Shown here: positions 1 through 64,000 of the stretch, piece after piece | Position numbering within the stretch: position 1 is the stretch's first letter | Layout: every line of letters starts with the position of its first letter | Source of the DNA: Sinohyriopsis cumingii | Taxonomy: Eukaryota > Mollusca > Bivalvia > Unionida > Unionidae | Assembly (NCBI GenBank): GCA_028554795.2 | Contig: CM068838.1 | Coordinates: 129,119,428 to 129,183,427, forward strand | Reading direction: 5' to 3' | Length of the DNA: 64,000 bases | Notes under the pieces: model-generated | Told to the model about the DNA's origin: nothing | The model's input: only the letters and a program-made list of their open reading frames with translations | Databases searched by the model: none | Position numbers and translations under genes: made by a program

Positions 1-2408
1 CACTCTTTAAATATTAAAACTAATTTAATGCAACGGTGAGAGGAAATGTACATTGAAGAAAGAAACAACACATGAAAAATATAACATTATGGTACAATAA
101 TCATTTTAAAACAGTATTCACACAGAAACTTTAATACAATATACACATGTGAATGAAGTTTTGTCCCATTTTATGTGAAGGGTGTAAATTACATCATGCT
201 ATAAAATTCACCTGGTGCGTTGACTTGCAATGTCGTGTGATCAGGTTGTATAATAATTATGGCACACATTTGTTGTTCTAAACAAAACTCTAAATATTAG
301 ACAATTAAAATTATTTAAATTTGTACATAGGCTGCATTTGTTCTTAGATAAAATGGTCATTGGATCGGTTCAAAATCCATGCTACTACATGATGACTACA
401 TGATGACTATACTCATAATTAGGGTCTATTAGAAAAATACTTTGAGAAAAGGAAGAAGCCTTTACGTGTGCTAACCTAAGTAATTTAATAATCTACAAAT
501 TTTAAATAAATTGCCGATTCTTACATCCTGCAGACAATGAATGACCATCAGGATGTCAAACTCTTTACCATCCAATGTACGACACCAAACGCACGCATAT
601 TCGAGATCAACGTTTCCTCACATTATCAACTCATCGTCCGAGATTTCTTGATATTTGCTATGATACTGTTCTTACACAATAAACATTTAACAGAGTCATT
701 TGAACAGTTTGTTTTGCATCCATCATAAGGTAACCTGGCTCCTTGTTTTGTTTTGCTTAAAAATCACGAAACAAGCAATGTGCATTATTTAAACTTGTTT
801 CAGAATGAGAAACTGAAATGAGAAACTAGTTGATGAAACATTAAGATTATATACCTTGCATTAACTTGCTTTTAATTAAGATTAATGTTTAGTTCAAAAT
901 GTCAATCAGCCTTTTAATGATACAAAATTACAAAGATTGTAACTGGCCATAATTGCAAAGAAAATACGATGGCAATAGACAGTACTCATTATGCAATCAA
1001 AACCAATTCGAGTCAGGTTGCTGGTGAACAAATACGATGTTTAAATTAATTGAGTAAATGAAAACTTGCTGCTTGATCGACTTATTTGGTAAGTTATTTC
1101 ATTGGTTGTTTTCTTTAAATCGTCGACAACGAGCACCTGATATTTGCTGATCCTGTTCAGCTATTCCGTTCATTTCATTTTATGCGATCGGCCACAATTT
1201 ACCTGTTATTGCTCACATTTTCTGATCCTTATAATTAACTCTCTGCCTCGATTGCCCAAGGGCCGAGTTGTCATTTAGATATTCAGCTCGTACCAAGATG
1301 TCATTATCCTATAATTGCCAATAAAAGAAAACATGAAGTTTATTTTTTACCGTCAATTATGGGATAATTACCTCTTGGAACGAGCTGAATAGTTGAAAGA
1401 TATGCACTCAAATATTTCTTGAATTTCTCTAATTTATGGGCTAGGCGTTGAGTGTTCTAAAGTTACTCTGTCTTTCAATCCTATGTGGGTTCTGGGGATG
1501 GCGTTAACATTGGAAGCGTGTCGCTCATGCTAGGTAATACATTCACCGTAGTTTGGTTTAGATTCCTGAATATTATTTCAGAGTTAGAGTTCATGACCCG
1601 GCCTGTGTAATTTGGTGTGGACGTTATGGGTACTGTTTCGTCTAAGTTTGGAGTTGTGTCGCTTTGTAAGTGATTCATACGAAAAGTTACTTCTGAGTTG
1701 CTTGTGTCCGACGATGAGACTGATGAATCAAATTTTTGACTGTTTGCTTGCACTAATTTGATTTTTTCTCTGTTAATAGTTCTGACTATCAGCAGTGTAA
1801 CGAGACTGTGGATTGCCCTATGTACTTGCTTTTTTTTGTTGACCTCTTCTGCCTAATCATTTTAATCTTGTACATTTTGTATTGCGGATTGAAATGGTGG
1901 GTTGTTAGGTTATTTGTATGTTTTGATTAGTATAAACAATTGACCAACGGTTTTTCTTTGCCTTTTCTTAATTTTAGAATTTCTAGCTATCTATCCCAAG
2001 CTTTGTTATCCGACTGAATGTTTATTGCGTTTGCAAGGATTCTAACCTCGTTAGTATGCATGCTTACCAGACCCCAATGCTCAATATAACAGAACATCTT
2101 AGTGATTTATATGTGCTAGAATCGGTCCAACTATTTACCGGAACAAACCGAAACTAACTGAAAATTCCGAAACAAACCAAAAATACCGGAACAAAAATAA
2201 ATAGTCTAAATTACTCATTATTCTATTGTTTCACGACATATTTGTTAATTATAATTAATCTGAAAGTAGTATTAAGACAATTTGATCCAAAACATAATTT
2301 AATTACGTTATGATTATATTACAATTTCATATTTACAAACTTCGTTTAGTTGTTGCACGTTCTCATTCTGCGATATACCTATCCCTATGTCTATTTGCCT
2401 GAATGAAT
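1..2408. other. Host intergenic sequence, no gene seen
   Basis: AT-rich sequence. Short open frames occur (for example 1481-1753 on the minus strand, Ser/Thr/Asn-rich), but none shows a recognisable domain, codon bias or neighbouring signal. I see nothing functional here. Confidence 0.6.
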
Positions 2409-2413
2409 TAAAG

Positions 2414-2414
<1 letters not shown>

Positions 2415-2448
<34 letters not shown>
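2415..2448. repeat. (CT)n microsatellite
   Basis: An uninterrupted run of CT dinucleotides. It produces an artefactual Arg/Glu repeat in an overlapping frame. Confidence 0.95.
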
Positions 2449-2451
<3 letters not shown>

Positions 2452-2621
2452 ATACATGTAATGTGAATTCGTATTTGCAACTGCAGACACTTGATGCCAA
2501 CTCCAAACAAAGAAGAAAAGTTATGTGTATCATCGCACCGTCCAACACAAAAATTTGATTTCTCTTTTGGGAGCAACCAGTAAATGACAAAGTCGATTTT
2601 TTTTGTCAGGTTAGATCCACG

Positions 2622-3292
2622 ATGCTACAATGGAACAAAATCAACGGCGCTTTTTCTTCCTCATACAGGCGGTACAAAGTTATTTGCGATTCATCATCGA
2701 TATCTAGAGATGTAAGTCTTAAACATGACAGTGACGTTGTTGACAGTATGCATACCAATTACAAAAATATTTCTTCTGATTCTGTCCAGTTGACTACTAT
2801 TGAAAATAATTCGCAATTGGACCTTCTAACGGAACAGTCATGGGCACCGATTTAGCTGTAAAACGTATGCGTTCTTGTCAAACTCCACTGATATATGTAC
2901 AAACTATCCTAAAATAAGGTGTTTGCTTTTTGGTAAAAGATGAAACCCATGTGACAGAAAAATCAAATCAATATAGAAGCAATTGTCCAGATAGATATGG
3001 AGCTTATGATGGGTTAGAATGTACTTCATCTATCATCAATCACTTGATTTTATCAAATGGAGGCCTGAAGAAATTATTTATTAGAAATGGAGAGTACGAA
3101 ACAATTATTAAAGAAAAACATGCTGTTAGATGGCTAAATCTGTCATTACATGAACATATCGGTACATTTCCAGATCTAGCTCCCCATGGAAACTATAAAC
3201 ACAACTTTGAAGAATACTTATGGACTCCTACATTCGCAATGAACGAAATGTCTGAACTCTTTTCAATAAATAAACCTTGCATTATTTCTTAA
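2622..3292 (+). pseudogene. Possible degraded coding relic, unidentified
   Basis: Two successive plus-strand open stretches (2622-2855 and 2930-3292) in different frames carry mixed-composition protein-like sequence. The second includes CPDRYGAYDGLEC and a C-terminal segment rich in Trp, His and Phe. Composition is less biased than in the surrounding shadow frames, so an old exon or transposon gene is possible. No family is recognised, no convincing ATG starts the second stretch, and no splice structure could be established. Confidence is low. Confidence 0.2.
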
Positions 3293-4438
3293 AACTCAAA
3301 ACGATGTGCTCTGAGTTAAGTGGTAAGAGAAGCATCAAACAAGATAGAGGAAAACATATACAGAGATAAAAGGAAAACAAAGATACCAGTGGTATCATAA
3401 GACATTGCAGAAAATGTATCAGAAACTGAAAACATAGTAAGTAGGAACCATCCGTGTACACGATCAGAGTTTGGGGAAATCGGCCAATATTAATATATAC
3501 ACTGATGAACAGTTGACGGACTTTAGAGAAACTGTACTGTACATGACATATATTCCTTGGTGTAGACCCGCCCCCCTTTTAAATCTATAACACATATACC
3601 TGGCTGTCATTTGTTATGAGCTGTTGACCTTGACAAGGAGTAGTTTGAAACTATGGGTTTGCCCCACTGGCCATTTTTGTGGCCTTTCCACCCGTCCTCG
3701 TCTCTACCCACTATGACAATTAAACCTCTATGTGAGCATTGTATGTTGGCTATCGACTTTGACTTGATGACTCGCGTAACGTGTGTGCTTACGTGTGTGA
3801 GGTCAAATTTAAAAGTAAACAACAGGCAACACTGACATAGGAGTTAAATTGTCATGGTGGGTAGGGACTGACATAGGCGAAGCAGTATCACTTACTGGCC
3901 CAATTTATATTCATGACAATAGTGATTCTGTGTCTTACATAGATTTATATTCATCTTATAGTTAAGCTGCCTGATGTTGTCACGATTGACTTAGTTATCG
4001 GAAGAGACGATGAAAGAGCAAGGGCGAAGGTCATAAAAATTGTATTTCCAGACGCCAATCAGGTGTTAATATATCTCGTTACATTGCATTATTAACACAA
4101 TTTGTAAATAATAATAATAATAATAATGATAGCTTAGTAGCTTTTATTTGTATTCCTTTATATTTCATCACTTTCTATAGGTACAGTTCTTACATATTCA
4201 TTTGTGTTATTTTTCCTGTCTTACAAATTGTCATACTGAGCAATAAAATACTATTCTAATTATTTTAATGGCCGTGTTTTGGTTTATACACAAGAAATGA
4301 ACAGTTTGGTCAAGCAAATAATAACAGCTTATCAGCACTACTACAAGCAATCATAATATACCCTATTCTATTTTTCTACTACTAGATGCTGCTTGCCGGT
4401 AGAGTCAAGCAGATGTCATGCATATAAAAGTCAATGTT

Positions 4439-4512
<74 letters not shown>

Positions 4513-5576
4513 TACTGTAATATTGGTACCTGTACATTTGAAGTACATACGATTTATTTCCCAGAATAATCGTCCCCCTCATATATCAAAGTATCGATGG
4601 CAAAATAACGAAAAAGAAACTATAATAACTAACGTCAGTATAGCATTAATTGAAATTAATCGAATTAAGAGTATAACAAGTAATACAAGCAATTATAATA
4701 TGTGTTTTAACCTTGTTTCCAGTACTGTCGATTTGTTGTTCCGATATTTTTGTTTGTTCCGACTTTTTCTAATTTGTTTCGGTAAATAATCTGACCCTGC
4801 AAGAATATATGTACGTATTCTGTTCAGGTGTACACTGGTATGTGTCCTAGCACATGTTTCTAAGTGTGGCAGAAAATCTCACAACAGCACGATTGGGTAC
4901 AAGTTAGTCGAAACAAAGGAATTATATTGGAAAACAACACATCGTCTAGGTATGCTAACAAGAAAAATGGCGCCTAGAACTTAAGAATGGAAATTTGATT
5001 CTTGAAGATAAATGCCTTCATATACAGTACAATAAGTCACTGTTGATCATTGAGATGCTTAGTTGTATAAAATGTGGTTAGGGAACAGGAAAATGAGTTA
5101 TAGCCACGTAGTAGAATAGGCCAGTGAAAAATTCCTCTGTATTCAATGAGCGTATGTTTTTGACTAGCTCAAAGGCTGGCTGGTGAACTGGAAATGGCTG
5201 GCTGTATGGATGTCAAGCTGGAATTTGGGCTGTCGAAAAAGGTTATGCTGATTAATTTTACAGAGATATTGCTAGATATTGCATTATCCCTTAGAATGTT
5301 GGAGAGATTAGCTCTATTGCGCTCTAACATGGAATAGGCCATTCCTAGCAACAACTTGGAATCTCAAATTGTTGCACTCTTTCTCGAGAAATTACTTGGT
5401 CCTTTTCTCCAACTTAGAGTAAGCCATTTCTCGAAACATTACGCGCAATAGCTTGAAATCTCAAATTCTTTGAGGTATTAATCGGTGTGTGTGTTCTGTA
5501 CCTTGAAATTATATTATATATAATAATACAATCTCTTTACAAACTTAATTCTCATTACTACTCAGCTACTTAATTA

Positions 5577-5579
<3 letters not shown>
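3293..5579. other. Host intergenic sequence with a (TA)n tract
   Basis: No supportable gene. A (TA)n run occupies about 4443-4510 and a short (AAT)n run lies near 4110-4127. The Tyr/Ile repeat frames across the TA tract are artefacts. Confidence 0.6.

Positions 5580-5643
<64 letters not shown>
5580..5643. repeat. (TA)n microsatellite
   Basis: About 32 TA dinucleotides in a row. Confidence 0.95.
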
Positions 5644-5646
<3 letters not shown>

Positions 5647-5805
5647 ATCTTTACATGTATTTAATCTAATTGTATTTTTACATCATGTTTTTCAATCATT
5701 GTACTTGAAATATGTTTGACAAAAATATGTGCATTTAAAATATATGTTTGGACAAAACATTTGTAAGATTTGTGTGTGTGTGTGAGTGTGTGATTTGGAT
5801 TTGTA

Positions 5806-6105
5806 ACGTAGCTTTAACAATTTTTCAGTCCTATTGCTATGATGTCTGCAGTGGGGCAATTTATAGTGATGTCTAGCACTGGGGCATCATGCCGTAGACA
5901 TGTAGCATGATGTCCCACCCACTGACAATATGCTGACACCAGGCTGACCAGTCCTAACATTAACCTCTTAATGCGGAGCGGCAAGTGAGGTAACTGATAG
6001 TACCATATTTAAGTCTTTGGTACGACACCGGCAGGGTTCAATAACGCGACCTCGCATACGATGCTGAAGCTCTAACCACTTAGGCCACCGAAGTGGTTGT
6101 AATAT
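5806..6105 (-). repeat. tRNA-derived SINE-like repeat
   Basis: Read on the minus strand, the segment near 6040-6100 contains GGCCTAAGTGGTTAGAGC, close to a pol III A box, with a degenerate B-box-like GTTATTGAACC downstream. The adjoining block 5806-5945, with ACGTAGCTTTAACAA and two GATGTC-type blocks, recurs in the opposite orientation at 13115-13250 and in part near 13640. Together they suggest a dispersed SINE family with a tRNA-like head. The exact ends are not defined. Confidence 0.5.
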
Positions 6106-7805
6106 TTGTACTTGGAATATATATTTGAAAACAATATTTAATAATCATTCTTTTTTGTTTATTTATTAATTATTTGTTTATTTAAGCACTAGTATTATTT
6201 CTTTGTATTATATTTGTAACAAGTTTGATTTTTTGTGGGAAAAATTGAATCCATACATTTTGTTGGAAAATGTTGCAAAGAACTTTTTGTAAAAATACAG
6301 TCACTGAGGAAATTTTCTGAAGATAGGTAAATATTTAACAGCAATGAAGGCTACACATATATGTCCAATGATGTCTTAAGGAAAAGTTCAGTCCTTAGAA
6401 TAGTCTTTGAATCTAAGAAAGATCTAATGGGACCATTGCAAAGATTCACGGATATAAAACCTACTGCAAATAGTTGCCTGCCGTAAACAGAACATCGTTT
6501 CATAAAAAGTATGTTTGGAATGTATTAAAGATAGAAAGGAATTGTTACTATCCCCCTAAGAGTTATATATTACAGTTATAACGATATTTCCAAGTTGTTA
6601 GATGATGACTGTATGCCATTTTGGAAATTTAATCATATAAAGGTATAAGAGGTATGAAAGGGATGTCTTGCACAAAAAGAATATATGAAAGATATAAAAG
6701 GTATAAATGGATTTTCACTATTGCCCTGTAGAGTTATATTTCACTGTTATGGGGATTATTCCAAGTTGTTGCATTATGCTTTCTTGCAATATTTTCGAAT
6801 GTAGTCCTAAAATGTTTATTTTAATGGTAGGAATAGTTGCAGAAAACTGAGACATCTTCAGGTCTCCCATCTAGTATATCAAATACATTATTTTCAAAAT
6901 CTCTTGTCACAAATGTATCGGTTGTCTTATTATTCATGTGTTTTCTCTGCAAAATAGGAATTTGAAAAATGTCTCTATTAACATCCTCCATTGCAAAGGT
7001 ACTAATGGAATTGATACAAAACCACTTATTAACTTGTCTTCAATTCGGCCATGTTCATCAAATTACAAAACTTGCTTATTTGGATTATAGTCGCTTTATG
7101 CCTGTCAGCATGTGCGGCTCGTTAATTTACATGCGTTTGGGTGCTACTTAATTTGTGCGATAATTCACTATTACTATACCACCAGAGCAAGCGACAGGAA
7201 GCAAAGGGGCGATGAAGGCAGCGCGAAAGTCACAGCGGGCACAGTGGCATACTCTTGCGTCCTCTTCCGGTAATGGTAGTCTGCGTCATTATCTTCTTCC
7301 GTTGAAGGCCGTCACAAGTAACAGCAGTTTTGTAATTCATTTGTTTTCAATCAATGTCCAGTTTTCGATTCCTATCCTTTCTGATAAAACATGTGGTGTT
7401 TACATTCGAATCGAATATTCCTGTGTTGTGAATGTTCCTATATTGTGGTAGTTCTTTAATTTCGTGTACTGTGCGTAGGTTATTTTCCGAGAAGTTCGTC
7501 ACATCGTGTAGGCTTAAGTAGCCATTCATTTTTTTTTTTTGAGATCTTAATGTGGGTGTCAAACATCGAGAGTTGGAAATGTAACCAATCAGAATCTTTT
7601 CAGAGCCAGCGAGATGTTGGTCTAAAGAAGGCTTTCGTGGGTCAGAATGAACGCCGGGTCTGGGTTGCTTTTTTGGGAATGACAATTCTTTTCTGATTTT
7701 TGAGTTTCATTTTATTTATTGTTTGGAGGCAATTGCTTTTGAACTACACTTTCTTTTCTCAGGGTCTTCAATGGGTTTTAACCAGTGGTATACTCTTTCT
7801 GTTCT
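6106..7805. other. Host intergenic sequence, no gene seen
   Basis: AT-rich sequence with several short frames of no recognisable content. Confidence 0.55.
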
Positions 7806-7950
7806 TCTTTATACCCACTTCTTGTATAGAGTGATAATTACTTCTGTCTGGTGTTTAATCCATTTTGTTTCTGATCTTCTTTATACCCACTTCTTGTTGA
7901 GAGTGATCATTACTTCTGTCTGGTGTTTAATCCATTTTGTTTCTGATCTT
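7806..7950 (+). repeat. Two-copy tandem repeat, about 70 bp unit
   Basis: A block beginning CTTCTTTATACCCACTTCTTG and running to TTTTGTTTCTGAT occurs twice head to tail, followed by a partial third start. It accounts for the repeated peptide in the overlapping open frame, which I do not regard as a gene. Confidence 0.8.
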
Positions 7951-8234
7951 CTTTATGTCAGCTGTTTTCCTTGCTTTCCCGTTCCCTTTGATGATTTTTT
8001 TTCTTTTTCCCGTCTCCTGATACTCTTTGTTACTCCCATGCTCCAGATAAATTGTTTGTGCCTGCGTTTTGGATTTATTATGGGCACCTTGATCGTTCAG
8101 TTCGTTACGATTATATGATACTACTTTTGGTATTTATAACTATGACATCAATTATATTAGTCGAGTGATCTATATGTGTGTGCTTCCTTTTTTTCCTCTC
8201 TTCTCTTAACTATTTTTTTATTTTTATTTTTAAC

Positions 8235-8830
8235 TCCCCAGCCACTGTTTTTAGTCAGCGCTAGTTCGACCTCTCCGACTTTTGTTTATCATGGTTCGTG
8301 GGCGTGTTCTATTGTGGTTTTATTCGGTTATAGTGGCTGCAGTTTTGTGTGTGTGTGTGTTTGTGTTTTCTTAACTACTAAAGTTCCTATTTTTAAGGTA
8401 CCCCCGCCACTGTTTATGGTCGGTGGAATGCAGCAATGTCGTTAGACCTCACCGACTTTTATTTAATGTGGTTCGGGTGCGTGTTCTGTTGTGTCTTTTT
8501 TCGGTAATTGTGGCTCGTGTGTGTGTGCGTGTGTGTGTGTGTGTGTGTTTTAATAACTACTAAAGTCCTTATTTTAATCACCCCAACCACTGTTTATAGT
8601 CGGTGCTATAAAGCAGTGTTTTTTCTACCCCTCCGACTTTTTTATTGTGGTTTGCGGGTGTGCTTTTTTCATCGTTGGTAGTTAGTTTTGCATGTTTGTG
8701 TGTGTGTGCTTTTCTTAACTAATGTTATTCCTATTATGTAGACCCCAGCCACTGTTTGTAGTCCTTGATAAATAGCAGCGTCTTCCTACCTCTCCGACTA
8801 CTAGTTTATTTTTGTTGGGCGGGGGTGTAG
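8235..8830 (+). repeat. Four-copy tandem repeat, about 170 bp unit
   Basis: Four diverged head-to-tail units each start with a variant of CC(A/C)GCCACTGTTTATAGTC, continue to CTCCGACTTTT, and contain a (GT)n run. Units begin near 8237, 8405, 8582 and 8745. They resemble a minisatellite. No coding capacity is supported. Confidence 0.75.
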
Positions 8831-9039
8831 TGAACGTATGTTAGTTTTATTTTTAGTGATATTTTAATTCTGCCTCAACGGTTGGAAAAGGTATTGTCTT
8901 ATTTAAATTGACTGGTTTCTATTTTAATGACTATATCTCGCCGTGGTGGGTCTAGTAGTACTAGTTCCTTCCCTTACAATTTTATGTCGGTTTTGTTATT
9001 ATTTTTTTATTTTATGTTATAATGGCAATTTATAATATA

Positions 9040-10023
9040 TTTGTCCCTTTTTCTCATTTTATTAATGAATTCCAAAATGGTGTTATAAGTCTTATCTAGA
9101 TTCTTATTTTTGGCTCTTGCGACGACTGGTATGTGCTTCATTCCAACATGAATTCCTGCTGGGCTTCTAGTTCGGCTCTTTCTTTGTCGTAATAGGGGTA
9201 TGTATTGAGTACATGTTCGATTGTTCTGAAGTTGCGCATAGGGCGCAGTTTGTATGTGTTCCCCTTTTTATGTGTTTCCCTGAGTATCCTGTCAGTAGTA
9301 TTTAACCAGATCTTTTTCTATTTATTATTGTCATGTTGTATGGGTTTTTGAATGTCGGATGCTTGATTTTCCTATTTACTTTTTTTCTCTGTTTTCATAG
9401 CTGCCTACTAGTGTTCGACTTGTCCCATTGTTCTTTCCATTTGGCATTAATATTGTTTCTGATGATACTATTGATTCCAGTGACGCTGTATGCAATAAAT
9501 TTGGCCATGGGTTCATTTTTTGTAGTTCCTTGCTTCTGCATCTGCTTTTTCATTGCCCGGAATTCGGATGTGGAAAGGGATCCATAAAAATTCAACTTGA
9601 TTTTGGGTTTGTTCAATTTCCTTGAGTAGAGATTTTGCATGGTTAACCATATTAGGTTCACTCTTTGATGGGTTCGATGCCAAGGATTGAAGTAAACCAT
9701 ACGAGTCGCTTAGAATAAACCTTTTAGTTATTTGGTAGATTTTGGTATAGGTTAGTGCCACTAATAATGCTATGAATTCCATAGTGTAGATTGCACACTG
9801 GTCTGGTAGTTTTTTTCCCGAAGGAGATACCTAGTTTTGGAATTACTATCCCTGCATTTGGACTTTGTTTTTGTTTTTTGACCCATCTGTGACGATTTGG
9901 GTGAAGGCCGCATACTTTTTGCCTCTCTAAATTAATATTGATGACCCTAATCCTATCAGTTTGTTTTTGTGTGCTCTCTAATTTGCGTAGACTAAAGTCG
10001 ATTTTGGTGTGGTACATGTCCAC
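9040..10023 (-). pseudogene. LINE relic with RNase H domain
   Basis: On the minus strand, two overlapping frames (about 9724-10023 and 9513-9782) encode pieces of a retrotransposon RNase H domain: a start with TDGSK-like residues, then the segment MEFIALLVAL, the segment SDSYGLLQSL and the C-terminal GNEKADAEAR motif. These are the usual landmarks of the RNase H domain of Jockey-like and related non-LTR elements. The frame changes between the two pieces, so the copy is dead. The downstream minus-strand sequence to about 9040 probably belongs to the same element. Confidence 0.7.
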
Positions 10024-10425
10024 GGGGGATCTGGGTAGTACCGTATCGGTTCAGGGTTGATATTCATAATTTTCAGTAATCTTTTAAATTATTCCATGTC
10101 TGATGAATAGTACCTCTTTTCCATATTTTATTTATGAAAGTGTAATTGTTATAAAATGTTGTAGTATTTTTTGTATTCCAATGTATCTTCCGCTCAGTCA
10201 ATTTATATCGCCAGACATGGTCACGCAATTTCTTGAGAAACAGCGCAACAGCTATGGATACTAAATTGGTGCATTATTCCAAGTTGGAGCCCAATAGCTC
10301 CTTTTACTGGTAAATTTTCTAATTCCTCTAATTCTGATTGGCTCGTTTTCCTCGTTTGACGCACAGCTCGAAACTGAAGATAAGTTTGATTTTCTTATAA
10401 ACTATTCATTATTTACTGGTCTGAG

Positions 10426-10428
<3 letters not shown>

Positions 10429-10511
<83 letters not shown>
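10429..10511. repeat. (TA)n microsatellite
   Basis: Continuous TA dinucleotides. Confidence 0.95.
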
Positions 10512-10513
<2 letters not shown>

Positions 10514-10769
10514 AGAAGTATAAGCATACAAACGATTGAAGTTTGAAATTAATTCAGCATTAAATGCACACTGTAAGTATCTTCAGGTAGCGTTTGCCCT
10601 AAGAAATGTTTACAAATTGAAATATTTTAACATGAACTCTCATATCTAATATATAAAGCCATGAAATGTGCTCATATACTTACATATTTTATTTTATTCA
10701 TTAATATTTTCTTGTATTTATTGTTTTCTCTTTCAACACGAATCTCATGTTCAAGTTATCTTTAATGTT

Positions 10770-11590
10770 TCTCTCTCTTACCTATCTAGCATCATGTAAC
10801 ATCTTTGGAGATAAAAAAAATGACCGTTTCGTTTATTAGGTATCAACATGACTTACCTTTCATTTAGAATTCTGGAATAACTAGATAATAACTCGATTTA
10901 TAGAATACCTGCCTATAGTGCATTCATACCGTTATTATGTTTTAAAAAGATCTGCGTCCATCCAGATTCACGTTATCAGTAAGTACACATATACTACAGA
11001 TAAAAATAGATCAAAACGTCCGGAAAATATTACTGAAATAAATGCCCGAAGTTGGAGTGATTCTTTTAATCCTTGATGGTTTGTGTTTCATTTTTACCAT
11101 CCATTGCTAAGGAGTGTTAATGTGGGTATTATTTATTATCATTTGTCATCTCTATTTCATTATGTCTCGAAAATTACTTTGTATATTTTAATCTTTTCCG
11201 AATCTATAACATAATACTATCTGTTTTAGTGACTCCATTTTTTCTCACCTCCTTATCAGAATGTTACACCTTAAATGTCTATAGAGACCTTAACACTTGA
11301 CAGTAAATCGTTTTGGAATTATTCAACTCCATTTTGTAGGGGGTTTATCAGTTATAAGAAAGAAGAATCAGTTTAAAGAAATTTCTTTATGTTTGGTTCA
11401 TACGTACACCCACCTACATGTCCTTGGATATCAGTAGTCTTTCCCCCGTTCAGACCAAGCAAATTGTTGTTAAGTGAGTTGTAGCTGCTACAAGTTCGAG
11501 TACAAAATTGGAAAAATTATTCTAGCAAAACAAAGAGCATTTTTTTATATTGTTATATTACTAATAGTTTTCCATGATGTGTTCATTACA
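10770..11590 (+). repeat. Dispersed repeat copy A, carries the unoccupied site of element 3
   Basis: This block matches 61345-62358 in order and orientation. Shared landmarks include AACATCTTTG, the TTATTAGGTATCA region, CATACGTACACCCACCT, CCGTTCAGACCAA and the final GTGTTCATTAC.TAATGA. In this copy the sequence continues past TAATGA without interruption. In the other copy a Polinton end begins there. No coding frame is obvious, so the nature of the repeat is unknown. Confidence 0.8.
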
Positions 11591-12876
<1,286 letters not shown>

Positions 12877-13114
12877 GGAACCTATAGTTTCTCTTGATAT
12901 CTTAGCAATTAATAGTTTACCAGCTATTTCTTGATTCTAATCATAGTGAAATGAAAATCATCATTTAGTTGAATGTCCACCCTTATCAATATAAATAAAA
13001 ATGATCTGAAAACACGTTCAATGAAACAACTTGATTTTATGCACTTCTGTTATTTCTGAATAAAGTAGCCATTTTCATGCAGTTAAATAGAATATTGCGT
13101 TTGCTTTATGTCAG

Positions 13115-13250
13115 CATAATGTGACTAGATGGGACATGATGTTACATGTCTGCGGCATGATGTTCCGGTACTAGATATCACTATAAACTGCCATACTGCG
13201 GACATCAAATCAATATAACTAAAAACTTGTTAAAGCTACGTTAAAAGTCC
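13115..13250 (-). repeat. Second copy of the SINE-associated block, inverted
   Basis: This sequence is the approximate reverse complement of 5806-5945, sharing GGGACATGATG..ACATGTCTGCGGCATGATG and GTTAAAGCTACGTTA. Near 13690-13770 a minus-strand GTTCGATACCGG B-box-like element suggests further tRNA-derived material. Confidence 0.55.
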
Positions 13251-14548
13251 CAAAACAGACTCTTTTGCTTTAGATCCTGTAAAACGTCCCTCCTCTTCAC
13301 GTCATCCCTTAATTCCAGAAAATTCCATGGAACAAGTTAATTTGTCATCCATGTAACAAAAGATACAAATGTTTCTTCTGCATTAAATGAAAAGACCTTT
13401 TATGCACACAAAAAACTCAGATGGCGGATGTGATTTTTCACTTGCTTATTTTTATATTTTACTAGAACTTGTGTTTTATGCTTATCTATAAGACACTATG
13501 ATTCATGAATTGTACGTTCGTGGAGAAAAACGGGTAAAATTAATTCCAAACGTACCTATTTGATCCTAAAAAAACTGTCATAAATCAATGGATGTTTCAA
13601 TTGTGTGTGTGTGTGTGTATGTGCGCGCGCGAGCACGATTTGGATTTTTAACGTAGCTTTAACAATTTTTCAGTCATGTCAAATGTTAAATTCAACAATT
13701 TCTGGCTTTAGCCGGTATCGAACACACATCTATAGTTCAAAACAGTATCAATGTAGCTACCATAACTGCTGCTAGTAAGTGCAAGAAGAAAGCAAATTAA
13801 GAAGTTGTGGAGACCAAGTGGTGTCAATAAAATAAATGAAAAGAAGTGATAATGTTTACTCTAAGGTCATACATCGGTATAAAAAAGAATCTTATGACTG
13901 GAAGATAATGAAAGTAACCTTAAATATAAGAACTATATACAAACAAGAATAATGTGAATGTATATCCTCGGAAACATATTTCACAACGCGATTGAAAACT
14001 ATTGCATATCGGTATCTACTTTATATCTAGGAGTTTTGTAGTACATTTAGTAACAAAGAATATAACATCTTAAGAAAGAACATATTCTAAATGTTCTTTC
14101 GTTTAGTTCGTTGTCATTTGACCTTCTATCAGAAAAATATATTCTGCATACAGAATATTTATTCATTCAAAATTGTTGACCCCAAATGGAACTATTCAAA
14201 AAGATTTTTAAAACTGAATATTATCTTCTCTCTATTTACCACTCATTTAGTTGCATTGTATGTGTTGCTGTATTTGTATCCATATTTGTATTAAGTATAG
14301 ACATTCAAAAAACCATAAGCTTCCCTGAGCATCGGTTCCCTGTATCCCTCCTTCCGCTTCATGCTTCTTTCAGCAGATTGACATTTTGGAAACGGTGAGA
14401 CGGTTTATATATAAACAACCCCTCTGTATCCTAACCATTTAAGATGTGCAAGAAGTGTCTGGATCTTAGTATGTTTGCAGATCGATAATTATGTGTATTT
14501 ATTGGAAGAAACATGCTTACATGTGCTTGTTTGTTCTAGGAATGCGGT

Positions 14549-14730
14549 ATGTATGTATGTATGTTTGTATACATGTGCGTGCGTTCGTGTATACATATAT
14601 GTATGTATGTTTGTATGTATGTAAGCATGTATGTATGTATGCATGAATGTATTTATGTACGTATGCATGTATTTATGTGCGTGCGTGCGTGTGTGCATGT
14701 ATGTATGAATGTTTTTATGTGTTGAGTGTA
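14549..14730. repeat. (GTAT)n-type microsatellite
   Basis: Imperfect GTAT/GTGC tetranucleotide repeats. The His/Thr/Tyr repeat frame on the minus strand is an artefact. A second short GTAT run lies near 15993-16020. Confidence 0.9.
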
Positions 14731-14947
14731 AAACGTTACAACCTAAAATGTAACAATATGACAGTGAAAACAATAATCCTTTTTATAGCTATATGTAAAG
14801 AAAATTATTATCTTTCTAGATTCTGAATTACATATCAAAATCTTGTTTTATTATTTGGTAATAACATTAGGAGTAAAATATATTAATAAATATGAATATT
14901 TTCTTATTTAAGCTATCAGTCGTTCTATTCAAATGAAAGGAAACAAT

Positions 14948-15474
14948 CTAAATCAATCCCGTCTCTACCAAAACTTCAAAAGATATCACCTGAAATTCCT
15001 CGGCCTGGTCATTGCCGACACATCCAGAGCTGTCATAGATGTCTGCCCTGTTTCCCCTTGAGATGCCTCTTCCGGTAATATTGCCGACTGATCTGTCGAA
15101 GACAAATCTGCCTCCATTGTCCAGGCTGTCCCACTGTCTGCCCATATGAAAGAAGTCCCAGTTTCCAAAGTTTATGGAGCCATCCCAGTCTTGTTCCCCG
15201 AATTTGTATCTGAATATGCCTCGTCCGTAGTTGATGTTTGCCCTGTTTCCGCTCGTCCATTGATATTCCCGACTGATCTGTCTGAGACAAAGCTACCACC
15301 ATTACTCAGGCGGCCCCCATTCCCAAAGTCTACGTTTCCTGAGTTTCTGGAGCCATACAAGCCTTGTCCTCCAGATCCGTCTCTGAATATGCCCGGTCCA
15401 TGTCGAATAGGTCTTGGAAAAGCGCAGACTAAGACAGCAAGGCCCGGTAACAATGTAATGGCAATGAGGGTCAT
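14948..15474 (-). pseudogene. Putative secreted Gly/Ser/Asn-rich repeat protein, frame-broken
   Basis: From an ATG at 15474 the minus strand encodes a short hydrophobic segment (MTLIAITLLPGLAVLVCAFP) with the look of a signal peptide. It is followed by Gly/Asn/Ser-rich sequence with a repeated NGG..(F/V)..DRSVGNI.GR block. The frame stops at 15172, and a third copy of the block continues in another frame to 14948. This could be one gene with a frameshift, or an exon with undetected splicing. A secreted structural or matrix protein is possible, but no family is recognised. An upstream ATG at 15516 is an alternative start. Confidence 0.35.
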
Positions 15475-16179
15475 CTCTGTGTGTAAATGTGCGTGGAACA
15501 GCATAAGGAAACACAATATGCTATCTCCAATTGTCTTGTGTATATCAGACTAGAACTTGCCATACACCTTTTATTGAGAAATTGAGCTCAACGACATGGA
15601 AATCCAAACGTTTGCATTCTTGAGAAAGACCTTGGTGAAGTTTTCGGCGTATCTTGATGTCAGATTTAATCAGATTAAACTTTAGACATTTTCACCGGAG
15701 AAATCCTGTATGCCTTCTGCAACATAAACGTTTTGCATTAGAATGTATCAATATATTTGTATTTGTGGTGCGAATGTAAGGCGAACTTTCGCCCGTTACA
15801 CAAAGTCAACATCCGTAGCGTGTTTTCAATGTTACATGCCTACTACACTTGGGAATGATGGTCCATAATACTATTTTCGAGAAATAATTTTTGCTTCCAT
15901 GATTGTTGTCTATTTTCTATTTCATAAGTTGGATTTAGTTAATTTCAATCCTTAAAGAATAAAAATGATAGAATGAAGGTTGGAAAGGTGCAATATGTAT
16001 GTATGTATGTATGTATGTAAACCTAAACAAAGTCGTTCGTCCCTATTAAATAGTCATAAACACTTTAAAGATATAGTAGATGAAATATCTGTGCCCTTGT
16101 AAATATTAATCAACAAATTCAGGGAGACCAGTAACCTCTAAGCAGAGTGAAACCTAACATGTGTCATGCCGATTTATGA

Positions 16180-17480
16180 GTAAGGAAACAAAGTGCTATC
16201 GTCTTTTTTATAGGCCAATCAATTTCTCTAACGAAGAAACTTCAGAATAATTTATTTCGTTTTGCTGGAAAATGACTTAATTAGTAGCGCATATTTCCTG
16301 CAGGCTATTCCACAAATCGCAAATTAAATTCAACTTTTCCCCAACATATTTTTCTGTTGATATGAATAAAATCACGTGTTCTACGTTCCTTGATATCAGT
16401 AAAGGTTTTGATAGACTATTTGTTAAATGGCTACTTTATAAGTTTGGAAATGTGTATTTTCATTGTTCGAAAGCTACCTATCAAGCCACTATCAGAACGT
16501 TTTCGATCGGACTTCAGTATCAGCAAAATATCAAGTGACTGCTAGGGTTGCTAAACGCTCCGTGCTAGGGTCTTTGCTATTACGTTTTTATGTCAGCTAT
16601 ATAACATACAACATCAACTCGATTTCCACTACTATTTCTTGATGATACTTCTCTTGCGATTCCATTATGGACCCTTTATAATCACTAATAATTTAAAACT
16701 GGTCTTGAAAAACTAAATGCATGGACTAAAGATCCTTGTTACCTTGAGCACGTCGTAAACAGAGATTTTATTAATCGCATACAAAAGCTTACGGACATTC
16801 CTACCGGAAGTTCACTTTGACTTTAGATATCTACTTCCTATTAAAAATCATAAACAATTTGTGTTAACATCCGCTGATGTTCATGACAGTTGTTTATTCA
16901 GAAACTCTTTGGTAATCTCTTGCACAAGGGAGGAGGAGGAAGAAGAGGATATGTATATTGTATTTTATTATAAATACACAAGTACCTATATAAAGAGACA
17001 TTTTGCCACAAAGGAAATAGAAGACATCTCATTATCTACTAAATAACTACCAAAGCATCACGCTCATTATTATCGGACATCATTTTTTTAAAGATGTTTT
17101 TTCTCCCTTGTATGACTGTCGTTGGGATTCTCTCCCTGAAGATATCCGAAATCTCCCAATCCTTTTTTAAATCATTGAAAAATATTGATCTTATTCAACT
17201 GACCGACCTATTACCTGATTACGATATTGTCAAAGGTTACCTTAATAACCCATATAGTAAAGTTAGATAGTCATGTAGTTCCCTCAAATCTGATTTTTAA
17301 AGAAGGAAAGCAGTTAACTCGCATATCTGTGTTTATGGGTATGACGAGGAAGATGCTGAGAACATTTTGTATGTTGCCCCTTATTTTATACCAGAAATTA
17401 CTTCACTGTATAGTATGAGACACACGTTGTGTAACCCCGAGTTTAGCACTAAAAAGTGTTGTCGAAATGAGAAAATACAC
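16180..17480 (+). pseudogene. LINE relic with reverse transcriptase motifs
   Basis: Scattered plus-strand frames keep landmarks of a non-LTR reverse transcriptase. Around 16390 there is a FLDISKGFDRL segment, then FLDDTSLAI near 16640 (the position of the catalytic F/YADD motif, here with Leu replacing Ala). Further on come SLPEDIRNLP near 17130 and a C-terminal segment typical of the end of such ORFs. Frames change repeatedly and stops intervene, so the copy is inactive. Confidence 0.65.
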
Positions 17481-17620
17481 AAATTCAGTAATACTTCTAA
17501 ATGTTCAGAAATATATGAGCGAAACTGAACGATTTTGCTACGTAGAATTATATTCTAAGTAACAAATTTGTAAATATACGAAATGGACAAACTGACTCTA
17601 ATTAGTGCAATATCTTCGCT

Positions 17621-17631
17621 CTCTCTCTCTC

Positions 17632-17677
<46 letters not shown>
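17621..17677. repeat. (CT)n microsatellite
   Basis: CT dinucleotide run with one CCCT interruption. Confidence 0.95.
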
Positions 17678-17681
<4 letters not shown>

Positions 17682-18129
17682 ACTATTTGTATAATTAAGT
17701 ACATGCCTATATTTATTCCCTATACTTTGAAATGTTTCCTGCCCTTTTATATACGAAATGTTTTATTATTATGTGTTGTTTTTTTTTTTGTATTTTTTGT
17801 TTTGTTTAAATCTTTGTATCATTTATTTTATTTTTGGGAATAAACACAGATAAGTTAATCATCTCGTCTCCAATTACATATTGTTTATCAAAACAATAGT
17901 AACATATATTTGAAACAATTCTTATATCTTCCTTCAGGAGATCATGAGGGACTGTCTTTGACACTGAGTTTAAAATGGAAAATACAGATTTTGGTCCGTG
18001 TTTCATGCTGGATTTTTGATCAAAAATGAAAGAAAGTTTGTGTAGTTATGTAATAAAAGGTTGAGGTACTTATAACTGCTAAATAACGTTGCTGGCATGT
18101 GTACTGTGGTGAGGTAGAAGGGTATAAAT

Positions 18130-18135
18130 CACGCA
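18130..18135. repeat. Target site duplication of element 1, left copy
   Basis: CACGCA lies immediately outside the left terminal repeat and is repeated exactly at 38216-38221. Polintons typically create 6-bp duplications, so length and position both fit. Confidence 0.95.
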
Positions 18136-18452
18136 AGTAGTGAATAGGGATACCCTACGGACAATGGGAATTAGCATTACAGAACCCCTTGGGACAATCT
18201 ACGGACAATGGAAATTTAACATGGCGAAAAATCGTGGGACAATCTACGGACAAGGGGAATTTAACATGGGAATAAATCGTGGGACAATCTACGGACAAGG
18301 GGAATTTAACATGGGAATAAATCGTGGGACAATCTACGGACAAGGGGAATTTAACATGGGATTTTTTAAAATTTTTAAAAAAAGGGGTAGGCAATTCAAA
18401 GACTATCTCTTTTCGAGAAATATGGCTGGCCCTGAAAAGGGCCTTTGGGTTT
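18136..18452 (+). repeat. Left terminal inverted repeat of element 1
   Basis: It begins AGTAGTGAATAGGG and matches the reverse complement of 37850-38215. Inside are direct repeats of a 45-bp unit (containing ACGGACAAGGGGAATTTAAC): a variant first unit plus three copies here, against four at the right end. That accounts for most of the length difference. The inner edge carries a histone-type stem-loop. A long open frame runs through the 45-bp repeats because 45 is divisible by three. I do not call it a gene. Confidence 0.93.
18428..18443 (-). terminator. Histone-type 3' stem-loop, left terminal repeat
   Basis: On the minus strand this reads GGCCCTTTTCAGGGCC, a 6-bp stem with a TTTC loop. It is preceded by ACCCAAA and followed by a purine-rich CGAAAAGAGATAG element about 12 nt downstream. 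This matches the layout of metazoan replication-dependent histone 3' ends (stem-loop for SLBP, then a histone downstream element pairing with U7 snRNA). It lies about 30 nt after the stop codon of the 18475-18738 frame. Confidence 0.85.
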
Positions 18453-18474
18453 TCTTCTTCTTCTTCTTCTTCTT

Positions 18475-18738
18475 CTAATTTCTTCTTTTCCTCCACCAAC
18501 TTCTTATTTTATCTCCTACACTCTTCTTCTCTTTCTTTTTTTTCTTCTCCTCCTCCTCTTCTTTCTTCTTCTCTTCCTCCTCTTCTTTCTTCCTCTTTTC
18601 ATTTTCTTCTTCTTTTTCAATTTTTTCATTCCATTCTCTCATCCTTATCCTTTCCTCTTCATCCTCCTTTTCCTCCTTTATTTCTTTTAACAGATCACTG
18701 ATGATTACCTTCATTTTTCGTAAATTGTTTATCTCCAT
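18475..18738 (-). CDS. Charged coiled-coil protein of the left-end gene family
   Basis: About 87 residues from an ATG at 18738. A short hydrophobic/charged helix (INNLRKMKVIISDLL) leads into a long Glu/Lys/Arg run likely to form a helix or coiled coil, ending KIRSWWRKRRN. The N-terminal part resembles the middle of the product at 20114-20482 (MENVRMLKITEDLIEEL), so the two are probably paralogues. The matching N-terminal part lies in another frame directly upstream (18741-18863). This is therefore either the second cistron of a pair or the 3' half of a frameshifted gene. The function is unknown. A histone-type stem-loop follows. Confidence 0.6.
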   Translation of the reverse strand: MEINNLRKMKVIISDLLKEIKEEKEDEEERIRMREWNEKIEKEEENEKRKKEEEEEKKKEEEEEKKKKKEKKSVGDKIRSWWRKRRN

Positions 18739-18740
18739 CT

Positions 18741-18863
18741 TCACTCTATGGGACTATATGAGTAGTGATCCTCGTTTAGGTTAACCAACATTTGCTCAAA
18801 CATTCCTAAATTGTCCATGACGTTTTGCAATTTTTCCATTTTGTTAAGGTGGTTTGAAGCCAT
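18741..18863 (-). CDS. Small 40-residue frame, 5' half of the left-end gene
   Basis: It opens at an ATG at 18863, close downstream of a TATA-like box (18914-18919) and the shared left-end promoter module, and stops at 18741. The product (MASNHLNKMEKLQNVMDNLG and onward) is helical and acidic. It occupies the position of the N-terminus of the neighbouring paralogue at 20114-20482. The next frame starts three bases after the stop, so a frameshift that split an ancestral gene is the simplest explanation. A functional bicistron cannot be excluded. Confidence 0.45.
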   Translation of the reverse strand: MASNHLNKMEKLQNVMDNLGMFEQMLVNLNEDHYSYSPIE

Positions 18864-18911
18864 CTTCTTTTTTATTCTTTGCAGAATGGTTTGAACCACG
18901 AATACTGTGGG

Positions 18912-18951
18912 TTCTTATACAAAAAGCGCGGACGTGATGGAAAACATCCCC
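18912..18951 (-). promoter_or_regulatory. Left-end promoter module, copy 1
   Basis: On the minus strand the order is GGGGATGTTTT, CATCACGTCCGCGCTTTTTG, then TATAAG. The same arrangement (GATGTTTT, an ACGTCCGCGCTTT core, and a TATA box 4-5 nt later) precedes the genes at 19295-19636 and 20114-20482. A partial second copy of the core lies upstream at 18994-19019. I infer a shared transcription-factor site next to the core promoter. Confidence 0.7.
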
Positions 18952-19249
18952 TAAAACATAAAATGGATCTTACCTATATCATAACCTAACAACGTGCGGA
19001 CGTGAAGGAAAACATCCCCACTTTTCTCATTTCATATAATCAAACCCTAACTATACTCTCCACATACTCTAAGAAACAATAAAGAAACCCATAATCTACT
19101 ATTCACACCAACCTACTTCATCATTTACAAACACAAACTCACAAACACATACACTTCCACTATTAATAAAGAGTTAGTGTTTATTTTCACACTACTCTAC
19201 CTACACACATTGGCAAATCGATAGTTATTTCTTTTCTAGAGTATTGGGT

Positions 19250-19265
19250 AGCCCTGAAAAGGGCT
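19250..19265 (-). terminator. Histone-type 3' stem-loop 2
   Basis: The minus strand reads AGCCCTTTTCAGGGCT (6-bp stem, TTTC loop), then ACCCA and a purine element AGAAAAGAAATAA. It starts about 29 nt after the stop codon of the 19295-19636 gene. The first stem pair is A-T instead of G-C. Flanks match histone genes. Confidence 0.82.
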
Positions 19266-19294
19266 GTTTTGTTTGGAACTTCATGGGCACCTGG

Positions 19295-19636
19295 TTAATG
19301 GTGGCACCTTCCAGGCCTGGCGCCACATACACATCTTATCCCCCAGTTACTTTTTACCTTTTTGGGGGAGAGAGCAGAGGCAGGATATGTCGCTTCAGAA
19401 TCCCAATTTTCACTCTCTGGGATTTTGAAATTTCTTCTCTCCTTTTCCTCCTCCTCTTCTTTGTTTCTTCTTTCCTCTTTATATCTTCTTTCTTCTTCTT
19501 CTTCTTTTTTTCTTCTTTCCTCCTCTCTTATCCTTCCCTCCTCGACAATGGCTTCCGCGGCCAGTTCATTTAATATGCGCCTGGCATATTCCAGATGCAC
19601 ATGAAGCTCCAACAGTTTCTCAAGTCTCGTGTTCAT
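19295..19636 (-). CDS. Glu/Arg-rich coiled-coil protein, left-end family
   Basis: 113 residues from an ATG at 19636, about 50 nt downstream of a TATAAAT box in the shared promoter module. The N-terminus (MNTRLEKLLELHVHLEYARR) is a predicted helix, followed by a Glu/Arg/Lys-rich stretch. The C-terminus has several Cys and His (CVCGARPGRCHH). Layout and 3' flank match the next gene upstream, and the two intergenic regions are also similar. This points to a tandem duplication of a roughly 0.8-kb gene module. The function is unknown. It is probably expressed under the histone-like 3' signal at 19250. Confidence 0.6.
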   Translation of the reverse strand: MNTRLEKLLELHVHLEYARRILNELAAEAIVEEGRIREEERRKKEEEEERRYKEERRNKEEEEEKERRNFKIPESENWDSEATYPASALSPKKVKSNWGIRCVCGARPGRCHH

Positions 19637-19687
19637 ATTTGGTGTTGATCAATCAACAAGGGTAGCTGGACTGCCGAACGAGTTTCA

Positions 19688-19726
19688 ATTTATACTGAAA
19701 GCGCGGACGTGAACTAAAACATCCCC
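19688..19726 (-). promoter_or_regulatory. Left-end promoter module, copy 2
   Basis: The minus strand carries GGGGATGTTTT, then TCACGTCCGCGCTTTC, then a TATAAAT box, about 50 bases before the ATG at 19636. A weaker repeat of the core (CGCGCGGACC on the plus strand) lies at 19778-19803. Confidence 0.72.
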
Positions 19727-20069
19727 TAAAAACATAAAATCCATCTTACCTAGATCATGACCTAAAAACAACAACAACGCGCGGACCTAAAAGAAACACT
19801 CGCTCACGTTTTTATGCTACCCATCACTTCAATTGACTATCCACATACGCAAGGCAATCCAATCTAACCCCAAATATACACCTCAAGCACCCCCCAAAAA
19901 ACAAACAAACATCATTTTAATCTACTATACACATCAATCTATTTTTTCACTTACTAACACACAAACACATACACTCTCACTATCAATGAAGAGTTAGTGT
20001 TTATTTTCACACTACTCTACCTACACACATTGGCAAATGGATCATTACTTCTTTTCTAGAGTATTGGGT

Positions 20070-20085
20070 AGCCCTGAAAAGGGCT
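20070..20085 (-). terminator. Histone-type 3' stem-loop 3
   Basis: The same AGCCCTTTTCAGGGCT stem-loop, ACCCA flank and AGAAAAGAAGTAA purine element as at 19250, placed 28 nt after the stop codon of the 20114-20482 gene. Confidence 0.82.
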
Positions 20086-20113
20086 GTTTTTTGTTTTGCT
20101 ATGGCATTCTTTT

Positions 20114-20238
20114 TTAGTTTCTAAGAATGCGATGTCCTCTGAGGATAGACTTTCTGGCAATAGGTCTGCTTCTTCGGAAAGAGAAGAAGAACTCTTTGGT
20201 GTCGATACGGCAATCGACAAAGCCTCTGTCAGGTTCAG

Positions 20239-20271
<33 letters not shown>

Positions 20272-20482
20272 CTTGTTGTTGCTGCTGTTTTTGAAGTCTG
20301 TACTTCTCTGTCCATTCTTCTTTTTCCCTGTTCACTTCTTCTCTGAAGAGCTCTTCTATTAGGTCTTCAGTGATTTTTAACATTCTCACATTCTCCATTT
20401 CTTCTGGCTTCGGTATCAGACTGTGTCTGACCCTATGCAAATTCACGTAGGCTTCGTTGAGCTTAGCTAGTTTGGAGCACAT
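20114..20482 (-). CDS. Gln-rich coiled-coil protein, left-end family
   Basis: 122 residues from the ATG at 20482. The frame is open further upstream to 20602, but that part covers the TATA box at about 20536-20541 and the promoter module, so the internal ATG is the likely start. The N-terminus is helical (MCSKLAKLNEAYVNLHRVRH). A middle block resembles the 18475-18738 protein, then comes a polyglutamine tract and a basic C-terminus (FSFRRSRPIARKSILRGHR) that could bind nucleic acid or act in nuclear import. The function is unknown. A histone-type stem-loop follows the stop. Confidence 0.65.
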
Positions 20483-20534
20483 CTTCTTAGGAGGATGAGT
20501 CGACAATGGATGGTTAGACTGGAAACAACCCCGG

Positions 20535-20575
20535 TTATTATAGTGAAAGCGCGGACGTGAAGGAAAACATCCCCC
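20535..20575 (-). promoter_or_regulatory. Left-end promoter module, copy 3
   Basis: On the minus strand: GGGGGATGTTTTCCTTCACG, then TCCGCGCTTTCAC, then TATAATAA. The spacing and order are the same as in copies 1 and 2. Confidence 0.72.
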
Positions 20576-20691
20576 ACACGGTTTTCGAGCCGCAACGTTC
20601 ATGAGAGGGATAGTAAGAAATGAAAGAGCATCAATCCAATATTCTTATAGCTAAACTAACCACAAAGGCATTTTTTTCAAAACACAACATT

Positions 20692-20697
20692 TTTATT
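20692..20697 (-). terminator. Poly(A) signal for the late-gene block
   Basis: AATAAA on the minus strand about 115 nt beyond the protease stop. Structural genes therefore appear to end in ordinary polyadenylation, in contrast to the histone-type ends of the terminal genes. Confidence 0.55.
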
Positions 20698-20812
20698 CAA
20701 AAATCACTTAACACTAAACAACAACAACTCTAACATTTTTTAACATTAATCCAACACTATAACATCTAACAATTTTTTTCAAATCACAAACATTTTTTTC
20801 TTCAAATACCAT

Positions 20813-21373
20813 CTACTTTAAACAAGGCTGACAACGTTGTGAATGAAATTGTGATTTCCACTGTTGGAAATCATTAGGCCATTGATGGACACTACGTTTC
20901 CTAGCTTGAGACAAAAGATAAGCATAATGGTCACAAAACCATCGATCTACTTTCACATCGTTTCTAGCAGAAGAACGAGGATCAAAATGAGTCACTAAAT
21001 GTTCTAAGGAATAGCCCAGGCTGCGATGATGCAGAAAATACACACAGTACTGTCCACACACCAAGGAATCTGTGCCTTGTAATTTCACGTTATTGAATCG
21101 GGTGGTTTGAGCATTTCTTCTCATATAGTCGATGATATCGTCTTCCAAAGGGGGCAATCCGTACGAATCGAAATATTCCACACATCCTTCTTGAGGAAAG
21201 TAGACGGCTACCCAGTGGGTTCCTGGGAGATGACTTTCGTCCGTGTTGATCACGTAAGCTTGATGGTCTTTAGGTTTGCGATGAGGGAGTTCATCTTTAG
21301 CACAGACGACAGGATTCCAAGAAGCCGTATACGAACTATGGTTCAAAAGGTAATAAAGTTCCCAGGTATCCAT
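20813..21373 (-). CDS. Adenovirus-type maturation cysteine protease
   Basis: 186 residues. The fold landmarks of adenain/Ulp1-like Polinton proteases are present: the catalytic His in GTHWVAVYF, the acidic residue in EYFDSYGLPP, and the nucleophile Cys in LVCGQYCVYFL. Members of this family cut capsid and core precursors during virion maturation. The gene is the most 3' member of the minus-strand structural block, just after the 167-residue zinc-binding-like protein. All three catalytic positions are intact and the length is normal for the family. Confidence 0.93.
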   Translation of the reverse strand: MDTWELYYLLNHSSYTASWNPVVCAKDELPHRKPKDHQAYVINTDESHLPGTHWVAVYFPQEGCVEYFDSYGLPPLEDDIIDYMRRNAQTTRFNNVKLQGTDSLVCGQYCVYFLHHRSLGYSLEHLVTHFDPRSSARNDVKVDRWFCDHYAYLLSQARKRSVHQWPNDFQQWKSQFHSQRCQPCLK

Positions 21374-21394
21374 TGATTTGTGTTTTTTTCTTCT

Positions 21395-21898
21395 TCACAG
21401 GTAATAATAAGTCGTCAATTCGATCCTGACTTTTTGCTTGAAAATGTCTGACGAATAAACGGTTATTCGTTCTGTTTCCTCACTCTGATTCAGGAGAGCT
21501 TCGATACGATGGATCTCTTGAGTGGTTAATGGTGGACAAGAATGTTCACGCAAGTCTTTATACCACTGGTGCAACACGTCTTTGTTTGAGATGAGACTCC
21601 AAGCTTCGTCCAGATACTCGTCCAATTTTTCTTCTTGACTCAACATCAGGCATTTATCGTGTTGAATTTGACTGGGATGATCGTTTTGACATCCATAACA
21701 ATTTTTCTTGATCAATTCCGTCATTTTGTCGACCAAGTGTTTGGCAAAACAGGAGACTAAATGGGCTTCTTGTTCTGGCCATCTCGACTTCATCATGACA
21801 ATTTCTTCGTCTTTGTCTTGGGATTCTCCTTCCACGGTCTCCTCACATTTCATGTCCAAAGTTTCTTCACTAGGTAAAGAGGGATAACAGTCTTCCAT
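21395..21898 (-). CDS. Hypothetical protein with Cys/His cluster
   Basis: 167 residues from an ATG at 21898. An acidic N-terminus is followed by a cluster CYGCQNDHPSQIQHDKC (about residues 69-85) with Cys/His spacing suitable for binding a metal. The C-terminal part is helical. I recognise this as a protein type that recurs beside the protease and capsid genes in Polintons, but its role is not known to me. It ends 22 bases before the protease start and follows the major capsid gene by 5 bases, so the three are probably coordinately expressed. Confidence 0.7.
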   Translation of the reverse strand: MEDCYPSLPSEETLDMKCEETVEGESQDKDEEIVMMKSRWPEQEAHLVSCFAKHLVDKMTELIKKNCYGCQNDHPSQIQHDKCLMLSQEEKLDEYLDEAWSLISNKDVLHQWYKDLREHSCPPLTTQEIHRIEALLNQSEETERITVYSSDIFKQKVRIELTTYYYL

Positions 21899-21903
21899 GG
21901 CTT

Positions 21904-23229
21904 CTAGTAATCTAGAATGACTTCTCTCAAACTGTTGATTTCTATCGTATTGTCAAATTCTGCATACAAGATCACGTTCAACGTTGGATCAGCAGGGTCT
22001 CGATTTGCAAACTGAATTTCCACACGAATCTGGCCAGATTTTATAGGGTGGAAATGTCCCTCGTCGCTGCCTTGGTCTGGAGTGAAATCGAAAGCCCACA
22101 AAGCGTAGCCTCCTGCATAATCTTCGTACGTAATACCGTGACTGGTATTGGTTCCTAACTGTCCGGTGGCTTCGTACAGGGACAAGTACGATCTCAAGTA
22201 ATTGTTCTGGGCAAAGTTAGGCTCAAAGGGTCGTGTACACAAGGTCTTGCCGTCACGACTGACTTCGATTTTGGACACGCTAGAGTGTCGAAACTCAAAA
22301 GGATTTTCGTTGTGAAGTCCATTGAAAGCTGAATTCCTGACGATACCAACGATCAAACGCTTGGGTAACTGTCCTTGGAACAGATGATCTTCGATCATGG
22401 ATCGCTGTCCAACAGGAATGGTGAACGTTTTCACTTCCACACGTCGTATGGGATACTTGGCGGTCGTTCTGCTCAACGTCTGACTGATGTCGTTTCCCAC
22501 TTTAGGTAACACTTCCACACGGAGTACGTAAAGTCTGGCTTCTTGGATAACAGTTTTGTATTCGTTGGCATGGGCCATCAAATGGAAAGCGGCAGTGCTA
22601 CGATTCAGTCTCAGGCGAATATCAACTCCGTTCAGTAAATACTTTTCTTGTAACCACATGTCCAAATGCAAACGATCCATCAGTTCTAAACTACGTCCTT
22701 GCAAAATTTTAGTTCTACGTGTGTTAAACCCCACATTGTGAGGATTGTCATCTTCTGTCAGGGCTGTGTCGCTAAACGTGCCTGCACCTGCCGTGTCAGG
22801 TTTCCATACCACGCAAGCATCCAGATGAGTATTCTTGGCTTCTTTTCCGTACGTCAAGAGATTTTCCAAGTAGGCACGATATGGGTAAGTATCCATGCTG
22901 CTGCTGACCAGTTTGTTATTTAAGTACAAGTCCACTTCGCTGAACAAGGAATGCATGAAATTGTTGACGGGCGCTACCCTATCATTGGCTCCAGGATTGG
23001 TGTTGTCAGTTTTGATCACTTTGACTTTCAAATACAGGTAACTGCTATTCAGATCGATGTAATCTTCGGGTTGTCCTTTGATTTCGAACTCGATGGGAGC
23101 GGAATCCGTCAAAGAGGAGACGGGATGAAATTCCACCCACTGGGATTCTTGCATCGTCATCATGGTGGGGGGCATGGCAAACATATCCAGTTCCGTCTTG
23201 GAACAAGCACATGACTCTCGGTGCATCAT
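21904..23229 (-). CDS. Major capsid protein, double jelly-roll
   Basis: 441 residues. The N-terminal region includes PIEFEIKGQPEDYIDLNSSY, and about residues 90-125 include LFSEVDLYLNNKLVSSS and YPYRAYLENLLTYG. These are hallmarks of the conserved Polinton protein identified as the double-jelly-roll major capsid protein. Family knowledge: trimers form the pseudo-hexameric capsomers of an icosahedral shell. The frame is complete, in the structural block between the core-like protein (23242-23655) and the Cys/His protein, with the minor capsid and protease genes nearby. Length agrees with family members. Confidence 0.92.
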   Translation of the reverse strand: MMHRESCACSKTELDMFAMPPTMMTMQESQWVEFHPVSSLTDSAPIEFEIKGQPEDYIDLNSSYLYLKVKVIKTDNTNPGANDRVAPVNNFMHSLFSEVDLYLNNKLVSSSMDTYPYRAYLENLLTYGKEAKNTHLDACVVWKPDTAGAGTFSDTALTEDDNPHNVGFNTRRTKILQGRSLELMDRLHLDMWLQEKYLLNGVDIRLRLNRSTAAFHLMAHANEYKTVIQEARLYVLRVEVLPKVGNDISQTLSRTTAKYPIRRVEVKTFTIPVGQRSMIEDHLFQGQLPKRLIVGIVRNSAFNGLHNENPFEFRHSSVSKIEVSRDGKTLCTRPFEPNFAQNNYLRSYLSLYEATGQLGTNTSHGITYEDYAGGYALWAFDFTPDQGSDEGHFHPIKSGQIRVEIQFANRDPADPTLNVILYAEFDNTIEINSLREVILDY

Positions 23230-23241
23230 TTTTTCTGTGTC

Positions 23242-23655
23242 TCAATAATCGAAAACGTCTAAGTCTCGAACGGTTCTTCTTTTCTTGGTTTTTCTAGCTT
23301 GAAGTCTGGTGAAAGGGTGTTTTCTTCGTCTCTTTCTGCCTTGTCCTTGCTGAATGCCTGACTCGGTAACGTGCAGGTCATTTATAGGTGTGTCTCGTCG
23401 GCCCAAAATGTCTTTACCCGTTTGCAGCAGGACATTTTTGCCTGCCCTCATGAAGGCTTCTTTAGGGTTTTGTTTGTCGATGATGACATTTTGGAGAAAT
23501 TCTTTGCCTTGCGTCAGTGCCGCATCTTTCAAGGCGTGCAATCCGCGTGTCACCATCGGTTTCAACACCGGGGCCACCGAACGAAAGGCCGATTTTAACA
23601 TGTCTCCTAAACCGTGTCCTCGCTGTCGTGCAACCCCTTGGTACACTGGATACAT
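23242..23655 (-). CDS. Basic amphipathic core or pVI-like protein
   Basis: 137 residues. The N-terminus GHGLGDMLKSAFRSVAPVLK is an amphipathic helix with the look of Polinton and adintovirus virion proteins compared with adenovirus pVI/pX. The C-terminus is very basic (KRRRKHPFTRLQARKTKKRR). It probably binds DNA or membranes inside the particle. It lies between the minor and major capsid genes, and a counterpart sits in the same position in element 2 (41884-42345), which also has a GDGLGDVI start. Functional assignment is by position and composition. Confidence 0.75.
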   Translation of the reverse strand: MYPVYQGVARQRGHGLGDMLKSAFRSVAPVLKPMVTRGLHALKDAALTQGKEFLQNVIIDKQNPKEAFMRAGKNVLLQTGKDILGRRDTPINDLHVTESGIQQGQGRKRRRKHPFTRLQARKTKKRRTVRDLDVFDY

Positions 23656-23662
23656 GACTTAC

Positions 23663-24592
23663 TTACGAATCGTGAGAGAACCGTTTTCGAAAATGGAGTT
23701 TCACCGTGACTTTTCCTTTGGTAAATGGAATATTTTGTCCCAGATCTCCTTTTATAGTAATGTTGACCGTGTCCAAATACGACTTGCTGACGGGCAAATA
23801 GTGAGGATGGACAAATTCGCGGTGGACGTGGTAAGTGTTTCCACCTTCCTCGTCAGCGTTCGTGGCAGAATCCACTTTGAAAGGAATGACACGCAGTAAC
23901 GGCACGGAGGTGTGTCCCACCACGTTATACTCCACCACATCGGAGTACACGAACATCAAATTCAGTCCTTGGTTCAGTTCTACTGGGGTACGAAATAACT
24001 TGCTAAAAGACTCGTTGTCGTAAACGATGGGTAATTCGTTGTTCTTGAGTATGTTCATTCTCAGGTTCATGTCTCCGCCCAACATGTCAAACAATTCAGG
24101 ACAAAATAAAATGGACATGATTTTACTCCGCTCAAATTTCATCGAGAAGCGACGAGCTGTTTTGTGGTACTCCATGGTGACACTTTTGTTAACATGCTCC
24201 AAAGCTTTCCCAAACACGCCATTAAACTTGGCAGCTATGATGTTGACCAAATGTTGACCACTGAAATAATAGCCTGGGGAAATGAAAAAGTGGTAGGTCC
24301 ACTTTTGAGTTTTCTCATTATAGGTTTTATTGTCATATATGACTTTCTTATTCAACTCCTGTTGCAATGACTCGTCATGAACTTCCACATGAAAAAAATT
24401 TTGATTGGGAAGGACATTGAGGACTTGGGTCGGGTGAATGATTTCCACTAAAGCCACTTCCCAATGGGCTTCGTGATCTAAGGGGATGGCCTGAGGTAAT
24501 TTGGCCGTGTAACAGCACAACGTGTTGTGGGGAAACACCTCCATGGAACTGTCACTGGGTAAGGTTAAGTAAAATTGGTTTTGGTGACTCAT
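23663..24592 (-). CDS. Minor capsid (penton-type) protein
   Basis: 309 residues. The start FYLTLPSDSSMEVFPHNTL and the following region about residues 40-55 (HWEVALVEIIHPTQ) are characteristic of the conserved Polinton protein assigned as the single-jelly-roll penton base at the capsid vertices. The C-terminus LGQNIPFTKGKVTVKLHFRK matches the usual end of this family. It overlaps the next upstream gene by 4 bases (24589-24592). The frame is intact. Confidence 0.88.
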   Translation of the reverse strand: MSHQNQFYLTLPSDSSMEVFPHNTLCCYTAKLPQAIPLDHEAHWEVALVEIIHPTQVLNVLPNQNFFHVEVHDESLQQELNKKVIYDNKTYNEKTQKWTYHFFISPGYYFSGQHLVNIIAAKFNGVFGKALEHVNKSVTMEYHKTARRFSMKFERSKIMSILFCPELFDMLGGDMNLRMNILKNNELPIVYDNESFSKLFRTPVELNQGLNLMFVYSDVVEYNVVGHTSVPLLRVIPFKVDSATNADEEGGNTYHVHREFVHPHYLPVSKSYLDTVNITIKGDLGQNIPFTKGKVTVKLHFRKRFSHDS

Positions 24593-25011
24593 AATTCCAG
24601 AGTTCTGTGGCTGTCCGAGGGGTTAGTGGATGTCAGAGGCGTGTCTCCGTCCAAAATGGGGTTCTGGTTGTGGTTGTGGTTGGAGTGGTGACTGGCACTG
24701 GCACTGGACACAACGTTCCCGTTCGAGGAGAATTTCAGGGAGGGATTGGGAAGCAGGTAACCGATGCAACTGCTCAATAAAATGGTCCACAATTGTTTGT
24801 CTCCTTGTTGCAAACTCAAATTCGCGATGGCTGCCCCGATGACACAATACACCACGAAGATTTGGCAGAAAAAGACGATTTGCGTTTTAGGCACACGTTC
24901 TCCACACCACACCCACAAGGGTTGTTTTTGTAAATCTTGCACAGAAGAACTAGGGGAAGAAGGACTGGTCGACGTAGCTGCGTCTGCTGTGTGAAAGGGC
25001 ATGATGGTCAC
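24589..25011 (-). CDS. Small membrane protein conserved in Polintons
   Basis: 140 residues with two hydrophobic stretches: about 43-67 (TQIVFFCQIFVVYCVIGAAI) and about 75-90 (LWTILLSSCIGYLLPNP). They follow a Trp/Cys-rich WVWCGERVPK motif. The C-terminus is Ser/His/Asn-rich and probably disordered. The motif order is one I associate with a small membrane protein found in many Polintons, but no function is established to my knowledge. A TATAAAAAG box lies at about 25016-25024 inside the 3' end of the integrase gene. Confidence 0.75.
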   Translation of the reverse strand: MTIMPFHTADAATSTSPSSPSSSVQDLQKQPLWVWCGERVPKTQIVFFCQIFVVYCVIGAAIANLSLQQGDKQLWTILLSSCIGYLLPNPSLKFSSNGNVVSSASASHHSNHNHNQNPILDGDTPLTSTNPSDSHRTLEL

Positions 25012-26120
25012 TTCTTCTTTTTATAGTCGATGACTTGCGAAGCGTCGATCCAAGAATCGAAACTGGGTGGATATCCTTTCCAACGTACTTTGACTTCTTT
25101 GACACGTCGTTTGCCCACTTTACGGGTTCTGCGTTCGAGAATGCTTTCGATGTCGTACACGTCGTCTTCTTTTTTGGTGACACGTTGTAACTCGGGCAAA
25201 TAAAACGTTCCTTTGAGTACTTCTCCGTTCATGTCTTCCAATTTATAGACGGCAGGATGACGGCCATGCACTCGTCCAGTGACGCGAAACAATTCGGTCG
25301 TCCAGTTAGGTAAGTAACTTTTGTCGAAAGTGCGTTTGGTTTTGCCAATGCGCACCCAATCTCCTACGGTCAACTCTCCACTTTTCTTGGGGACAGCCCT
25401 CGTCGGGGACGTACCAAACAGACGCTCAAACACCAGCACTTCGTTGTCGGGAGTCACTTCTTGCGGGGCACGTCCGATGCTTCGATGGTAAGATTGGTTG
25501 TACGCTTGCACCAGGTGCGGTAAGATGTCGATGTACTTCAGAGTGTGGTGATGCGTAAAATATTTCCACATGCGTTCTTTCAAAGTACGTTGAAAACGTT
25601 CCACGATGCTGGCTTTGGTTTCGGGATTCTCGGTGGTAAAAAAATGAATGTCACGTTTCTTTAATTCTTTTTGGAAAGCTTGGTTCAGAAATTCGGTGCC
25701 TTTGTCCGTTTGCCATCGAAGAGGGCGACGACCGCTTTGTTTCAACACCCGTTGCAGGGCTCGCACTAACTCGCTGCTCGATTTGGAAGTCAAGGGCACG
25801 ACCCAGGCAAATTTGGAAAAGACGTCGATGACACAAAACAAATATTTGTAGCCGCGATTGTAGCTGGCCAAATGAGAGACATCGGCTAAATCGGCTTGCC
25901 ATTGATGATCGATGCCTTCCACTCGGGTGCGACTTCTGGCAAACTTGCGTCGAATGGGTTTGTGTAAAGTGTAGGTAGCTTGTTCTTGTAACCATCGTTG
26001 CACTTGAGGTAAACGGAGACTTTTCAGTCGAGTTTTGGCAGCACGATACAATTTTTGAACTCCTGCGTAACCTGCAGGATGCGAGGGATCGTAGTAAATG
26101 CTGGCTAAGACTTTTTCCAT
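25008..26120 (-). CDS. Retrovirus-type integrase with chromodomain
   Basis: About 370 residues from the ATG at 26120. An in-frame ATG at 26156 would overlap the preceding gene. The N-terminal helical/zinc-like region is followed by an rve core with the three acidic residues: Asp in HQWQADLADV, Asp in WQTDKGTEF and Glu in SIVERFQRTL. A C-terminal chromodomain carries EVKVRWKGYPPSFDSWI. In this family the enzyme inserts the element and makes the 6-bp duplication, and the chromodomain may guide it to particular chromatin. The frame is complete. The element 2 integrase lacks the chromodomain. Confidence 0.94.
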   Translation of the reverse strand: MEKVLASIYYDPSHPAGYAGVQKLYRAAKTRLKSLRLPQVQRWLQEQATYTLHKPIRRKFARSRTRVEGIDHQWQADLADVSHLASYNRGYKYLFCVIDVFSKFAWVVPLTSKSSSELVRALQRVLKQSGRRPLRWQTDKGTEFLNQAFQKELKKRDIHFFTTENPETKASIVERFQRTLKERMWKYFTHHHTLKYIDILPHLVQAYNQSYHRSIGRAPQEVTPDNEVLVFERLFGTSPTRAVPKKSGELTVGDWVRIGKTKRTFDKSYLPNWTTELFRVTGRVHGRHPAVYKLEDMNGEVLKGTFYLPELQRVTKKEDDVYDIESILERRTRKVGKRRVKEVKVRWKGYPPSFDSWIDASQVIDYKKKK

Positions 26121-26140
26121 TTTTTGTGTTGGTTGATGTG

Positions 26141-26761
26141 TTAATAAGGCACCCACTCTTGGAAGAGGCTACTCTTTTTCTCTTGGGGTATTTTCTTGGA
26201 TTGCAATGCTTTGCGTGTGCGACCAGCAATAGGTGTCGAAGAGGAGGAGGATGTCTGTGCAGGGGATATGGGTTCTTGTTTCACTTCTGTCTTCACTTTC
26301 TTTTTCTCTTGTGATGAAGAAGGGGTGGCCATCATCTTTTTAATCCATCCAATTCTGGAGGTAGGTGGTGTTGTTAACTTGCGTACTTTTTCTGGTGGAG
26401 TTAGAAACCCTTCCTCTTCTTCTTCTCCTTTTTCTGTCTTGACCACTGGTACTGGTACTGGTACTGGTGATGGTGCTGGACTTTTCATCAAGGTCTTAAA
26501 ATCTTTCAGAGTGGGTAGAGCTGTTTCGTCTAAAGCTTTCTGGTGAAAGAGTTGCAATCGTTGCAAGAGTTGACCGTACTTTTGCGATTTTTCTGTTTCG
26601 GACAAATCTTGGCGATCCATCAAGGATTGCAATTCGTGTTGTAACTGGGACATTTCGCTCAAATTGGGATTGGGAGGTAAATGCGGGGTGCGTTGTTCTT
26701 GCCACCGATGGTATTCCATCCATCGTTTGTAAGGCACTAAAGCTAGTTTTCGTCCTTCCAT
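26141..26761 (-). CDS. Hypothetical protein, Pro/Ser/Lys-rich
   Basis: 206 residues. The N-terminus (LALVPYKRWMEYHRW) and the helical block to about residue 95 resemble a Polinton protein type that usually lies near the integrase. The rest is low-complexity Pro/Lys/Ser sequence with likely phosphorylation sites and basic patches. A role in the virion core or nucleus is possible, but unproven. A GATAAAAAG box sits at about 26807-26815 upstream. The 3' end overlaps the possible long start of the integrase. Confidence 0.6.
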   Translation of the reverse strand: MEGRKLALVPYKRWMEYHRWQEQRTPHLPPNPNLSEMSQLQHELQSLMDRQDLSETEKSQKYGQLLQRLQLFHQKALDETALPTLKDFKTLMKSPAPSPVPVPVPVVKTEKGEEEEEGFLTPPEKVRKLTTPPTSRIGWIKKMMATPSSSQEKKKVKTEVKQEPISPAQTSSSSSTPIAGRTRKALQSKKIPQEKKSSLFQEWVPY

Positions 26762-26810
26762 GGGGTTGTCAGGGGTCGATTCTGAGATCTTGGGACTTTC
26801 GAAGGCCTTT

Positions 26811-27221
26811 TTATCTTGCTCCCATCAGTCCTCCCAACATGGTTCCCAAGACTCCTTTCAGTATGGGGCCTAACAAGAGAGGCAAAATGCCTCCACGTTG
26901 AACCAACATCTTCTTTTTTTGACGAATGGGAATTTTCTTTTGAACCATTTGGCGAAGAACGTGACGATGTTTGCCTAAGCATTGTTTCTGGTGTTTGGAC
27001 AAAGGGATCGTGCCTTTCAAAACGTTCAAACAACATTCGCAGACGGTATCGATGACCTCTTTGGAGGCCGTTTGAATGAGTTTTTTTCGTAGGGGCGAAG
27101 AAGCTTTGGACAGGACAGATAACAGGTCCCCATGTTTAGCTAAACGTGGTGGCAGTCCTTTCCTTTTCTTTCCTTGGGGTTTTCTGGAGGGTGACATTTT
27201 TGCTTGTGCGTTCCGGGACAT
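26811..27221 (-). CDS. Basic core protein with RGG-hydrophobic tail
   Basis: 136 residues. ATG codons at 27221 and 27197 (MSPSRKPQGKK) are possible starts. A Lys/Arg-rich N-terminus is followed by a conserved-looking central part with two Cys (VCECCLNVLKGTIPLSKHQK) and a C-terminal RGGILPLLLGPILKGVLGTM tail that is hydrophobic and Gly-rich. Such proteins are common in Polintons and are compared with adenovirus core proteins. The GG could be a site for the element's own adenain-like protease, as inference. Confidence 0.72.
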   Translation of the reverse strand: MSRNAQAKMSPSRKPQGKKRKGLPPRLAKHGDLLSVLSKASSPLRKKLIQTASKEVIDTVCECCLNVLKGTIPLSKHQKQCLGKHRHVLRQMVQKKIPIRQKKKMLVQRGGILPLLLGPILKGVLGTMLGGLMGAR

Positions 27222-27280
27222 TCACCGAACAGACACTAACGTCGATGACTTAACGCACACCCTTTTATCTTTTTTTGGGA

Positions 27281-27469
27281 CTATCGCTTTGTCATAAAGG
27301 TGACAATGTTTTTCCCAAAATCGCCAAGGAATCCTCCCCTTTGTTGACGCCTCTTTTTCTTGGAACGACTGTGTCTTTTCTTAGGGTAATGTCGATGCTT
27401 GGCTAAGCGCTTTGTCGGATGACGCGTCTGCCTTTGTCTCTTTCTTTTGTGGCTTCTTGGAGGTGACAT
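27281..27469 (-). CDS. Very small Arg/Lys/His-rich peptide, pX/mu-like
   Basis: 62 residues. The first 45 are almost all basic, then come QQRGGFLGDFGKNIV. A GG before a hydrophobic residue resembles adenovirus protease sites, and the composition resembles the DNA-condensing peptide mu. It has its own TATAAAAAG box at 27513-27520, 45-50 bases upstream of the ATG. It is probably packaged with the genome, by analogy only. Confidence 0.62.
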   Translation of the reverse strand: MSPPRSHKRKRQRQTRHPTKRLAKHRHYPKKRHSRSKKKRRQQRGGFLGDFGKNIVTFMTKR

Positions 27470-27515
27470 CTTTTTTACAAGTTCACTGATACCCCGACTT
27501 GGTCACAGGCTCTTT

Positions 27516-28475
27516 TTATACTGGAACGCGTCGCCACTGATTGTCTTTACGTTTTATCAGTTTGAGGACAGGCATGACACGTCGTGCAGGGGTACGCAAC
27601 GGACTAAATCGAGCCAGTTCTTGCTTGGACAAATCCAGTAAACTTTGTAACATGCCCGATCTTTCTTGGACTTTGATTTTGGGAGAAGGTACTTTGTGAG
27701 CAGCAGCCACTGCCACTAAATTGGAGGGTCCTGCCACTGGGGAAGTTCTTTTGGGGGTCATCAACGGAGATGTTCTTGGTGTGATCAACGTCTCCAAGTA
27801 CTCTTCAGTTCTGGGTGTCATCAACGGAGAAGTGGATGAACGTGAGGATGCCGGAGACGCAGTCACTGCCGTGGCAGGTCGTGGTTTGCGAGTGTAAGGT
27901 TGCGTCCTGGCCGAAGTGCCTCTCTTGAGACTAGTTTTCTTCTGTGGACTTTTCTTTTTCTGGGGACTTTTTCTCTGTTTCTTTTTCTGGGGGCTTCTTT
28001 TCTTTTTTCGGGGTGGTGTCTGGTAAGAGGAGGGTCCTGCCACTGGAGAAGTTATTCTTCTTGGGGACCTGGTCTTTTTCTTTTTCTTCTTGGGGCTTCG
28101 TTGGACTTTTGTCTTGGGGATAACTTTGGGGGCATTAGGATCCCATCTTAAGAGTGAGCGAATGATGACCCCTCCTAGAGTACCGCTCCCTCCAGGTTTC
28201 AAAATGATTTGTTTTTTGGTTTGAGTGTCGATGCGGGGATCGGCCAGTTGGACCAAAGCGACTTTGTTTCGATCGAAAAAGCGTTTGGTTTGATGAGGAA
28301 TCTGAATGATTCCTTGGAGTAATTGACGTGCCGTCACCGTGAACCATCGTAAGACTTCTTTGAGACTAGCTTCTAAGACACGGGCTCGTGTTTGTGGATC
28401 TTTTTCTCGACTGATGCCATACAAGGCACGAATCAATTTGACGGGAAGATGCGACTGAAGGGACGTCATGTTCAC
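27516..28475 (-). CDS. Core-like protein with folded N-terminus and basic repeats
   Basis: 319 residues. Residues 1-110 (LPVKLIRALYG start, ILKPGGSGTLGG near residue 92) look folded. Residues 120-250 are Lys/Ser/Pro-rich with repeated KKKSPQKKK blocks, and repeated TSPLMTP and TSPVAGPS segments. The C-terminus is basic. This pattern suggests a nucleic-acid-binding structural protein. The Gly-Gly clusters could be maturation sites. A TATAAAAA box lies at about 28508-28515 within the region downstream of the ATPase. Confidence 0.6.
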   Translation of the reverse strand: MNMTSLQSHLPVKLIRALYGISREKDPQTRARVLEASLKEVLRWFTVTARQLLQGIIQIPHQTKRFFDRNKVALVQLADPRIDTQTKKQIILKPGGSGTLGGVIIRSLLRWDPNAPKVIPKTKVQRSPKKKKKKTRSPRRITSPVAGPSSYQTPPRKKKRSPQKKKQRKSPQKKKSPQKKTSLKRGTSARTQPYTRKPRPATAVTASPASSRSSTSPLMTPRTEEYLETLITPRTSPLMTPKRTSPVAGPSNLVAVAAAHKVPSPKIKVQERSGMLQSLLDLSKQELARFSPLRTPARRVMPVLKLIKRKDNQWRRVPV

Positions 28476-28523
28476 ACTGTGTGAGACAGACGAAAAAGGG
28501 TCTGAGGTTTTTATAGATTTTTT

Positions 28524-29267
28524 TCATGGGGAGTGAAATGAAGTCGAGGACGGAGACGTGTACAGGACAGGCCCTCCGTCTTGGCACCAGTGGTGAAACA
28601 AGTGGGTACGAAATCGCAAATCCTCGGGGGTCGTAGGTTTCAAATCGACGAGTAAATAGGCGTGTGGCGTTTGAGTGGCATCGTCGTACGCCTGAGTCAG
28701 CCAAGGCGTTCCTAACTGTTTGGCTAAGACTTGCACTTGCGATTTATCTCGAGGACTTTTAAACAAGACCACGTAATGCGCATTGAGACTGATGGTGCGA
28801 TGGGCTTTACTTTGTTGAAACAAATTTTGGGTGATGTAAACGACACTGGCATTACGGTGATGCCCTTTGCGCGTAAACCACAATTTAATTTCTTCTTCGT
28901 CTTCTCCTAACATGTCGTCGAAAATGACCAAATGGGTTAGACGGGAGTCAGAGACGATGCCATCGTCTTCTTTAGGAATGCCTTCCACAAACACGATGGA
29001 ATCGCCTTGACTTTCTCGCAAGAGGCTGTACGCCGATTGCCACTCTTTGTAACACCACACGATCCGTTGAGGGGGTCGATCGATCAAATGATGTTTATGT
29101 TCGATCAAACGTTTGACGAATTCGGTTTTGCCTGAACCGCTAGGTCCAGCAATGAGCATGTTAAAGGGATGGCGAAGATACAAAGCCTCCCAACTGGCAC
29201 GATCTAAGTGTTCGTCAATGACTTTGACAGTAGAGGAAGAGGGAGCAGAGACAGCAGAGGTAGCCAT
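28524..29267 (-). CDS. Genome-packaging ATPase (A32/FtsK-HerA type)
   Basis: 247 residues from the ATG at 29267, about 45 bases downstream of a TATATAAA box at 29314-29323. The further-upstream ATG at 29306 lies near the expected transcription start. Walker A is GPSGSGKT, Walker B is THLVIFDDML, and the sensor-like segment VVYITQNLFQQ follows. This is the Polinton/PRD1-lineage packaging motor that translocates DNA into preformed capsids. The frame is intact and the length typical. Confidence 0.94.
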   Translation of the reverse strand: MATSAVSAPSSSTVKVIDEHLDRASWEALYLRHPFNMLIAGPSGSGKTEFVKRLIEHKHHLIDRPPQRIVWCYKEWQSAYSLLRESQGDSIVFVEGIPKEDDGIVSDSRLTHLVIFDDMLGEDEEEIKLWFTRKGHHRNASVVYITQNLFQQSKAHRTISLNAHYVVLFKSPRDKSQVQVLAKQLGTPWLTQAYDDATQTPHAYLLVDLKPTTPEDLRFRTHLFHHWCQDGGPVLYTSPSSTSFHSP

Positions 29268-29313
29268 GGTGTGAGAAATGTCACTTGTGACACTAAAAAC
29301 AAACAAGACAAGA

Positions 29314-29323
29314 GTTTATATAC
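29314..29323 (-). promoter_or_regulatory. TATA box of the ATPase gene
   Basis: GTATATAAAC on the minus strand, 47 bases before the ATG. Similar TATA boxes precede most genes of this element: about 25016, 26807, 27513, 28508, 30124, 31866 and 35951. Confidence 0.65.
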
Positions 29324-29337
29324 TTTTTCAGAACACG

Positions 29338-29343
29338 TTTATT
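29338..29343 (-). terminator. Poly(A) signal after the accessory block
   Basis: AATAAA on the minus strand, 8 nt past the stop of the 29351-29680 gene and just upstream of the ATPase promoter. Confidence 0.55.
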
Positions 29344-29350
29344 GAATGTT

Positions 29351-29680
29351 TCAAATATGAACACGAAAGACAAAAATACATACAACCCAAATAGTGATGT
29401 ACAGGAATATGAAACACAGCAAAACAATCAAAGTGAAATATAAACAAGTGTCTGTACAACATGTTTTGGGTAACGAAGATGTCCTAGGGACAGTGTGTAA
29501 TGTTCTTACAGTCTCTACTTGAGGTATTGTCACACAAGTGTCCTCCCGGAATGACCTTTCAGGTATGTCCATGACAGTCCTGTCCTGAAGCGAGTGGTTG
29601 TTCTCGGTGACGGGTTCTTCTGGCACCGTCACTAACACAGGTTGAAAAGTAACTTTTTTCCTTGAACAACTCTCGTGCAT
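29351..29680 (-). CDS. Tail-anchored membrane protein, overlapping gene
   Basis: 109 residues from the ATG at 29680 (an ATG at 29761 is also in frame). The body is hydrophilic. The last 30 residues are one long hydrophobic helix (CLYFTLIVLLCFIFLYITIW and onward) with almost nothing after it, the layout of a tail-anchored protein. It overlaps the 29559-29900 gene in a different frame over about 120 bases. The function is unknown. Confidence 0.55.
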   Translation of the reverse strand: MHESCSRKKVTFQPVLVTVPEEPVTENNHSLQDRTVMDIPERSFREDTCVTIPQVETVRTLHTVPRTSSLPKTCCTDTCLYFTLIVLLCFIFLYITIWVVCIFVFRVHI

Positions 29681-29900
29681 ACTGGGCCACTTCTTGGGTC
29701 CAAACCTCAAAACCCCCCTTTTTCCAATCACGAACATCTGTCCAATGAGGGTGTAAGTCACAAGCTACACACACATCGTCATACACGTCTTGGGTCGCTA
29801 AAAGTTGACGAATCTTTTTTTCCTGTTGAGGTCGAGAAGTATCCAGATGAAAACACAAGGCTTTGAACAAAAGGAGTTTTTCGTGACCATTTAAGGCCAT
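29559..29900 (-). CDS. Hypothetical protein, helical, overlapping gene
   Basis: 113 residues from ATG 29900, which overlaps the stop region of the upstream gene (29891). The product begins MALNGHEKLLLFKALCFHLD and contains CVACDLHPHW. Its 3' part is read in a second frame by the membrane protein gene. The function is unknown. The coupling suggests co-expression of three small proteins from one transcript starting at the TATA box near 30124. Confidence 0.5.
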   Translation of the reverse strand: MALNGHEKLLLFKALCFHLDTSRPQQEKKIRQLLATQDVYDDVCVACDLHPHWTDVRDWKKGGFEVWTQEVAQYARELFKEKSYFSTCVSDGARRTRHREQPLASGQDCHGHT

Positions 29901-30115
29901 GGAGGTGGTAAGTACTGATCGTAAAGAGTCCACAAAGAATCGGCTGGTAAACGAAATCCCAGAAAACAAGTCACTAAGACACACACCACTTGTCGTCCAA
30001 AATTGAATGGATACAGTTCTTGTAATAATTGATGGTAATGATCCACGGTTTGAATATGGTCATTGAGTTCCTTCCACGGAATCTGTTGGATGACATGTGA
30101 CATAAACCGTGGCAT
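29891..30115 (-). CDS. Small hypothetical protein
   Basis: 74 residues. A TATAAAAA box at about 30124-30132 lies just upstream, though the short spacing would imply a very short leader or an internal start. It contains YPFNFGRQVV followed 30 residues later by a Trp-Pro end. These loosely recall the BH1 and BH2 positions of Bcl-2-like proteins. The resemblance is too weak to call. It overlaps the neighbouring genes on both sides. Confidence 0.4.
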   Translation of the reverse strand: MPRFMSHVIQQIPWKELNDHIQTVDHYHQLLQELYPFNFGRQVVCVLVTCFLGFRLPADSLWTLYDQYLPPPWP

Positions 30116-30578
30116 GACAGCCTGTTTTTATATTCTCTTTTTTTCGGATGCAATAGACGTACTTTCTAGCCAGAGATCTTCGTTCTCCAGTAGGGAATCT
30201 AAATCTTGCATACTGTAACCGAAACGTCAGAGTTCGTTTAGGTGTTTCCTCTTCCTCTAAGTAGATTCCACGTAAAATATGTTGGTAATCCTTTAACTTG
30301 TCTTCCTCAATGTATTGCTGTAGGTGAATCTCGAAGTAACCATAATCATGAACATGTCGATCATTAGCGACCTCAAAGTTTTGAACAATGTCTGACCATT
30401 GAAAGAATTTCTGACGAATCAGTTCTCTTATACCATTCAGGTACCAGTGGTTAAAAATCTGGTGACGTAACGGATGCAATTGTTCTTTACGTTTCACTTG
30501 TATTTTGACCAGCTCTCGGTAAATGCGTTCTCTCAACTCCACAGGCAAAGCACGAATGTTCTCTTGTAAAGTATCCAT
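30060..30578 (-). CDS. F-box-like accessory protein, copy 1
   Basis: 172 residues. The N-terminus IRALPVELRERIYRELVKIQ has the Leu-Pro-x-Glu-Leu-Arg..Ile-Tyr pattern seen at the start of many F-box domains. The rest has no recognised motif. It is a tandem paralogue of 30591-31046: the first 37 or so residues are almost identical, and the remainder has diverged strongly. F-box proteins recruit SCF ubiquitin ligases, so a host-interaction role is possible, but inferred. The 3' end overlaps the next gene. Confidence 0.55.
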   Translation of the reverse strand: MDTLQENIRALPVELRERIYRELVKIQVKRKEQLHPLRHQIFNHWYLNGIRELIRQKFFQWSDIVQNFEVANDRHVHDYGYFEIHLQQYIEEDKLKDYQHILRGIYLEEEETPKRTLTFRLQYARFRFPTGERRSLARKYVYCIRKKENIKTGCHATVYVTCHPTDSVEGTQ

Positions 30579-30590
30579 GAATAGGTTATA

Positions 30591-31046
30591 CTAAATTCTC
30601 TTTGGTCTGACACAAGAAATGTACTCTTTGCACAAACATGGTTTCACTTCAGTGTCGAATTTAAATCGTTGAGTCACTAATCTACACATTACAATTCGTT
30701 CAGAAGTTTCCTCTTTCACCAAGTTGACATTGTGTGAAAGATGTTGGTAATTCGTTAACTCTTCCTCTGGAATTCGATGCAGTACGTTTACAATGTAGTA
30801 GATAAAATCGTCCATACCAAACCATTCCTTTTTATAACCAGGAGGTCGTTGATCAATGTCTGTCCAATGGAACACTTTCAATTGAATCAGTCCTTGTATA
30901 GCCTTCAGGTACCAGTGGTTCAAACACCGGTGACGTATCGGATGCAATTGTTCTTTACGTTTCACTTGTATTTTGACCAGTTCTCGATAAATGCGTTCTC
31001 TCAACTCCACAGGCAAAGCACGAATGTTCTCTTGTAAAGTATTCAT
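30591..31046 (-). CDS. F-box-like accessory protein, copy 2
   Basis: 151 residues, with the same N-terminal LPVELRERIYRELVK motif and N-terminal 37 residues as the downstream copy. The C-terminal portion has changed but kept its order of short motifs (NHWYL, W.DI, YQH), as expected after tandem duplication. The function is unknown. No domain beyond the F-box-like start is recognised. Confidence 0.55.
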   Translation of the reverse strand: MNTLQENIRALPVELRERIYRELVKIQVKRKEQLHPIRHRCLNHWYLKAIQGLIQLKVFHWTDIDQRPPGYKKEWFGMDDFIYYIVNVLHRIPEEELTNYQHLSHNVNLVKEETSERIVMCRLVTQRFKFDTEVKPCLCKEYISCVRPKRI

Positions 31047-31076
31047 GAACAGATTATTATGGTAAAAAAAGTTACT

Positions 31077-31808
31077 TCAATGTCTCGGTCCCACTAAAGG
31101 TAAGTAATGACAATTCGGTGACCATCGAGCATGTTCTACGTAGGCCGAATCTTGCGGTTCCCAGTGGTGAAGTGACACACTGCAACTGAAGCACTTGACT
31201 TTATCTCCTTCGCCCAAGTAGAAAAATCCGGCTCTGGCTAATTCTTCGGGGGTCGGTCCTCCCAGATACTTAGGCCATTTTCCTTTGAACGATTGAAGAC
31301 GATTTTCAAAGTCGCAGTATTCCGACAAACGCACAGGAAACGAATATTCGTTTTTCACAGGTTCGTTTCGATGAGGGTTGAGTGAAATGGGCAGGAGTTT
31401 GCTCAGGGCTGGATGACATCCGTAGGGAGGTAAACGTGAAGGTCGACATTCCCCTTTAAAACGAAACCCAGTAAAATGTCCAAGAGGACGAGCAGCATCG
31501 CTTTCGCATCCCACAGGTTTGACACGCACAGCATCACTTTCCATGACAGGGGTAGGGGCACTAAAGTTCCCATGATGCTTTACGGCATCGCTCAGGTCAC
31601 AAGGTACAGCATCGGTCCCATCGCAAGGCTCACAATCGCACTCGTCTGCAAACTCCGTTACGCAATTACAATGGTAACCACATGGACAATCGCAGTTTCC
31701 TTCCGGACATTTTCCGTCGCAATGTCTGGGTCTTATCCATCCAGTAGAGAAAGATACAGCTTTTTTACAATCCCCAAACTGGAACGATGTCTTTTTCAAA
31801 GTATTCAT
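31077..31808 (-). CDS. BIR-domain (IAP-like) protein
   Basis: 243 residues. The C-terminal part is a BIR domain: FENRLQSFKGKW at about 167-178, then the zinc ligands Cys206, Cys209, His226 and Cys233 with the exact C-x2-C-x16-H-x6-C spacing of baculoviral IAP repeats. The N-terminal third (residues 30-70) is very rich in Cys. No RING finger follows, unlike many IAPs. Family members restrain caspases or control cell division, so an anti-apoptotic role is likely. A TATATAAA box lies at 31866-31875 in the 3' end of the polymerase gene. Confidence 0.9.
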   Translation of the reverse strand: MNTLKKTSFQFGDCKKAVSFSTGWIRPRHCDGKCPEGNCDCPCGYHCNCVTEFADECDCEPCDGTDAVPCDLSDAVKHHGNFSAPTPVMESDAVRVKPVGCESDAARPLGHFTGFRFKGECRPSRLPPYGCHPALSKLLPISLNPHRNEPVKNEYSFPVRLSEYCDFENRLQSFKGKWPKYLGGPTPEELARAGFFYLGEGDKVKCFSCSVSLHHWEPQDSAYVEHARWSPNCHYLPLVGPRH

Positions 31809-31853
31809 CTTGTTCGCTCGGTCTTGGTAGTCCCAATGAACTATCGATCTTGC

Positions 31854-34800
31854 CTAGGGTTCCTTTTTTATATAAAGACCAATACCGATGTGACCGTACG
31901 GTAAGGTGAAATGATTGGGAAGTCGAACTCGCTTCTGGTACACAATTTGATAGACTTTTTCCAGGGGTCGACTGACGATGTGGTGAGTGGGTAAACGTAC
32001 AATCTTGTTCGGTTGGTAAGTGGTCACTTTAAAGTTTCCATCCTCTCCCGATTGCAAGGCTTCTTTCAATACCCCAAAATTGACCACTCGACTGGTACGA
32101 TAATTCAGAGTCAGTCCTTTCACTTTGCACGTCGTGTGCACTTCTCCTTGTTTGTCCCGGTATTCGTAGCCGTAATTTTTGGGACCGCCACTGACGAAAC
32201 TTAGAATCTTGTCGTCGGGATGCTCGTCTGTCCAGGCTCCTAAACGGTCTCCTTCGATGTTAGGGTGATGTTGAATCGGGTGATGGATGTAAATGCAACT
32301 GTCCGTGTCAAAGTACAGGACGCGTTCTTCTAACAGTTCTAAAGCTTCGTACAATTTTAAGCGAGCATGGGCTGTCACGTAAGCCGCAATGATGACATTT
32401 CCAAAAGGGTCGTCTTGTACAAAGTCCAGATCTTCTTCGTAATTGACCAAGATCAAATTCTCTCGAACGACGTCCACGTGTTTCATGTATTTGGTTTTGT
32501 CGTGAATCATCTGGAAGTAGCGGGAAGGTTCTGTCAAATATTCCGTCTTGGGTAAACACGGTCGTTGTGCCATTTTACCCCACAAGCAATTTAACATCAC
32601 TTTGGCAAACGATCGCCTGCCTTCGTTTTTATCGATGTGGTCTAAAGTGATGCCTTCTTGTTCCAGGTATTTCTCTTTGAATTTTATTTGGTCTTCGGGA
32701 GTGTGACACCAGGAAGGATAGCCGCTGGCTTCTTGCTTCAGTTTCAAAAAGGCATCCACGTAGTCTGCGAAAATGCCTTTCTGACTGGGATCACCCTTGC
32801 GGTACTGTTGTGTCTTGGGAAAGTGGCAAATCTCGTATACTTCTAACAGTTCGTATCCCATGTCCAGAGCTTTGAACAATTCTACGCTGACCCAGGTTCC
32901 CGTCAAGGCCCGTTCTTCCTGGCTGTGATGACAAGGCTGGTCTTGGTTGCACGTTTCGGCACAAGTACGGCACAAGGGAAACATCAGTTTGCCTTGACAA
33001 TGGTGAGGTAAGACGGGATGGTAGAGGTTCGTGGGAGGCAAAACTTTGCACTTGATCAAGCCTTCGTATTGTCGAATGTTTTTCAGGTCGATGTGTTCCG
33101 TCAGCAATTGCGGGTGCCCTACAGGAAAGCGACAATATTTACACACGTAGGGATACAGCGAACACACGTCCAAGTATTTGATTTCTTCTCCTTTCTTTTC
33201 GTCGGCTTGGTACAGCAAACAGGTGGCATTGGTCCTTCCTCCGTACAAACTATCCCTCGGGTTCAGCGGGTCCATGAACTGGTAACTTTCCACGAGGCGT
33301 TTAAACTCGGGATCGGTTTTCATACGGTGATCGTACTCGTGTTCCCACATTTCCACCACTTGGTATCCTTGCTGTTCTAACTTTAGGCGTCGCTGACAAG
33401 TGTCCTGGTACAAGTCTTCCATGGTTCGTTGCAAAAACTGATTTTTAGTGCCACGGTCAGGGTAACAGACGGGACATCCGTGAAATAAGCAACCGTTAAA
33501 CTCGTACACGATCTTGGGGTTTTCTAAGTCCCAGCCATCAACCGAATACGTTCCAATGGTCTTTTCGCCTCCTCCGTTGCGGGCATGCTGAATCCATTTG
33601 TCTTCCTTGTCGCACAAGTAATGTAACCAACGTAGGGCTTTGACCGAGTATTGACGCTTGACATAGTGGGTCGTTTGAGGACTGATGACAGCCACGGTAT
33701 TTTCAGGCATGAATCGTTGGCGGTACACTAAGGAACACGCTTTGGCAATGGTGCAAGCTTCTTTCAAAGGATCGACCCCTCCGTGTTCCATGAACAGTTC
33801 TCGAAATTTTCCACAGCAACGCCGTAAAATGTCCACGTCGGAACGACAATACTTTAGCATTTCTTCCTGAAAGTCGAAAGGGTCCGAGGCGTGAATCTGG
33901 TACCAAGCGTAGAAAGCTTCTCGTTGTTCGGTACGCATGTTGTCGGGGTCGTAATAGTGAGCCTCAGGCAAATGGGGTAGAACGGCATGTTGATTGGCTT
34001 CCGTATTGAAAAAGTGTGGAAAGTACCCTTTAGCCATTTCTGTCATTCCAAACGTTTTAGGCATTCGACTCAAAGGCATGGCCAAATAGCTCATCGAATC
34101 TTTAAACTGTACTTGTCCCACTTGCATGAAAATGATTTTGGCTCCGTTCAAAGTCACTTTAGGACGCTCGGTGCCTTGTTCCGTATAGTACCTCAAAAGA
34201 AACTGTCCATCGTATCCGGAGAAATTGTGAGCCATCACCGTGGCATGACAATGACAATCTCCGTAACATTCGATGTCCTCTTGGCTCCACGTCTTGTCGA
34301 CGGGGTCTAAGACCCATTGGGCAAAATCGGCTAACGTGTTTGGTCCCCGAAAGATTTTTTCACGCCCTCCGGGTATCTTGCTACAGTGAGGGCAATGACT
34401 GAAGATAGGTTCTTGAATGCACTTCTCGCACGCTCGATGAGCCACGCAGAAATTAGGAATGTGAATGCCGGTCTCTTGCATGCATTCGAAATCGAAAAAG
34501 ATGAAATTGCCTTTCTTCTTGTGACCGTCCTCTTTCTCTGGTGGGGGTTGGTATTTTTGCACGTAGCATTGGTGTTCCAAGTCCACGATGTGGTGACAAA
34601 TGTGACATTTTTTCTTTCCTCGACATACGTGTGCCTTGGCAGCATTGGTACATATGACTTGTTCACACGTAGGGCACAATCTCAGGAGTTGACAAGCACA
34701 TTTCTTCTGTGAACCTTGCGTTTTCAGATGTTGTTGGTAACAGGTAGGGCTGACAAACGTGCGCAGACAAGTGGAACAAGGCACTGGTTCTTCGCTCAGA

Positions 34801-35903
34801 CAGGGTGAAGAGGCCAAACATCCTGAGCATTTCAATCCACAATGCTTGTGTTGCTCTCGATTATTATAACCATGGTCACATTTCTCACAGTAATAACCGT
34901 ATCCCAGAAATCCGGTGATACTGGTAATCGTATCGAAATGGTCATCGTGATGATAAACATGAATGTATTTTCCGTCCTTAAAATCTTGGCCTCGAAACAA
35001 TAGAGGTCCGCGCATTTCTTGAGGGTGCACTTTCAAGGTGTATCGTGGAGCTAGGACATCTTGCAATTTTTGCATCTCAGGAATGCCGCAGGGTGTGTCT
35101 TTGGGCAATCCGGCTTGTTGTAACAAGAGTTCTGCTTCGTTTCGTTGTTTGGCTCGGTCGGAACGTTGAATAGTGTCCCAGGTTCTTTTCCATTCTACCG
35201 TGTCGTTCTTGTTGGCATAGGTTCGTCCCACCACGATGGCACGGGCTAAACACATCTGGTCTTGAGGGTTGTTAATTCGGACGAGACTTGTTTTGGTGTT
35301 GCGAAGGTCGTCTACCAATAACATCTTTTTGCGTCCAGTCCCTTGAGGAGGAGAGACGTGGGTCATGTCCAGTGTGGCTTTTCCATCGGTGATGTCAAAC
35401 TGGTCATTAGATTGTTGCACGTGTTGAATCTTGTCCATGACTTTGGAAGCAGTCAATTCTGCAGGGGTGCTAAACTCGATCCAAACAGGGGATTTCAAAC
35501 CGTCGTGTTGTATGGAAAGTCTCAAGCGATCGTCTTCTTTGGGTTGACATTGCTGCTTGAGTGAAGTGAGCAAAGAATCCCACACCTCGGTGATGAACAC
35601 TTCTGCTTTCTCTAACGGCACTTCAGCCTTGAAATCTTTAAACTTCACCGTGTATTTGTAAGCCGTGGTTCTAAATTTTCTAGAGGAGCGCTTTTCCGTC
35701 TCTCGAATGGAATAGTACTTTTCAGGGTTGACTAAGGGTGGTGAACTTGGTTTAGAGGGTTCGGATTCTGGTTCACTCATGTCCTCTTCAAAATCACTGG
35801 CATGAATTTGTGCCAAGATTTCAGCCCTGGTACGAGGCGATAGATCACGTTTCTGCCTCTTACTTTCTTCTTCTTTCTTCTCGAATGAATGGGATCGTTT
35901 CAT
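31854..35903 (-). CDS. Protein-primed family B DNA polymerase
   Basis: 1349 residues, the replicative polymerase. A long N-terminal region with basic/acidic disorder and Cys/His clusters (about 338-450) precedes the 3'-5' exonuclease: ExoI FFDFEC (about 470), ExoII NFSGYDGQF (about 560) and ExoIII YCRSDVDIL (about 687). The palm has motif A YLDVCSLYPYV (about 910), motif B KVMLNCLWGK (about 1105) and motif C YFDTDSC (about 1198). A FHGCPVCYP insert typical of Polinton polymerases is near 808. All catalytic residues are present. It fires from a promoter shared with the zinc-knuckle gene. Confidence 0.96.
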   Translation of the reverse strand: MKRSHSFEKKEEESKRQKRDLSPRTRAEILAQIHASDFEEDMSEPESEPSKPSSPPLVNPEKYYSIRETEKRSSRKFRTTAYKYTVKFKDFKAEVPLEKAEVFITEVWDSLLTSLKQQCQPKEDDRLRLSIQHDGLKSPVWIEFSTPAELTASKVMDKIQHVQQSNDQFDITDGKATLDMTHVSPPQGTGRKKMLLVDDLRNTKTSLVRINNPQDQMCLARAIVVGRTYANKNDTVEWKRTWDTIQRSDRAKQRNEAELLLQQAGLPKDTPCGIPEMQKLQDVLAPRYTLKVHPQEMRGPLLFRGQDFKDGKYIHVYHHDDHFDTITSITGFLGYGYYCEKCDHGYNNREQHKHCGLKCSGCLASSPCLSEEPVPCSTCLRTFVSPTCYQQHLKTQGSQKKCACQLLRLCPTCEQVICTNAAKAHVCRGKKKCHICHHIVDLEHQCYVQKYQPPPEKEDGHKKKGNFIFFDFECMQETGIHIPNFCVAHRACEKCIQEPIFSHCPHCSKIPGGREKIFRGPNTLADFAQWVLDPVDKTWSQEDIECYGDCHCHATVMAHNFSGYDGQFLLRYYTEQGTERPKVTLNGAKIIFMQVGQVQFKDSMSYLAMPLSRMPKTFGMTEMAKGYFPHFFNTEANQHAVLPHLPEAHYYDPDNMRTEQREAFYAWYQIHASDPFDFQEEMLKYCRSDVDILRRCCGKFRELFMEHGGVDPLKEACTIAKACSLVYRQRFMPENTVAVISPQTTHYVKRQYSVKALRWLHYLCDKEDKWIQHARNGGGEKTIGTYSVDGWDLENPKIVYEFNGCLFHGCPVCYPDRGTKNQFLQRTMEDLYQDTCQRRLKLEQQGYQVVEMWEHEYDHRMKTDPEFKRLVESYQFMDPLNPRDSLYGGRTNATCLLYQADEKKGEEIKYLDVCSLYPYVCKYCRFPVGHPQLLTEHIDLKNIRQYEGLIKCKVLPPTNLYHPVLPHHCQGKLMFPLCRTCAETCNQDQPCHHSQEERALTGTWVSVELFKALDMGYELLEVYEICHFPKTQQYRKGDPSQKGIFADYVDAFLKLKQEASGYPSWCHTPEDQIKFKEKYLEQEGITLDHIDKNEGRRSFAKVMLNCLWGKMAQRPCLPKTEYLTEPSRYFQMIHDKTKYMKHVDVVRENLILVNYEEDLDFVQDDPFGNVIIAAYVTAHARLKLYEALELLEERVLYFDTDSCIYIHHPIQHHPNIEGDRLGAWTDEHPDDKILSFVSGGPKNYGYEYRDKQGEVHTTCKVKGLTLNYRTSRVVNFGVLKEALQSGEDGNFKVTTYQPNKIVRLPTHHIVSRPLEKVYQIVYQKRVRLPNHFTLPYGHIGIGLYIKKEP

Positions 35904-35950
35904 CTTGAAAGCAAAAAGTCAAATGACTCAAGTTCAAACACCATAAACTA

Positions 35951-35984
35951 CTTTATAGTCATAGCAGACCAGCGTATATAAAAG
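35951..35984. promoter_or_regulatory. Divergent TATA boxes for polymerase and zinc-knuckle genes
   Basis: TATAAAG on the minus strand at 35951-35957 serves the polymerase (ATG 35903). TATATAAAAG on the plus strand at 35975-35984 serves the zinc-knuckle gene (ATG 36038). The 134-bp gap is a compact bidirectional promoter. Confidence 0.7.
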
Positions 35985-36037
35985 GATGTGTGTCTTGTCC
36001 TTTCACTATTCATTTCACTCTCAAGCCGAACACAACG

Positions 36038-36490
36038 ATGGAAGAGACTGACCAGATGGAACGTTTCGTCAGAGCTTTGCGAGGGGTCATTAGAAAATTC
36101 TCTTCAGACCAGCCTACGGACTACTCTCCTTCCTTTAGAGATAAAAGTCAAGATACTTGCTATATCTGTCAGAAGAAAGGGCATTGGTCTTCAGAGTGTC
36201 CAGACCGTCAAAAAAGAAAAAAAACAGGGGATAAAAAAGACAAAAGTCAAGATACCTGTTATTATTGTAAAGAAAAAGGACATTGGTCTCCAGATTGCCC
36301 AAAAAAGAAACAAGAGGAGTCAGAAGAAAAGAGGAATTCTTCAGAAGAAGAGAGGGATTCTTCTGAGGAAGAAAGAAGACAGGTGAAGAAAAAGAAACAA
36401 GAGAAAAAAAGAAGAAGGGAAGAAAGCGAGGAGGAAGAAGAAGAGGAAAAGAGTGAGACGGTGAAGAAATTCAAAAAAGAGAGAGACTAA
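36038..36490 (+). CDS. Protein with two CCHC zinc knuckles
   Basis: 150 residues from the ATG at 36038. Two zinc knuckles, CYICQKKGHWSSECP and CYYCKEKGHWSPDCP (C-x2-C-x4-H-x4-C), sit at about residues 41-54 and 75-88. They are followed by an alternating Glu/Lys/Ser tail. Zinc knuckles bind single-stranded nucleic acid, so a role in replication, packaging or RNA handling is plausible. It is divergently transcribed from the polymerase. An AATAAA at about 36572 follows. Confidence 0.8.
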   Translation: MEETDQMERFVRALRGVIRKFSSDQPTDYSPSFRDKSQDTCYICQKKGHWSSECPDRQKRKKTGDKKDKSQDTCYYCKEKGHWSPDCPKKKQEESEEKRNSSEEERDSSEEERRQVKKKKQEKKRRREESEEEEEEEKSETVKKFKKERD

Positions 36491-36746
36491 ACAAGGAGAA
36501 AGAAGAAGTCTATGAACTTTTAATTAAAGTGTTGTGTTGTGAATTGTGAATTGAATTGTAAAAAATGGAGAAAAGAATAAATGAATGATATAAGTTAAGT
36601 GTCTTTGAGTTATGATTTTAAAATAAGAAGCTACACTCACGCACTCATACACAGACACGTACTATAAGGGTAAAATGGGTGGGTTATTTTTTTTTTTTTG
36701 AGTTATTGGCAAATTGAAATTGTATTTCTTTTCGAGAAATGTGGGT
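36491..36746. other. Convergent 3' region between two genes
   Basis: Holds the poly(A) signal of the plus-strand zinc-knuckle gene and, from about 36700, the 3' module of the minus-strand gene at 36791. That module (TTGGCAAAT, TTTCTTTTCGAGAAAT) is shared with the left-end genes. Confidence 0.6.
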
Positions 36747-36762
36747 GGCCCTGAAAAGGGCC
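36747..36762 (-). terminator. Histone-type 3' stem-loop 4
   Basis: GGCCCTTTTCAGGGCC on the minus strand, followed by ACCCACA and a CGAAAAGAAATA purine element. It lies 28 nt after the stop of the 36791-37375 gene. Both stem and flanks fit the metazoan histone consensus. Confidence 0.87.
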
Positions 36763-36790
36763 TTTTTTTCTTCATGGTGAAGGGGTGAGT

Positions 36791-37375
36791 TTAAGCAATC
36801 AACTTTAACTGCCTTATGCCTTTGCCACGGCCAAGGCCTACTTCTGGACTGCGTAATGTTGATGATGATTGGGTTGAAATCACTAAGGGTGGTACGGTAG
36901 GCTTAGTCACAGGGTTGACGTGTTTAGCTCGGGAAGGTCGTATTCTCTTCGGTCGTGATAAAGAAGTCTGATACATTTGTTTCAGACTTCTTAACTCCGC
37001 TAAAATGTCCAACAGTACCGTGGCCATTTGATTTTCACCCTCTTGTTTCTTTGCTGCTACTTCTTCTTCTTCTTCTTGCTGTTGCTGCTGTTGTTTTTTT
37101 CTTACCTCTTCTTCTTGTTGCTGTTGCTGTAGGAGAAAAGCTTGTTCCGCTTCCTTTTGTCGTTGCATAAATTTCTCCAATTCTTCTTTCTGTCTCTGTC
37201 TAAAATTCTCCACTTGCGGTAATGAAGAAGCTAACGAAGGTTCCGGAACAAATTCTTGCGAGGAGAGAAAATCCACAAAATCCCAATTCACTTCTTCTGA
37301 AAGTAAGTCCGAGTTCCCTTGGGCAGTCTCCCCTGCTGGTGCAGCCCAATGGATCGTTTTCTGAGTTTCCGTCAT
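36791..37375 (-). CDS. Gln/Glu-rich coiled-coil protein, right-end gene
   Basis: 194 residues. A mixed N-terminus with an acidic/aromatic patch (VNWDFVDFLSSQEF) is followed by a long Gln/Glu/Lys coiled coil (about 55-120), a helix (LLDILAELRSLKQMY) and a basic PKRIRPSRAKH segment that could be a nuclear signal. The acidic/aromatic patch looks like a transactivation-type segment, as speculation. It has the same 3' module and stem-loop as the left-end genes, and a promoter shared with the plus-strand gene at 37595. I do not recognise a family. Confidence 0.7.
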   Translation of the reverse strand: MTETQKTIHWAAPAGETAQGNSDLLSEEVNWDFVDFLSSQEFVPEPSLASSLPQVENFRQRQKEELEKFMQRQKEAEQAFLLQQQQQEEEVRKKQQQQQQEEEEEVAAKKQEGENQMATVLLDILAELRSLKQMYQTSLSRPKRIRPSRAKHVNPVTKPTVPPLVISTQSSSTLRSPEVGLGRGKGIRQLKLIA

Positions 37376-37422
37376 GTTGAATCACTGTCGCATAGATTGA
37401 CTGCACACAAGCGTTAGCGAAT

Positions 37423-37550
37423 CTATATTGACTACGTGACGTCACAGACTGCTCTCTTCGGATTGGATGCGGGCTGACTGAATTCTGTAACGCGTGATCG
37501 GATTGGTGAATGAACTCAATCCGTTTCAATCCCTCCTGTCCCTATAAATA
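37423..37550. promoter_or_regulatory. Bidirectional histone-like promoter
   Basis: Between the minus-strand gene (ATG 37375) and the plus-strand gene (ATG 37595) lie a CRE, TGACGTCA (37437-37444), two exact CGGATTGG boxes (37459-37466 and 37499-37506, reverse CCAAT type), a plus-strand TATAAATA (37543-37550) and a minus-strand CAATATAG (37423-37430). Divergent pairs driven by CCAAT and CRE-type sites, with stem-loop 3' ends, are the layout of histone H2A-H2B pairs. Confidence 0.65.
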
Positions 37551-37594
37551 AGCGCCGTTCACTGCATTGATTCACCTATTCTCGTCGCTTCAAG

Positions 37595-37837
37595 ATGTGG
37601 ACTACAGTTGAGTCATCCACCCTTGTGTCTTCCATGATGTTTCGGACAGACTTGCTTATGTATGTCCGATCGAAGTGGACCGTTGTCCACAGGACCAACA
37701 CCAGCCTGTGGATACGTAGGATCTACGTCGAAAGACAAGGATGCCTGAAAAGAGTGCTGATGTACGGACCAACAGTAAGACGCAGCCTAAGGAGAAGAAG
37801 AAGACCAATGCGGTGCCATTTATGTTTATGTTTATGA
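37595..37837 (+). CDS. Small basic protein, right-end plus-strand gene
   Basis: 80 residues from the first ATG after the TATAAATA box, about 45 bases downstream. The C-terminus is strongly basic (RRSLRRRRRPMRC). No family is recognised, and it is not a histone. A second frame (ATG 37741, 36 residues, MPEKSADVRTNSKTQPKEKK and onward, stop at 37849-37851) overlaps it, and either or both may be used. A canonical histone-type stem-loop begins 21 nt after this stop. Confidence 0.5.
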   Translation: MWTTVESSTLVSSMMFRTDLLMYVRSKWTVVHRTNTSLWIRRIYVERQGCLKRVLMYGPTVRRSLRRRRRPMRCHLCLCL

Positions 37838-37849
37838 ATACATTAACAT

Positions 37850-38215
37850 AAACCCAAAGGCCCTTTTCAGGGCCAGCCATATTTCTCGAAAAGAGATAGT
37901 CTTTGAATTGCCTACCCCTTTTTTAAAAATTTTAAAAAAAAAAATCCCATGTTAAATTCCCCTTGTCCGTAGATTGTCCCACGATTTATTCCCATGTTAA
38001 ATTCCCCTTGTCCGTAGATTGTCCCACGATTTATTCCCATGTTAAATTCCCCTTGTCCGTAGATTGTCCCACGATTTATTCCCATGTTAAATTCCCCTTG
38101 TCCGTAGATTGTCCCACGATTTTTCGCCATGTTAAATTTCCATTGTCCGTAGATTGTCCCAAGGGGTTCTGTAATGCTAATTCCCATTGTCCGTAGGGTA
38201 TCCCTATTCACTACT
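37850..38215 (-). repeat. Right terminal inverted repeat of element 1
   Basis: Reverse complement of the left repeat, with one extra 45-bp unit. It ends ...CCCTATTCACTACT and is followed by CACGCA. The inner edge begins with the stem-loop flank ACCCAAAGG. Confidence 0.93.
37859..37874 (+). terminator. Histone-type 3' stem-loop 5, right terminal repeat
   Basis: GGCCCTTTTCAGGGCC on the plus strand, preceded by ACCCAAA and followed after 10 nt by CTCGAAAAGAGATAG. It is the inverted partner of the left-end copy, so both outermost genes end in a stem-loop carried by the terminal repeat. Confidence 0.87.
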
Positions 38216-38221
38216 CACGCA
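38216..38221. repeat. Target site duplication of element 1, right copy
   Basis: CACGCA, identical to 18130-18135. Confidence 0.95.
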
Positions 38222-40171
38222 TAACACAAACCACAATGAACTGAACACGTTCTCTCTCAGTATCCCTCACTCTGCCTTCTACTAACGTTTGTTCTTGTCT
38301 GTAAGCACGTACAGTGCAAGACTGAGTTTGCCCGAAGTTTTACTTGTCACTAGCAAAGTGCAAATGAATTTGAAAAGCACATATTAACGTTTTGTTTGTT
38401 TGTTTGTTTGTTTGTGGATATCTCGTATTGGCTCAGTTACTACGTGTTCAGGTGTTGGGTTTGGGAAAAGAAGGTTTGGTAATAACCGTGAGTTTATGCT
38501 ATTATTAATTTCTCCTGTTTCATCTATGCAAACAGGAGGGTATATGTTTGTGAACAATTAAAAGAGTGAGCGTTACGTATCCATACCTTCCTTCCTAGGC
38601 TTGGTTTGTAAGGCGTAAATGCTACATAGTGAAGGGGGATGTGTGTGGCTAATTAATTATACTCCTAAAGACTGTACCTCGTAAAACACATTTACCACAC
38701 CAGCCCCACCCCATACACGTCTTTTTACAGTTTGTAGGTGTAGGTTTGTAAGTGTTAGAATAAGTCTTTGATCAGTCAAGGTAGGTGTTGACTATGGAGA
38801 TCGACCATGTTAAATCCAAATTACGTCTATATGATCATCCTATTTATTTAGCTATACACGCTTTTAATGGCACAGCCTACTTATATTCCATGCGGCATAG
38901 GGACATACTTAATGTTATATTCGCATTGTTCCCATAATGGCATGCCTAATAATTAATTCCCATTGATTCCCATTGGGTGGTGATTAATGTTAAGGCCCCA
39001 ACGATTCCCAGAGGGTCATATGTTCATGTTATGTACCCTAGATCACTATAGCGAGCACTCTATCCGATACCATGCGGTATAACTATTTACATGTTTGTAA
39101 AAGTAATGATATGCAAAACATACGTAACGTTTTTTTTGTCAACATCAAACATTAATTTGAAATAAATTCCTTACAACATTAAATTTATATAAAAGTTTCG
39201 ATAGTTTTGATCCTTTTTGTCTTCTTTAACAAGGTTCTCGCAGGTTTTAGATGCAACTATCAAGATTCATATCATGTTCTTACGTGATAGGAACAGAAGA
39301 GCTATTTCCATAATTCATCGTACGAGTTTATTGGTGCTATACTTCATTAGCTTATATTTGTAATGTAATATATTGCATATGCTTTAAGTATTAACCTTAA
39401 CAATTCCATATCAAATCAATACAAATATGCACAAAAATAACCTTTCATGATCCAATTCCACAACCTGGTAGTTTATTTCAAGTAGAACAAAAGTAAAGAG
39501 AAAAAGTGGTGATACTACAAAATACTATATCTTATGTCACACACCCTCTGCATTATTCGGACTAATATGATAAAAAGGTGGACATCTAAATTTGTAATTA
39601 CACACGAGTCCCCAGTCAGCAATGCCGACAACCTAATGCATGAACAACTCCACGTAAAGTATAAAACAATTAAATCGATATGAATTAAAAAAAAACTGTT
39701 CAAGAAATTTCTGGATATAAATCTTCTTCATTTCACTTTCACTTATTAATTAATACATTAATTATCCAATTTACAAATATTTTTCTTTATTTCATCACAT
39801 GAGAGTTAACGTCTAAAGTGAGTGATTCTCCTTTCAGTGAGTTGTTTCTTTTACTCGTCAGCATTCATTTCTCTCTTCTTCTATTATCCCTTTTTCTTCC
39901 CTGCCATATAATACCAGTGCTGCTTCTTGTGCTATTTCTCCTTCCTGTGTTACTTTTTATATTTCTGTCTGTACTCCTGTACGAGTTCTTGTGCTTTCTC
40001 CTTCCATCTCTTGGGAGTTCGGTGCCGTCTCTTACGCGAACACAGGGAGCTTCCTGTAGAAAATGTAAGGGACGTACATCCTGTTCTCTCTATAATCTTC
40101 ACAATCTATCACACTCTCACGGACTTTTGATCAGACAAATAGCGAACACTTTACCAGGCCTCCTCACACAC
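38222..40171. other. Host sequence between elements 1 and 2
   Basis: No gene is supported. There is a short (GTTT)n run near 38391-38414. A Leu/Ser-rich open frame at 39818-40174 lies opposite purine-rich sequence and is not convincing. Confidence 0.55.
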
Positions 40172-40177
40172 TAAAGT
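40172..40177. repeat. Target site duplication of element 2, left copy
   Basis: TAAAGT, repeated at 59448-59453. If the terminal T of the right repeat is counted as transposon, the duplication is AAAGT (5 bp). If not, it is the 6 bp usual for Polintons. Confidence 0.85.
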
Positions 40178-40720
40178 AGCAGCAGAGGGGGGGAACAGAC
40201 CACTTAAGGGAATGGTCACCTTGTGTTTGGATCAAAAAACATAATGACCCTTCATAGAGGTCAATACCACGTCTACGATTATTGTTTGTCCCCAAAATAA
40301 TTGTAGACGAACCCCCTCTGCTGCTCAATAATCCTGGGAATCTTCATCTGAATCTTGGGAATCTTCATCTGAATCCTGGGAATTTATTCTATGTTTCAAG
40401 TAATATTCAAGTTCTGATGGTGGTTTTTCTATTTTTGGATTTATGTTTTTTCTTTTTCTGTAATATATCATTAAACTTCTGTATCGATCTCCACCGCAAT
40501 TTTTGCAAATCTGATATAATCCTCTAACGCCGTTGTTACATCCAACACATCTTCGTGGACCAGCATGAGGGTTTTTCTTTATAAGATAATTATGTTTTTT
40601 GCAATATTCTCCACGACATTTTTTATCACATTTGTTAGTGGTTCCTTGACGCAGCCACGCACAATTGTTCATTATATTAATGATATCTTTTTAATTCAGT
40701 TTAATTTTATCATCACCCCT
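40178..40720 (+). repeat. Left terminal inverted repeat of element 2
   Basis: About 543 bp matching the reverse complement of 58902-59448 with a handful of differences, mainly in the G run. The tip motif recurs inside: CCCCCTCTGCTGCT at 40312-40325, and CCCCTTCTGTTGCT at 40716-40729 just across the inner boundary. A hairpin (CGTCTACGATTATT with its near-complement, about 40271-40310) is also present. Confidence 0.93.
40325..40672 (-). CDS. Terminal-repeat-encoded Cys-rich protein, left copy
   Basis: 115 residues. The Cys/His set is CAWLRQGTTNKCDKKCRGEY-C-x2-H, then RRCVGCNNGVRG and ICKNCGGD, which would suit two zinc sites. The C-terminus has repeated acidic DSDEDSQ blocks. An almost identical copy (one Lys/Gln difference seen) is encoded in the right repeat, and a diverged paralogue lies at 53170-53385. 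The stop codon abuts the AGCAGCAGAGGGG motif. The function is unknown. Placement in both ends suggests a role for the element itself. Confidence 0.75.
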   Translation of the reverse strand: MNNCAWLRQGTTNKCDKKCRGEYCKKHNYLIKKNPHAGPRRCVGCNNGVRGLYQICKNCGGDRYRSLMIYYRKRKNINPKIEKPPSELEYYLKHRINSQDSDEDSQDSDEDSQDY

Positions 40721-40759
40721 TCTGTTGCTATAATAATTAAATCATTATTTTATAATAAA

Positions 40760-41849
40760 ATGGTACATCCGGAATCTCATACTGCAATAATAGCTCGAGA
40801 ACGATTAGAAGCAATTTCTTCCTGTTAGAGATTCATTCAGAAAAAATCTACAAGCGCAGCAAGAAGCACAAATTGAGTACGAAGAAGACACTAAAAAACT
40901 GTTTAAACCCGTTACTGCACCTACTGAGAAAGTTACAACAGTCATCAAGGAAGATTTTCTTCCGGTATCAAAACAAACAGCAGAACAAACCGAAAAAATA
41001 GCAGCGAGAACTAAAAAAACAAAGAAGATTTTACGAGATCTTCCACCTGACATAGCCAGGGAAATAGCTGCAGCTCAACCTCCACATGTCGGTGAAGAAA
41101 TACTTGAAGGCACTGGAAAACTTCGTACTGAAGTCGCCGACGTGAGAAAAGAACTTGCATCTGAATCCAAACCAGCAGGAGAAAATTTAAAATTGATTGC
41201 AAGATTTAACGAAGGAATTGTTGAAGATATTAGAAATATTGAAAAAGAAAAATTACCTGAAATGATATTATCTGGTATATTTAATAAACCTGGTATTTTA
41301 AAAACTGGTCATGAAAAAGTAAATGATGATAATTTTATTAAATGGATATATTGCGTATATTACAACAAAAAACAAGCTAGAGGTCCAGAATACGAAAGTC
41401 TTCATGAAGAAGTAAAAAGACTTTATAAAGAGAGAATAAAACAACTAAAACAGGAACAACTCTCTCAGTATCAGCTTCCTCCACCTCTGCAACAGATGGA
41501 ACAACAACAGTCTTCTTTGCCGAAACTTAAAGAGAAGTATCTTAAAAGAGCAAAAAAGTCCTCATCTAAAGACATGGAGACAACAGAGGAAAGAGATCCT
41601 GACGATGATCCTCCTGACGCTGTAGGAAGTGGTTTTTTGACTGCATCAGGAGAAAATAATTTTGTTTGTCCTGATAATATCCTCAATGATGTATCACGGT
41701 TAGAAGTTCTTACAGGGGGGAAACGTGCAGTAAATAATTCACCAGAAATAATTAATGAAGCATCTGATATTTGTCGGCAATTATTTCAAGGTGGTATCAT
41801 GGATATTGGCGTTTACCGAGAGCTTATTGATGAGCTTGTTGATGATTAG
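40760..41849 (+). pseudogene. Coiled-coil virion-type protein, frameshifted
   Basis: The gene opens with MVHPESHTAIIARERLEAI at 40760. It loses frame at about 40815, where 8 bases present in element 3 (CAGAAATT region) are missing. It resumes in other frames, with a long open part at 41142-41849. The reconstructed order is a helical, charged N-terminus, a helical middle, a Gln/Pro-rich segment, and a C-terminus ending MDIGVYRELIDELVDD. The element 3 homologue at 62636-63716 is broken at other places. The function is unknown. Position directly before the core-like protein suggests a structural role. Confidence 0.75.
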
Positions 41850-41883
41850 TCACCGCGATTAGATAAATGGTAAATAAAATAAG

Positions 41884-42345
41884 ATGATCGTACACAATAA
41901 TCATCGTAAATCCGTATCGGTCAGAGCGGTGAACTCACGATTACCAATCTACAGAGCTACTTACGGAGATGGACTTGGTGATGTTATTCAGGGATTATTT
42001 ACAAGGTTAGCCCCAAAAGCAGCGCCTATTGCAAAACAATTATCGATGAAAGCTATTGATATTGTTCGTGATAAAGCTCCTGGAGCAATTGTCAATGTTG
42101 CTGGTAAGGTGTTCTCGGCGATCAAAGATAGACTAGCACGATTAATAAGACGAAAACAACAACCACCGGTAAAACTGGCAAGTACTGAAATTATGCCCGC
42201 AGACGTGAGTAAAATAATAAATCAAGCTGCAAATCAAAAACTAGCAGCGTTAGCAGATCGGGGACTCGGTGAATCGGGAAATAATATTTCAAGTTTAATA
42301 TCAGGAAGTGGAACTTCCCGAGGTGGAACTTTACGAACGCGGTAA
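41884..42345 (+). CDS. Basic amphipathic core or pVI-like protein
   Basis: 153 residues from ATG 41884. YRATYGDGLGDVIQGLFTRL forms an amphipathic start like that of the 23242-23655 protein of element 1. It is followed by alternating Ala/Lys helices, a basic LARLIRRKQQ segment and a Gly/Ser-rich tail. Position just before the major capsid gene supports a virion role. A homologue with an in-frame stop lies at 63752-64000 in element 3. Confidence 0.72.
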   Translation: MIVHNNHRKSVSVRAVNSRLPIYRATYGDGLGDVIQGLFTRLAPKAAPIAKQLSMKAIDIVRDKAPGAIVNVAGKVFSAIKDRLARLIRRKQQPPVKLASTEIMPADVSKIINQAANQKLAALADRGLGESGNNISSLISGSGTSRGGTLRTR

Positions 42346-42377
42346 TCAACGTGTTAGACGAAAATAATTATAATAAA

Positions 42378-43465
42378 ATGTTCAAGCGCGTATCCGACAC
42401 AGCATTTGACATGGAAGCACCTGTCCTTAAAGATGAATCAGTACGTGATTATCAGTTTTATTCTTATGACGCACGAACACCAGATCAACGTGGAAGAATT
42501 GAACTACAAGTTCATGATACAAGTAGATATTTTCTACCCGCTGAGGCTTTTATTGAGGTAGAAGGTACAATCATAAAAAGGGATAATACTAATTACTTAG
42601 ATACAGTAAAAGTTGGTTTCGTCAACAACGGGATCATGGCATTATTTGATAGCGCCACGTATATGATTGATGGAAAAAATATTGAATCGATTGAGAAAGA
42701 TGTAGACGTTGCTACAACAATAATAGGGTTGGCAAGATATTCTGATGATTATACAAGATCAGCAGGTCCCACAATGATGTTTGTGAAAGATAATTCTAAT
42801 AACCCTGAAAGCGATCTGTATAATATAAGACGACCAAGAAACGATACCAATACCGCTGATGCTCCTGTGTGGCCGGTGGTTCATGGTTCTAATGAAAATT
42901 TCAACTTGGGATTTGCAGCACGTAGAAATAGGTTGCTAGGAGACAATAGAATATTTTCATGTACAATTCCACTATCGCATATTTTTGGATTTTGCAGGAA
43001 TGTTAAAAAGGTTATTTTTGGAGCTAGACACACGGTTGTTCTTGTAAGAAAGGGTGATGATAACGATGCTCTGTGGAGACCTGTTGGTGATGCTGGTAAA
43101 GTAGTATTATCGAAACTTTCACTGTGGATGCCGGTAATGACTCCAACGATCGCAGAAGAACAGAAATTAATTTCTTTCAATAATATCATCGTTTGATGTC
43201 ATTCATGGGACATGATCAAAATGTAGATACTGGGTTGCAAATATCACAATATGATTTCAGGACATTGTATCCGATTTATTATTTTTCACTGGAGCATCTT
43301 GATCTATCAAAACAATCTGTCGTTGATATACATCTTAAAGCAACATTAAATACAGGTGGTGTTGATTAAAGAGCAATCGCGGTCATACTTAGCGATAAAG
43401 CCATGTTACTTGAAGGTGGTAGTGGTCGAATGAGGGTCGTTGATGCACCAGTGGAAAATCTTTAA
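42378..43465 (+). pseudogene. Major capsid protein (second Polinton type), 3' end broken
   Basis: From the ATG at 42378 the frame is open to 43196. Landmarks of the alternative Polinton double-jelly-roll capsid family are visible: QRGRIELQVHDTSRYFLPAE near residue 45, then FVNNGIMALFDSATYMIDGK near 85, CTIPLSHIFGFCRNVKKVIF near 205 and VVLVRKGDDND near 230. Beyond the stop, sequence recognisable as the C-terminal part (about YDFRTLYPIYYFSLEHL, then DAPVENL) continues with a frame change and another stop. The C-terminal domain is therefore lost. It is unlike the element 1 capsid protein. Confidence 0.82.
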
Positions 43466-43500
43466 TTATTATTTGGAGCGTGGTAAGTATTTATCATAAA

Positions 43501-44376
43501 ATGTCATATCATCACGTTAGTGTCAGTCTGACTCCTGGTCAGATTAAAAACCTTCAATCAAATTCAGCAAAAAACTGTGGAATGAAAATATCACTCAAGC
43601 GAGATCAGGTTACGGGTGGTCAAAATAAACTATCATCATCAGAACGCCAGCTTAAACATTTCAATGGCGCTAAACAATCAAAAACAGGCGTCAAACTCAA
43701 TCTCTCTGCCGGTGCGATTAAGGACTCAGTTAAAACCGGTGGTATTTTTCCACTTCTCGCGGCTATACCAGCATTATTAGCTGCTGCCGCGCCAGCCGTA
43801 GCAAAAGCAGCCGCGTTAGGTGCTGTTGGAACAGCTGCTGGAATGGCTCTAAAGAAAGCAACAGGGCAAGGATACAAAAAAAAAGGGACGCGGCTTAAGA
43901 TTGCCAGGATCTCGTTGGGGAAAGGGTCTGAGGCTTCCACGTTAGACGCTCCAGCATCAAATTTTGATTTACTTGATGCTGCTAAACGATTAAAAATAAA
44001 AAACTTCAGGGGTGTTTTCATGCGAGATCAATTACCAAAACAACCAAACAAACTATAAACAGGTATTATTAATCTCGATGAACGTTCTGGACCTGGTACT
44101 CACTGGGTATCATACGCGGTTGATCCACGTGGAATCGTTTATTTTGATTCGTACGGGTTAGCTCCACCTGTTGAATTTATCAAGTATGTTGCACCACTCC
44201 ACGCAACAACCAGAGTTTGGTATTCAACGTTACCCACACAAACAATGACAGATCCGCCAATATGCGGCCGTGAAGTAATTAATGTACTTAACGCTATATC
44301 AAAATCATCCAAACCACCACTTAAAGTCGTGCATGATTATACAAGCAACCGATTTGTTGCGCGTAAAGCGTTTTAA
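43501..44376 (+). pseudogene. Core-precursor/adenain-like protease fusion with internal stop
   Basis: Residues 1-185 from ATG 43501 form a basic precursor-like domain (LTPGQIKNLQSNSAKNCGMK, then an Ala-rich hydrophobic stretch). A TAA at 44056-44058 interrupts the frame. After it the same frame continues as a cysteine protease with GPGTHWVSYAV (His), VYFDSYGLAPP (Asp) and DPPICGREVI (Cys), ending at 44376. Family knowledge places such a fusion in this Polinton lineage. One nonsense change separates the halves. The precursor half could still be made. Confidence 0.8.
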
Positions 44377-44394
44377 ACAACAGGTCTTATTATA

Positions 44395-45357
44395 ATGGTT
44401 GATATTTACGGAAGAAGATCCTCACGTGTTAAGAGAACATCTGGCGATGTTGATTTGTCAAAGTACGCAACTAAAGATGACCTCGCTGACGTTATGAACC
44501 TGGCTGGAGTTGACCCAGATGAGGTTGTTATTTTTCAAGATCGACATGGTAAACTAAAAACAAGCAATATCAAATGGAATGATATAATCCGACGAGTACT
44601 TGGTGCAGTTACGGATAATATTCCTGTGTTTACTGACAGCGGCAGAATCAGGGATTCAAGTATGTCACTTAAAACCATCAGAGATGAAATTGCAAGAAGC
44701 GTTGCTAATCGCGTAAAAAATACCGGTGACACAATGACAGGTGAACTTAGCATGAACGGAAATAAAATAGTAGTTTTAAGAGATCCAACATCCGACGAAG
44801 ACGCAGCAACAAAAAAATACGTCGACACCGTAGACGGTAAATTATCCACGTTACGGGCCGAGTATGATGTTCACGTAGGCGCTTTTGGAAGATTTCGAAG
44901 AAATTTTCAAAAAACCGATGATGCCATAGATGAATTCTTCGGCACTCCGCACGCCATTGACATGAAACTCGTTGATATCAAAACTAACCTAGACACGATC
45001 AAACGAACACAGGAAGACATCGTAGCGGGGATTCCTGAGGTCGTCAATAAAATCAGTCTGATTAAAATCCCAGCCGGAATAACTCCGGGACATATCACAA
45101 ACATCGTATGCACGGTATCATCGGGATTTGCAACATGGTCCAAACAAAATAATACAATCAAATATACCGCAACAGTCACTGGCGTGTACAGGCTGTCTGT
45201 GTTTAGTGCTGCGCGATTTGAGATCTTCACAACGTATCCATGGCGTCATTCCACCGACAGGTTTTCCGGGGTTGCATCTGTTATATTAAATAACGGAACT
45301 GAAGAAATATTTATTCTGGAAGCAGCTGATGAGAAATTAACCGCAATATCTTACTAG
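44395..45357 (+). CDS. Fibre/spike-like protein with phage tail-fibre motif
   Basis: 320 residues. About residues 105-145 read NTGDTMTGELSMNGNKIVVL, then DPTSDEDAATKKYVD, the short repeat that marks many phage tail-fibre and trimerising shaft proteins. An earlier DLSKYATKDDL segment and a central helical region (about 150-215) precede a C-terminal beta-rich, globular-looking domain (ITNIVCTVSSGFATW and onward). I infer a trimeric fibre at the capsid vertex with a C-terminal head for attachment. The frame is intact. Confidence 0.72.
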   Translation: MVDIYGRRSSRVKRTSGDVDLSKYATKDDLADVMNLAGVDPDEVVIFQDRHGKLKTSNIKWNDIIRRVLGAVTDNIPVFTDSGRIRDSSMSLKTIRDEIARSVANRVKNTGDTMTGELSMNGNKIVVLRDPTSDEDAATKKYVDTVDGKLSTLRAEYDVHVGAFGRFRRNFQKTDDAIDEFFGTPHAIDMKLVDIKTNLDTIKRTQEDIVAGIPEVVNKISLIKIPAGITPGHITNIVCTVSSGFATWSKQNNTIKYTATVTGVYRLSVFSAARFEIFTTYPWRHSTDRFSGVASVILNNGTEEIFILEAADEKLTAISY

Positions 45358-45363
45358 TGGTGT

Positions 45364-45897
45364 TTGGAATTTGTAGCTGAAACACCTCAATTGGTTACTG
45401 CATCAAAATATATGGACGGTGCACAATACAGGTACAATCAAGCGCGTGAATGGCAGGCGGCGCTAAAAGATCAAGTCGAACAATATACAGTAAAAGTAAA
45501 AAAATATCGACGACGATTAGTTATCGTCGACGTGATTGTTTATTCAGTATCCGCTGTTGTTGCTGGAGCTGGAATAATATTATCCACGGTAACAATGATG
45601 GCACCAGTAGATGTGACTATTTGTATTTCAGCAGCAACAACGATTGCAGGTGTGCTTAATATCATCGCAAAAAAAATATGTACTTGCACGAATGAAAAAT
45701 TATCCGATTTCATAATAAAATTACACACAGCGACGGTAGCATACTCGAAATTATCCTCGTTGTTGTCAGCGAGTCTCAGTGATGGAATTATATCTGATTT
45801 CGAGTTTTCAATGATAACTAAAATATACGACGAAGGTATCGGTATTAAAGATACAAGTATTAATAATGACGGAATTACTCCAGCAGATCGTGACTAA
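45364..45897 (+). CDS. Two-helix membrane protein
   Basis: Open frame of 177 codons. The first ATG is at 45412. The ORF runs from a TTG at 45364, and the usual start may have been lost. Two hydrophobic segments occupy about residues 51-74 (VIVDVIVYSVSAVVAGAGII) and 83-102 (VDVTICISAATTIAGVLNII), separated by a short Met/Pro loop. Helical flanks are hydrophilic. The function is unknown. It overlaps the penton-like gene start by 32 bases. Confidence 0.6.
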   Translation: MEFVAETPQLVTASKYMDGAQYRYNQAREWQAALKDQVEQYTVKVKKYRRRLVIVDVIVYSVSAVVAGAGIILSTVTMMAPVDVTICISAATTIAGVLNIIAKKICTCTNEKLSDFIIKLHTATVAYSKLSSLLSASLSDGIISDFEFSMITKIYDEGIGIKDTSINNDGITPADRD

Positions 45898-47287
45898 CAC
45901 AACCCCGCACAAGACAACGATGATCTCGGTAAGCTCGATTAATCCTGAATTTAGTATTAACTTTCCTACTGCAATTCACGCTAATGAAATTGCACTAGCG
46001 CAATTACGGGTATATTACAGCTGGCCAAATATCAAATCAAAATCATTTAATGGTACACCAGCAAATAATTCGCTCGTATTTGCCAATAAAAACAAACCCG
46101 ATGGAACACCTGACTGGGTTGTTGTTGGAATACCCACTGGTAGTTATGAGATCGAGGAGATCAATGATGAATTTCAACGTAGAATAAAATCAATAACAGG
46201 AAAGGAAGCAAAAATATCGATTAATATTCATGAGTCGACGCTGTCCTCGACGATAGAGATACATTCTCCTGATTATGCCGTTGATATTTACAAATCTTCA
46301 ATCAGATCCGTGCTAGGATGGCCTGATGTTTCCCCGGTATATGAAGGACCACCAGAACCAAAATTAATTGAATTTCTTACTGACGAAGCCAGTTTTATAA
46401 CAACTCCAGAATACCGAGATTCGTTTCCATGGGGGTTGGGGGCTTACGTTTTGAGAAATGGTAAAGAATATCCTTTACTACCGTTTTCTATCTATGATTT
46501 TGATGCAAAAACTTCAACTATCATCGTTTATGAAGGATATCTCAGATTACATGCTAACAAAATTAGAATTGAATACACAACTACATTAACAATACTAGCA
46601 CAGTTGTTTAAAAACTATATCCTGGAGTATCCTAATGACGATCTAAAACATCAGATCATTGCAACGATACAACATTTAAATCAAACTGTATTAGATCTTA
46701 AATATTTTAATCAGAGCATTATTGAGATAGTAAATGTTAGTGATTATATAGATACAAGAGGAAAAAATAGTATCAAACAAGCATATATTGATCATTATAA
46801 AATAACTGAAGCAGAATTATTAAAATTTACACTACCAGTATTTGAAACCGACGAATTGATAAGATCACTCAAGGATCTTATCACGAAAAGTTTTTCTGAA
46901 ATACTCGATGTGTGGAGAAAACTAGCCCCACCAACAACTGTTCTTAGATATAATAATGATCCACTCGGCGGTGGAAGACACGTATCTCCGGGAATCGTTA
47001 ATATAACATCGACAATCGCGGTTAATCTAGTTTGTGACGTAATAGAAGGCAGTTATCAAATAGATCTTGGACAATCAAATCAAGCTTAACAAGGATATAT
47101 TTTATATACATTTACACCACAAGTTCCCCCTGGGGATTTGATCGTGCAAGTACCAACCAATCCTGTTTATTTACGCACGCATAATCAGTATTTGTCACGA
47201 ATAAATTTCAAACTCACAGACCACCTTAATCGCTTAATTGACCTACGTGGAGAAGAGCTTGTGATAAATTTATATGTAAAGTCTTAG
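45866..47287 (+). pseudogene. Minor capsid (penton-like) protein with internal stop
   Basis: 407 residues are open from ATG 45866, then a TAA at 47087-47089. The same frame continues to 47287, ending DHLNRLIDLRGEELVINLYV. An N-terminal beta region (INPEFSINFPTAIHANEIAL, then SYEIEEINDEFQRRI) and this C-terminal RGE ending are typical of the single-jelly-roll penton proteins of this Polinton lineage. A single nonsense codon removes the last 66 residues. It is adjacent to the fibre-like and membrane proteins. Confidence 0.72.
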
Positions 47288-47338
47288 ATCTTTGATCAAG
47301 AATCTTCGATTCTAAATTAATCCAGTGAATATTATATA

Positions 47339-47592
47339 ATGTACCAGCACGTGAGGGTTTTTATACATGACAAAGAAGCACTGAAAACGCCATCAGAACA
47401 TGGTTTTCACAAAACACAGAACAATTTAACGTTAATTTAGTTATTGATGAATACGGAAGCGAGGATTTCTTATTAACACAAGAACAGTCAGATGAACTCC
47501 GTCGAGAACATATTATCGAGATCATTTGTGACAGAGATCAGGCACACTCCTGTATTAAATTCGATCAAGTTAAAAAAATAATAAATAAATAA
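47339..47592 (+). pseudogene. Small frameshifted gene before the minisatellite
   Basis: An ATG at 47339 opens MYQHVRVFIHDKEALKT. Protein-like sequence continues in another frame (AIRTWFSQNTEQFNVNLVID and onward) to a stop at 47592. I read this as one short gene with a frameshift near 47390. The function is unknown. Confidence 0.45.
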
Positions 47593-47619
47593 AAATATTG
47601 GTGCAAAATATATCTGATG

Positions 47620-50600
47620 AGGTAACTGTGTTGAAAAATTCATCTTTTTTGAATATTTTATTTTTTTTTTCTGAAAATTTGATCATTTCACATAAATCTG
47701 AGTCATCAACTAACACATCAAATTCAGAATAAATAATAATAATTCAAAAATAAATATAATAATTCAGAAAAAATAATAAATCTCTAACCCATCAGAATTA
47801 TAAATTTGATCATTTCACATAAATCTGAGTACCAACTAGCCCATCAGAATTATAAATTTGATCATTTTGCATAAGTCTGAGTACCAACTAACCCATCAAA
47901 ATTACAAATTTGGTCATTTCACATAAGTCTGAGTGCCAACTAACCCATCAAAATTATGAAATTTATTAGTTTGCATGATTCTGAGTACCAAGTAGCCCAT
48001 CAAAATTATGAAATAAATAATAATTCAGAATAAATAATAATAATTCAGAATAAATAATAATAATTCAGAATAAATAATAATTCAGAAATAAATAATAATT
48101 CAGAATAAATAATAACAATTCAGAATAAATAATAATAATTCAGAATAAATAATAATAATTCAGAATAAATAATAAATCTAAGTACCAACTAACCCATCAG
48201 AATTATAAATTTGATTGATTTACATAAATCTGAGTACCAACTAACCCATCAGAATTATAAATTTGATTGATTTACATAAATCTGAGTACCAACTAACCCA
48301 TCAGAATTATAAATTTGATTGATTTGCATAAATCTGAGTACCAAGCAGCCCATCAAAATTATGAAATAAATAATAATTCAGAATAAATAATAATAATTCA
48401 GAATAAATAATAATAGTTCAGAATAAATAATAAATCTAAGTACCAACTAACCCATCAAAATTACAAATTTGATTGATTTTCATAAATCTGAGTACCAACT
48501 AACCCATCAGAATTATAAATTTGATTGATTTGCATAAATCTGAGTACCAAGCAGCCCATCAGAATTATAAATTTGATTGATTTGCATAAATCTGAGTACC
48601 AACTAACCCATCAGAATTATAAATTTGATTGATTTGCATAAATCTAAGTACCAACCAACCCATCAAAATTGCAAAATTGATTGATTTGCATAAATCTGAG
48701 TACCAACTAACCCATCAAAATTGCAAAATAAATAATAATTCAGAATAAATAATAATTCAGAATAAATATAATCTCAGAATAAATAATAATTCAGAATAAA
48801 TAATAATTCAGAAAAAAACAATAATTCAGAAATAAATAATAATTCAAAAAAAATAATAAATCTAAGTACCAACTAACCCATCAGAATTATAAATTTGATT
48901 GATTTACATAAATCTGAGTACCAACTAACCCATCAGAATTATAAATTTGATTGATTTGCATAAATCTGAGTACCAAGCAGCCCATCAGAATTATAAATTT
49001 GATTGATTTGCATAAATCTGAGTACCAACTAACCCATCAGAATTATAAATTTGATTGATTTGCATAAATCTAAGTACCAACCAACCCATCAAAATTGCAA
49101 AATTGATTGATTTGCATAAATCTGAGTACCAACTAACCCATCAGAATTATAAATTTGATTGATTTGCATAAATCTGAGTACCAAGCAGCCCATCAGAATT
49201 ATAAATTTGATTGATTTGCATAAATCTGAGTACCAACTAACCCATCAGAATTATAAATTTGATTGATTTGCATAAATCTAAGTACCAACCAACCCATCAA
49301 AATTGCAAAATTGATTGATTTGCATAAATCTGAGTACCAACTAACCCATCAAAATTGCAAAATAAATAATAATTCAGAATAAATATAATCTCAGAATAAA
49401 TAATAATTCAGAATAAATAATAATTCAGAAATAAATAATAATTCAGAAATAAATAATAATTCAGAAAAAATAATAAATCAAAGTACCAACTAACCCATCA
49501 GAATTATAAATTTGATTGATTTACATAAATCTGAGTACCAACTAACCCATCAGAATTATAAATTTGATTGATTTGCATAAATCTGAGTACCAAGCAGCCC
49601 ATCAAAATTATGAAATAAATAATAATTCAGAATAAATAATAATAATTCAGAATAAATAATAATAATTCAGAATAAATAATAATAATTCAGAATAAATAAT
49701 AATAATTCAGAATAAATAATAAATCTAAGTACCAACTAACCCATCAAAATTACAAATTTGATTGATTTGCATAAATCTGAGTACCAACTAACCCATCAGA
49801 ATTATAAATTTGATTGATTTGCATAAATCTGAGTACCAAGCAGCCCTTCAGAATTATAAATTTGATTGATTTGCATAAATCTGAGTACCAACTAACCCAT
49901 CAGAATTATAAATTTGATTGATTTGCATAAATCTAAGTACCAACCAACCCATCAAAATTGCAAAATTGATTGATTTGCATAAATCTGAGTACCAACTAAC
50001 CCATCAGAATTATAAATTTGATTGATTTGCATAAATCTAAGTACCAACCAACCCATCAAAATTGCAAAATTGATTGATTTGCATAAATCTGAGTACCAAC
50101 TAACCCATCAAAATTGCAAAATAAATAATAATTCAGAATAAATAATAATTCAGAATAAATATAATCTCAGAATAAATAATAATTCAGAATAAATAATAAT
50201 TCAGAAATAAATAATAATTCAGAAATAAATAATAATTCAGAAATAAATAATAATTCAGAAATAAATAATAATTCAGAAAAAATAATAAATCTAAGTACCA
50301 ACTAACCCATCAAAATTACAAATTTGATTGATTTGCATGAATCTAAGTACCAACTAACCCATCAAAATTACAAATTTGATTGATTTGCATGAATCTAAGT
50401 ACCAACTAACCCATCAAAATTACAAATTTGATCGATTTGCATAAATAAGAATCTTCGATTCTAAGTACCAACTAACCCATCAAATTCAGAAATAAATAAT
50501 AATTCAGAAATAAATATAATAATTCAGAAAAAATAATAATAATTCAGAAATAAATATAATAATTCAGAGAAAATAATAATAATTCAGAATAAATAATAAT

Positions 50601-50880
50601 AATTCAGAATAAATAATAAATCTAAGTACCAACTAACCCATCAAAATTGCAAATTTGATTGATTTGCATAAATCTGAGTACCAACCAACCCATCAAAATT
50701 GTAAAATCGATCATTTAACATAAATCTAAGTACCAACTAACCCATCAAAATTGCAAAATAAATAATAATTCAGAATAAATATAATCTCAGAATAAATATA
50801 ATCTCAGAATAAATATAATCTCAAAATAAATAATAATTCAGAATAAATAATAATTCAGAATAAATAATAATTCAGAATAA
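47620..50880. repeat. 3.3-kb interspersed minisatellite array
   Basis: Two kinds of units alternate. One is about 52 bp (ATAAATCTGAGTACCAACTA, then ACCCATCAGAATTATAAATT, then TGATTGATTTGC) in several dozen copies. The other is 15-18 bp (AATAATAATTCAGAATAAAT type) in blocks. Higher-order blocks are themselves duplicated (for example the 48880-49120 and 49490-50000 patterns). It is free of coding frames and lies between the two gene blocks of element 2. Confidence 0.93.
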
Positions 50881-50887
50881 ATATGAT

Positions 50888-51130
50888 CTACACGTGGTCA
50901 GGCCAGTCATTTTCATTTTCATTTTGGATCGTTTCACCAACTAGGTTACTCGCTAACATAAGTTTTCTCAATAGTCTTATGCGAGTACTAATTGTTTTCT
51001 TTTCCTCGTACTCGTGGGATAACAACGATCTAATTCTTTCTACGGCGGCAGAGAGAGGAATGAATTCCTTCACCTGATTATCTTCTACGGTAGCTAGCGA
51101 CTGAAACATTGCCGCCTGAATCCGTTTCAT
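50888..51130 (-). CDS. Small helical protein
   Basis: 80 residues from ATG 51130 (MKRIQAAMFQSLATVEDNQV, then a charged helical segment). No family is recognised. It follows the next small frame by 9 bases on the same strand, so the two may be co-transcribed. Confidence 0.45.
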   Translation of the reverse strand: MKRIQAAMFQSLATVEDNQVKEFIPLSAAVERIRSLLSHEYEEKKTISTRIRLLRKLMLASNLVGETIQNENENDWPDHV

Positions 51131-51139
51131 GAGCTTGTA

Positions 51140-51298
51140 TTATGATGATAGTGTGTGTATTCCTTGGTTTTTACGTTCTTGTAAAATCTCAAAATCAGAA
51201 ACTATTTTTTCAGGATTTAGTTCATTAGATATATTAATCCCGTTTTCCTCTAGTATTTTGATAGCAACAATTACATCATTGATATTTTCATGGTTCAT
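51140..51298 (-). CDS. Small 52-residue protein
   Basis: The product is MNHENINDVIVAIKILEENG followed by an acidic helical tail ending IHTLSS. Complete ATG-to-stop frame just upstream of the 50888-51130 gene. The function is unknown. Confidence 0.4.
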   Translation of the reverse strand: MNHENINDVIVAIKILEENGINISNELNPEKIVSDFEILQERKNQGIHTLSS

Positions 51299-51309
51299 TA
51301 TTTAGTATA

Positions 51310-52600
51310 TAAATCTTTAAAATAAAAAAAAAATTATCCCTAGAACCCCTATCGAGTCTTTAGCGAGTTCGTCGGGATGTTTCAAGGACAACAATGAATG
51401 AAGAGCTCCTATCGAGTGTATTAGCGAGCTCAGATTATGAATGAAGAGCCCCTATCGAGTGTATTAGCGAGCTCAGATTATGCATTGGACGGCACAAACA
51501 TATAACTTAATTAAGGAAATGAATATATACAATGATGAATATATAATGATGATATATACAATGAATGAACCTCTATTCGAGTCTTTTAGCAGGTTCATTA
51601 AGTATGCAATGAATGAAATGAAATGAATGAATGAAGAGGCCATTTTCTCCGCTGAGAACCCACCAAATAATCAACCCGTGGGTGGTACAAAACATGTATC
51701 AACCACCAGTTGATATATGGGTGGTGTTTCTCGCGGAGAGAGGCTGGCGGTGCCCCAATTAATTATAAAAATCGCTAATATGCGTAACCACCCGACCAAT
51801 TGTCAGTCATGGGATTCGATCCTGGACCGCGAGCGTCACAGTCCAATACCATACTGTTTGAGCTATCGAACCTTGTTACGAACATATGTTTCGGAAGTTA
51901 ATATATAGCTAAGGAACCAATACAATTCTGAGTTCAAGAAATACGTTTTTACCAAACAAGTTATTTATAAAAGCTGGATTATTTACTATACCACGCCATC
52001 TAACTGTTAGATTTTTCCGTCCTTCCTGTGACTATACGAGATTTTCCATCCTCTCTATAACTGTTCAGTGGAGAAATATATTTACGAGATTTCCCACTCG
52101 TAAATCCGTGTCATAGTCAAGGGAGTATTTAGTTGCTAATATTACTCGAACCACACATACGCATAAATACACACGTACACAATTTCTGCACTGAACAAGG
52201 AAAATGCAACTGATTTTTAATTCCTGCACGTATTTCTGTAATCGAGAAAATGCACGCAGGATCCCTGTGCCGTACTGTAGATCTAAAATTTAATCCCACG
52301 ATCGATACAGACTAGACGCTGGATTCTGCACTCAGTAAGCTGGAATATACATTCGGTTTTCTGTAGGTTAGATGTAATGTTGCTGTCTATGTGTTGTGTT
52401 GTTCTAAATGTTTCACGAATAGAACAGAAAAATACACGAACTGTATATTTTTGTAAGTTAGAAACCGTAGATAATTATGACCATAAAATTACCTCCCTTT
52501 CATGAGTCAAAAAATAAGTAGTGTATGGGGGAAATACTATGACATAAATTTTAAAAATTAATTCGAGGTGGTGATGATAGTTAACAATACTGAAAGGTGA
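51310..52600. other. Non-coding insert inside element 2 with tRNA-like SINE
   Basis: No gene. A short direct repeat (CCCCTATCGAGTGTATTAGC variants) occurs several times at 51340-51600. The minus strand at about 51805-51875 reads GGTTCGATAGCTCAAACAG, then TATGG...GGATCGAATCCC, a pol III A/B-box pair like that of a tRNA-derived SINE. This suggests host repeats inserted into the element. Confidence 0.5.
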
Positions 52601-52608
52601 TTTTCTGT

Positions 52609-53083
52609 TTATATTTTTTTGAGAAAGATGTTTTATATATATTTTCTGCTACTTTTTGTACTGAATGCGGGTGAATATCAAAATATTTCGCAGCAGCACA
52701 CATCGAACGAAATATAATTACTTTGCCAGTTTCTGTGTTTGTGGAATTTACCGCCCTTCTAGAAACTGTCTTACATCTTCCTGTATTACCATGTGCATTA
52801 TTCTCGCTGTGAGAGATAGCTTGTAAATTGGATAAATTATTGTTTGAGGATTTCCATCAATATGATCAATAACAAGACGGTCATTGATCACTCCGAAGAA
52901 ACATTCATACGTAAATCTATGACATAGATAATGTTTCTTTTCCCCCCCGCATGTGAACATTAGATAACCAGCATTATTAATATAACCAACTAGTCTCTTC
53001 AACCTGCAATTTCTGATGACACCATTACGATCTGATTCGTAATTTGTTACGACAGGATGTGGGATAAATATATTTTGCTCCAT
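52609..53083 (-). pseudogene. NUMOD/HNH homing-type endonuclease, frameshifted
   Basis: From ATG 53083: NYESDRNGVIRNCRLKRLVG (NUMOD4-like), then HRFTYECFFGVINDRLVIDH and IDGN, the HNH motif. The frame is lost at about 52850 (Asn/His part of the motif), and sequence continues in another frame to 52609, with VIIFRSMCAAAKYFDIHPHS, a NUMOD1-like DNA-binding helix. This domain order is that of intron-homing endonucleases of phages and organelles. It is probably inactive here. Confidence 0.7.
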
Positions 53084-53169
53084 TATAATAATATTATTTA
53101 TTTAAATCATTGTTTGTCTGAAATCTTGATATATAATCCTCCACGGATTTTATAGCGTTTTCACTATTA

Positions 53170-53385
53170 TTATTTTTTTTTGTCATAATATCTTTTAAGC
53201 TCTCTGAATCCACATAATTTTGTTTTGCCTCGCACTCCAACACCACAATGCAGACACGGTATTGGTCCTAGACTCCCTCGTCGTATGCCCTGTAAGTACA
53301 TCCAACAAAATTCACCTCTACAGGATTTATTGCATCGATTTACTGAGCCGATCATCAACCATCTGCATTGAGACATTGTATACAT
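53170..53385 (-). CDS. Internal paralogue of the terminal-repeat Cys-rich protein
   Basis: 71 residues. CRWLMIGSVNRCNKSCRGEF, then C, and PIPCLHCGVGVRGKTKLC line up with the Cys framework of the proteins encoded in both terminal repeats. It lacks the acidic DSDEDSQ tail. It overlaps nothing essential and lies just before the polymerase/helicase gene. A family of related zinc-binding proteins within one element suggests a dedicated function, possibly DNA end recognition. Confidence 0.6.
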   Translation of the reverse strand: MYTMSQCRWLMIGSVNRCNKSCRGEFCWMYLQGIRRGSLGPIPCLHCGVGVRGKTKLCGFRELKRYYDKKK

Positions 53386-53417
53386 ATATTCTTTATTTAA
53401 ATATTTGTTTGATATAT

Positions 53418-54551
53418 ATGAACGAATTCAATAGATTATCCCGAATAAAACCCTCAGGTGGAAACAGATTTAATCTTGACAGAATATCTTCTGACTTACC
53501 GATGAAATATTTGGTTGATCCGAAAAACAGAGGTTTGATTAATAAAATTCACGACGCCAAGAAAGAATTTCACACAGATGGCGCATCTCATGTCTGGTCA
53601 ACGTTCAAGATTATACGCAACAAAAATGTCGTTAACGCTATGATGAACGACAAACGAGCAGCAACTATCATTAACTACCTCTTTGATATTCATCAAGGTA
53701 ATCGCAAGTATCTTTTAAGAATAAAATTCGTCGTGTTGACAGAAACAGATGATTGGATTATCCGTGACAAATATGATCCTGTCCACGGTAATAAAAAAAC
53801 TGTCGTACTAAGTAGAAATTCCAAACCAGGTCTATTGACTGGCATTGACAAACCGTATTATGAACGAGCATATCCTGTGACCGCGGTTATTTATGGAATC
53901 TATGTGATAAATGAAAAACCCAGCGTTGATAAACTATCACCGATGAAACTTTCAAAAATAAATTGTGTGGCTGAACGAGTAACAGAACATTTTACGAACG
54001 CGGCCCGTGGAAACGGCCTAACGGATAACAGACGTAAAATAATAAACACGTGGGGAGATATGGTTAAAGATACCGGTGCGTCTATCAAAGATGTAGCTGG
54101 GTTAGGAAAAATATTAAAATTTCCAATAACCGTAGCGACGATAACAGGGGAGATTTTGTATGAATCAAAATATAAATCAAAAGGAGCCTCAATTACAATT
54201 ATTGATCATAACGCACACGCGTGGACTAACGCAGTAACAGTGTTTCCACGAAATCGAACTGTTAAATGTTATCCCGGAGGTATGTTTGATTTTATTAACG
54301 AAATAAGTAAAAACGATCCTGTGTCAGTATGGTTATTTCAGAGTTCTAACGACGAATCAGATATGAAATTTGATCAGTTTGTGAGACCAAATGGCGTTAT
54401 TTATCGAACAAATCCTCTCCACGAAAAAATGAAAAATCTTGCACTGCAATATACTGATGACGCTGTTTTACTGTTCCGTCAGTTGCGGCTCATTTTGCTA
54501 GGGAGAAAAATTCGTGGAAACCAACTCGGTTTGATTTTCTCAATGACATAG
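53418..54551 (+). pseudogene. N-terminal part of the polymerase/helicase gene
   Basis: About 377 residues from ATG 53418. A basic N-terminus leads to a helical/beta region, then KGASITIIDHNAHAWTNAVT, a segment in the place of a PolB exonuclease or N-terminal domain in this lineage. The frame ends at 54551, but the protein-like sequence switches frame at about 54470-54490, so the downstream gene at 54584-56773 is its continuation. I call this one gene broken by a small indel. Confidence 0.65.
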
Positions 54552-56773
54552 TATCGAGTTGTGTCGAATATGGACACGGTGGATTGTGGAATACTAAATA
54601 CGATCACAGAGATGTTATTTCAGTTGATATGGTTGCGTGTTATCCCGGAAGTTTTCTTGGATACGGAGATTGTTCTGCGTATTTTGAGCGATTCGGTCAT
54701 CCGACGCACGAAATGACGCGAGTATCGATAAATGGACCATTACCGGATTTTGACCTAACTGGATTTGCTCGTATCGAGTCATTCGAGTTTGCTATGGGAC
54801 TTCATCCAATTTGTTATGTTTGGTTTGGAAAACATTTTTCTGAAAAAATGTGGACACCAATAGTACTATTACGGTATATGCTTGATTATACGATATTAAC
54901 ACGGTTGATTGTAAGTGAAGCAATTATATCATACCGAAAACAAACCGAGGTTTGGTTACCACATTCGGACGAAACCGATTCGAAGGATCTTGGTAGAAAA
55001 ATAATTGGCAAGTTTACACAAGGAGCAGCATATGATCACAGACGACATTGTGCAAGATTGATCATGGACGATACTGAGTTAGATTTTATAATCGTTGATA
55101 CAATGAACAAGAACACGTTTATAAGTCGAGAAACAGTTTTCTTGTCAAATGGAAATAAATTAGGTACAATTGTGAGCTACATGGACGGTGAGTCACCTCA
55201 GTATACTCATTTAAGATCATCGATGCTCGCGTATGTTTCAATAAATCTATTATCGATGATAAATAAGGTTTCTACGCATGCAGTCAGAGTTGCTACTGAT
55301 TCGTTTTATATAAATAAAAAACATTCAGCACTGTTAGAAGGATTAAACATAGGCACTCATACATCGTGGGGTTCGTGGAGAATAAAAAATGAATATATGC
55401 TCGATTATTCCGAATCCGCTGATGTTGCGGTTAAAGATATTTGCTGTAAAAAATGTCAAACGTTGACAACTTCGTTGTTACCATCGGTATACGATCCAAT
55501 AACCAGACACAAAACGGTTTATCTAAACGGACCTGGAGTTTCTGGTAAAACCACTCGAGCTATCGAACTATTTCAGAATTCAGATATGATTGTACTAACA
55601 CCTACACATAGACTAGCGAGAGAGATGAAACAACGCGGTGTTAATTCCTGTACTTATCACAGCTTTTTCCGATGGAAGGGTGATACATGGACATCTTTAA
55701 GGATGGGAGAGAAATACATTCCAAGGATCATAATATGGGATGAGATATGCACTGTACCGCTAGAAACATTAAAAACATTTCTTGATTGGTTGTTAACAAG
55801 AAATACTGGCGTGATAATGTGCGGCGATCATGGTCAACCACCACCCGTAGCTGGACCATCTCCACATGGATGGCTGAAAAATTTCGTTGACCATGCTGAA
55901 GAAGTATCTGATGATCATAGAGCACTTGATGCAGCGTTGAAGGAATTAAAAAAATTAATCAGACTACAACCGAATAAAATTCAGTGTGAAATAATGCGTG
56001 AAATAATTTCAGAAACACCCATGAAAGACTTTCTGCAAACGTGGCGACCAAACGATTTGATAGTTGCAAGCAGAAAGATAGTTCGTGATAAACTTCAACG
56101 GGAATTGTTTCAGTTACAACGAGAAAAGTTTCCAACGTTGTCAGTTCCGTTATGTTATCGACCAGCAGATACGCGACGGCAAAATATCGACGTTGATATA
56201 CCAGGAGAGTCAAAGAGGAAACAGAATCTTGTATTGAATGATATTGTTGCAGTTGATGTTGATGTTGTTGAAGATGCTCTACGTGCTGATAAATCCCCGT
56301 GGACGCTTGGATACGCGATGACGATTCATTCATCTCAGGGATTAACTATTACTGATACAGTTGTTTGGATCGTTGATGATCACATCGAATGGTCGAACTT
56401 GGTTTATCTCGCAGTGTCTCGAGTTAGAAAAATATCTCAATTGAGACGAATCGTCATGGACTCGTCAGTGATTAGTGATGATCTCGATGAATATCGAGGT
56501 GATATAATAAGAAAAAAATTATCTGGTTATGAACAGTGCGATAAAAAAAATAAACGCAATTTTGATCTTGATGTTGATTTTATTAATGCGCTGAAACAAC
56601 AACAGAATAATCATTGCGCAAGTTGTAATTGTATAATGCTATGGCGGTATCTGAAAAATGATCCAAGACAATTTACCGTAGATAGCAAAAATAACAATCT
56701 TGGTCATACACGAGAAAATATAATGTTGACCTGTCTTGAATGTAATCGACCTAGAGGCGCTAGTGCTAGTTAA
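54490..56773 (+). pseudogene. PolB-like palm fused to SF1 helicase and HNH-like zinc domain
   Basis: The open part has no proper ATG and continues the 53418-54551 gene after a frameshift. In order: palm motif A-like SVDMVACYPG, GKFTQGAAYD in the motif B region and RVATDSFYI (motif C-like). Then an SF1/Pif1-type helicase with Walker A GPGVSGKT, Walker B IIIWDEI, GDHGQPPP and TIHSSQGLT. The C-terminus has CASC..GHTRENIMLTCLEC, an HNH-like zinc module. The combination is unlike element 1's polymerase. The 3' end overlaps the integrase gene by 8 bases. Confidence 0.8.
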
Positions 56774-57734
56774 GCGATCGCGGTGGTAGTTGTGTATCCG
56801 TGGGGATTATTTGTAGTTGTTCACGTGTAAATCCACGTTGAGGAGCAGCTGAATCTAATCTGTAGATTGCAGGTCTACCTGAGGATCTTGTCACGGTGGA
56901 TATTTTGTGTGTGGTAACACTCCAAATAGGATCAGTCGCTCTCGCTTTACCGCCTTCAAGTTCACCAGGCTCATATAAATACCTGACTGTGACATCACCC
57001 AATATTTTCTGTTTTTCAACATCTTTTCGTTGTGTTGGTATATTTTTTTTCGTAATTGCGCTAGTGGGTTTCATGTTGGTTGTTCGTGTGATCTCATTAT
57101 TTAATGCAGCTATCACGTTTGGTAATCTTGCCACCCATTCACGAGATCTCGTATCCTGGATAAATTCCTTCGCGTACTGATATCCAAATAACCGCTCAGC
57201 AAGTGTTCGATTAAATCGCTCAACAATTGCCTGATCACGATGAATTGTAGTATGTCCTCGTCGTATTTTGGTATTATGTTGTTTCATCAACGATGATACT
57301 GGACCAAGAAATTCCTTGCCAGCATCAACATGTAGTAGCTGTGGCCATCGTAGACCACCTTGTGATCTACCACCTCGTTGATAAATTCGTTTAAACACGT
57401 CGGCTACCTCAGTTGCTGTTTTAGTCGTTAACGGTTCTGCATCTTTATATCTACTTGCAACATCAACAACAGTTAGCGCGTATTTGTATCTTTTTCTACG
57501 TACAGTATCATGTGGTAAAAACAGAATATCAGCTTGATGAACCTCATTAGGAACACTGACACTAAAATGAGCAAATCGAATTTGCTTAGGACGTGGTAGA
57601 TAAATTTGCCATATTGCCTGCCTGGACAACCACGCTTTAGCAGTAGAATGTTTAACCGCTGCTGCATCAGCGAGTTTACTAATTGCTGCTTTACCCTTCC
57701 AGTATCCAACTGGTGAATAATAAATCGATTCCAT
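56766..57734 (-). CDS. Retrovirus-type integrase without chromodomain
   Basis: 322 residues. The rve triad is intact: Asp in VHQADILFLP, Asp in LLHVDAGKEF and Glu in AIVERFNRTL. The C-terminal part has a small beta-barrel-like region (VRYLYEPGELEGG) but no chromodomain, unlike the element 1 enzyme. The gene is convergent with the helicase fusion (8-base overlap) and abuts the PLA2 gene. It is apparently functional, so mobilisation of element ends may still be possible if it is expressed. Confidence 0.92.
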   Translation of the reverse strand: MESIYYSPVGYWKGKAAISKLADAAAVKHSTAKAWLSRQAIWQIYLPRPKQIRFAHFSVSVPNEVHQADILFLPHDTVRRKRYKYALTVVDVASRYKDAEPLTTKTATEVADVFKRIYQRGGRSQGGLRWPQLLHVDAGKEFLGPVSSLMKQHNTKIRRGHTTIHRDQAIVERFNRTLAERLFGYQYAKEFIQDTRSREWVARLPNVIAALNNEITRTTNMKPTSAITKKNIPTQRKDVEKQKILGDVTVRYLYEPGELEGGKARATDPIWSVTTHKISTVTRSSGRPAIYRLDSAAPQRGFTREQLQIIPTDTQLPPRSLN

Positions 57735-58237
57735 TATATATTACCAGCCCCTAGCGCTAATGTACCCTTCATCGCGGATCTTACTAACCAATTAGCTAAT
57801 TTTTCTTTGATATTATTATTTTTTACAGCATTTAACGCAAGAATTAATTTCACATCTGCAATATGCCTATTTTGTAGATTTTTACTCTTATAAGCTACAT
57901 CATGAACATGACAAGCTCGATCAATAGCGTTTATTGGTTCCTCGCCTGGTTTTGGTTGATCTTGATTATCGAGCCTGATATCGAGTCGAGTACCAGGACC
58001 GCAATAATTATATCCTGGTAGATGTTTTTCTCCGCTGTATTTAGCCCATGGAGCACCTGGAAACTTTGACATCAAATTTGCAATATCACCACCGCGCCTA
58101 TTAGGTAAAAACGAAAATTTCTTTCTACCGCATATAGAACATTTTCCACCGTATGCTATTTTTTTATTTTTTGTTATAACCGTAGCTAAATCAGTAGTTG
58201 GAGTTTTAACTTTACAGCGCAAGCAATATAAATTCAT
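57734..58237 (-). CDS. Parvovirus-type phospholipase A2 with zinc ribbon
   Basis: 167 residues from the internal ATG at 58237 (a longer open frame to 58306 lacks support). Two CxxC pairs (YCLRCK, KCSICGRKK) form an N-terminal zinc ribbon. Then comes a PLA2 domain with the Ca-binding loop YNYCGPGTRLD and the catalytic AIDRACHVHDVAY motif. Parvovirus VP1 unique regions carry this enzyme to breach endosomal membranes on entry. A similar role in virions of this lineage is inferred. It is divergent from the ATPase gene, with starts only about 20-95 bases apart. Confidence 0.88.
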   Translation of the reverse strand: MNLYCLRCKVKTPTTDLATVITKNKKIAYGGKCSICGRKKFSFLPNRRGGDIANLMSKFPGAPWAKYSGEKHLPGYNYCGPGTRLDIRLDNQDQPKPGEEPINAIDRACHVHDVAYKSKNLQNRHIADVKLILALNAVKNNNIKEKLANWLVRSAMKGTLALGAGNI

Positions 58238-58330
58238 AGATATTTTATACAACATGGATATAATTGATTTCTCAGCGACAAGAAAACAAGAACCGTCAAG
58301 CACCATCCTGCGTTACCAAATTCCATCAGA

Positions 58331-58900
58331 ATGATAATAATAGGACCATCTGGAAGTGGAAAGACACAGTTGTTACTTAATCTTATAATGAGATGGTTAA
58401 AATGGGATAAATTATATTTGGTAGCCCCGTCAGTTGATGATCAGCGATGTTATAATGTACTTAAGGATTTTAATGAAAACGCTAACGACGTTATCGAGTT
58501 TATAACCGATATTGATGAAGCACCATCAGTTGATTCCATAGACGGACTTATTAATAATTTAGTTGTATACGACGATGTGATGCTGGACAAACAATCAAAC
58601 CCAGCCAGGATTTTTTCTCGAGGTAGACATAAAAATAACGACGTTATTTATGTTACTCAACGATACACACAAATACCAAAAGTGATCAGAGATAATTGTA
58701 ATATTTTAGTTGTGTTTAATGGCGTAGACACACATACGTTGCGAAATATTCATCAAACCTGGTGCAGCGGTGACATGGATATAATTAAATTCAGAAATTT
58801 CTTTTCACCAGCGCAAGCTACTCCGCATGGGTTTATAACAATAAATTTACACGATCCTAGAACAAGATATCGTATTGGACTTGATAAAATATTTGAATAA
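58331..58900 (+). CDS. Genome-packaging ATPase, element 2
   Basis: 189 residues from ATG 58331: Walker A GPSGSGKT, Walker B NLVVYDDVML, then DVIYVTQRYTQIP. The N-terminus is short. An upstream frame from ATG 58254 encodes about 26 residues ending at a TGA at 58332-58334, so a 1-base frameshift may have removed a normal N-terminal extension. The core motor domain is intact. The gene runs to within 2 bases of the right terminal repeat. Confidence 0.88.
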   Translation: MIIIGPSGSGKTQLLLNLIMRWLKWDKLYLVAPSVDDQRCYNVLKDFNENANDVIEFITDIDEAPSVDSIDGLINNLVVYDDVMLDKQSNPARIFSRGRHKNNDVIYVTQRYTQIPKVIRDNCNILVVFNGVDTHTLRNIHQTWCSGDMDIIKFRNFFSPAQATPHGFITINLHDPRTRYRIGLDKIFE

Positions 58901-58901
58901 C

Positions 58902-59448
58902 AGGGGTGATGATAAAATTAAACTGAATTAAAAAGATATCATTAATATAATGAACAATTGTGCGTGGCTGCGTCAAGGAACCACTAACAAATGTGATAAA
59001 AAATGTCGTGGAGAATATTGCAAAAAACATAATTATCTTATAAAGAAAAACCCTCATGCTGGTCCACGAAGATGTGTTGGATGTAACAACGGCGTTAGAG
59101 GATTATATCAGATTTGCAAAAATTGCGGTGGAGATCGATACAGAAGTTTAATGATATATTACAGACAAAGAAAAAACATAAATCCAAAAATAGAAAAACC
59201 ACCATCAGAACTTGAATATTACTTGAAACATAGAATAAATTCCCAGGATTCAGATGAAGATTCCCAAGATTCAGATGAAGATTCCCAGGATTATTAAGCA
59301 GCAGAGGGGGTTCGTCTACAATTATTTTGGAGACAAACAATAATCGTAGACGTGGTATTGACCTCTATGAAGGGTCATTATGTTTTTTGATCCAAACACA
59401 AGGTGACCATTCCCTTAAGTGGTCTGTTCCCCCCCCCCCTCTGCTGCT
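58902..59448 (-). repeat. Right terminal inverted repeat of element 2
   Basis: About 547 bp, nearly identical to the left repeat (differences noted only in the G/C run, a C/T at the repeated stop, and a few bases). Ends ...CTCTGCTGCT. Confidence 0.93.
58950..59297 (+). CDS. Terminal-repeat-encoded Cys-rich protein, right copy
   Basis: 115 residues, the same protein as at 40325-40672 except one Lys-to-Gln change in the central basic part. The stop is TAA instead of TGA. Both copies read from inside the element toward its tip. The surrounding repeat is otherwise identical, so either promoter could serve. Confidence 0.75.
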   Translation: MNNCAWLRQGTTNKCDKKCRGEYCKKHNYLIKKNPHAGPRRCVGCNNGVRGLYQICKNCGGDRYRSLMIYYRQRKNINPKIEKPPSELEYYLKHRINSQDSDEDSQDSDEDSQDY

Positions 59449-59453
59449 AAAGT
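59448..59453. repeat. Target site duplication of element 2, right copy
   Basis: TAAAGT (or AAAGT at 59449-59453), matching 40172-40177. Confidence 0.85.
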
Positions 59454-61344
59454 CTACTTATTTCATACACTCCAAGCTCTAGATGCAAATAGTATTAATT
59501 ACGATGTTCCATAACATACGCACACGCCATCTAAATGTTATATTCTGATACAGCAATCAACCGTTATTACTGTAACATTGTCTGTGTCCTACGAATAATA
59601 CAATCATACATAGAAAACGTAAATACATTTACATAAAAATCAAATATGTCTACTTCACATAATTTTTAGTCTTCTTTTATGTATATTTAATTTGATTGTT
59701 TGTTTCTTAATTTTAAAAGAAAATTGTTATTTCATTAGATGCTACTATAATGTAACATTGTATGTTGGACTTGGCCATGTCCGAAATTGAGTTCATTTCT
59801 GCTTGATCTGATTGCCTTTTTTGATTGTAATTTGTATAAACAACTAATGCATAGCTAATTTAATCTCTCATTATATGGGCTTAATATCAGCATCATTATT
59901 AATAAAAGAAGTTTATATGTTTATCTGAGTGTACGTTTTGGAATTTCCTGAGTGTTATCCAGGTTATGGTTTTTATTATGTAAACATCAGAATCATTCTA
60001 GAAGGTTGTTTTCCGTTCGGCAACTGCTTTTGTTTTAGAAAATTCTAATTGTGACCTGATGTCAAGTAGAGAACTACAGAATCTTGTACTTGTGAGGACC
60101 TGGTCATTCGTGCTTCAAGTCTTAATACAGTAATGCTGTATTAGATGTTGTGACCAGTATCTTTTATATTTCGGGCTGGAATATTTTTCTTCAAATTATT
60201 GAATTCAAGTGATTATTTTCTCTGGAAATACAAAATGCTCTGATAAAATTCATGGATAAAGATATTCACTGGAATTTATAGTGAATTCAAACTTGGAATT
60301 ATATTTTTGTGATTCATCAAAAAGACTGTTGACACATCAACACTCTATAATCTATAACAAACACGTCATCGCCTTCAGTTGTTGGATTTCTTTGGGACTT
60401 ATACTGAGTTTTGTTCAAGACGTTAAATTGCTAGGACATGTGTCTGTAATTCTTGGATTATTTTGGGATTTAATTCGCAATTCCGAAAGTTCTTTATTCT
60501 CATGTTCACTTTGTATTTGAGGGAAATCAATATTTGTTAAATTTTACAAAGCTTGTTGTCTTTCACTCTTTTCTGTTACGTATAGAACATAGACCAGTAA
60601 CACTTCGTACAGATAAATGAAAATACACATGCCAATTCATTTTTCTAATGGATTCAACTATTACTATGATATAATATTCTCTAATAATACTATGAAATGA
60701 TACGTTCTATTCCTAATAAATTAGCTATACGTTATAATTCACAAAATCTATTAAATTCCTATCTACGCAAATCAACACAAATATTCGGCTCCAATGTTTT
60801 CTACCTTTAGAATCTAAATATTTCTTTCCGAGTCAAATTTATCTCTTTTTGTTTACGAGTCACGCTCGCTCGGAGTAATCTTTCCCCTAGAACCCTCTTT
60901 GATACTTTCTTGTAGTCCTTTATTGGTGCGTTCTTTTTCCAAATCATCATAGAGAGGACCCCCTATTGCCGAAAGATTAAATGTTTTTATGTCTGTATTT
61001 GTTCCATTAGCTGTGATATTGTTTATTACAAATTTTATATATAGAATTTTGATTTGATTTTATGAACTTTTGATTAGGGTTTGTGCACATCCCTAAACTA
61101 ATGTATTATATAGACTGATTTAGAAAACCAAGATTGGTTTATTGAGCCTTTCTTTAATTGGTGATCTTTGTCTTATATCTATGTTGTCCAGTGTTTGTTA
61201 TATGTATGTTGCTATATTGTTATGCATGTTATCTTGTGTTATTGTTTGGATGGCATTGCAGGAGATCAAATCTTTGTTCAAGATGTATTTATTTAGAGGG
61301 CTATCTAGATAATAAAATTTAAAAAATCTGGTAAAGAATACGGT
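59454..61344. other. Host sequence, no gene seen
   Basis: AT-rich; short frames only. Confidence 0.55.
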
Positions 61345-62358
61345 TCCTCGCCTCTCTTACCTACCATTTAACATCTTTGTAGATACAAAATTGACCGTTG
61401 TGTCTATTAGGTATCAGCACGGTTTATCTTTTATTTGGATTTCTAGAATAACTGTTTATAATGTTCGATACATGACGTTATTAAGGTTTATAAATTTATA
61501 AGCGTTGCGGGTATAGCACATCGTCAACATTGTTCCTAGCATATTACATTTAATCAAATTATCACAAATCCTTCTAGACGTCTGGTGGAAATGTTGACAT
61601 AAATTCAGACCACTGCTGAAATCAGACGTACTTTGAGGTGATATTGAGAAAACGTACAAAGATAAAGTACCCGAGAAAAGACAAATACATTGCGCTCATT
61701 CAGAAGGAAAGCGTACATATCATGGCTTCATATATTGCTATATTTTTTCTATCTAGATCCACGTTATCAGAAAGTACAAATATGCTACAAATAAAAATAG
61801 AGCAAATCTTCAGAAAATTATTACTGAACAAATTCCAGACGCTGCAGTGATTGTTTTTTTTTTTTTTTTCTTGTTCGTTTATTTGTAAATTTTTACCATC
61901 AATTGCTAAATAGTGTTGATTTGGTGTTTATAACTTATCATTTGTCATCTTTATTTGATTATTGTCCCGAATATTATTTTGTATATTTCAATCTTTAAGA
62001 TACTGATCTCTGTTTTAGTGACACCATCTTTTCACACCTCCTTTTACACCTTCAATGGCTATAGAGACCTCAACACTTTACAATAAATTGTTTTGGAATT
62101 ATTCAACTACATTTTGATGGAGGTTTAACAGTCATAAGATTGAAAAATCTGTTTAAACAAATACCTTCATACGTACACCCACCTGCACATCCTTGGAACA
62201 TCGGTATTATTTTCCCCGTTCAGACCAAACAAGTTGTTGTTAATTGAGTTATTACTGCTACAAGTTCAATTACAAGATAGGAAAAATTATTCTAGTAAAA
62301 CAAAGAGCATTTTATTTATATTGATAAAGTTTTCCATGAAGTGTTCATTACCTAATGA
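61345..62358 (+). repeat. Dispersed repeat copy B, interrupted by element 3
   Basis: Diverged copy of 10770-11590, with an extra segment near 61440-61730. It ends abruptly at CCTAATGA, where the element 3 tip begins. Confidence 0.8.
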
Positions 62359-62635
62359 AGCAGCTGAGGGGGCGAACAGACCAATGGTCGAAAAACGTCC
62401 AAATGTCGAAAATAAGCCTTCCTACAAATGATCGAAAAAAAGAAAAATGTCGTCAGATTTAAAAAGGCGTCGACACTTTACTGAGAAAATTTCTATGGAA
62501 TTTCTAATTAATATTACTTTATTGTCGTTGGTGAATTTTTTCTAGTTTATTATGCACGCGCTTTATGCAATTACGTCAACTTGAGGTCGCGCCCTCTCTG
62601 CTGCTATTAATTTAAAAAATTATTGTTATAATAAA

Positions 62636-63716
62636 ATGGTTCACTCTGAATCTCATACTGCAAGAATAGCACGAGAACGATTAGAAGCAATTCAGAAATT
62701 TCTTCCTGTTAGAGACTCATTTAGAGAAAACTTACGAGCGCAGCAGGAAGCACAAGCTGAGTACGAGGAAGACACTAGAAAGTTATTTAAACCCGTCACT
62801 GCAGCTACTGAGAAAGCTACAACTGTCATCAAAGAAGATTTTCTTCCGGTATCAAAACAAACATCAGAACAAACTGAAAAAATAGCAAGAAGAACTAAAG
62901 AGACAAAAAAGATCTTCCAACTGATATAGCTGCGGCTCAACCTCCACCCGTCGATGAAGAAATACTTGAAGGTATTGGAAAACTTCGTACGGAAGTCGCC
63001 GACGTGAAAAAAAAAACTTGCACCTAAACCCAAACCAGTAAAAGAAAACGTAGAATTGATTGCAAGATTTAAGGAAGGGTTTGTCGAAGATATTAGAAAT
63101 ACTAAAAGAGAAAAATTACCTAAAAAAATATTAATTAGCATGTTTAATAAATCTGATATTTTAAAACCCGGACATGAAAAAGTAAGTGATGATGAACTTA
63201 TTAAATGGATAAATCGCGTATATAGAAACAAAAAACAAGCTAGAGGTTTAGAATACAAAAATCTTGATGAAGAAGTAAAAAGACTTTATAGAGAGAAAAT
63301 TAAACAACTTGAACAACAACAACTCTTCCAGCAAGAGCCTTCATATCAGCTTCCTCCACCTCTTCAACAAATAGAACAACAACAATCTTCTTCACCGAGC
63401 AAACGTTGATGTCGGACCTTAAAGTGTCTGAAGAGATACTTAAAAAAACAAAAGAAGAAAGATCAACCTAAGACTATTTAAGAAAACAACAGAACAAGGA
63501 GCAACCGGAAGTGGTTTGGGAAATAATCTTGTTTGTCCTGATAATATTTTCAATGACGTGTCACGGTTAGAAGTTCTTATAGGAGGAAAACGTGCCGGAA
63601 ATAATTCACCAGAAATAATTAATGAAGCAGCTGATATTTGTCAACGATTATTTCGCGGTGGTATTATGGATATCGGCGTTTACCGAGAACTTATGGATGA
63701 GCTCGTTGATGATTAG
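62636..63716 (+). pseudogene. Coiled-coil virion-type protein, element 3 copy
   Basis: Homologue of 40760-41849. The frame is open 62636-62929, then shifted by a deletion after KKI, open again 63056-63409, then 63516-63716 ending YRELMDELVDD. The first part keeps 8 bases missing from the element 2 copy, so the two copies are independently broken. Confidence 0.75.
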
Positions 63717-63751
63717 TCACCGAGATTAGATAAATGATAAATAAGATAAGA

Positions 63752-64000
63752 TGATCATACATAATAATTATCGTAGACCTGCACCGGTCAGAGTAGTAAA
63801 CTCACGACTACCAGTCTACGGAGCAATTTACGGAGATGGACTTGACGATGTTATTCAGGGATAATTTAGAAGATTAGCCCTAAAAGTAGTACCTGTTGCA
63901 AAACAATTATCAATGAAAGCTATCGATGTTGTTCGTGGAAAAGCTCCTGGTGCAATTATCAATGTTGCTGGTAGGGCGTTCTCGGCGATCAAAGATAGAC
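63752..64000 (+). pseudogene. Core-like protein, element 3 copy with stop
   Basis: The start resembles 41884-42345 (GDGLDDVIQG), but a TAA at 63862-63864 interrupts the frame. The same frame continues to the window edge. Confidence 0.7.

What the first reader, a model, noticed from the sequence alone, without database searches (positions are those of the whole stretch)
18428..37874. Terminal genes of a Polinton end in histone-mRNA stem-loops
Five perfect 16-nt stem-loops (18428-18443, 19250-19265, 20070-20085, 36747-36762 minus; 37859-37874 plus) have a 6-bp stem and TTTC loop. Four lie 28-31 nt after a stop codon; the fifth lies 21 nt after one (8 nt after an alternative stop). Each has ACCCA-type or CCAGCC flanks and a purine-rich downstream element (GAAAAGA). 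This is the form of replication-dependent histone 3' ends, used by SLBP and U7 snRNP. I see no histone gene in the element. Core genes of the same element use AATAAA. It suggests that the outer genes are made as poly(A)-less, S-phase-tuned messages, a strategy I do not recall for Polintons.
Basis: partly seen in the sequence, partly recalled or inferred. Interest (0 to 1): 0.92.

Follow-up and report, generated by a model that had tools for sequence, protein, structure and literature searches.

The report
Mobile virus disguises genes as histones
A virus-like mobile element in an animal genome ends its outer genes with the same RNA stem-loop signal as the host's histone genes and starts some of them with the host's histone promoter sequence, which suggests that it borrows the cell's special machinery for making histones during DNA replication.

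Summary
Five perfect 16-nt stem-loops sit at the stated places, each with GAAAAGA 13 nt downstream; Rfam Histone3 scores are 31.0-41.2 bits, 3 of 5 above the cut-off of 34. They belong to a 20,080-bp Polinton/adintovirus-like element with TIRs and a 6-bp target duplication; two lie inside the TIRs. The host assembly shows what they resemble: all five genes of its histone repeat (H1, H2A, H2B, H3, H4) end in the same stem-loop with a similar downstream element, 27-38 nt after the stop. The left-terminal genes also carry a host histone promoter box, 24/24 identical to H2B and 21/21 to an H4 variant; eight core-gene promoters do not stand out. The box occurs 31,393 times in the genome against 0 for the reversed control; 30 of 34 sampled box clusters have a stem-loop downstream. 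Right gene B is a conserved basic protein, dN/dS 0.11. Best reading: the terminal genes are expressed as mimics of replication-dependent histone genes. RNA ends were not testable, host U7 and SLBP were not identified, and the right-end promoter match was not significant.

The parts
18136..38215 (.). Polinton/adintovirus-like element, 20,080 bp, termini AGTAGTG...CACTACT, flanked by target duplication CACGCA at 18130-18135 and 38216-38221
18136..18453 (.). left TIR (318 bp), contains SL1 and 45-bp tandem repeats
   Evidence: 316 of 316 aligned bases identical to the right TIR, gaps only
37850..38215 (.). right TIR (366 bp), contains SL5 and 45-bp tandem repeats
18428..18443 (-). SL1 histone-type stem-loop, inside left TIR
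   Evidence: 35.6 bits RF00032
18408..18418 (-). downstream element TCTCGAAAAGA of SL1
19250..19265 (-). SL2 histone-type stem-loop (A-U outer pair)
   Evidence: 31.0 bits, below cut-off 34
19230..19240 (-). downstream element TCTAGAAAAGA of SL2
20070..20085 (-). SL3 histone-type stem-loop (A-U outer pair)
   Evidence: 33.1 bits, below cut-off 34
20050..20060 (-). downstream element TCTAGAAAAGA of SL3
36747..36762 (-). SL4 histone-type stem-loop
   Evidence: 41.2 bits
36727..36737 (-). downstream element TCTCGAAAAGA of SL4
37859..37874 (+). SL5 histone-type stem-loop, inside right TIR
   Evidence: 35.6 bits
37884..37894 (+). downstream element TCTCGAAAAGA of SL5
18925..18948 (-). histone promoter box of left gene 1 (24 of 24 identical to host H2B), TATAA at fixed offset
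18994..19015 (-). second, upstream box of left gene 1 (variant)
19701..19722 (-). box of left gene 2 (variant)
19776..19796 (-). upstream H4-type box of left gene 2 (21 of 21 identical to host H4 promoter)
20549..20570 (-). box of left gene 3
18475..18863 (-). left gene 1: charged coiled-coil-like protein; in this copy split into two ORFs in different frames (18741-18863 and 18475-18738)
   Evidence: no Pfam match over cut-off
19295..19636 (-). left gene 2, 113 aa
20114..20482 (-). left gene 3, about 122 aa if it starts at the first ATG after the box (the 162-aa ORF begins upstream of the box)
   Evidence: start inferred
36791..37375 (-). right gene A, 194 aa, ends 28 nt before SL4
37595..37837 (+). 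right gene B, 80 aa basic protein, ends 21 nt before SL5
   Evidence: conserved frame, dN/dS 0.11 over 23 copies
20813..35903 (-). core genes: adenain-like protease (20813-21373), capsid candidate (21904-23229), integrase (25008-26120), ATPase (28524-29267), BIR protein (31077-31808), PolB (31854-35903); ordinary TATA and AATAAA signals, no stem-loop

Best explanation
The element belongs to a very abundant Polinton/adintovirus-like family whose outermost genes (three on the left, two on the right) are dressed as replication-dependent histone genes. The left genes start at a TATA box behind a host histone promoter box. All five genes end with the histone stem-loop followed by a U7-type downstream element. 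Inferred mechanism: host histone-gene activators start the left genes; on all five pre-mRNAs host SLBP binds the stem-loop, U7 snRNP pairs with GAAAAGA, CPSF73 cuts about 5 nt after the stem, and a short mRNA without poly(A) is made that is stable and translated mainly while the cell replicates DNA. The core genes use ordinary TATA and AATAAA signals. Placing the outermost signals in the TIRs gives both ends the same terminator and may stop transcription before it reaches the replication ends. Shown: near-identity of the signals with those of host histone genes, their placement, their retention across copies, coding constraint on right gene B. Inferred: SLBP/U7 use, lack of poly(A), S-phase timing, purpose.
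For: Five stem-loops with downstream element at fixed spacing after stops. The same ending on all five genes of the host histone repeat and on a separate H2B array. Histone promoter box on the left genes: 24/24 with H2B, 25/26 with H1, 21/21 with H4; 0 of 200 shuffles reach the score against H1 and the H2B array for each of the three left promoters. Of 8 BLAST hits under E 0.01 between the histone repeat and the 64 kb, 5 are these boxes, 2 are the SL1/SL5 blocks, 1 is GA-rich simple sequence. Other copies: 30 of 34 box clusters have a stem-loop downstream, controls 0 and 2 of 34; 69 of 72 loose stem-loop matches in 32 sources have the downstream element at the same offset, the other 3 being unrelated; the downstream element is more constant (0.993, 0.997) than spacer and flanks (0.75-0.90) in 27 right ends. 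Right gene B dN/dS 0.11.
Against: No RNA data. Host U7 not identified: RF00066 best 29.3 bits, below the cut-off of 34, and motif hits unconvincing. SLBP domain not found at E 0.001 (control genomes also empty, so not informative). The right-end promoter is not significantly like a histone promoter. The box was not found on the host H3 gene, and near H2A it lies on the other strand, so it is not on every histone gene. SL2 and SL3 score below the Rfam cut-off and have AATAAA 65 nt downstream, so polyadenylation there is possible. Right-end copies were picked by their stem-loops, which biases stem-loop retention. Right gene A is shortened or absent in 9 of 27 copies, and 4 of 34 box clusters lack a stem-loop.
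Confidence: 0.78

Rival explanations
1. Captured but inert: an ancestor picked up pieces of host histone genes, and the signals are passengers that no longer work.
For: Near-identical short blocks shared with host histone genes.
Against: Signals sit only at gene starts and ends, in three independent instances, with stop-to-stem spacing of 21-31 nt; the downstream element stays constant while spacer and flanks change among copies 81-97% identical to the window; an outer pair changes from G-C to A-U with pairing kept.
Confidence: 0.08
2. Back-up or dual use: the genes are mostly polyadenylated downstream, and the stem-loop only tunes a part of the messages.
For: AATAAA 65 nt after SL2 and SL3; histone genes H4 and H2B of the host also have AATAAA or ATTAAA within 250 nt downstream.
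Against: None within 250 nt after SL1 and SL5, and only one 223 nt after SL4.
Confidence: 0.1
3. Decoy: transcribed stem-loops of many copies serve to soak up SLBP or U7 and disturb host histone supply.
For: 40,581 matches to the stem-loop consensus in the genome against 2,615 for the reversed control.
Against: Tight placement just after stops of genes, one of them under coding constraint, and the promoter box point to gene expression; decoy use could only be a side effect.
Confidence: 0.03
4. A DNA hairpin for replication or transposition, or chance.
For: SL1 and SL5 lie in the TIRs.
Against: Three loops lie outside the TIRs; Histone3 scores, downstream element, spacing to stops and match to host histone genes; random sequences give at most 2.
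Confidence: 0.01

Closest known systems
Metazoan replication-dependent histone genes (SLBP/U7 3' ends)
   Same: Stem-loop of the RF00032 type, downstream purine element, short distance from stop, and on the left genes the promoter box of this host's H2B, H1 and H4
   Different: Products are not histones; signals ride on a mobile virus-like element
Polintons/adintoviruses (meldviruses)
   Same: PolB, rve integrase with chromodomain, A32-like ATPase, weak adenain-like protease, TIRs, 6-bp duplication
   Different: Histone-type promoter box and 3' ends; the held papers listed show no mention of this in titles or abstract starts
Terminal early regions of adenoviruses
   Same: Accessory genes at the ends of a linear DNA genome with TIRs (recalled)
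   Different: Adenovirus early mRNAs are polyadenylated (recalled); no histone-type ends known to me

Membership tests
Polinton/adintovirus | protein-primed type B DNA polymerase | tested here: met
   PF03175 DNA_pol_B_2, E 1.7e-41; protein priming itself not testable; the N-terminal OTU-like domain named in PMC11071296 was not seen by Pfam
Polinton/adintovirus | rve integrase with C-terminal chromodomain | tested here: met
   PF00665 E 1.4e-14 and PF00385 E 1.1e-7
Polinton/adintovirus | A32-like packaging ATPase | tested here: met
   PF04665 31.8 bits over cut-off 22.8
Polinton/adintovirus | adenain-like protease | tested here: inconclusive
   Peptidase_C5 E 0.012 below cut-off; S273R protease chain E 2.2e-4
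Polinton/adintovirus | double jelly-roll major capsid protein | tested here: inconclusive
   no sequence match; single-sequence model pLDDT 36
Polinton/adintovirus | TIRs and 6-bp target duplication | tested here: met
Replication-dependent histone-type transcription unit | conserved 16-nt stem-loop shortly after the stop | tested here: met
   5 of 5 present; 3 of 5 over the RF00032 cut-off
Replication-dependent histone-type transcription unit | purine-rich histone downstream element pairing with U7 | tested here: inconclusive
   element present at 5 of 5 and like the host histone genes'; host U7 not found, so pairing untested
Replication-dependent histone-type transcription unit | mRNA without poly(A), made in S phase | not testable with these tools
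   no RNA data
Replication-dependent histone-type transcription unit | histone-gene promoter elements of the same host | tested here: met
   met for the three left genes; not met for the two right genes
Histone genes | product is a histone | tested here: not met
   no histone family among the Pfam matches shown for the terminal products (for left gene 1 the best 25 of 39 weak matches were shown)

The most novel reading that the evidence does not exclude
A whole family of animal Polintons runs its terminal genes as mimics of host histone genes, at the 3' end of all five and at the promoter of the left three, and so makes a class of non-histone, poly(A)-less, SLBP/U7-dependent mRNAs timed to S phase. 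With an order of 10,000 copies, most of the histone-type 3' ends encoded in this host genome would be viral.
Probability: 0.6. Interest if true: 0.93.

Novelty: new variant of a known kind. Interest (0 to 1): 0.88.

Why it matters
[quoted passage not shown] A mobile virus that uses this ending, with the host's histone promoter box on some genes, would break that rule and tie part of a DNA virus's expression to host DNA replication. It would give a natural, highly replicated set of non-histone substrates for testing what SLBP/U7 processing needs, and raise the question of how a host copes when mobile copies of the signal outnumber its own genes.

Tried and rejected
Relatives elsewhere: IMG/VR searched with the capsid candidate, PolB, integrase and an ATPase alignment, and with two stem-loop patterns, gave none; only six peptide patterns or fewer per protein were used, so nothing follows about other hosts. 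Chance and DNA-hairpin readings were rejected. I suspected an H2A/H3-like promoter at the right end; shuffles did not support it. U7: the RF00066 hits and seven hand-picked motif hits were rejected; one commonest motif hit looks like Polinton integrase coding DNA by eye, four others look like a dispersed repeat by eye, and none of the seven matches an Rfam family up to E 1. A tandem array of stem-loops at C1:5.07-5.09 Mb first looked like a satellite; it is host H2B genes. The single-sequence capsid model was useless. Literature searches; only listings and starts of abstracts were seen, several lists capped (20 of 439 papers, 20 of 24, 20 of 8,254, 15 of 18, 15 of 35), plus passages of PMC11071296.
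Full report
WHAT IS THERE. The window holds a 20,080-bp element at 18136-38215 with termini AGTAGTG...CACTACT and a perfect 6-bp target duplication CACGCA. Its TIRs (318 and 366 bp) agree at 316 of 316 aligned bases and differ only by gaps, one of 50 bases. It encodes a 1349-aa DNA polymerase (DNA_pol_B_2), an rve integrase with chromodomain, an A32-like ATPase and a BIR protein, a protease weakly like adenain and a capsid candidate that sequence methods do not recognise. By gene content, TIRs and duplication it is a Polinton/adintovirus; the capsid fold was not shown. Identical TIRs and long open frames point to a recent insertion (inference).

THE STEM-LOOPS. Five perfect 6-bp hairpins with TTTC loops are the only ones in the 64 kb; 300 Markov-1 random sequences gave 0.40 on average and at most 2. 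RF00032 scores are 41.2, 35.6, 35.6 (over the cut-off of 34), 33.1 and 31.0 bits, and no other RF00032 match appears in the window up to E 5. Each lies 21-31 nt after a stop codon on the sense strand and is followed, after 9 nt, by TCTNGAAAAGA. SL1 and SL5 are one sequence, at the inner edge of the two TIRs, 292 and 341 nt from the termini; SL2 and SL3 belong to a 147-nt duplication at 90%. So there are three independent instances. Between instances only the stem-loop and about 24 nt after it match (0.65-0.95 identity in 20-nt steps); flanks fall to 0.05-0.50. SL2/SL3 have A-U where the others have G-C at the outer pair, which keeps the stem paired.

THE HOST'S OWN HISTONE GENES. The window lies in an unnamed 2.90-Gb assembly. 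Its histone genes form a repeat of about 8.29 kb with H3, H4, H2B, H2A and H1. All five end in a perfect stem-loop, 28, 27, 34, 35 and 38 nt after the stop, RF00032 35.0-39.4 bits. Four of the five carry CTAGAAAAGA downstream; H2A has CCCGAAAAGG. A separate 1.85-kb array of H2B-only genes has the same stem-loop with CTGTAAAAGA. The element's signals thus match what this host uses for histones.

THE PROMOTER BOX. Upstream of the three left-terminal genes lie five copies or variants of a box, at its clearest GATGTTTTCCNTCACGTCCGCGCT; for the three copies next to the genes TATAA follows at the same offset of 19. Host H2B has GATGTTTTCCATCACGTCCGCGCT (24 of 24 identical to window 18925-18948), H1 25 of 26, and the H4 promoter has TTTCTTTTAGGTCCGCGCGTT, 21 of 21 identical to window 19776-19796. 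In a BLAST of the histone repeat against all 64 kb, 8 hits have E below 0.01: five are these boxes, two the SL1 and SL5 blocks, one a GA-rich simple sequence. In local alignments against 200 shuffles, no shuffle reaches the score of any left promoter against H1 or the H2B array; against the repeat's H2B it is 0, 1 and 0; against H4 0, 0 and 11; against H3 and H2A there is no signal (17-197 shuffles reach it). Eight core-gene promoters do not stand out (at least 8 of 200 shuffles reach every one of their 48 scores), and neither does the right-end divergent promoter in either direction (at least 10 of 200). The promoter claim is therefore limited to the left genes. The box was not found on the host H3 gene, and near H2A it lies on the other strand.

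OTHER COPIES. The stem-loop consensus has 40,581 genome matches against 2,615 for the reversed control; the box has 31,393 against 0. In the first 5.1 Mb of contig C1, 34 clusters of boxes occur; 23 have a consensus stem-loop within 3.5 kb downstream on the same strand, against 0 upstream and 2 on the opposite strand. The other 11 were fetched: all match the element's left-end genes, 7 have an A-type or mutated stem-loop with downstream element, 4 have none. So 30 of 34. In that stretch 26 right ends show the SL4/SL5 pair, which by plain scaling gives an order of 10,000 copies in the genome (extrapolation from one stretch of one contig). These 26 and the window's right end were picked by their stem-loops, which biases stem-loop retention; the script also asked for a loose downstream element (up to 3 changes) but dropped none of the 27. 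The downstream element is nearly constant, 0.993 (SL5) and 0.997 (SL4) mean column identity, against 0.90 and 0.86 in the spacer, 0.88 and 0.90 in the 5' flank and 0.75 and 0.86 in the 3' flank; the stem-loops, used for picking, stand at 0.995 and 0.998. Identity of these copies to the window over about 1.2 kb runs from 0.81 to 0.97. Of 72 loose matches in 32 sources, 69 are followed by a downstream element at the same 9-nt offset, 66 of them with intact GAAAAGA; the 3 others are unrelated.

THE GENES. Right gene B (before SL5) is real: 26 of 27 right ends hold a frame of 63 aa or more, 24 of these with the stop 19-24 nt before the stem. Over 23 copies dN/dS is 0.11 in frame, 1.31 and 2.50 in the other frames, and 67% of differences fall on third positions. 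It is a basic protein with no Pfam match; a low-confidence model has strands and one helix (pLDDT 54). Right gene A (before SL4) is 183 aa or longer in 18 of 27 and short or absent in 9; constraint is weaker, dN/dS 0.43 in 15 long frames. The left genes code for small charged proteins; gene 1 is split between two frames in this copy. None looks like a histone.

HOW IT LIKELY WORKS. From the known histone pathway: SLBP binds the stem-loop, U7 snRNP pairs with the purine-rich element, CPSF73 cuts between them, and the poly(A)-less mRNA is stable and translated in S phase. The element has these cis parts on five genes, with a host histone promoter box on three. Core genes have TATA boxes, and AATAAA follows the protease, ORF 29351-29737 and the zinc-knuckle gene. 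The most likely reading is a two-class expression plan: terminal accessory genes as histone mimics, core genes as ordinary mRNAs. Not shown: RNA ends, SLBP/U7 binding, timing. Host U7 and SLBP genes were not identified; intact histone genes with these signals imply that the machinery exists (inference). AATAAA 65 nt after SL2 and SL3 leaves room for some polyadenylation there.

COMPARISON AND NOVELTY. Searches of held papers for Polinton or adintovirus with histone, stem-loop or polyadenylation terms and for histone stem-loops in viruses or transposons showed nothing that describes this in the titles and abstract starts listed; lists were capped and most subscription papers are not held. It works like a histone gene at its ends; it is not a histone gene. 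It is a Polinton-type element with a new way of expression, hence a new variant of a known kind.

Noticed in passing
window 41262-58900: A second virus-like element with an ATPase 31% identical to the first element's and, by eye, an integrase and a helicase gene. It has no RF00032 match up to E 5 and no box beyond a loose 13-mer match at 44870, so it served as a contrast.
   Followed up: partly
window 31077-31808: The element encodes a BIR (inhibitor of apoptosis) domain protein, Pfam E 1.7e-23.
   Followed up: no
window 36038-36490: A plus-strand zinc-knuckle (CCHC) gene, with AATAAA at 36576, lies between PolB and the right terminal genes.
   Followed up: no
window 30060-31046: Two neighbouring ORFs share a 209-nt direct repeat at 88% and similar N-termini: a recent gene duplication of unknown function.
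   Followed up: no
window 18190-18361 and 37945-38180: 45-bp tandem repeats inside the TIRs, with one unit more on the right.
   Followed up: no
L009 and L036 (G000:C1:5072500-5092499): The host has a separate tandem array of H2B-only genes, unit about 1.85 kb, 7 units seen, besides its 8.29-kb histone repeat.
   Followed up: partly
G000 whole assembly: The element family is extremely abundant: 31,393 exact promoter boxes and about 38,000 stem-loop matches over control; scaled from 5.1 Mb, an order of 10,000 copies.
   Followed up: partly
L063 and L067: Left-end pieces of the element lie next to DNA resembling the window's second element (matches to window 58757-58886 and 43724-44423), which suggests nested insertions.
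   Followed up: no
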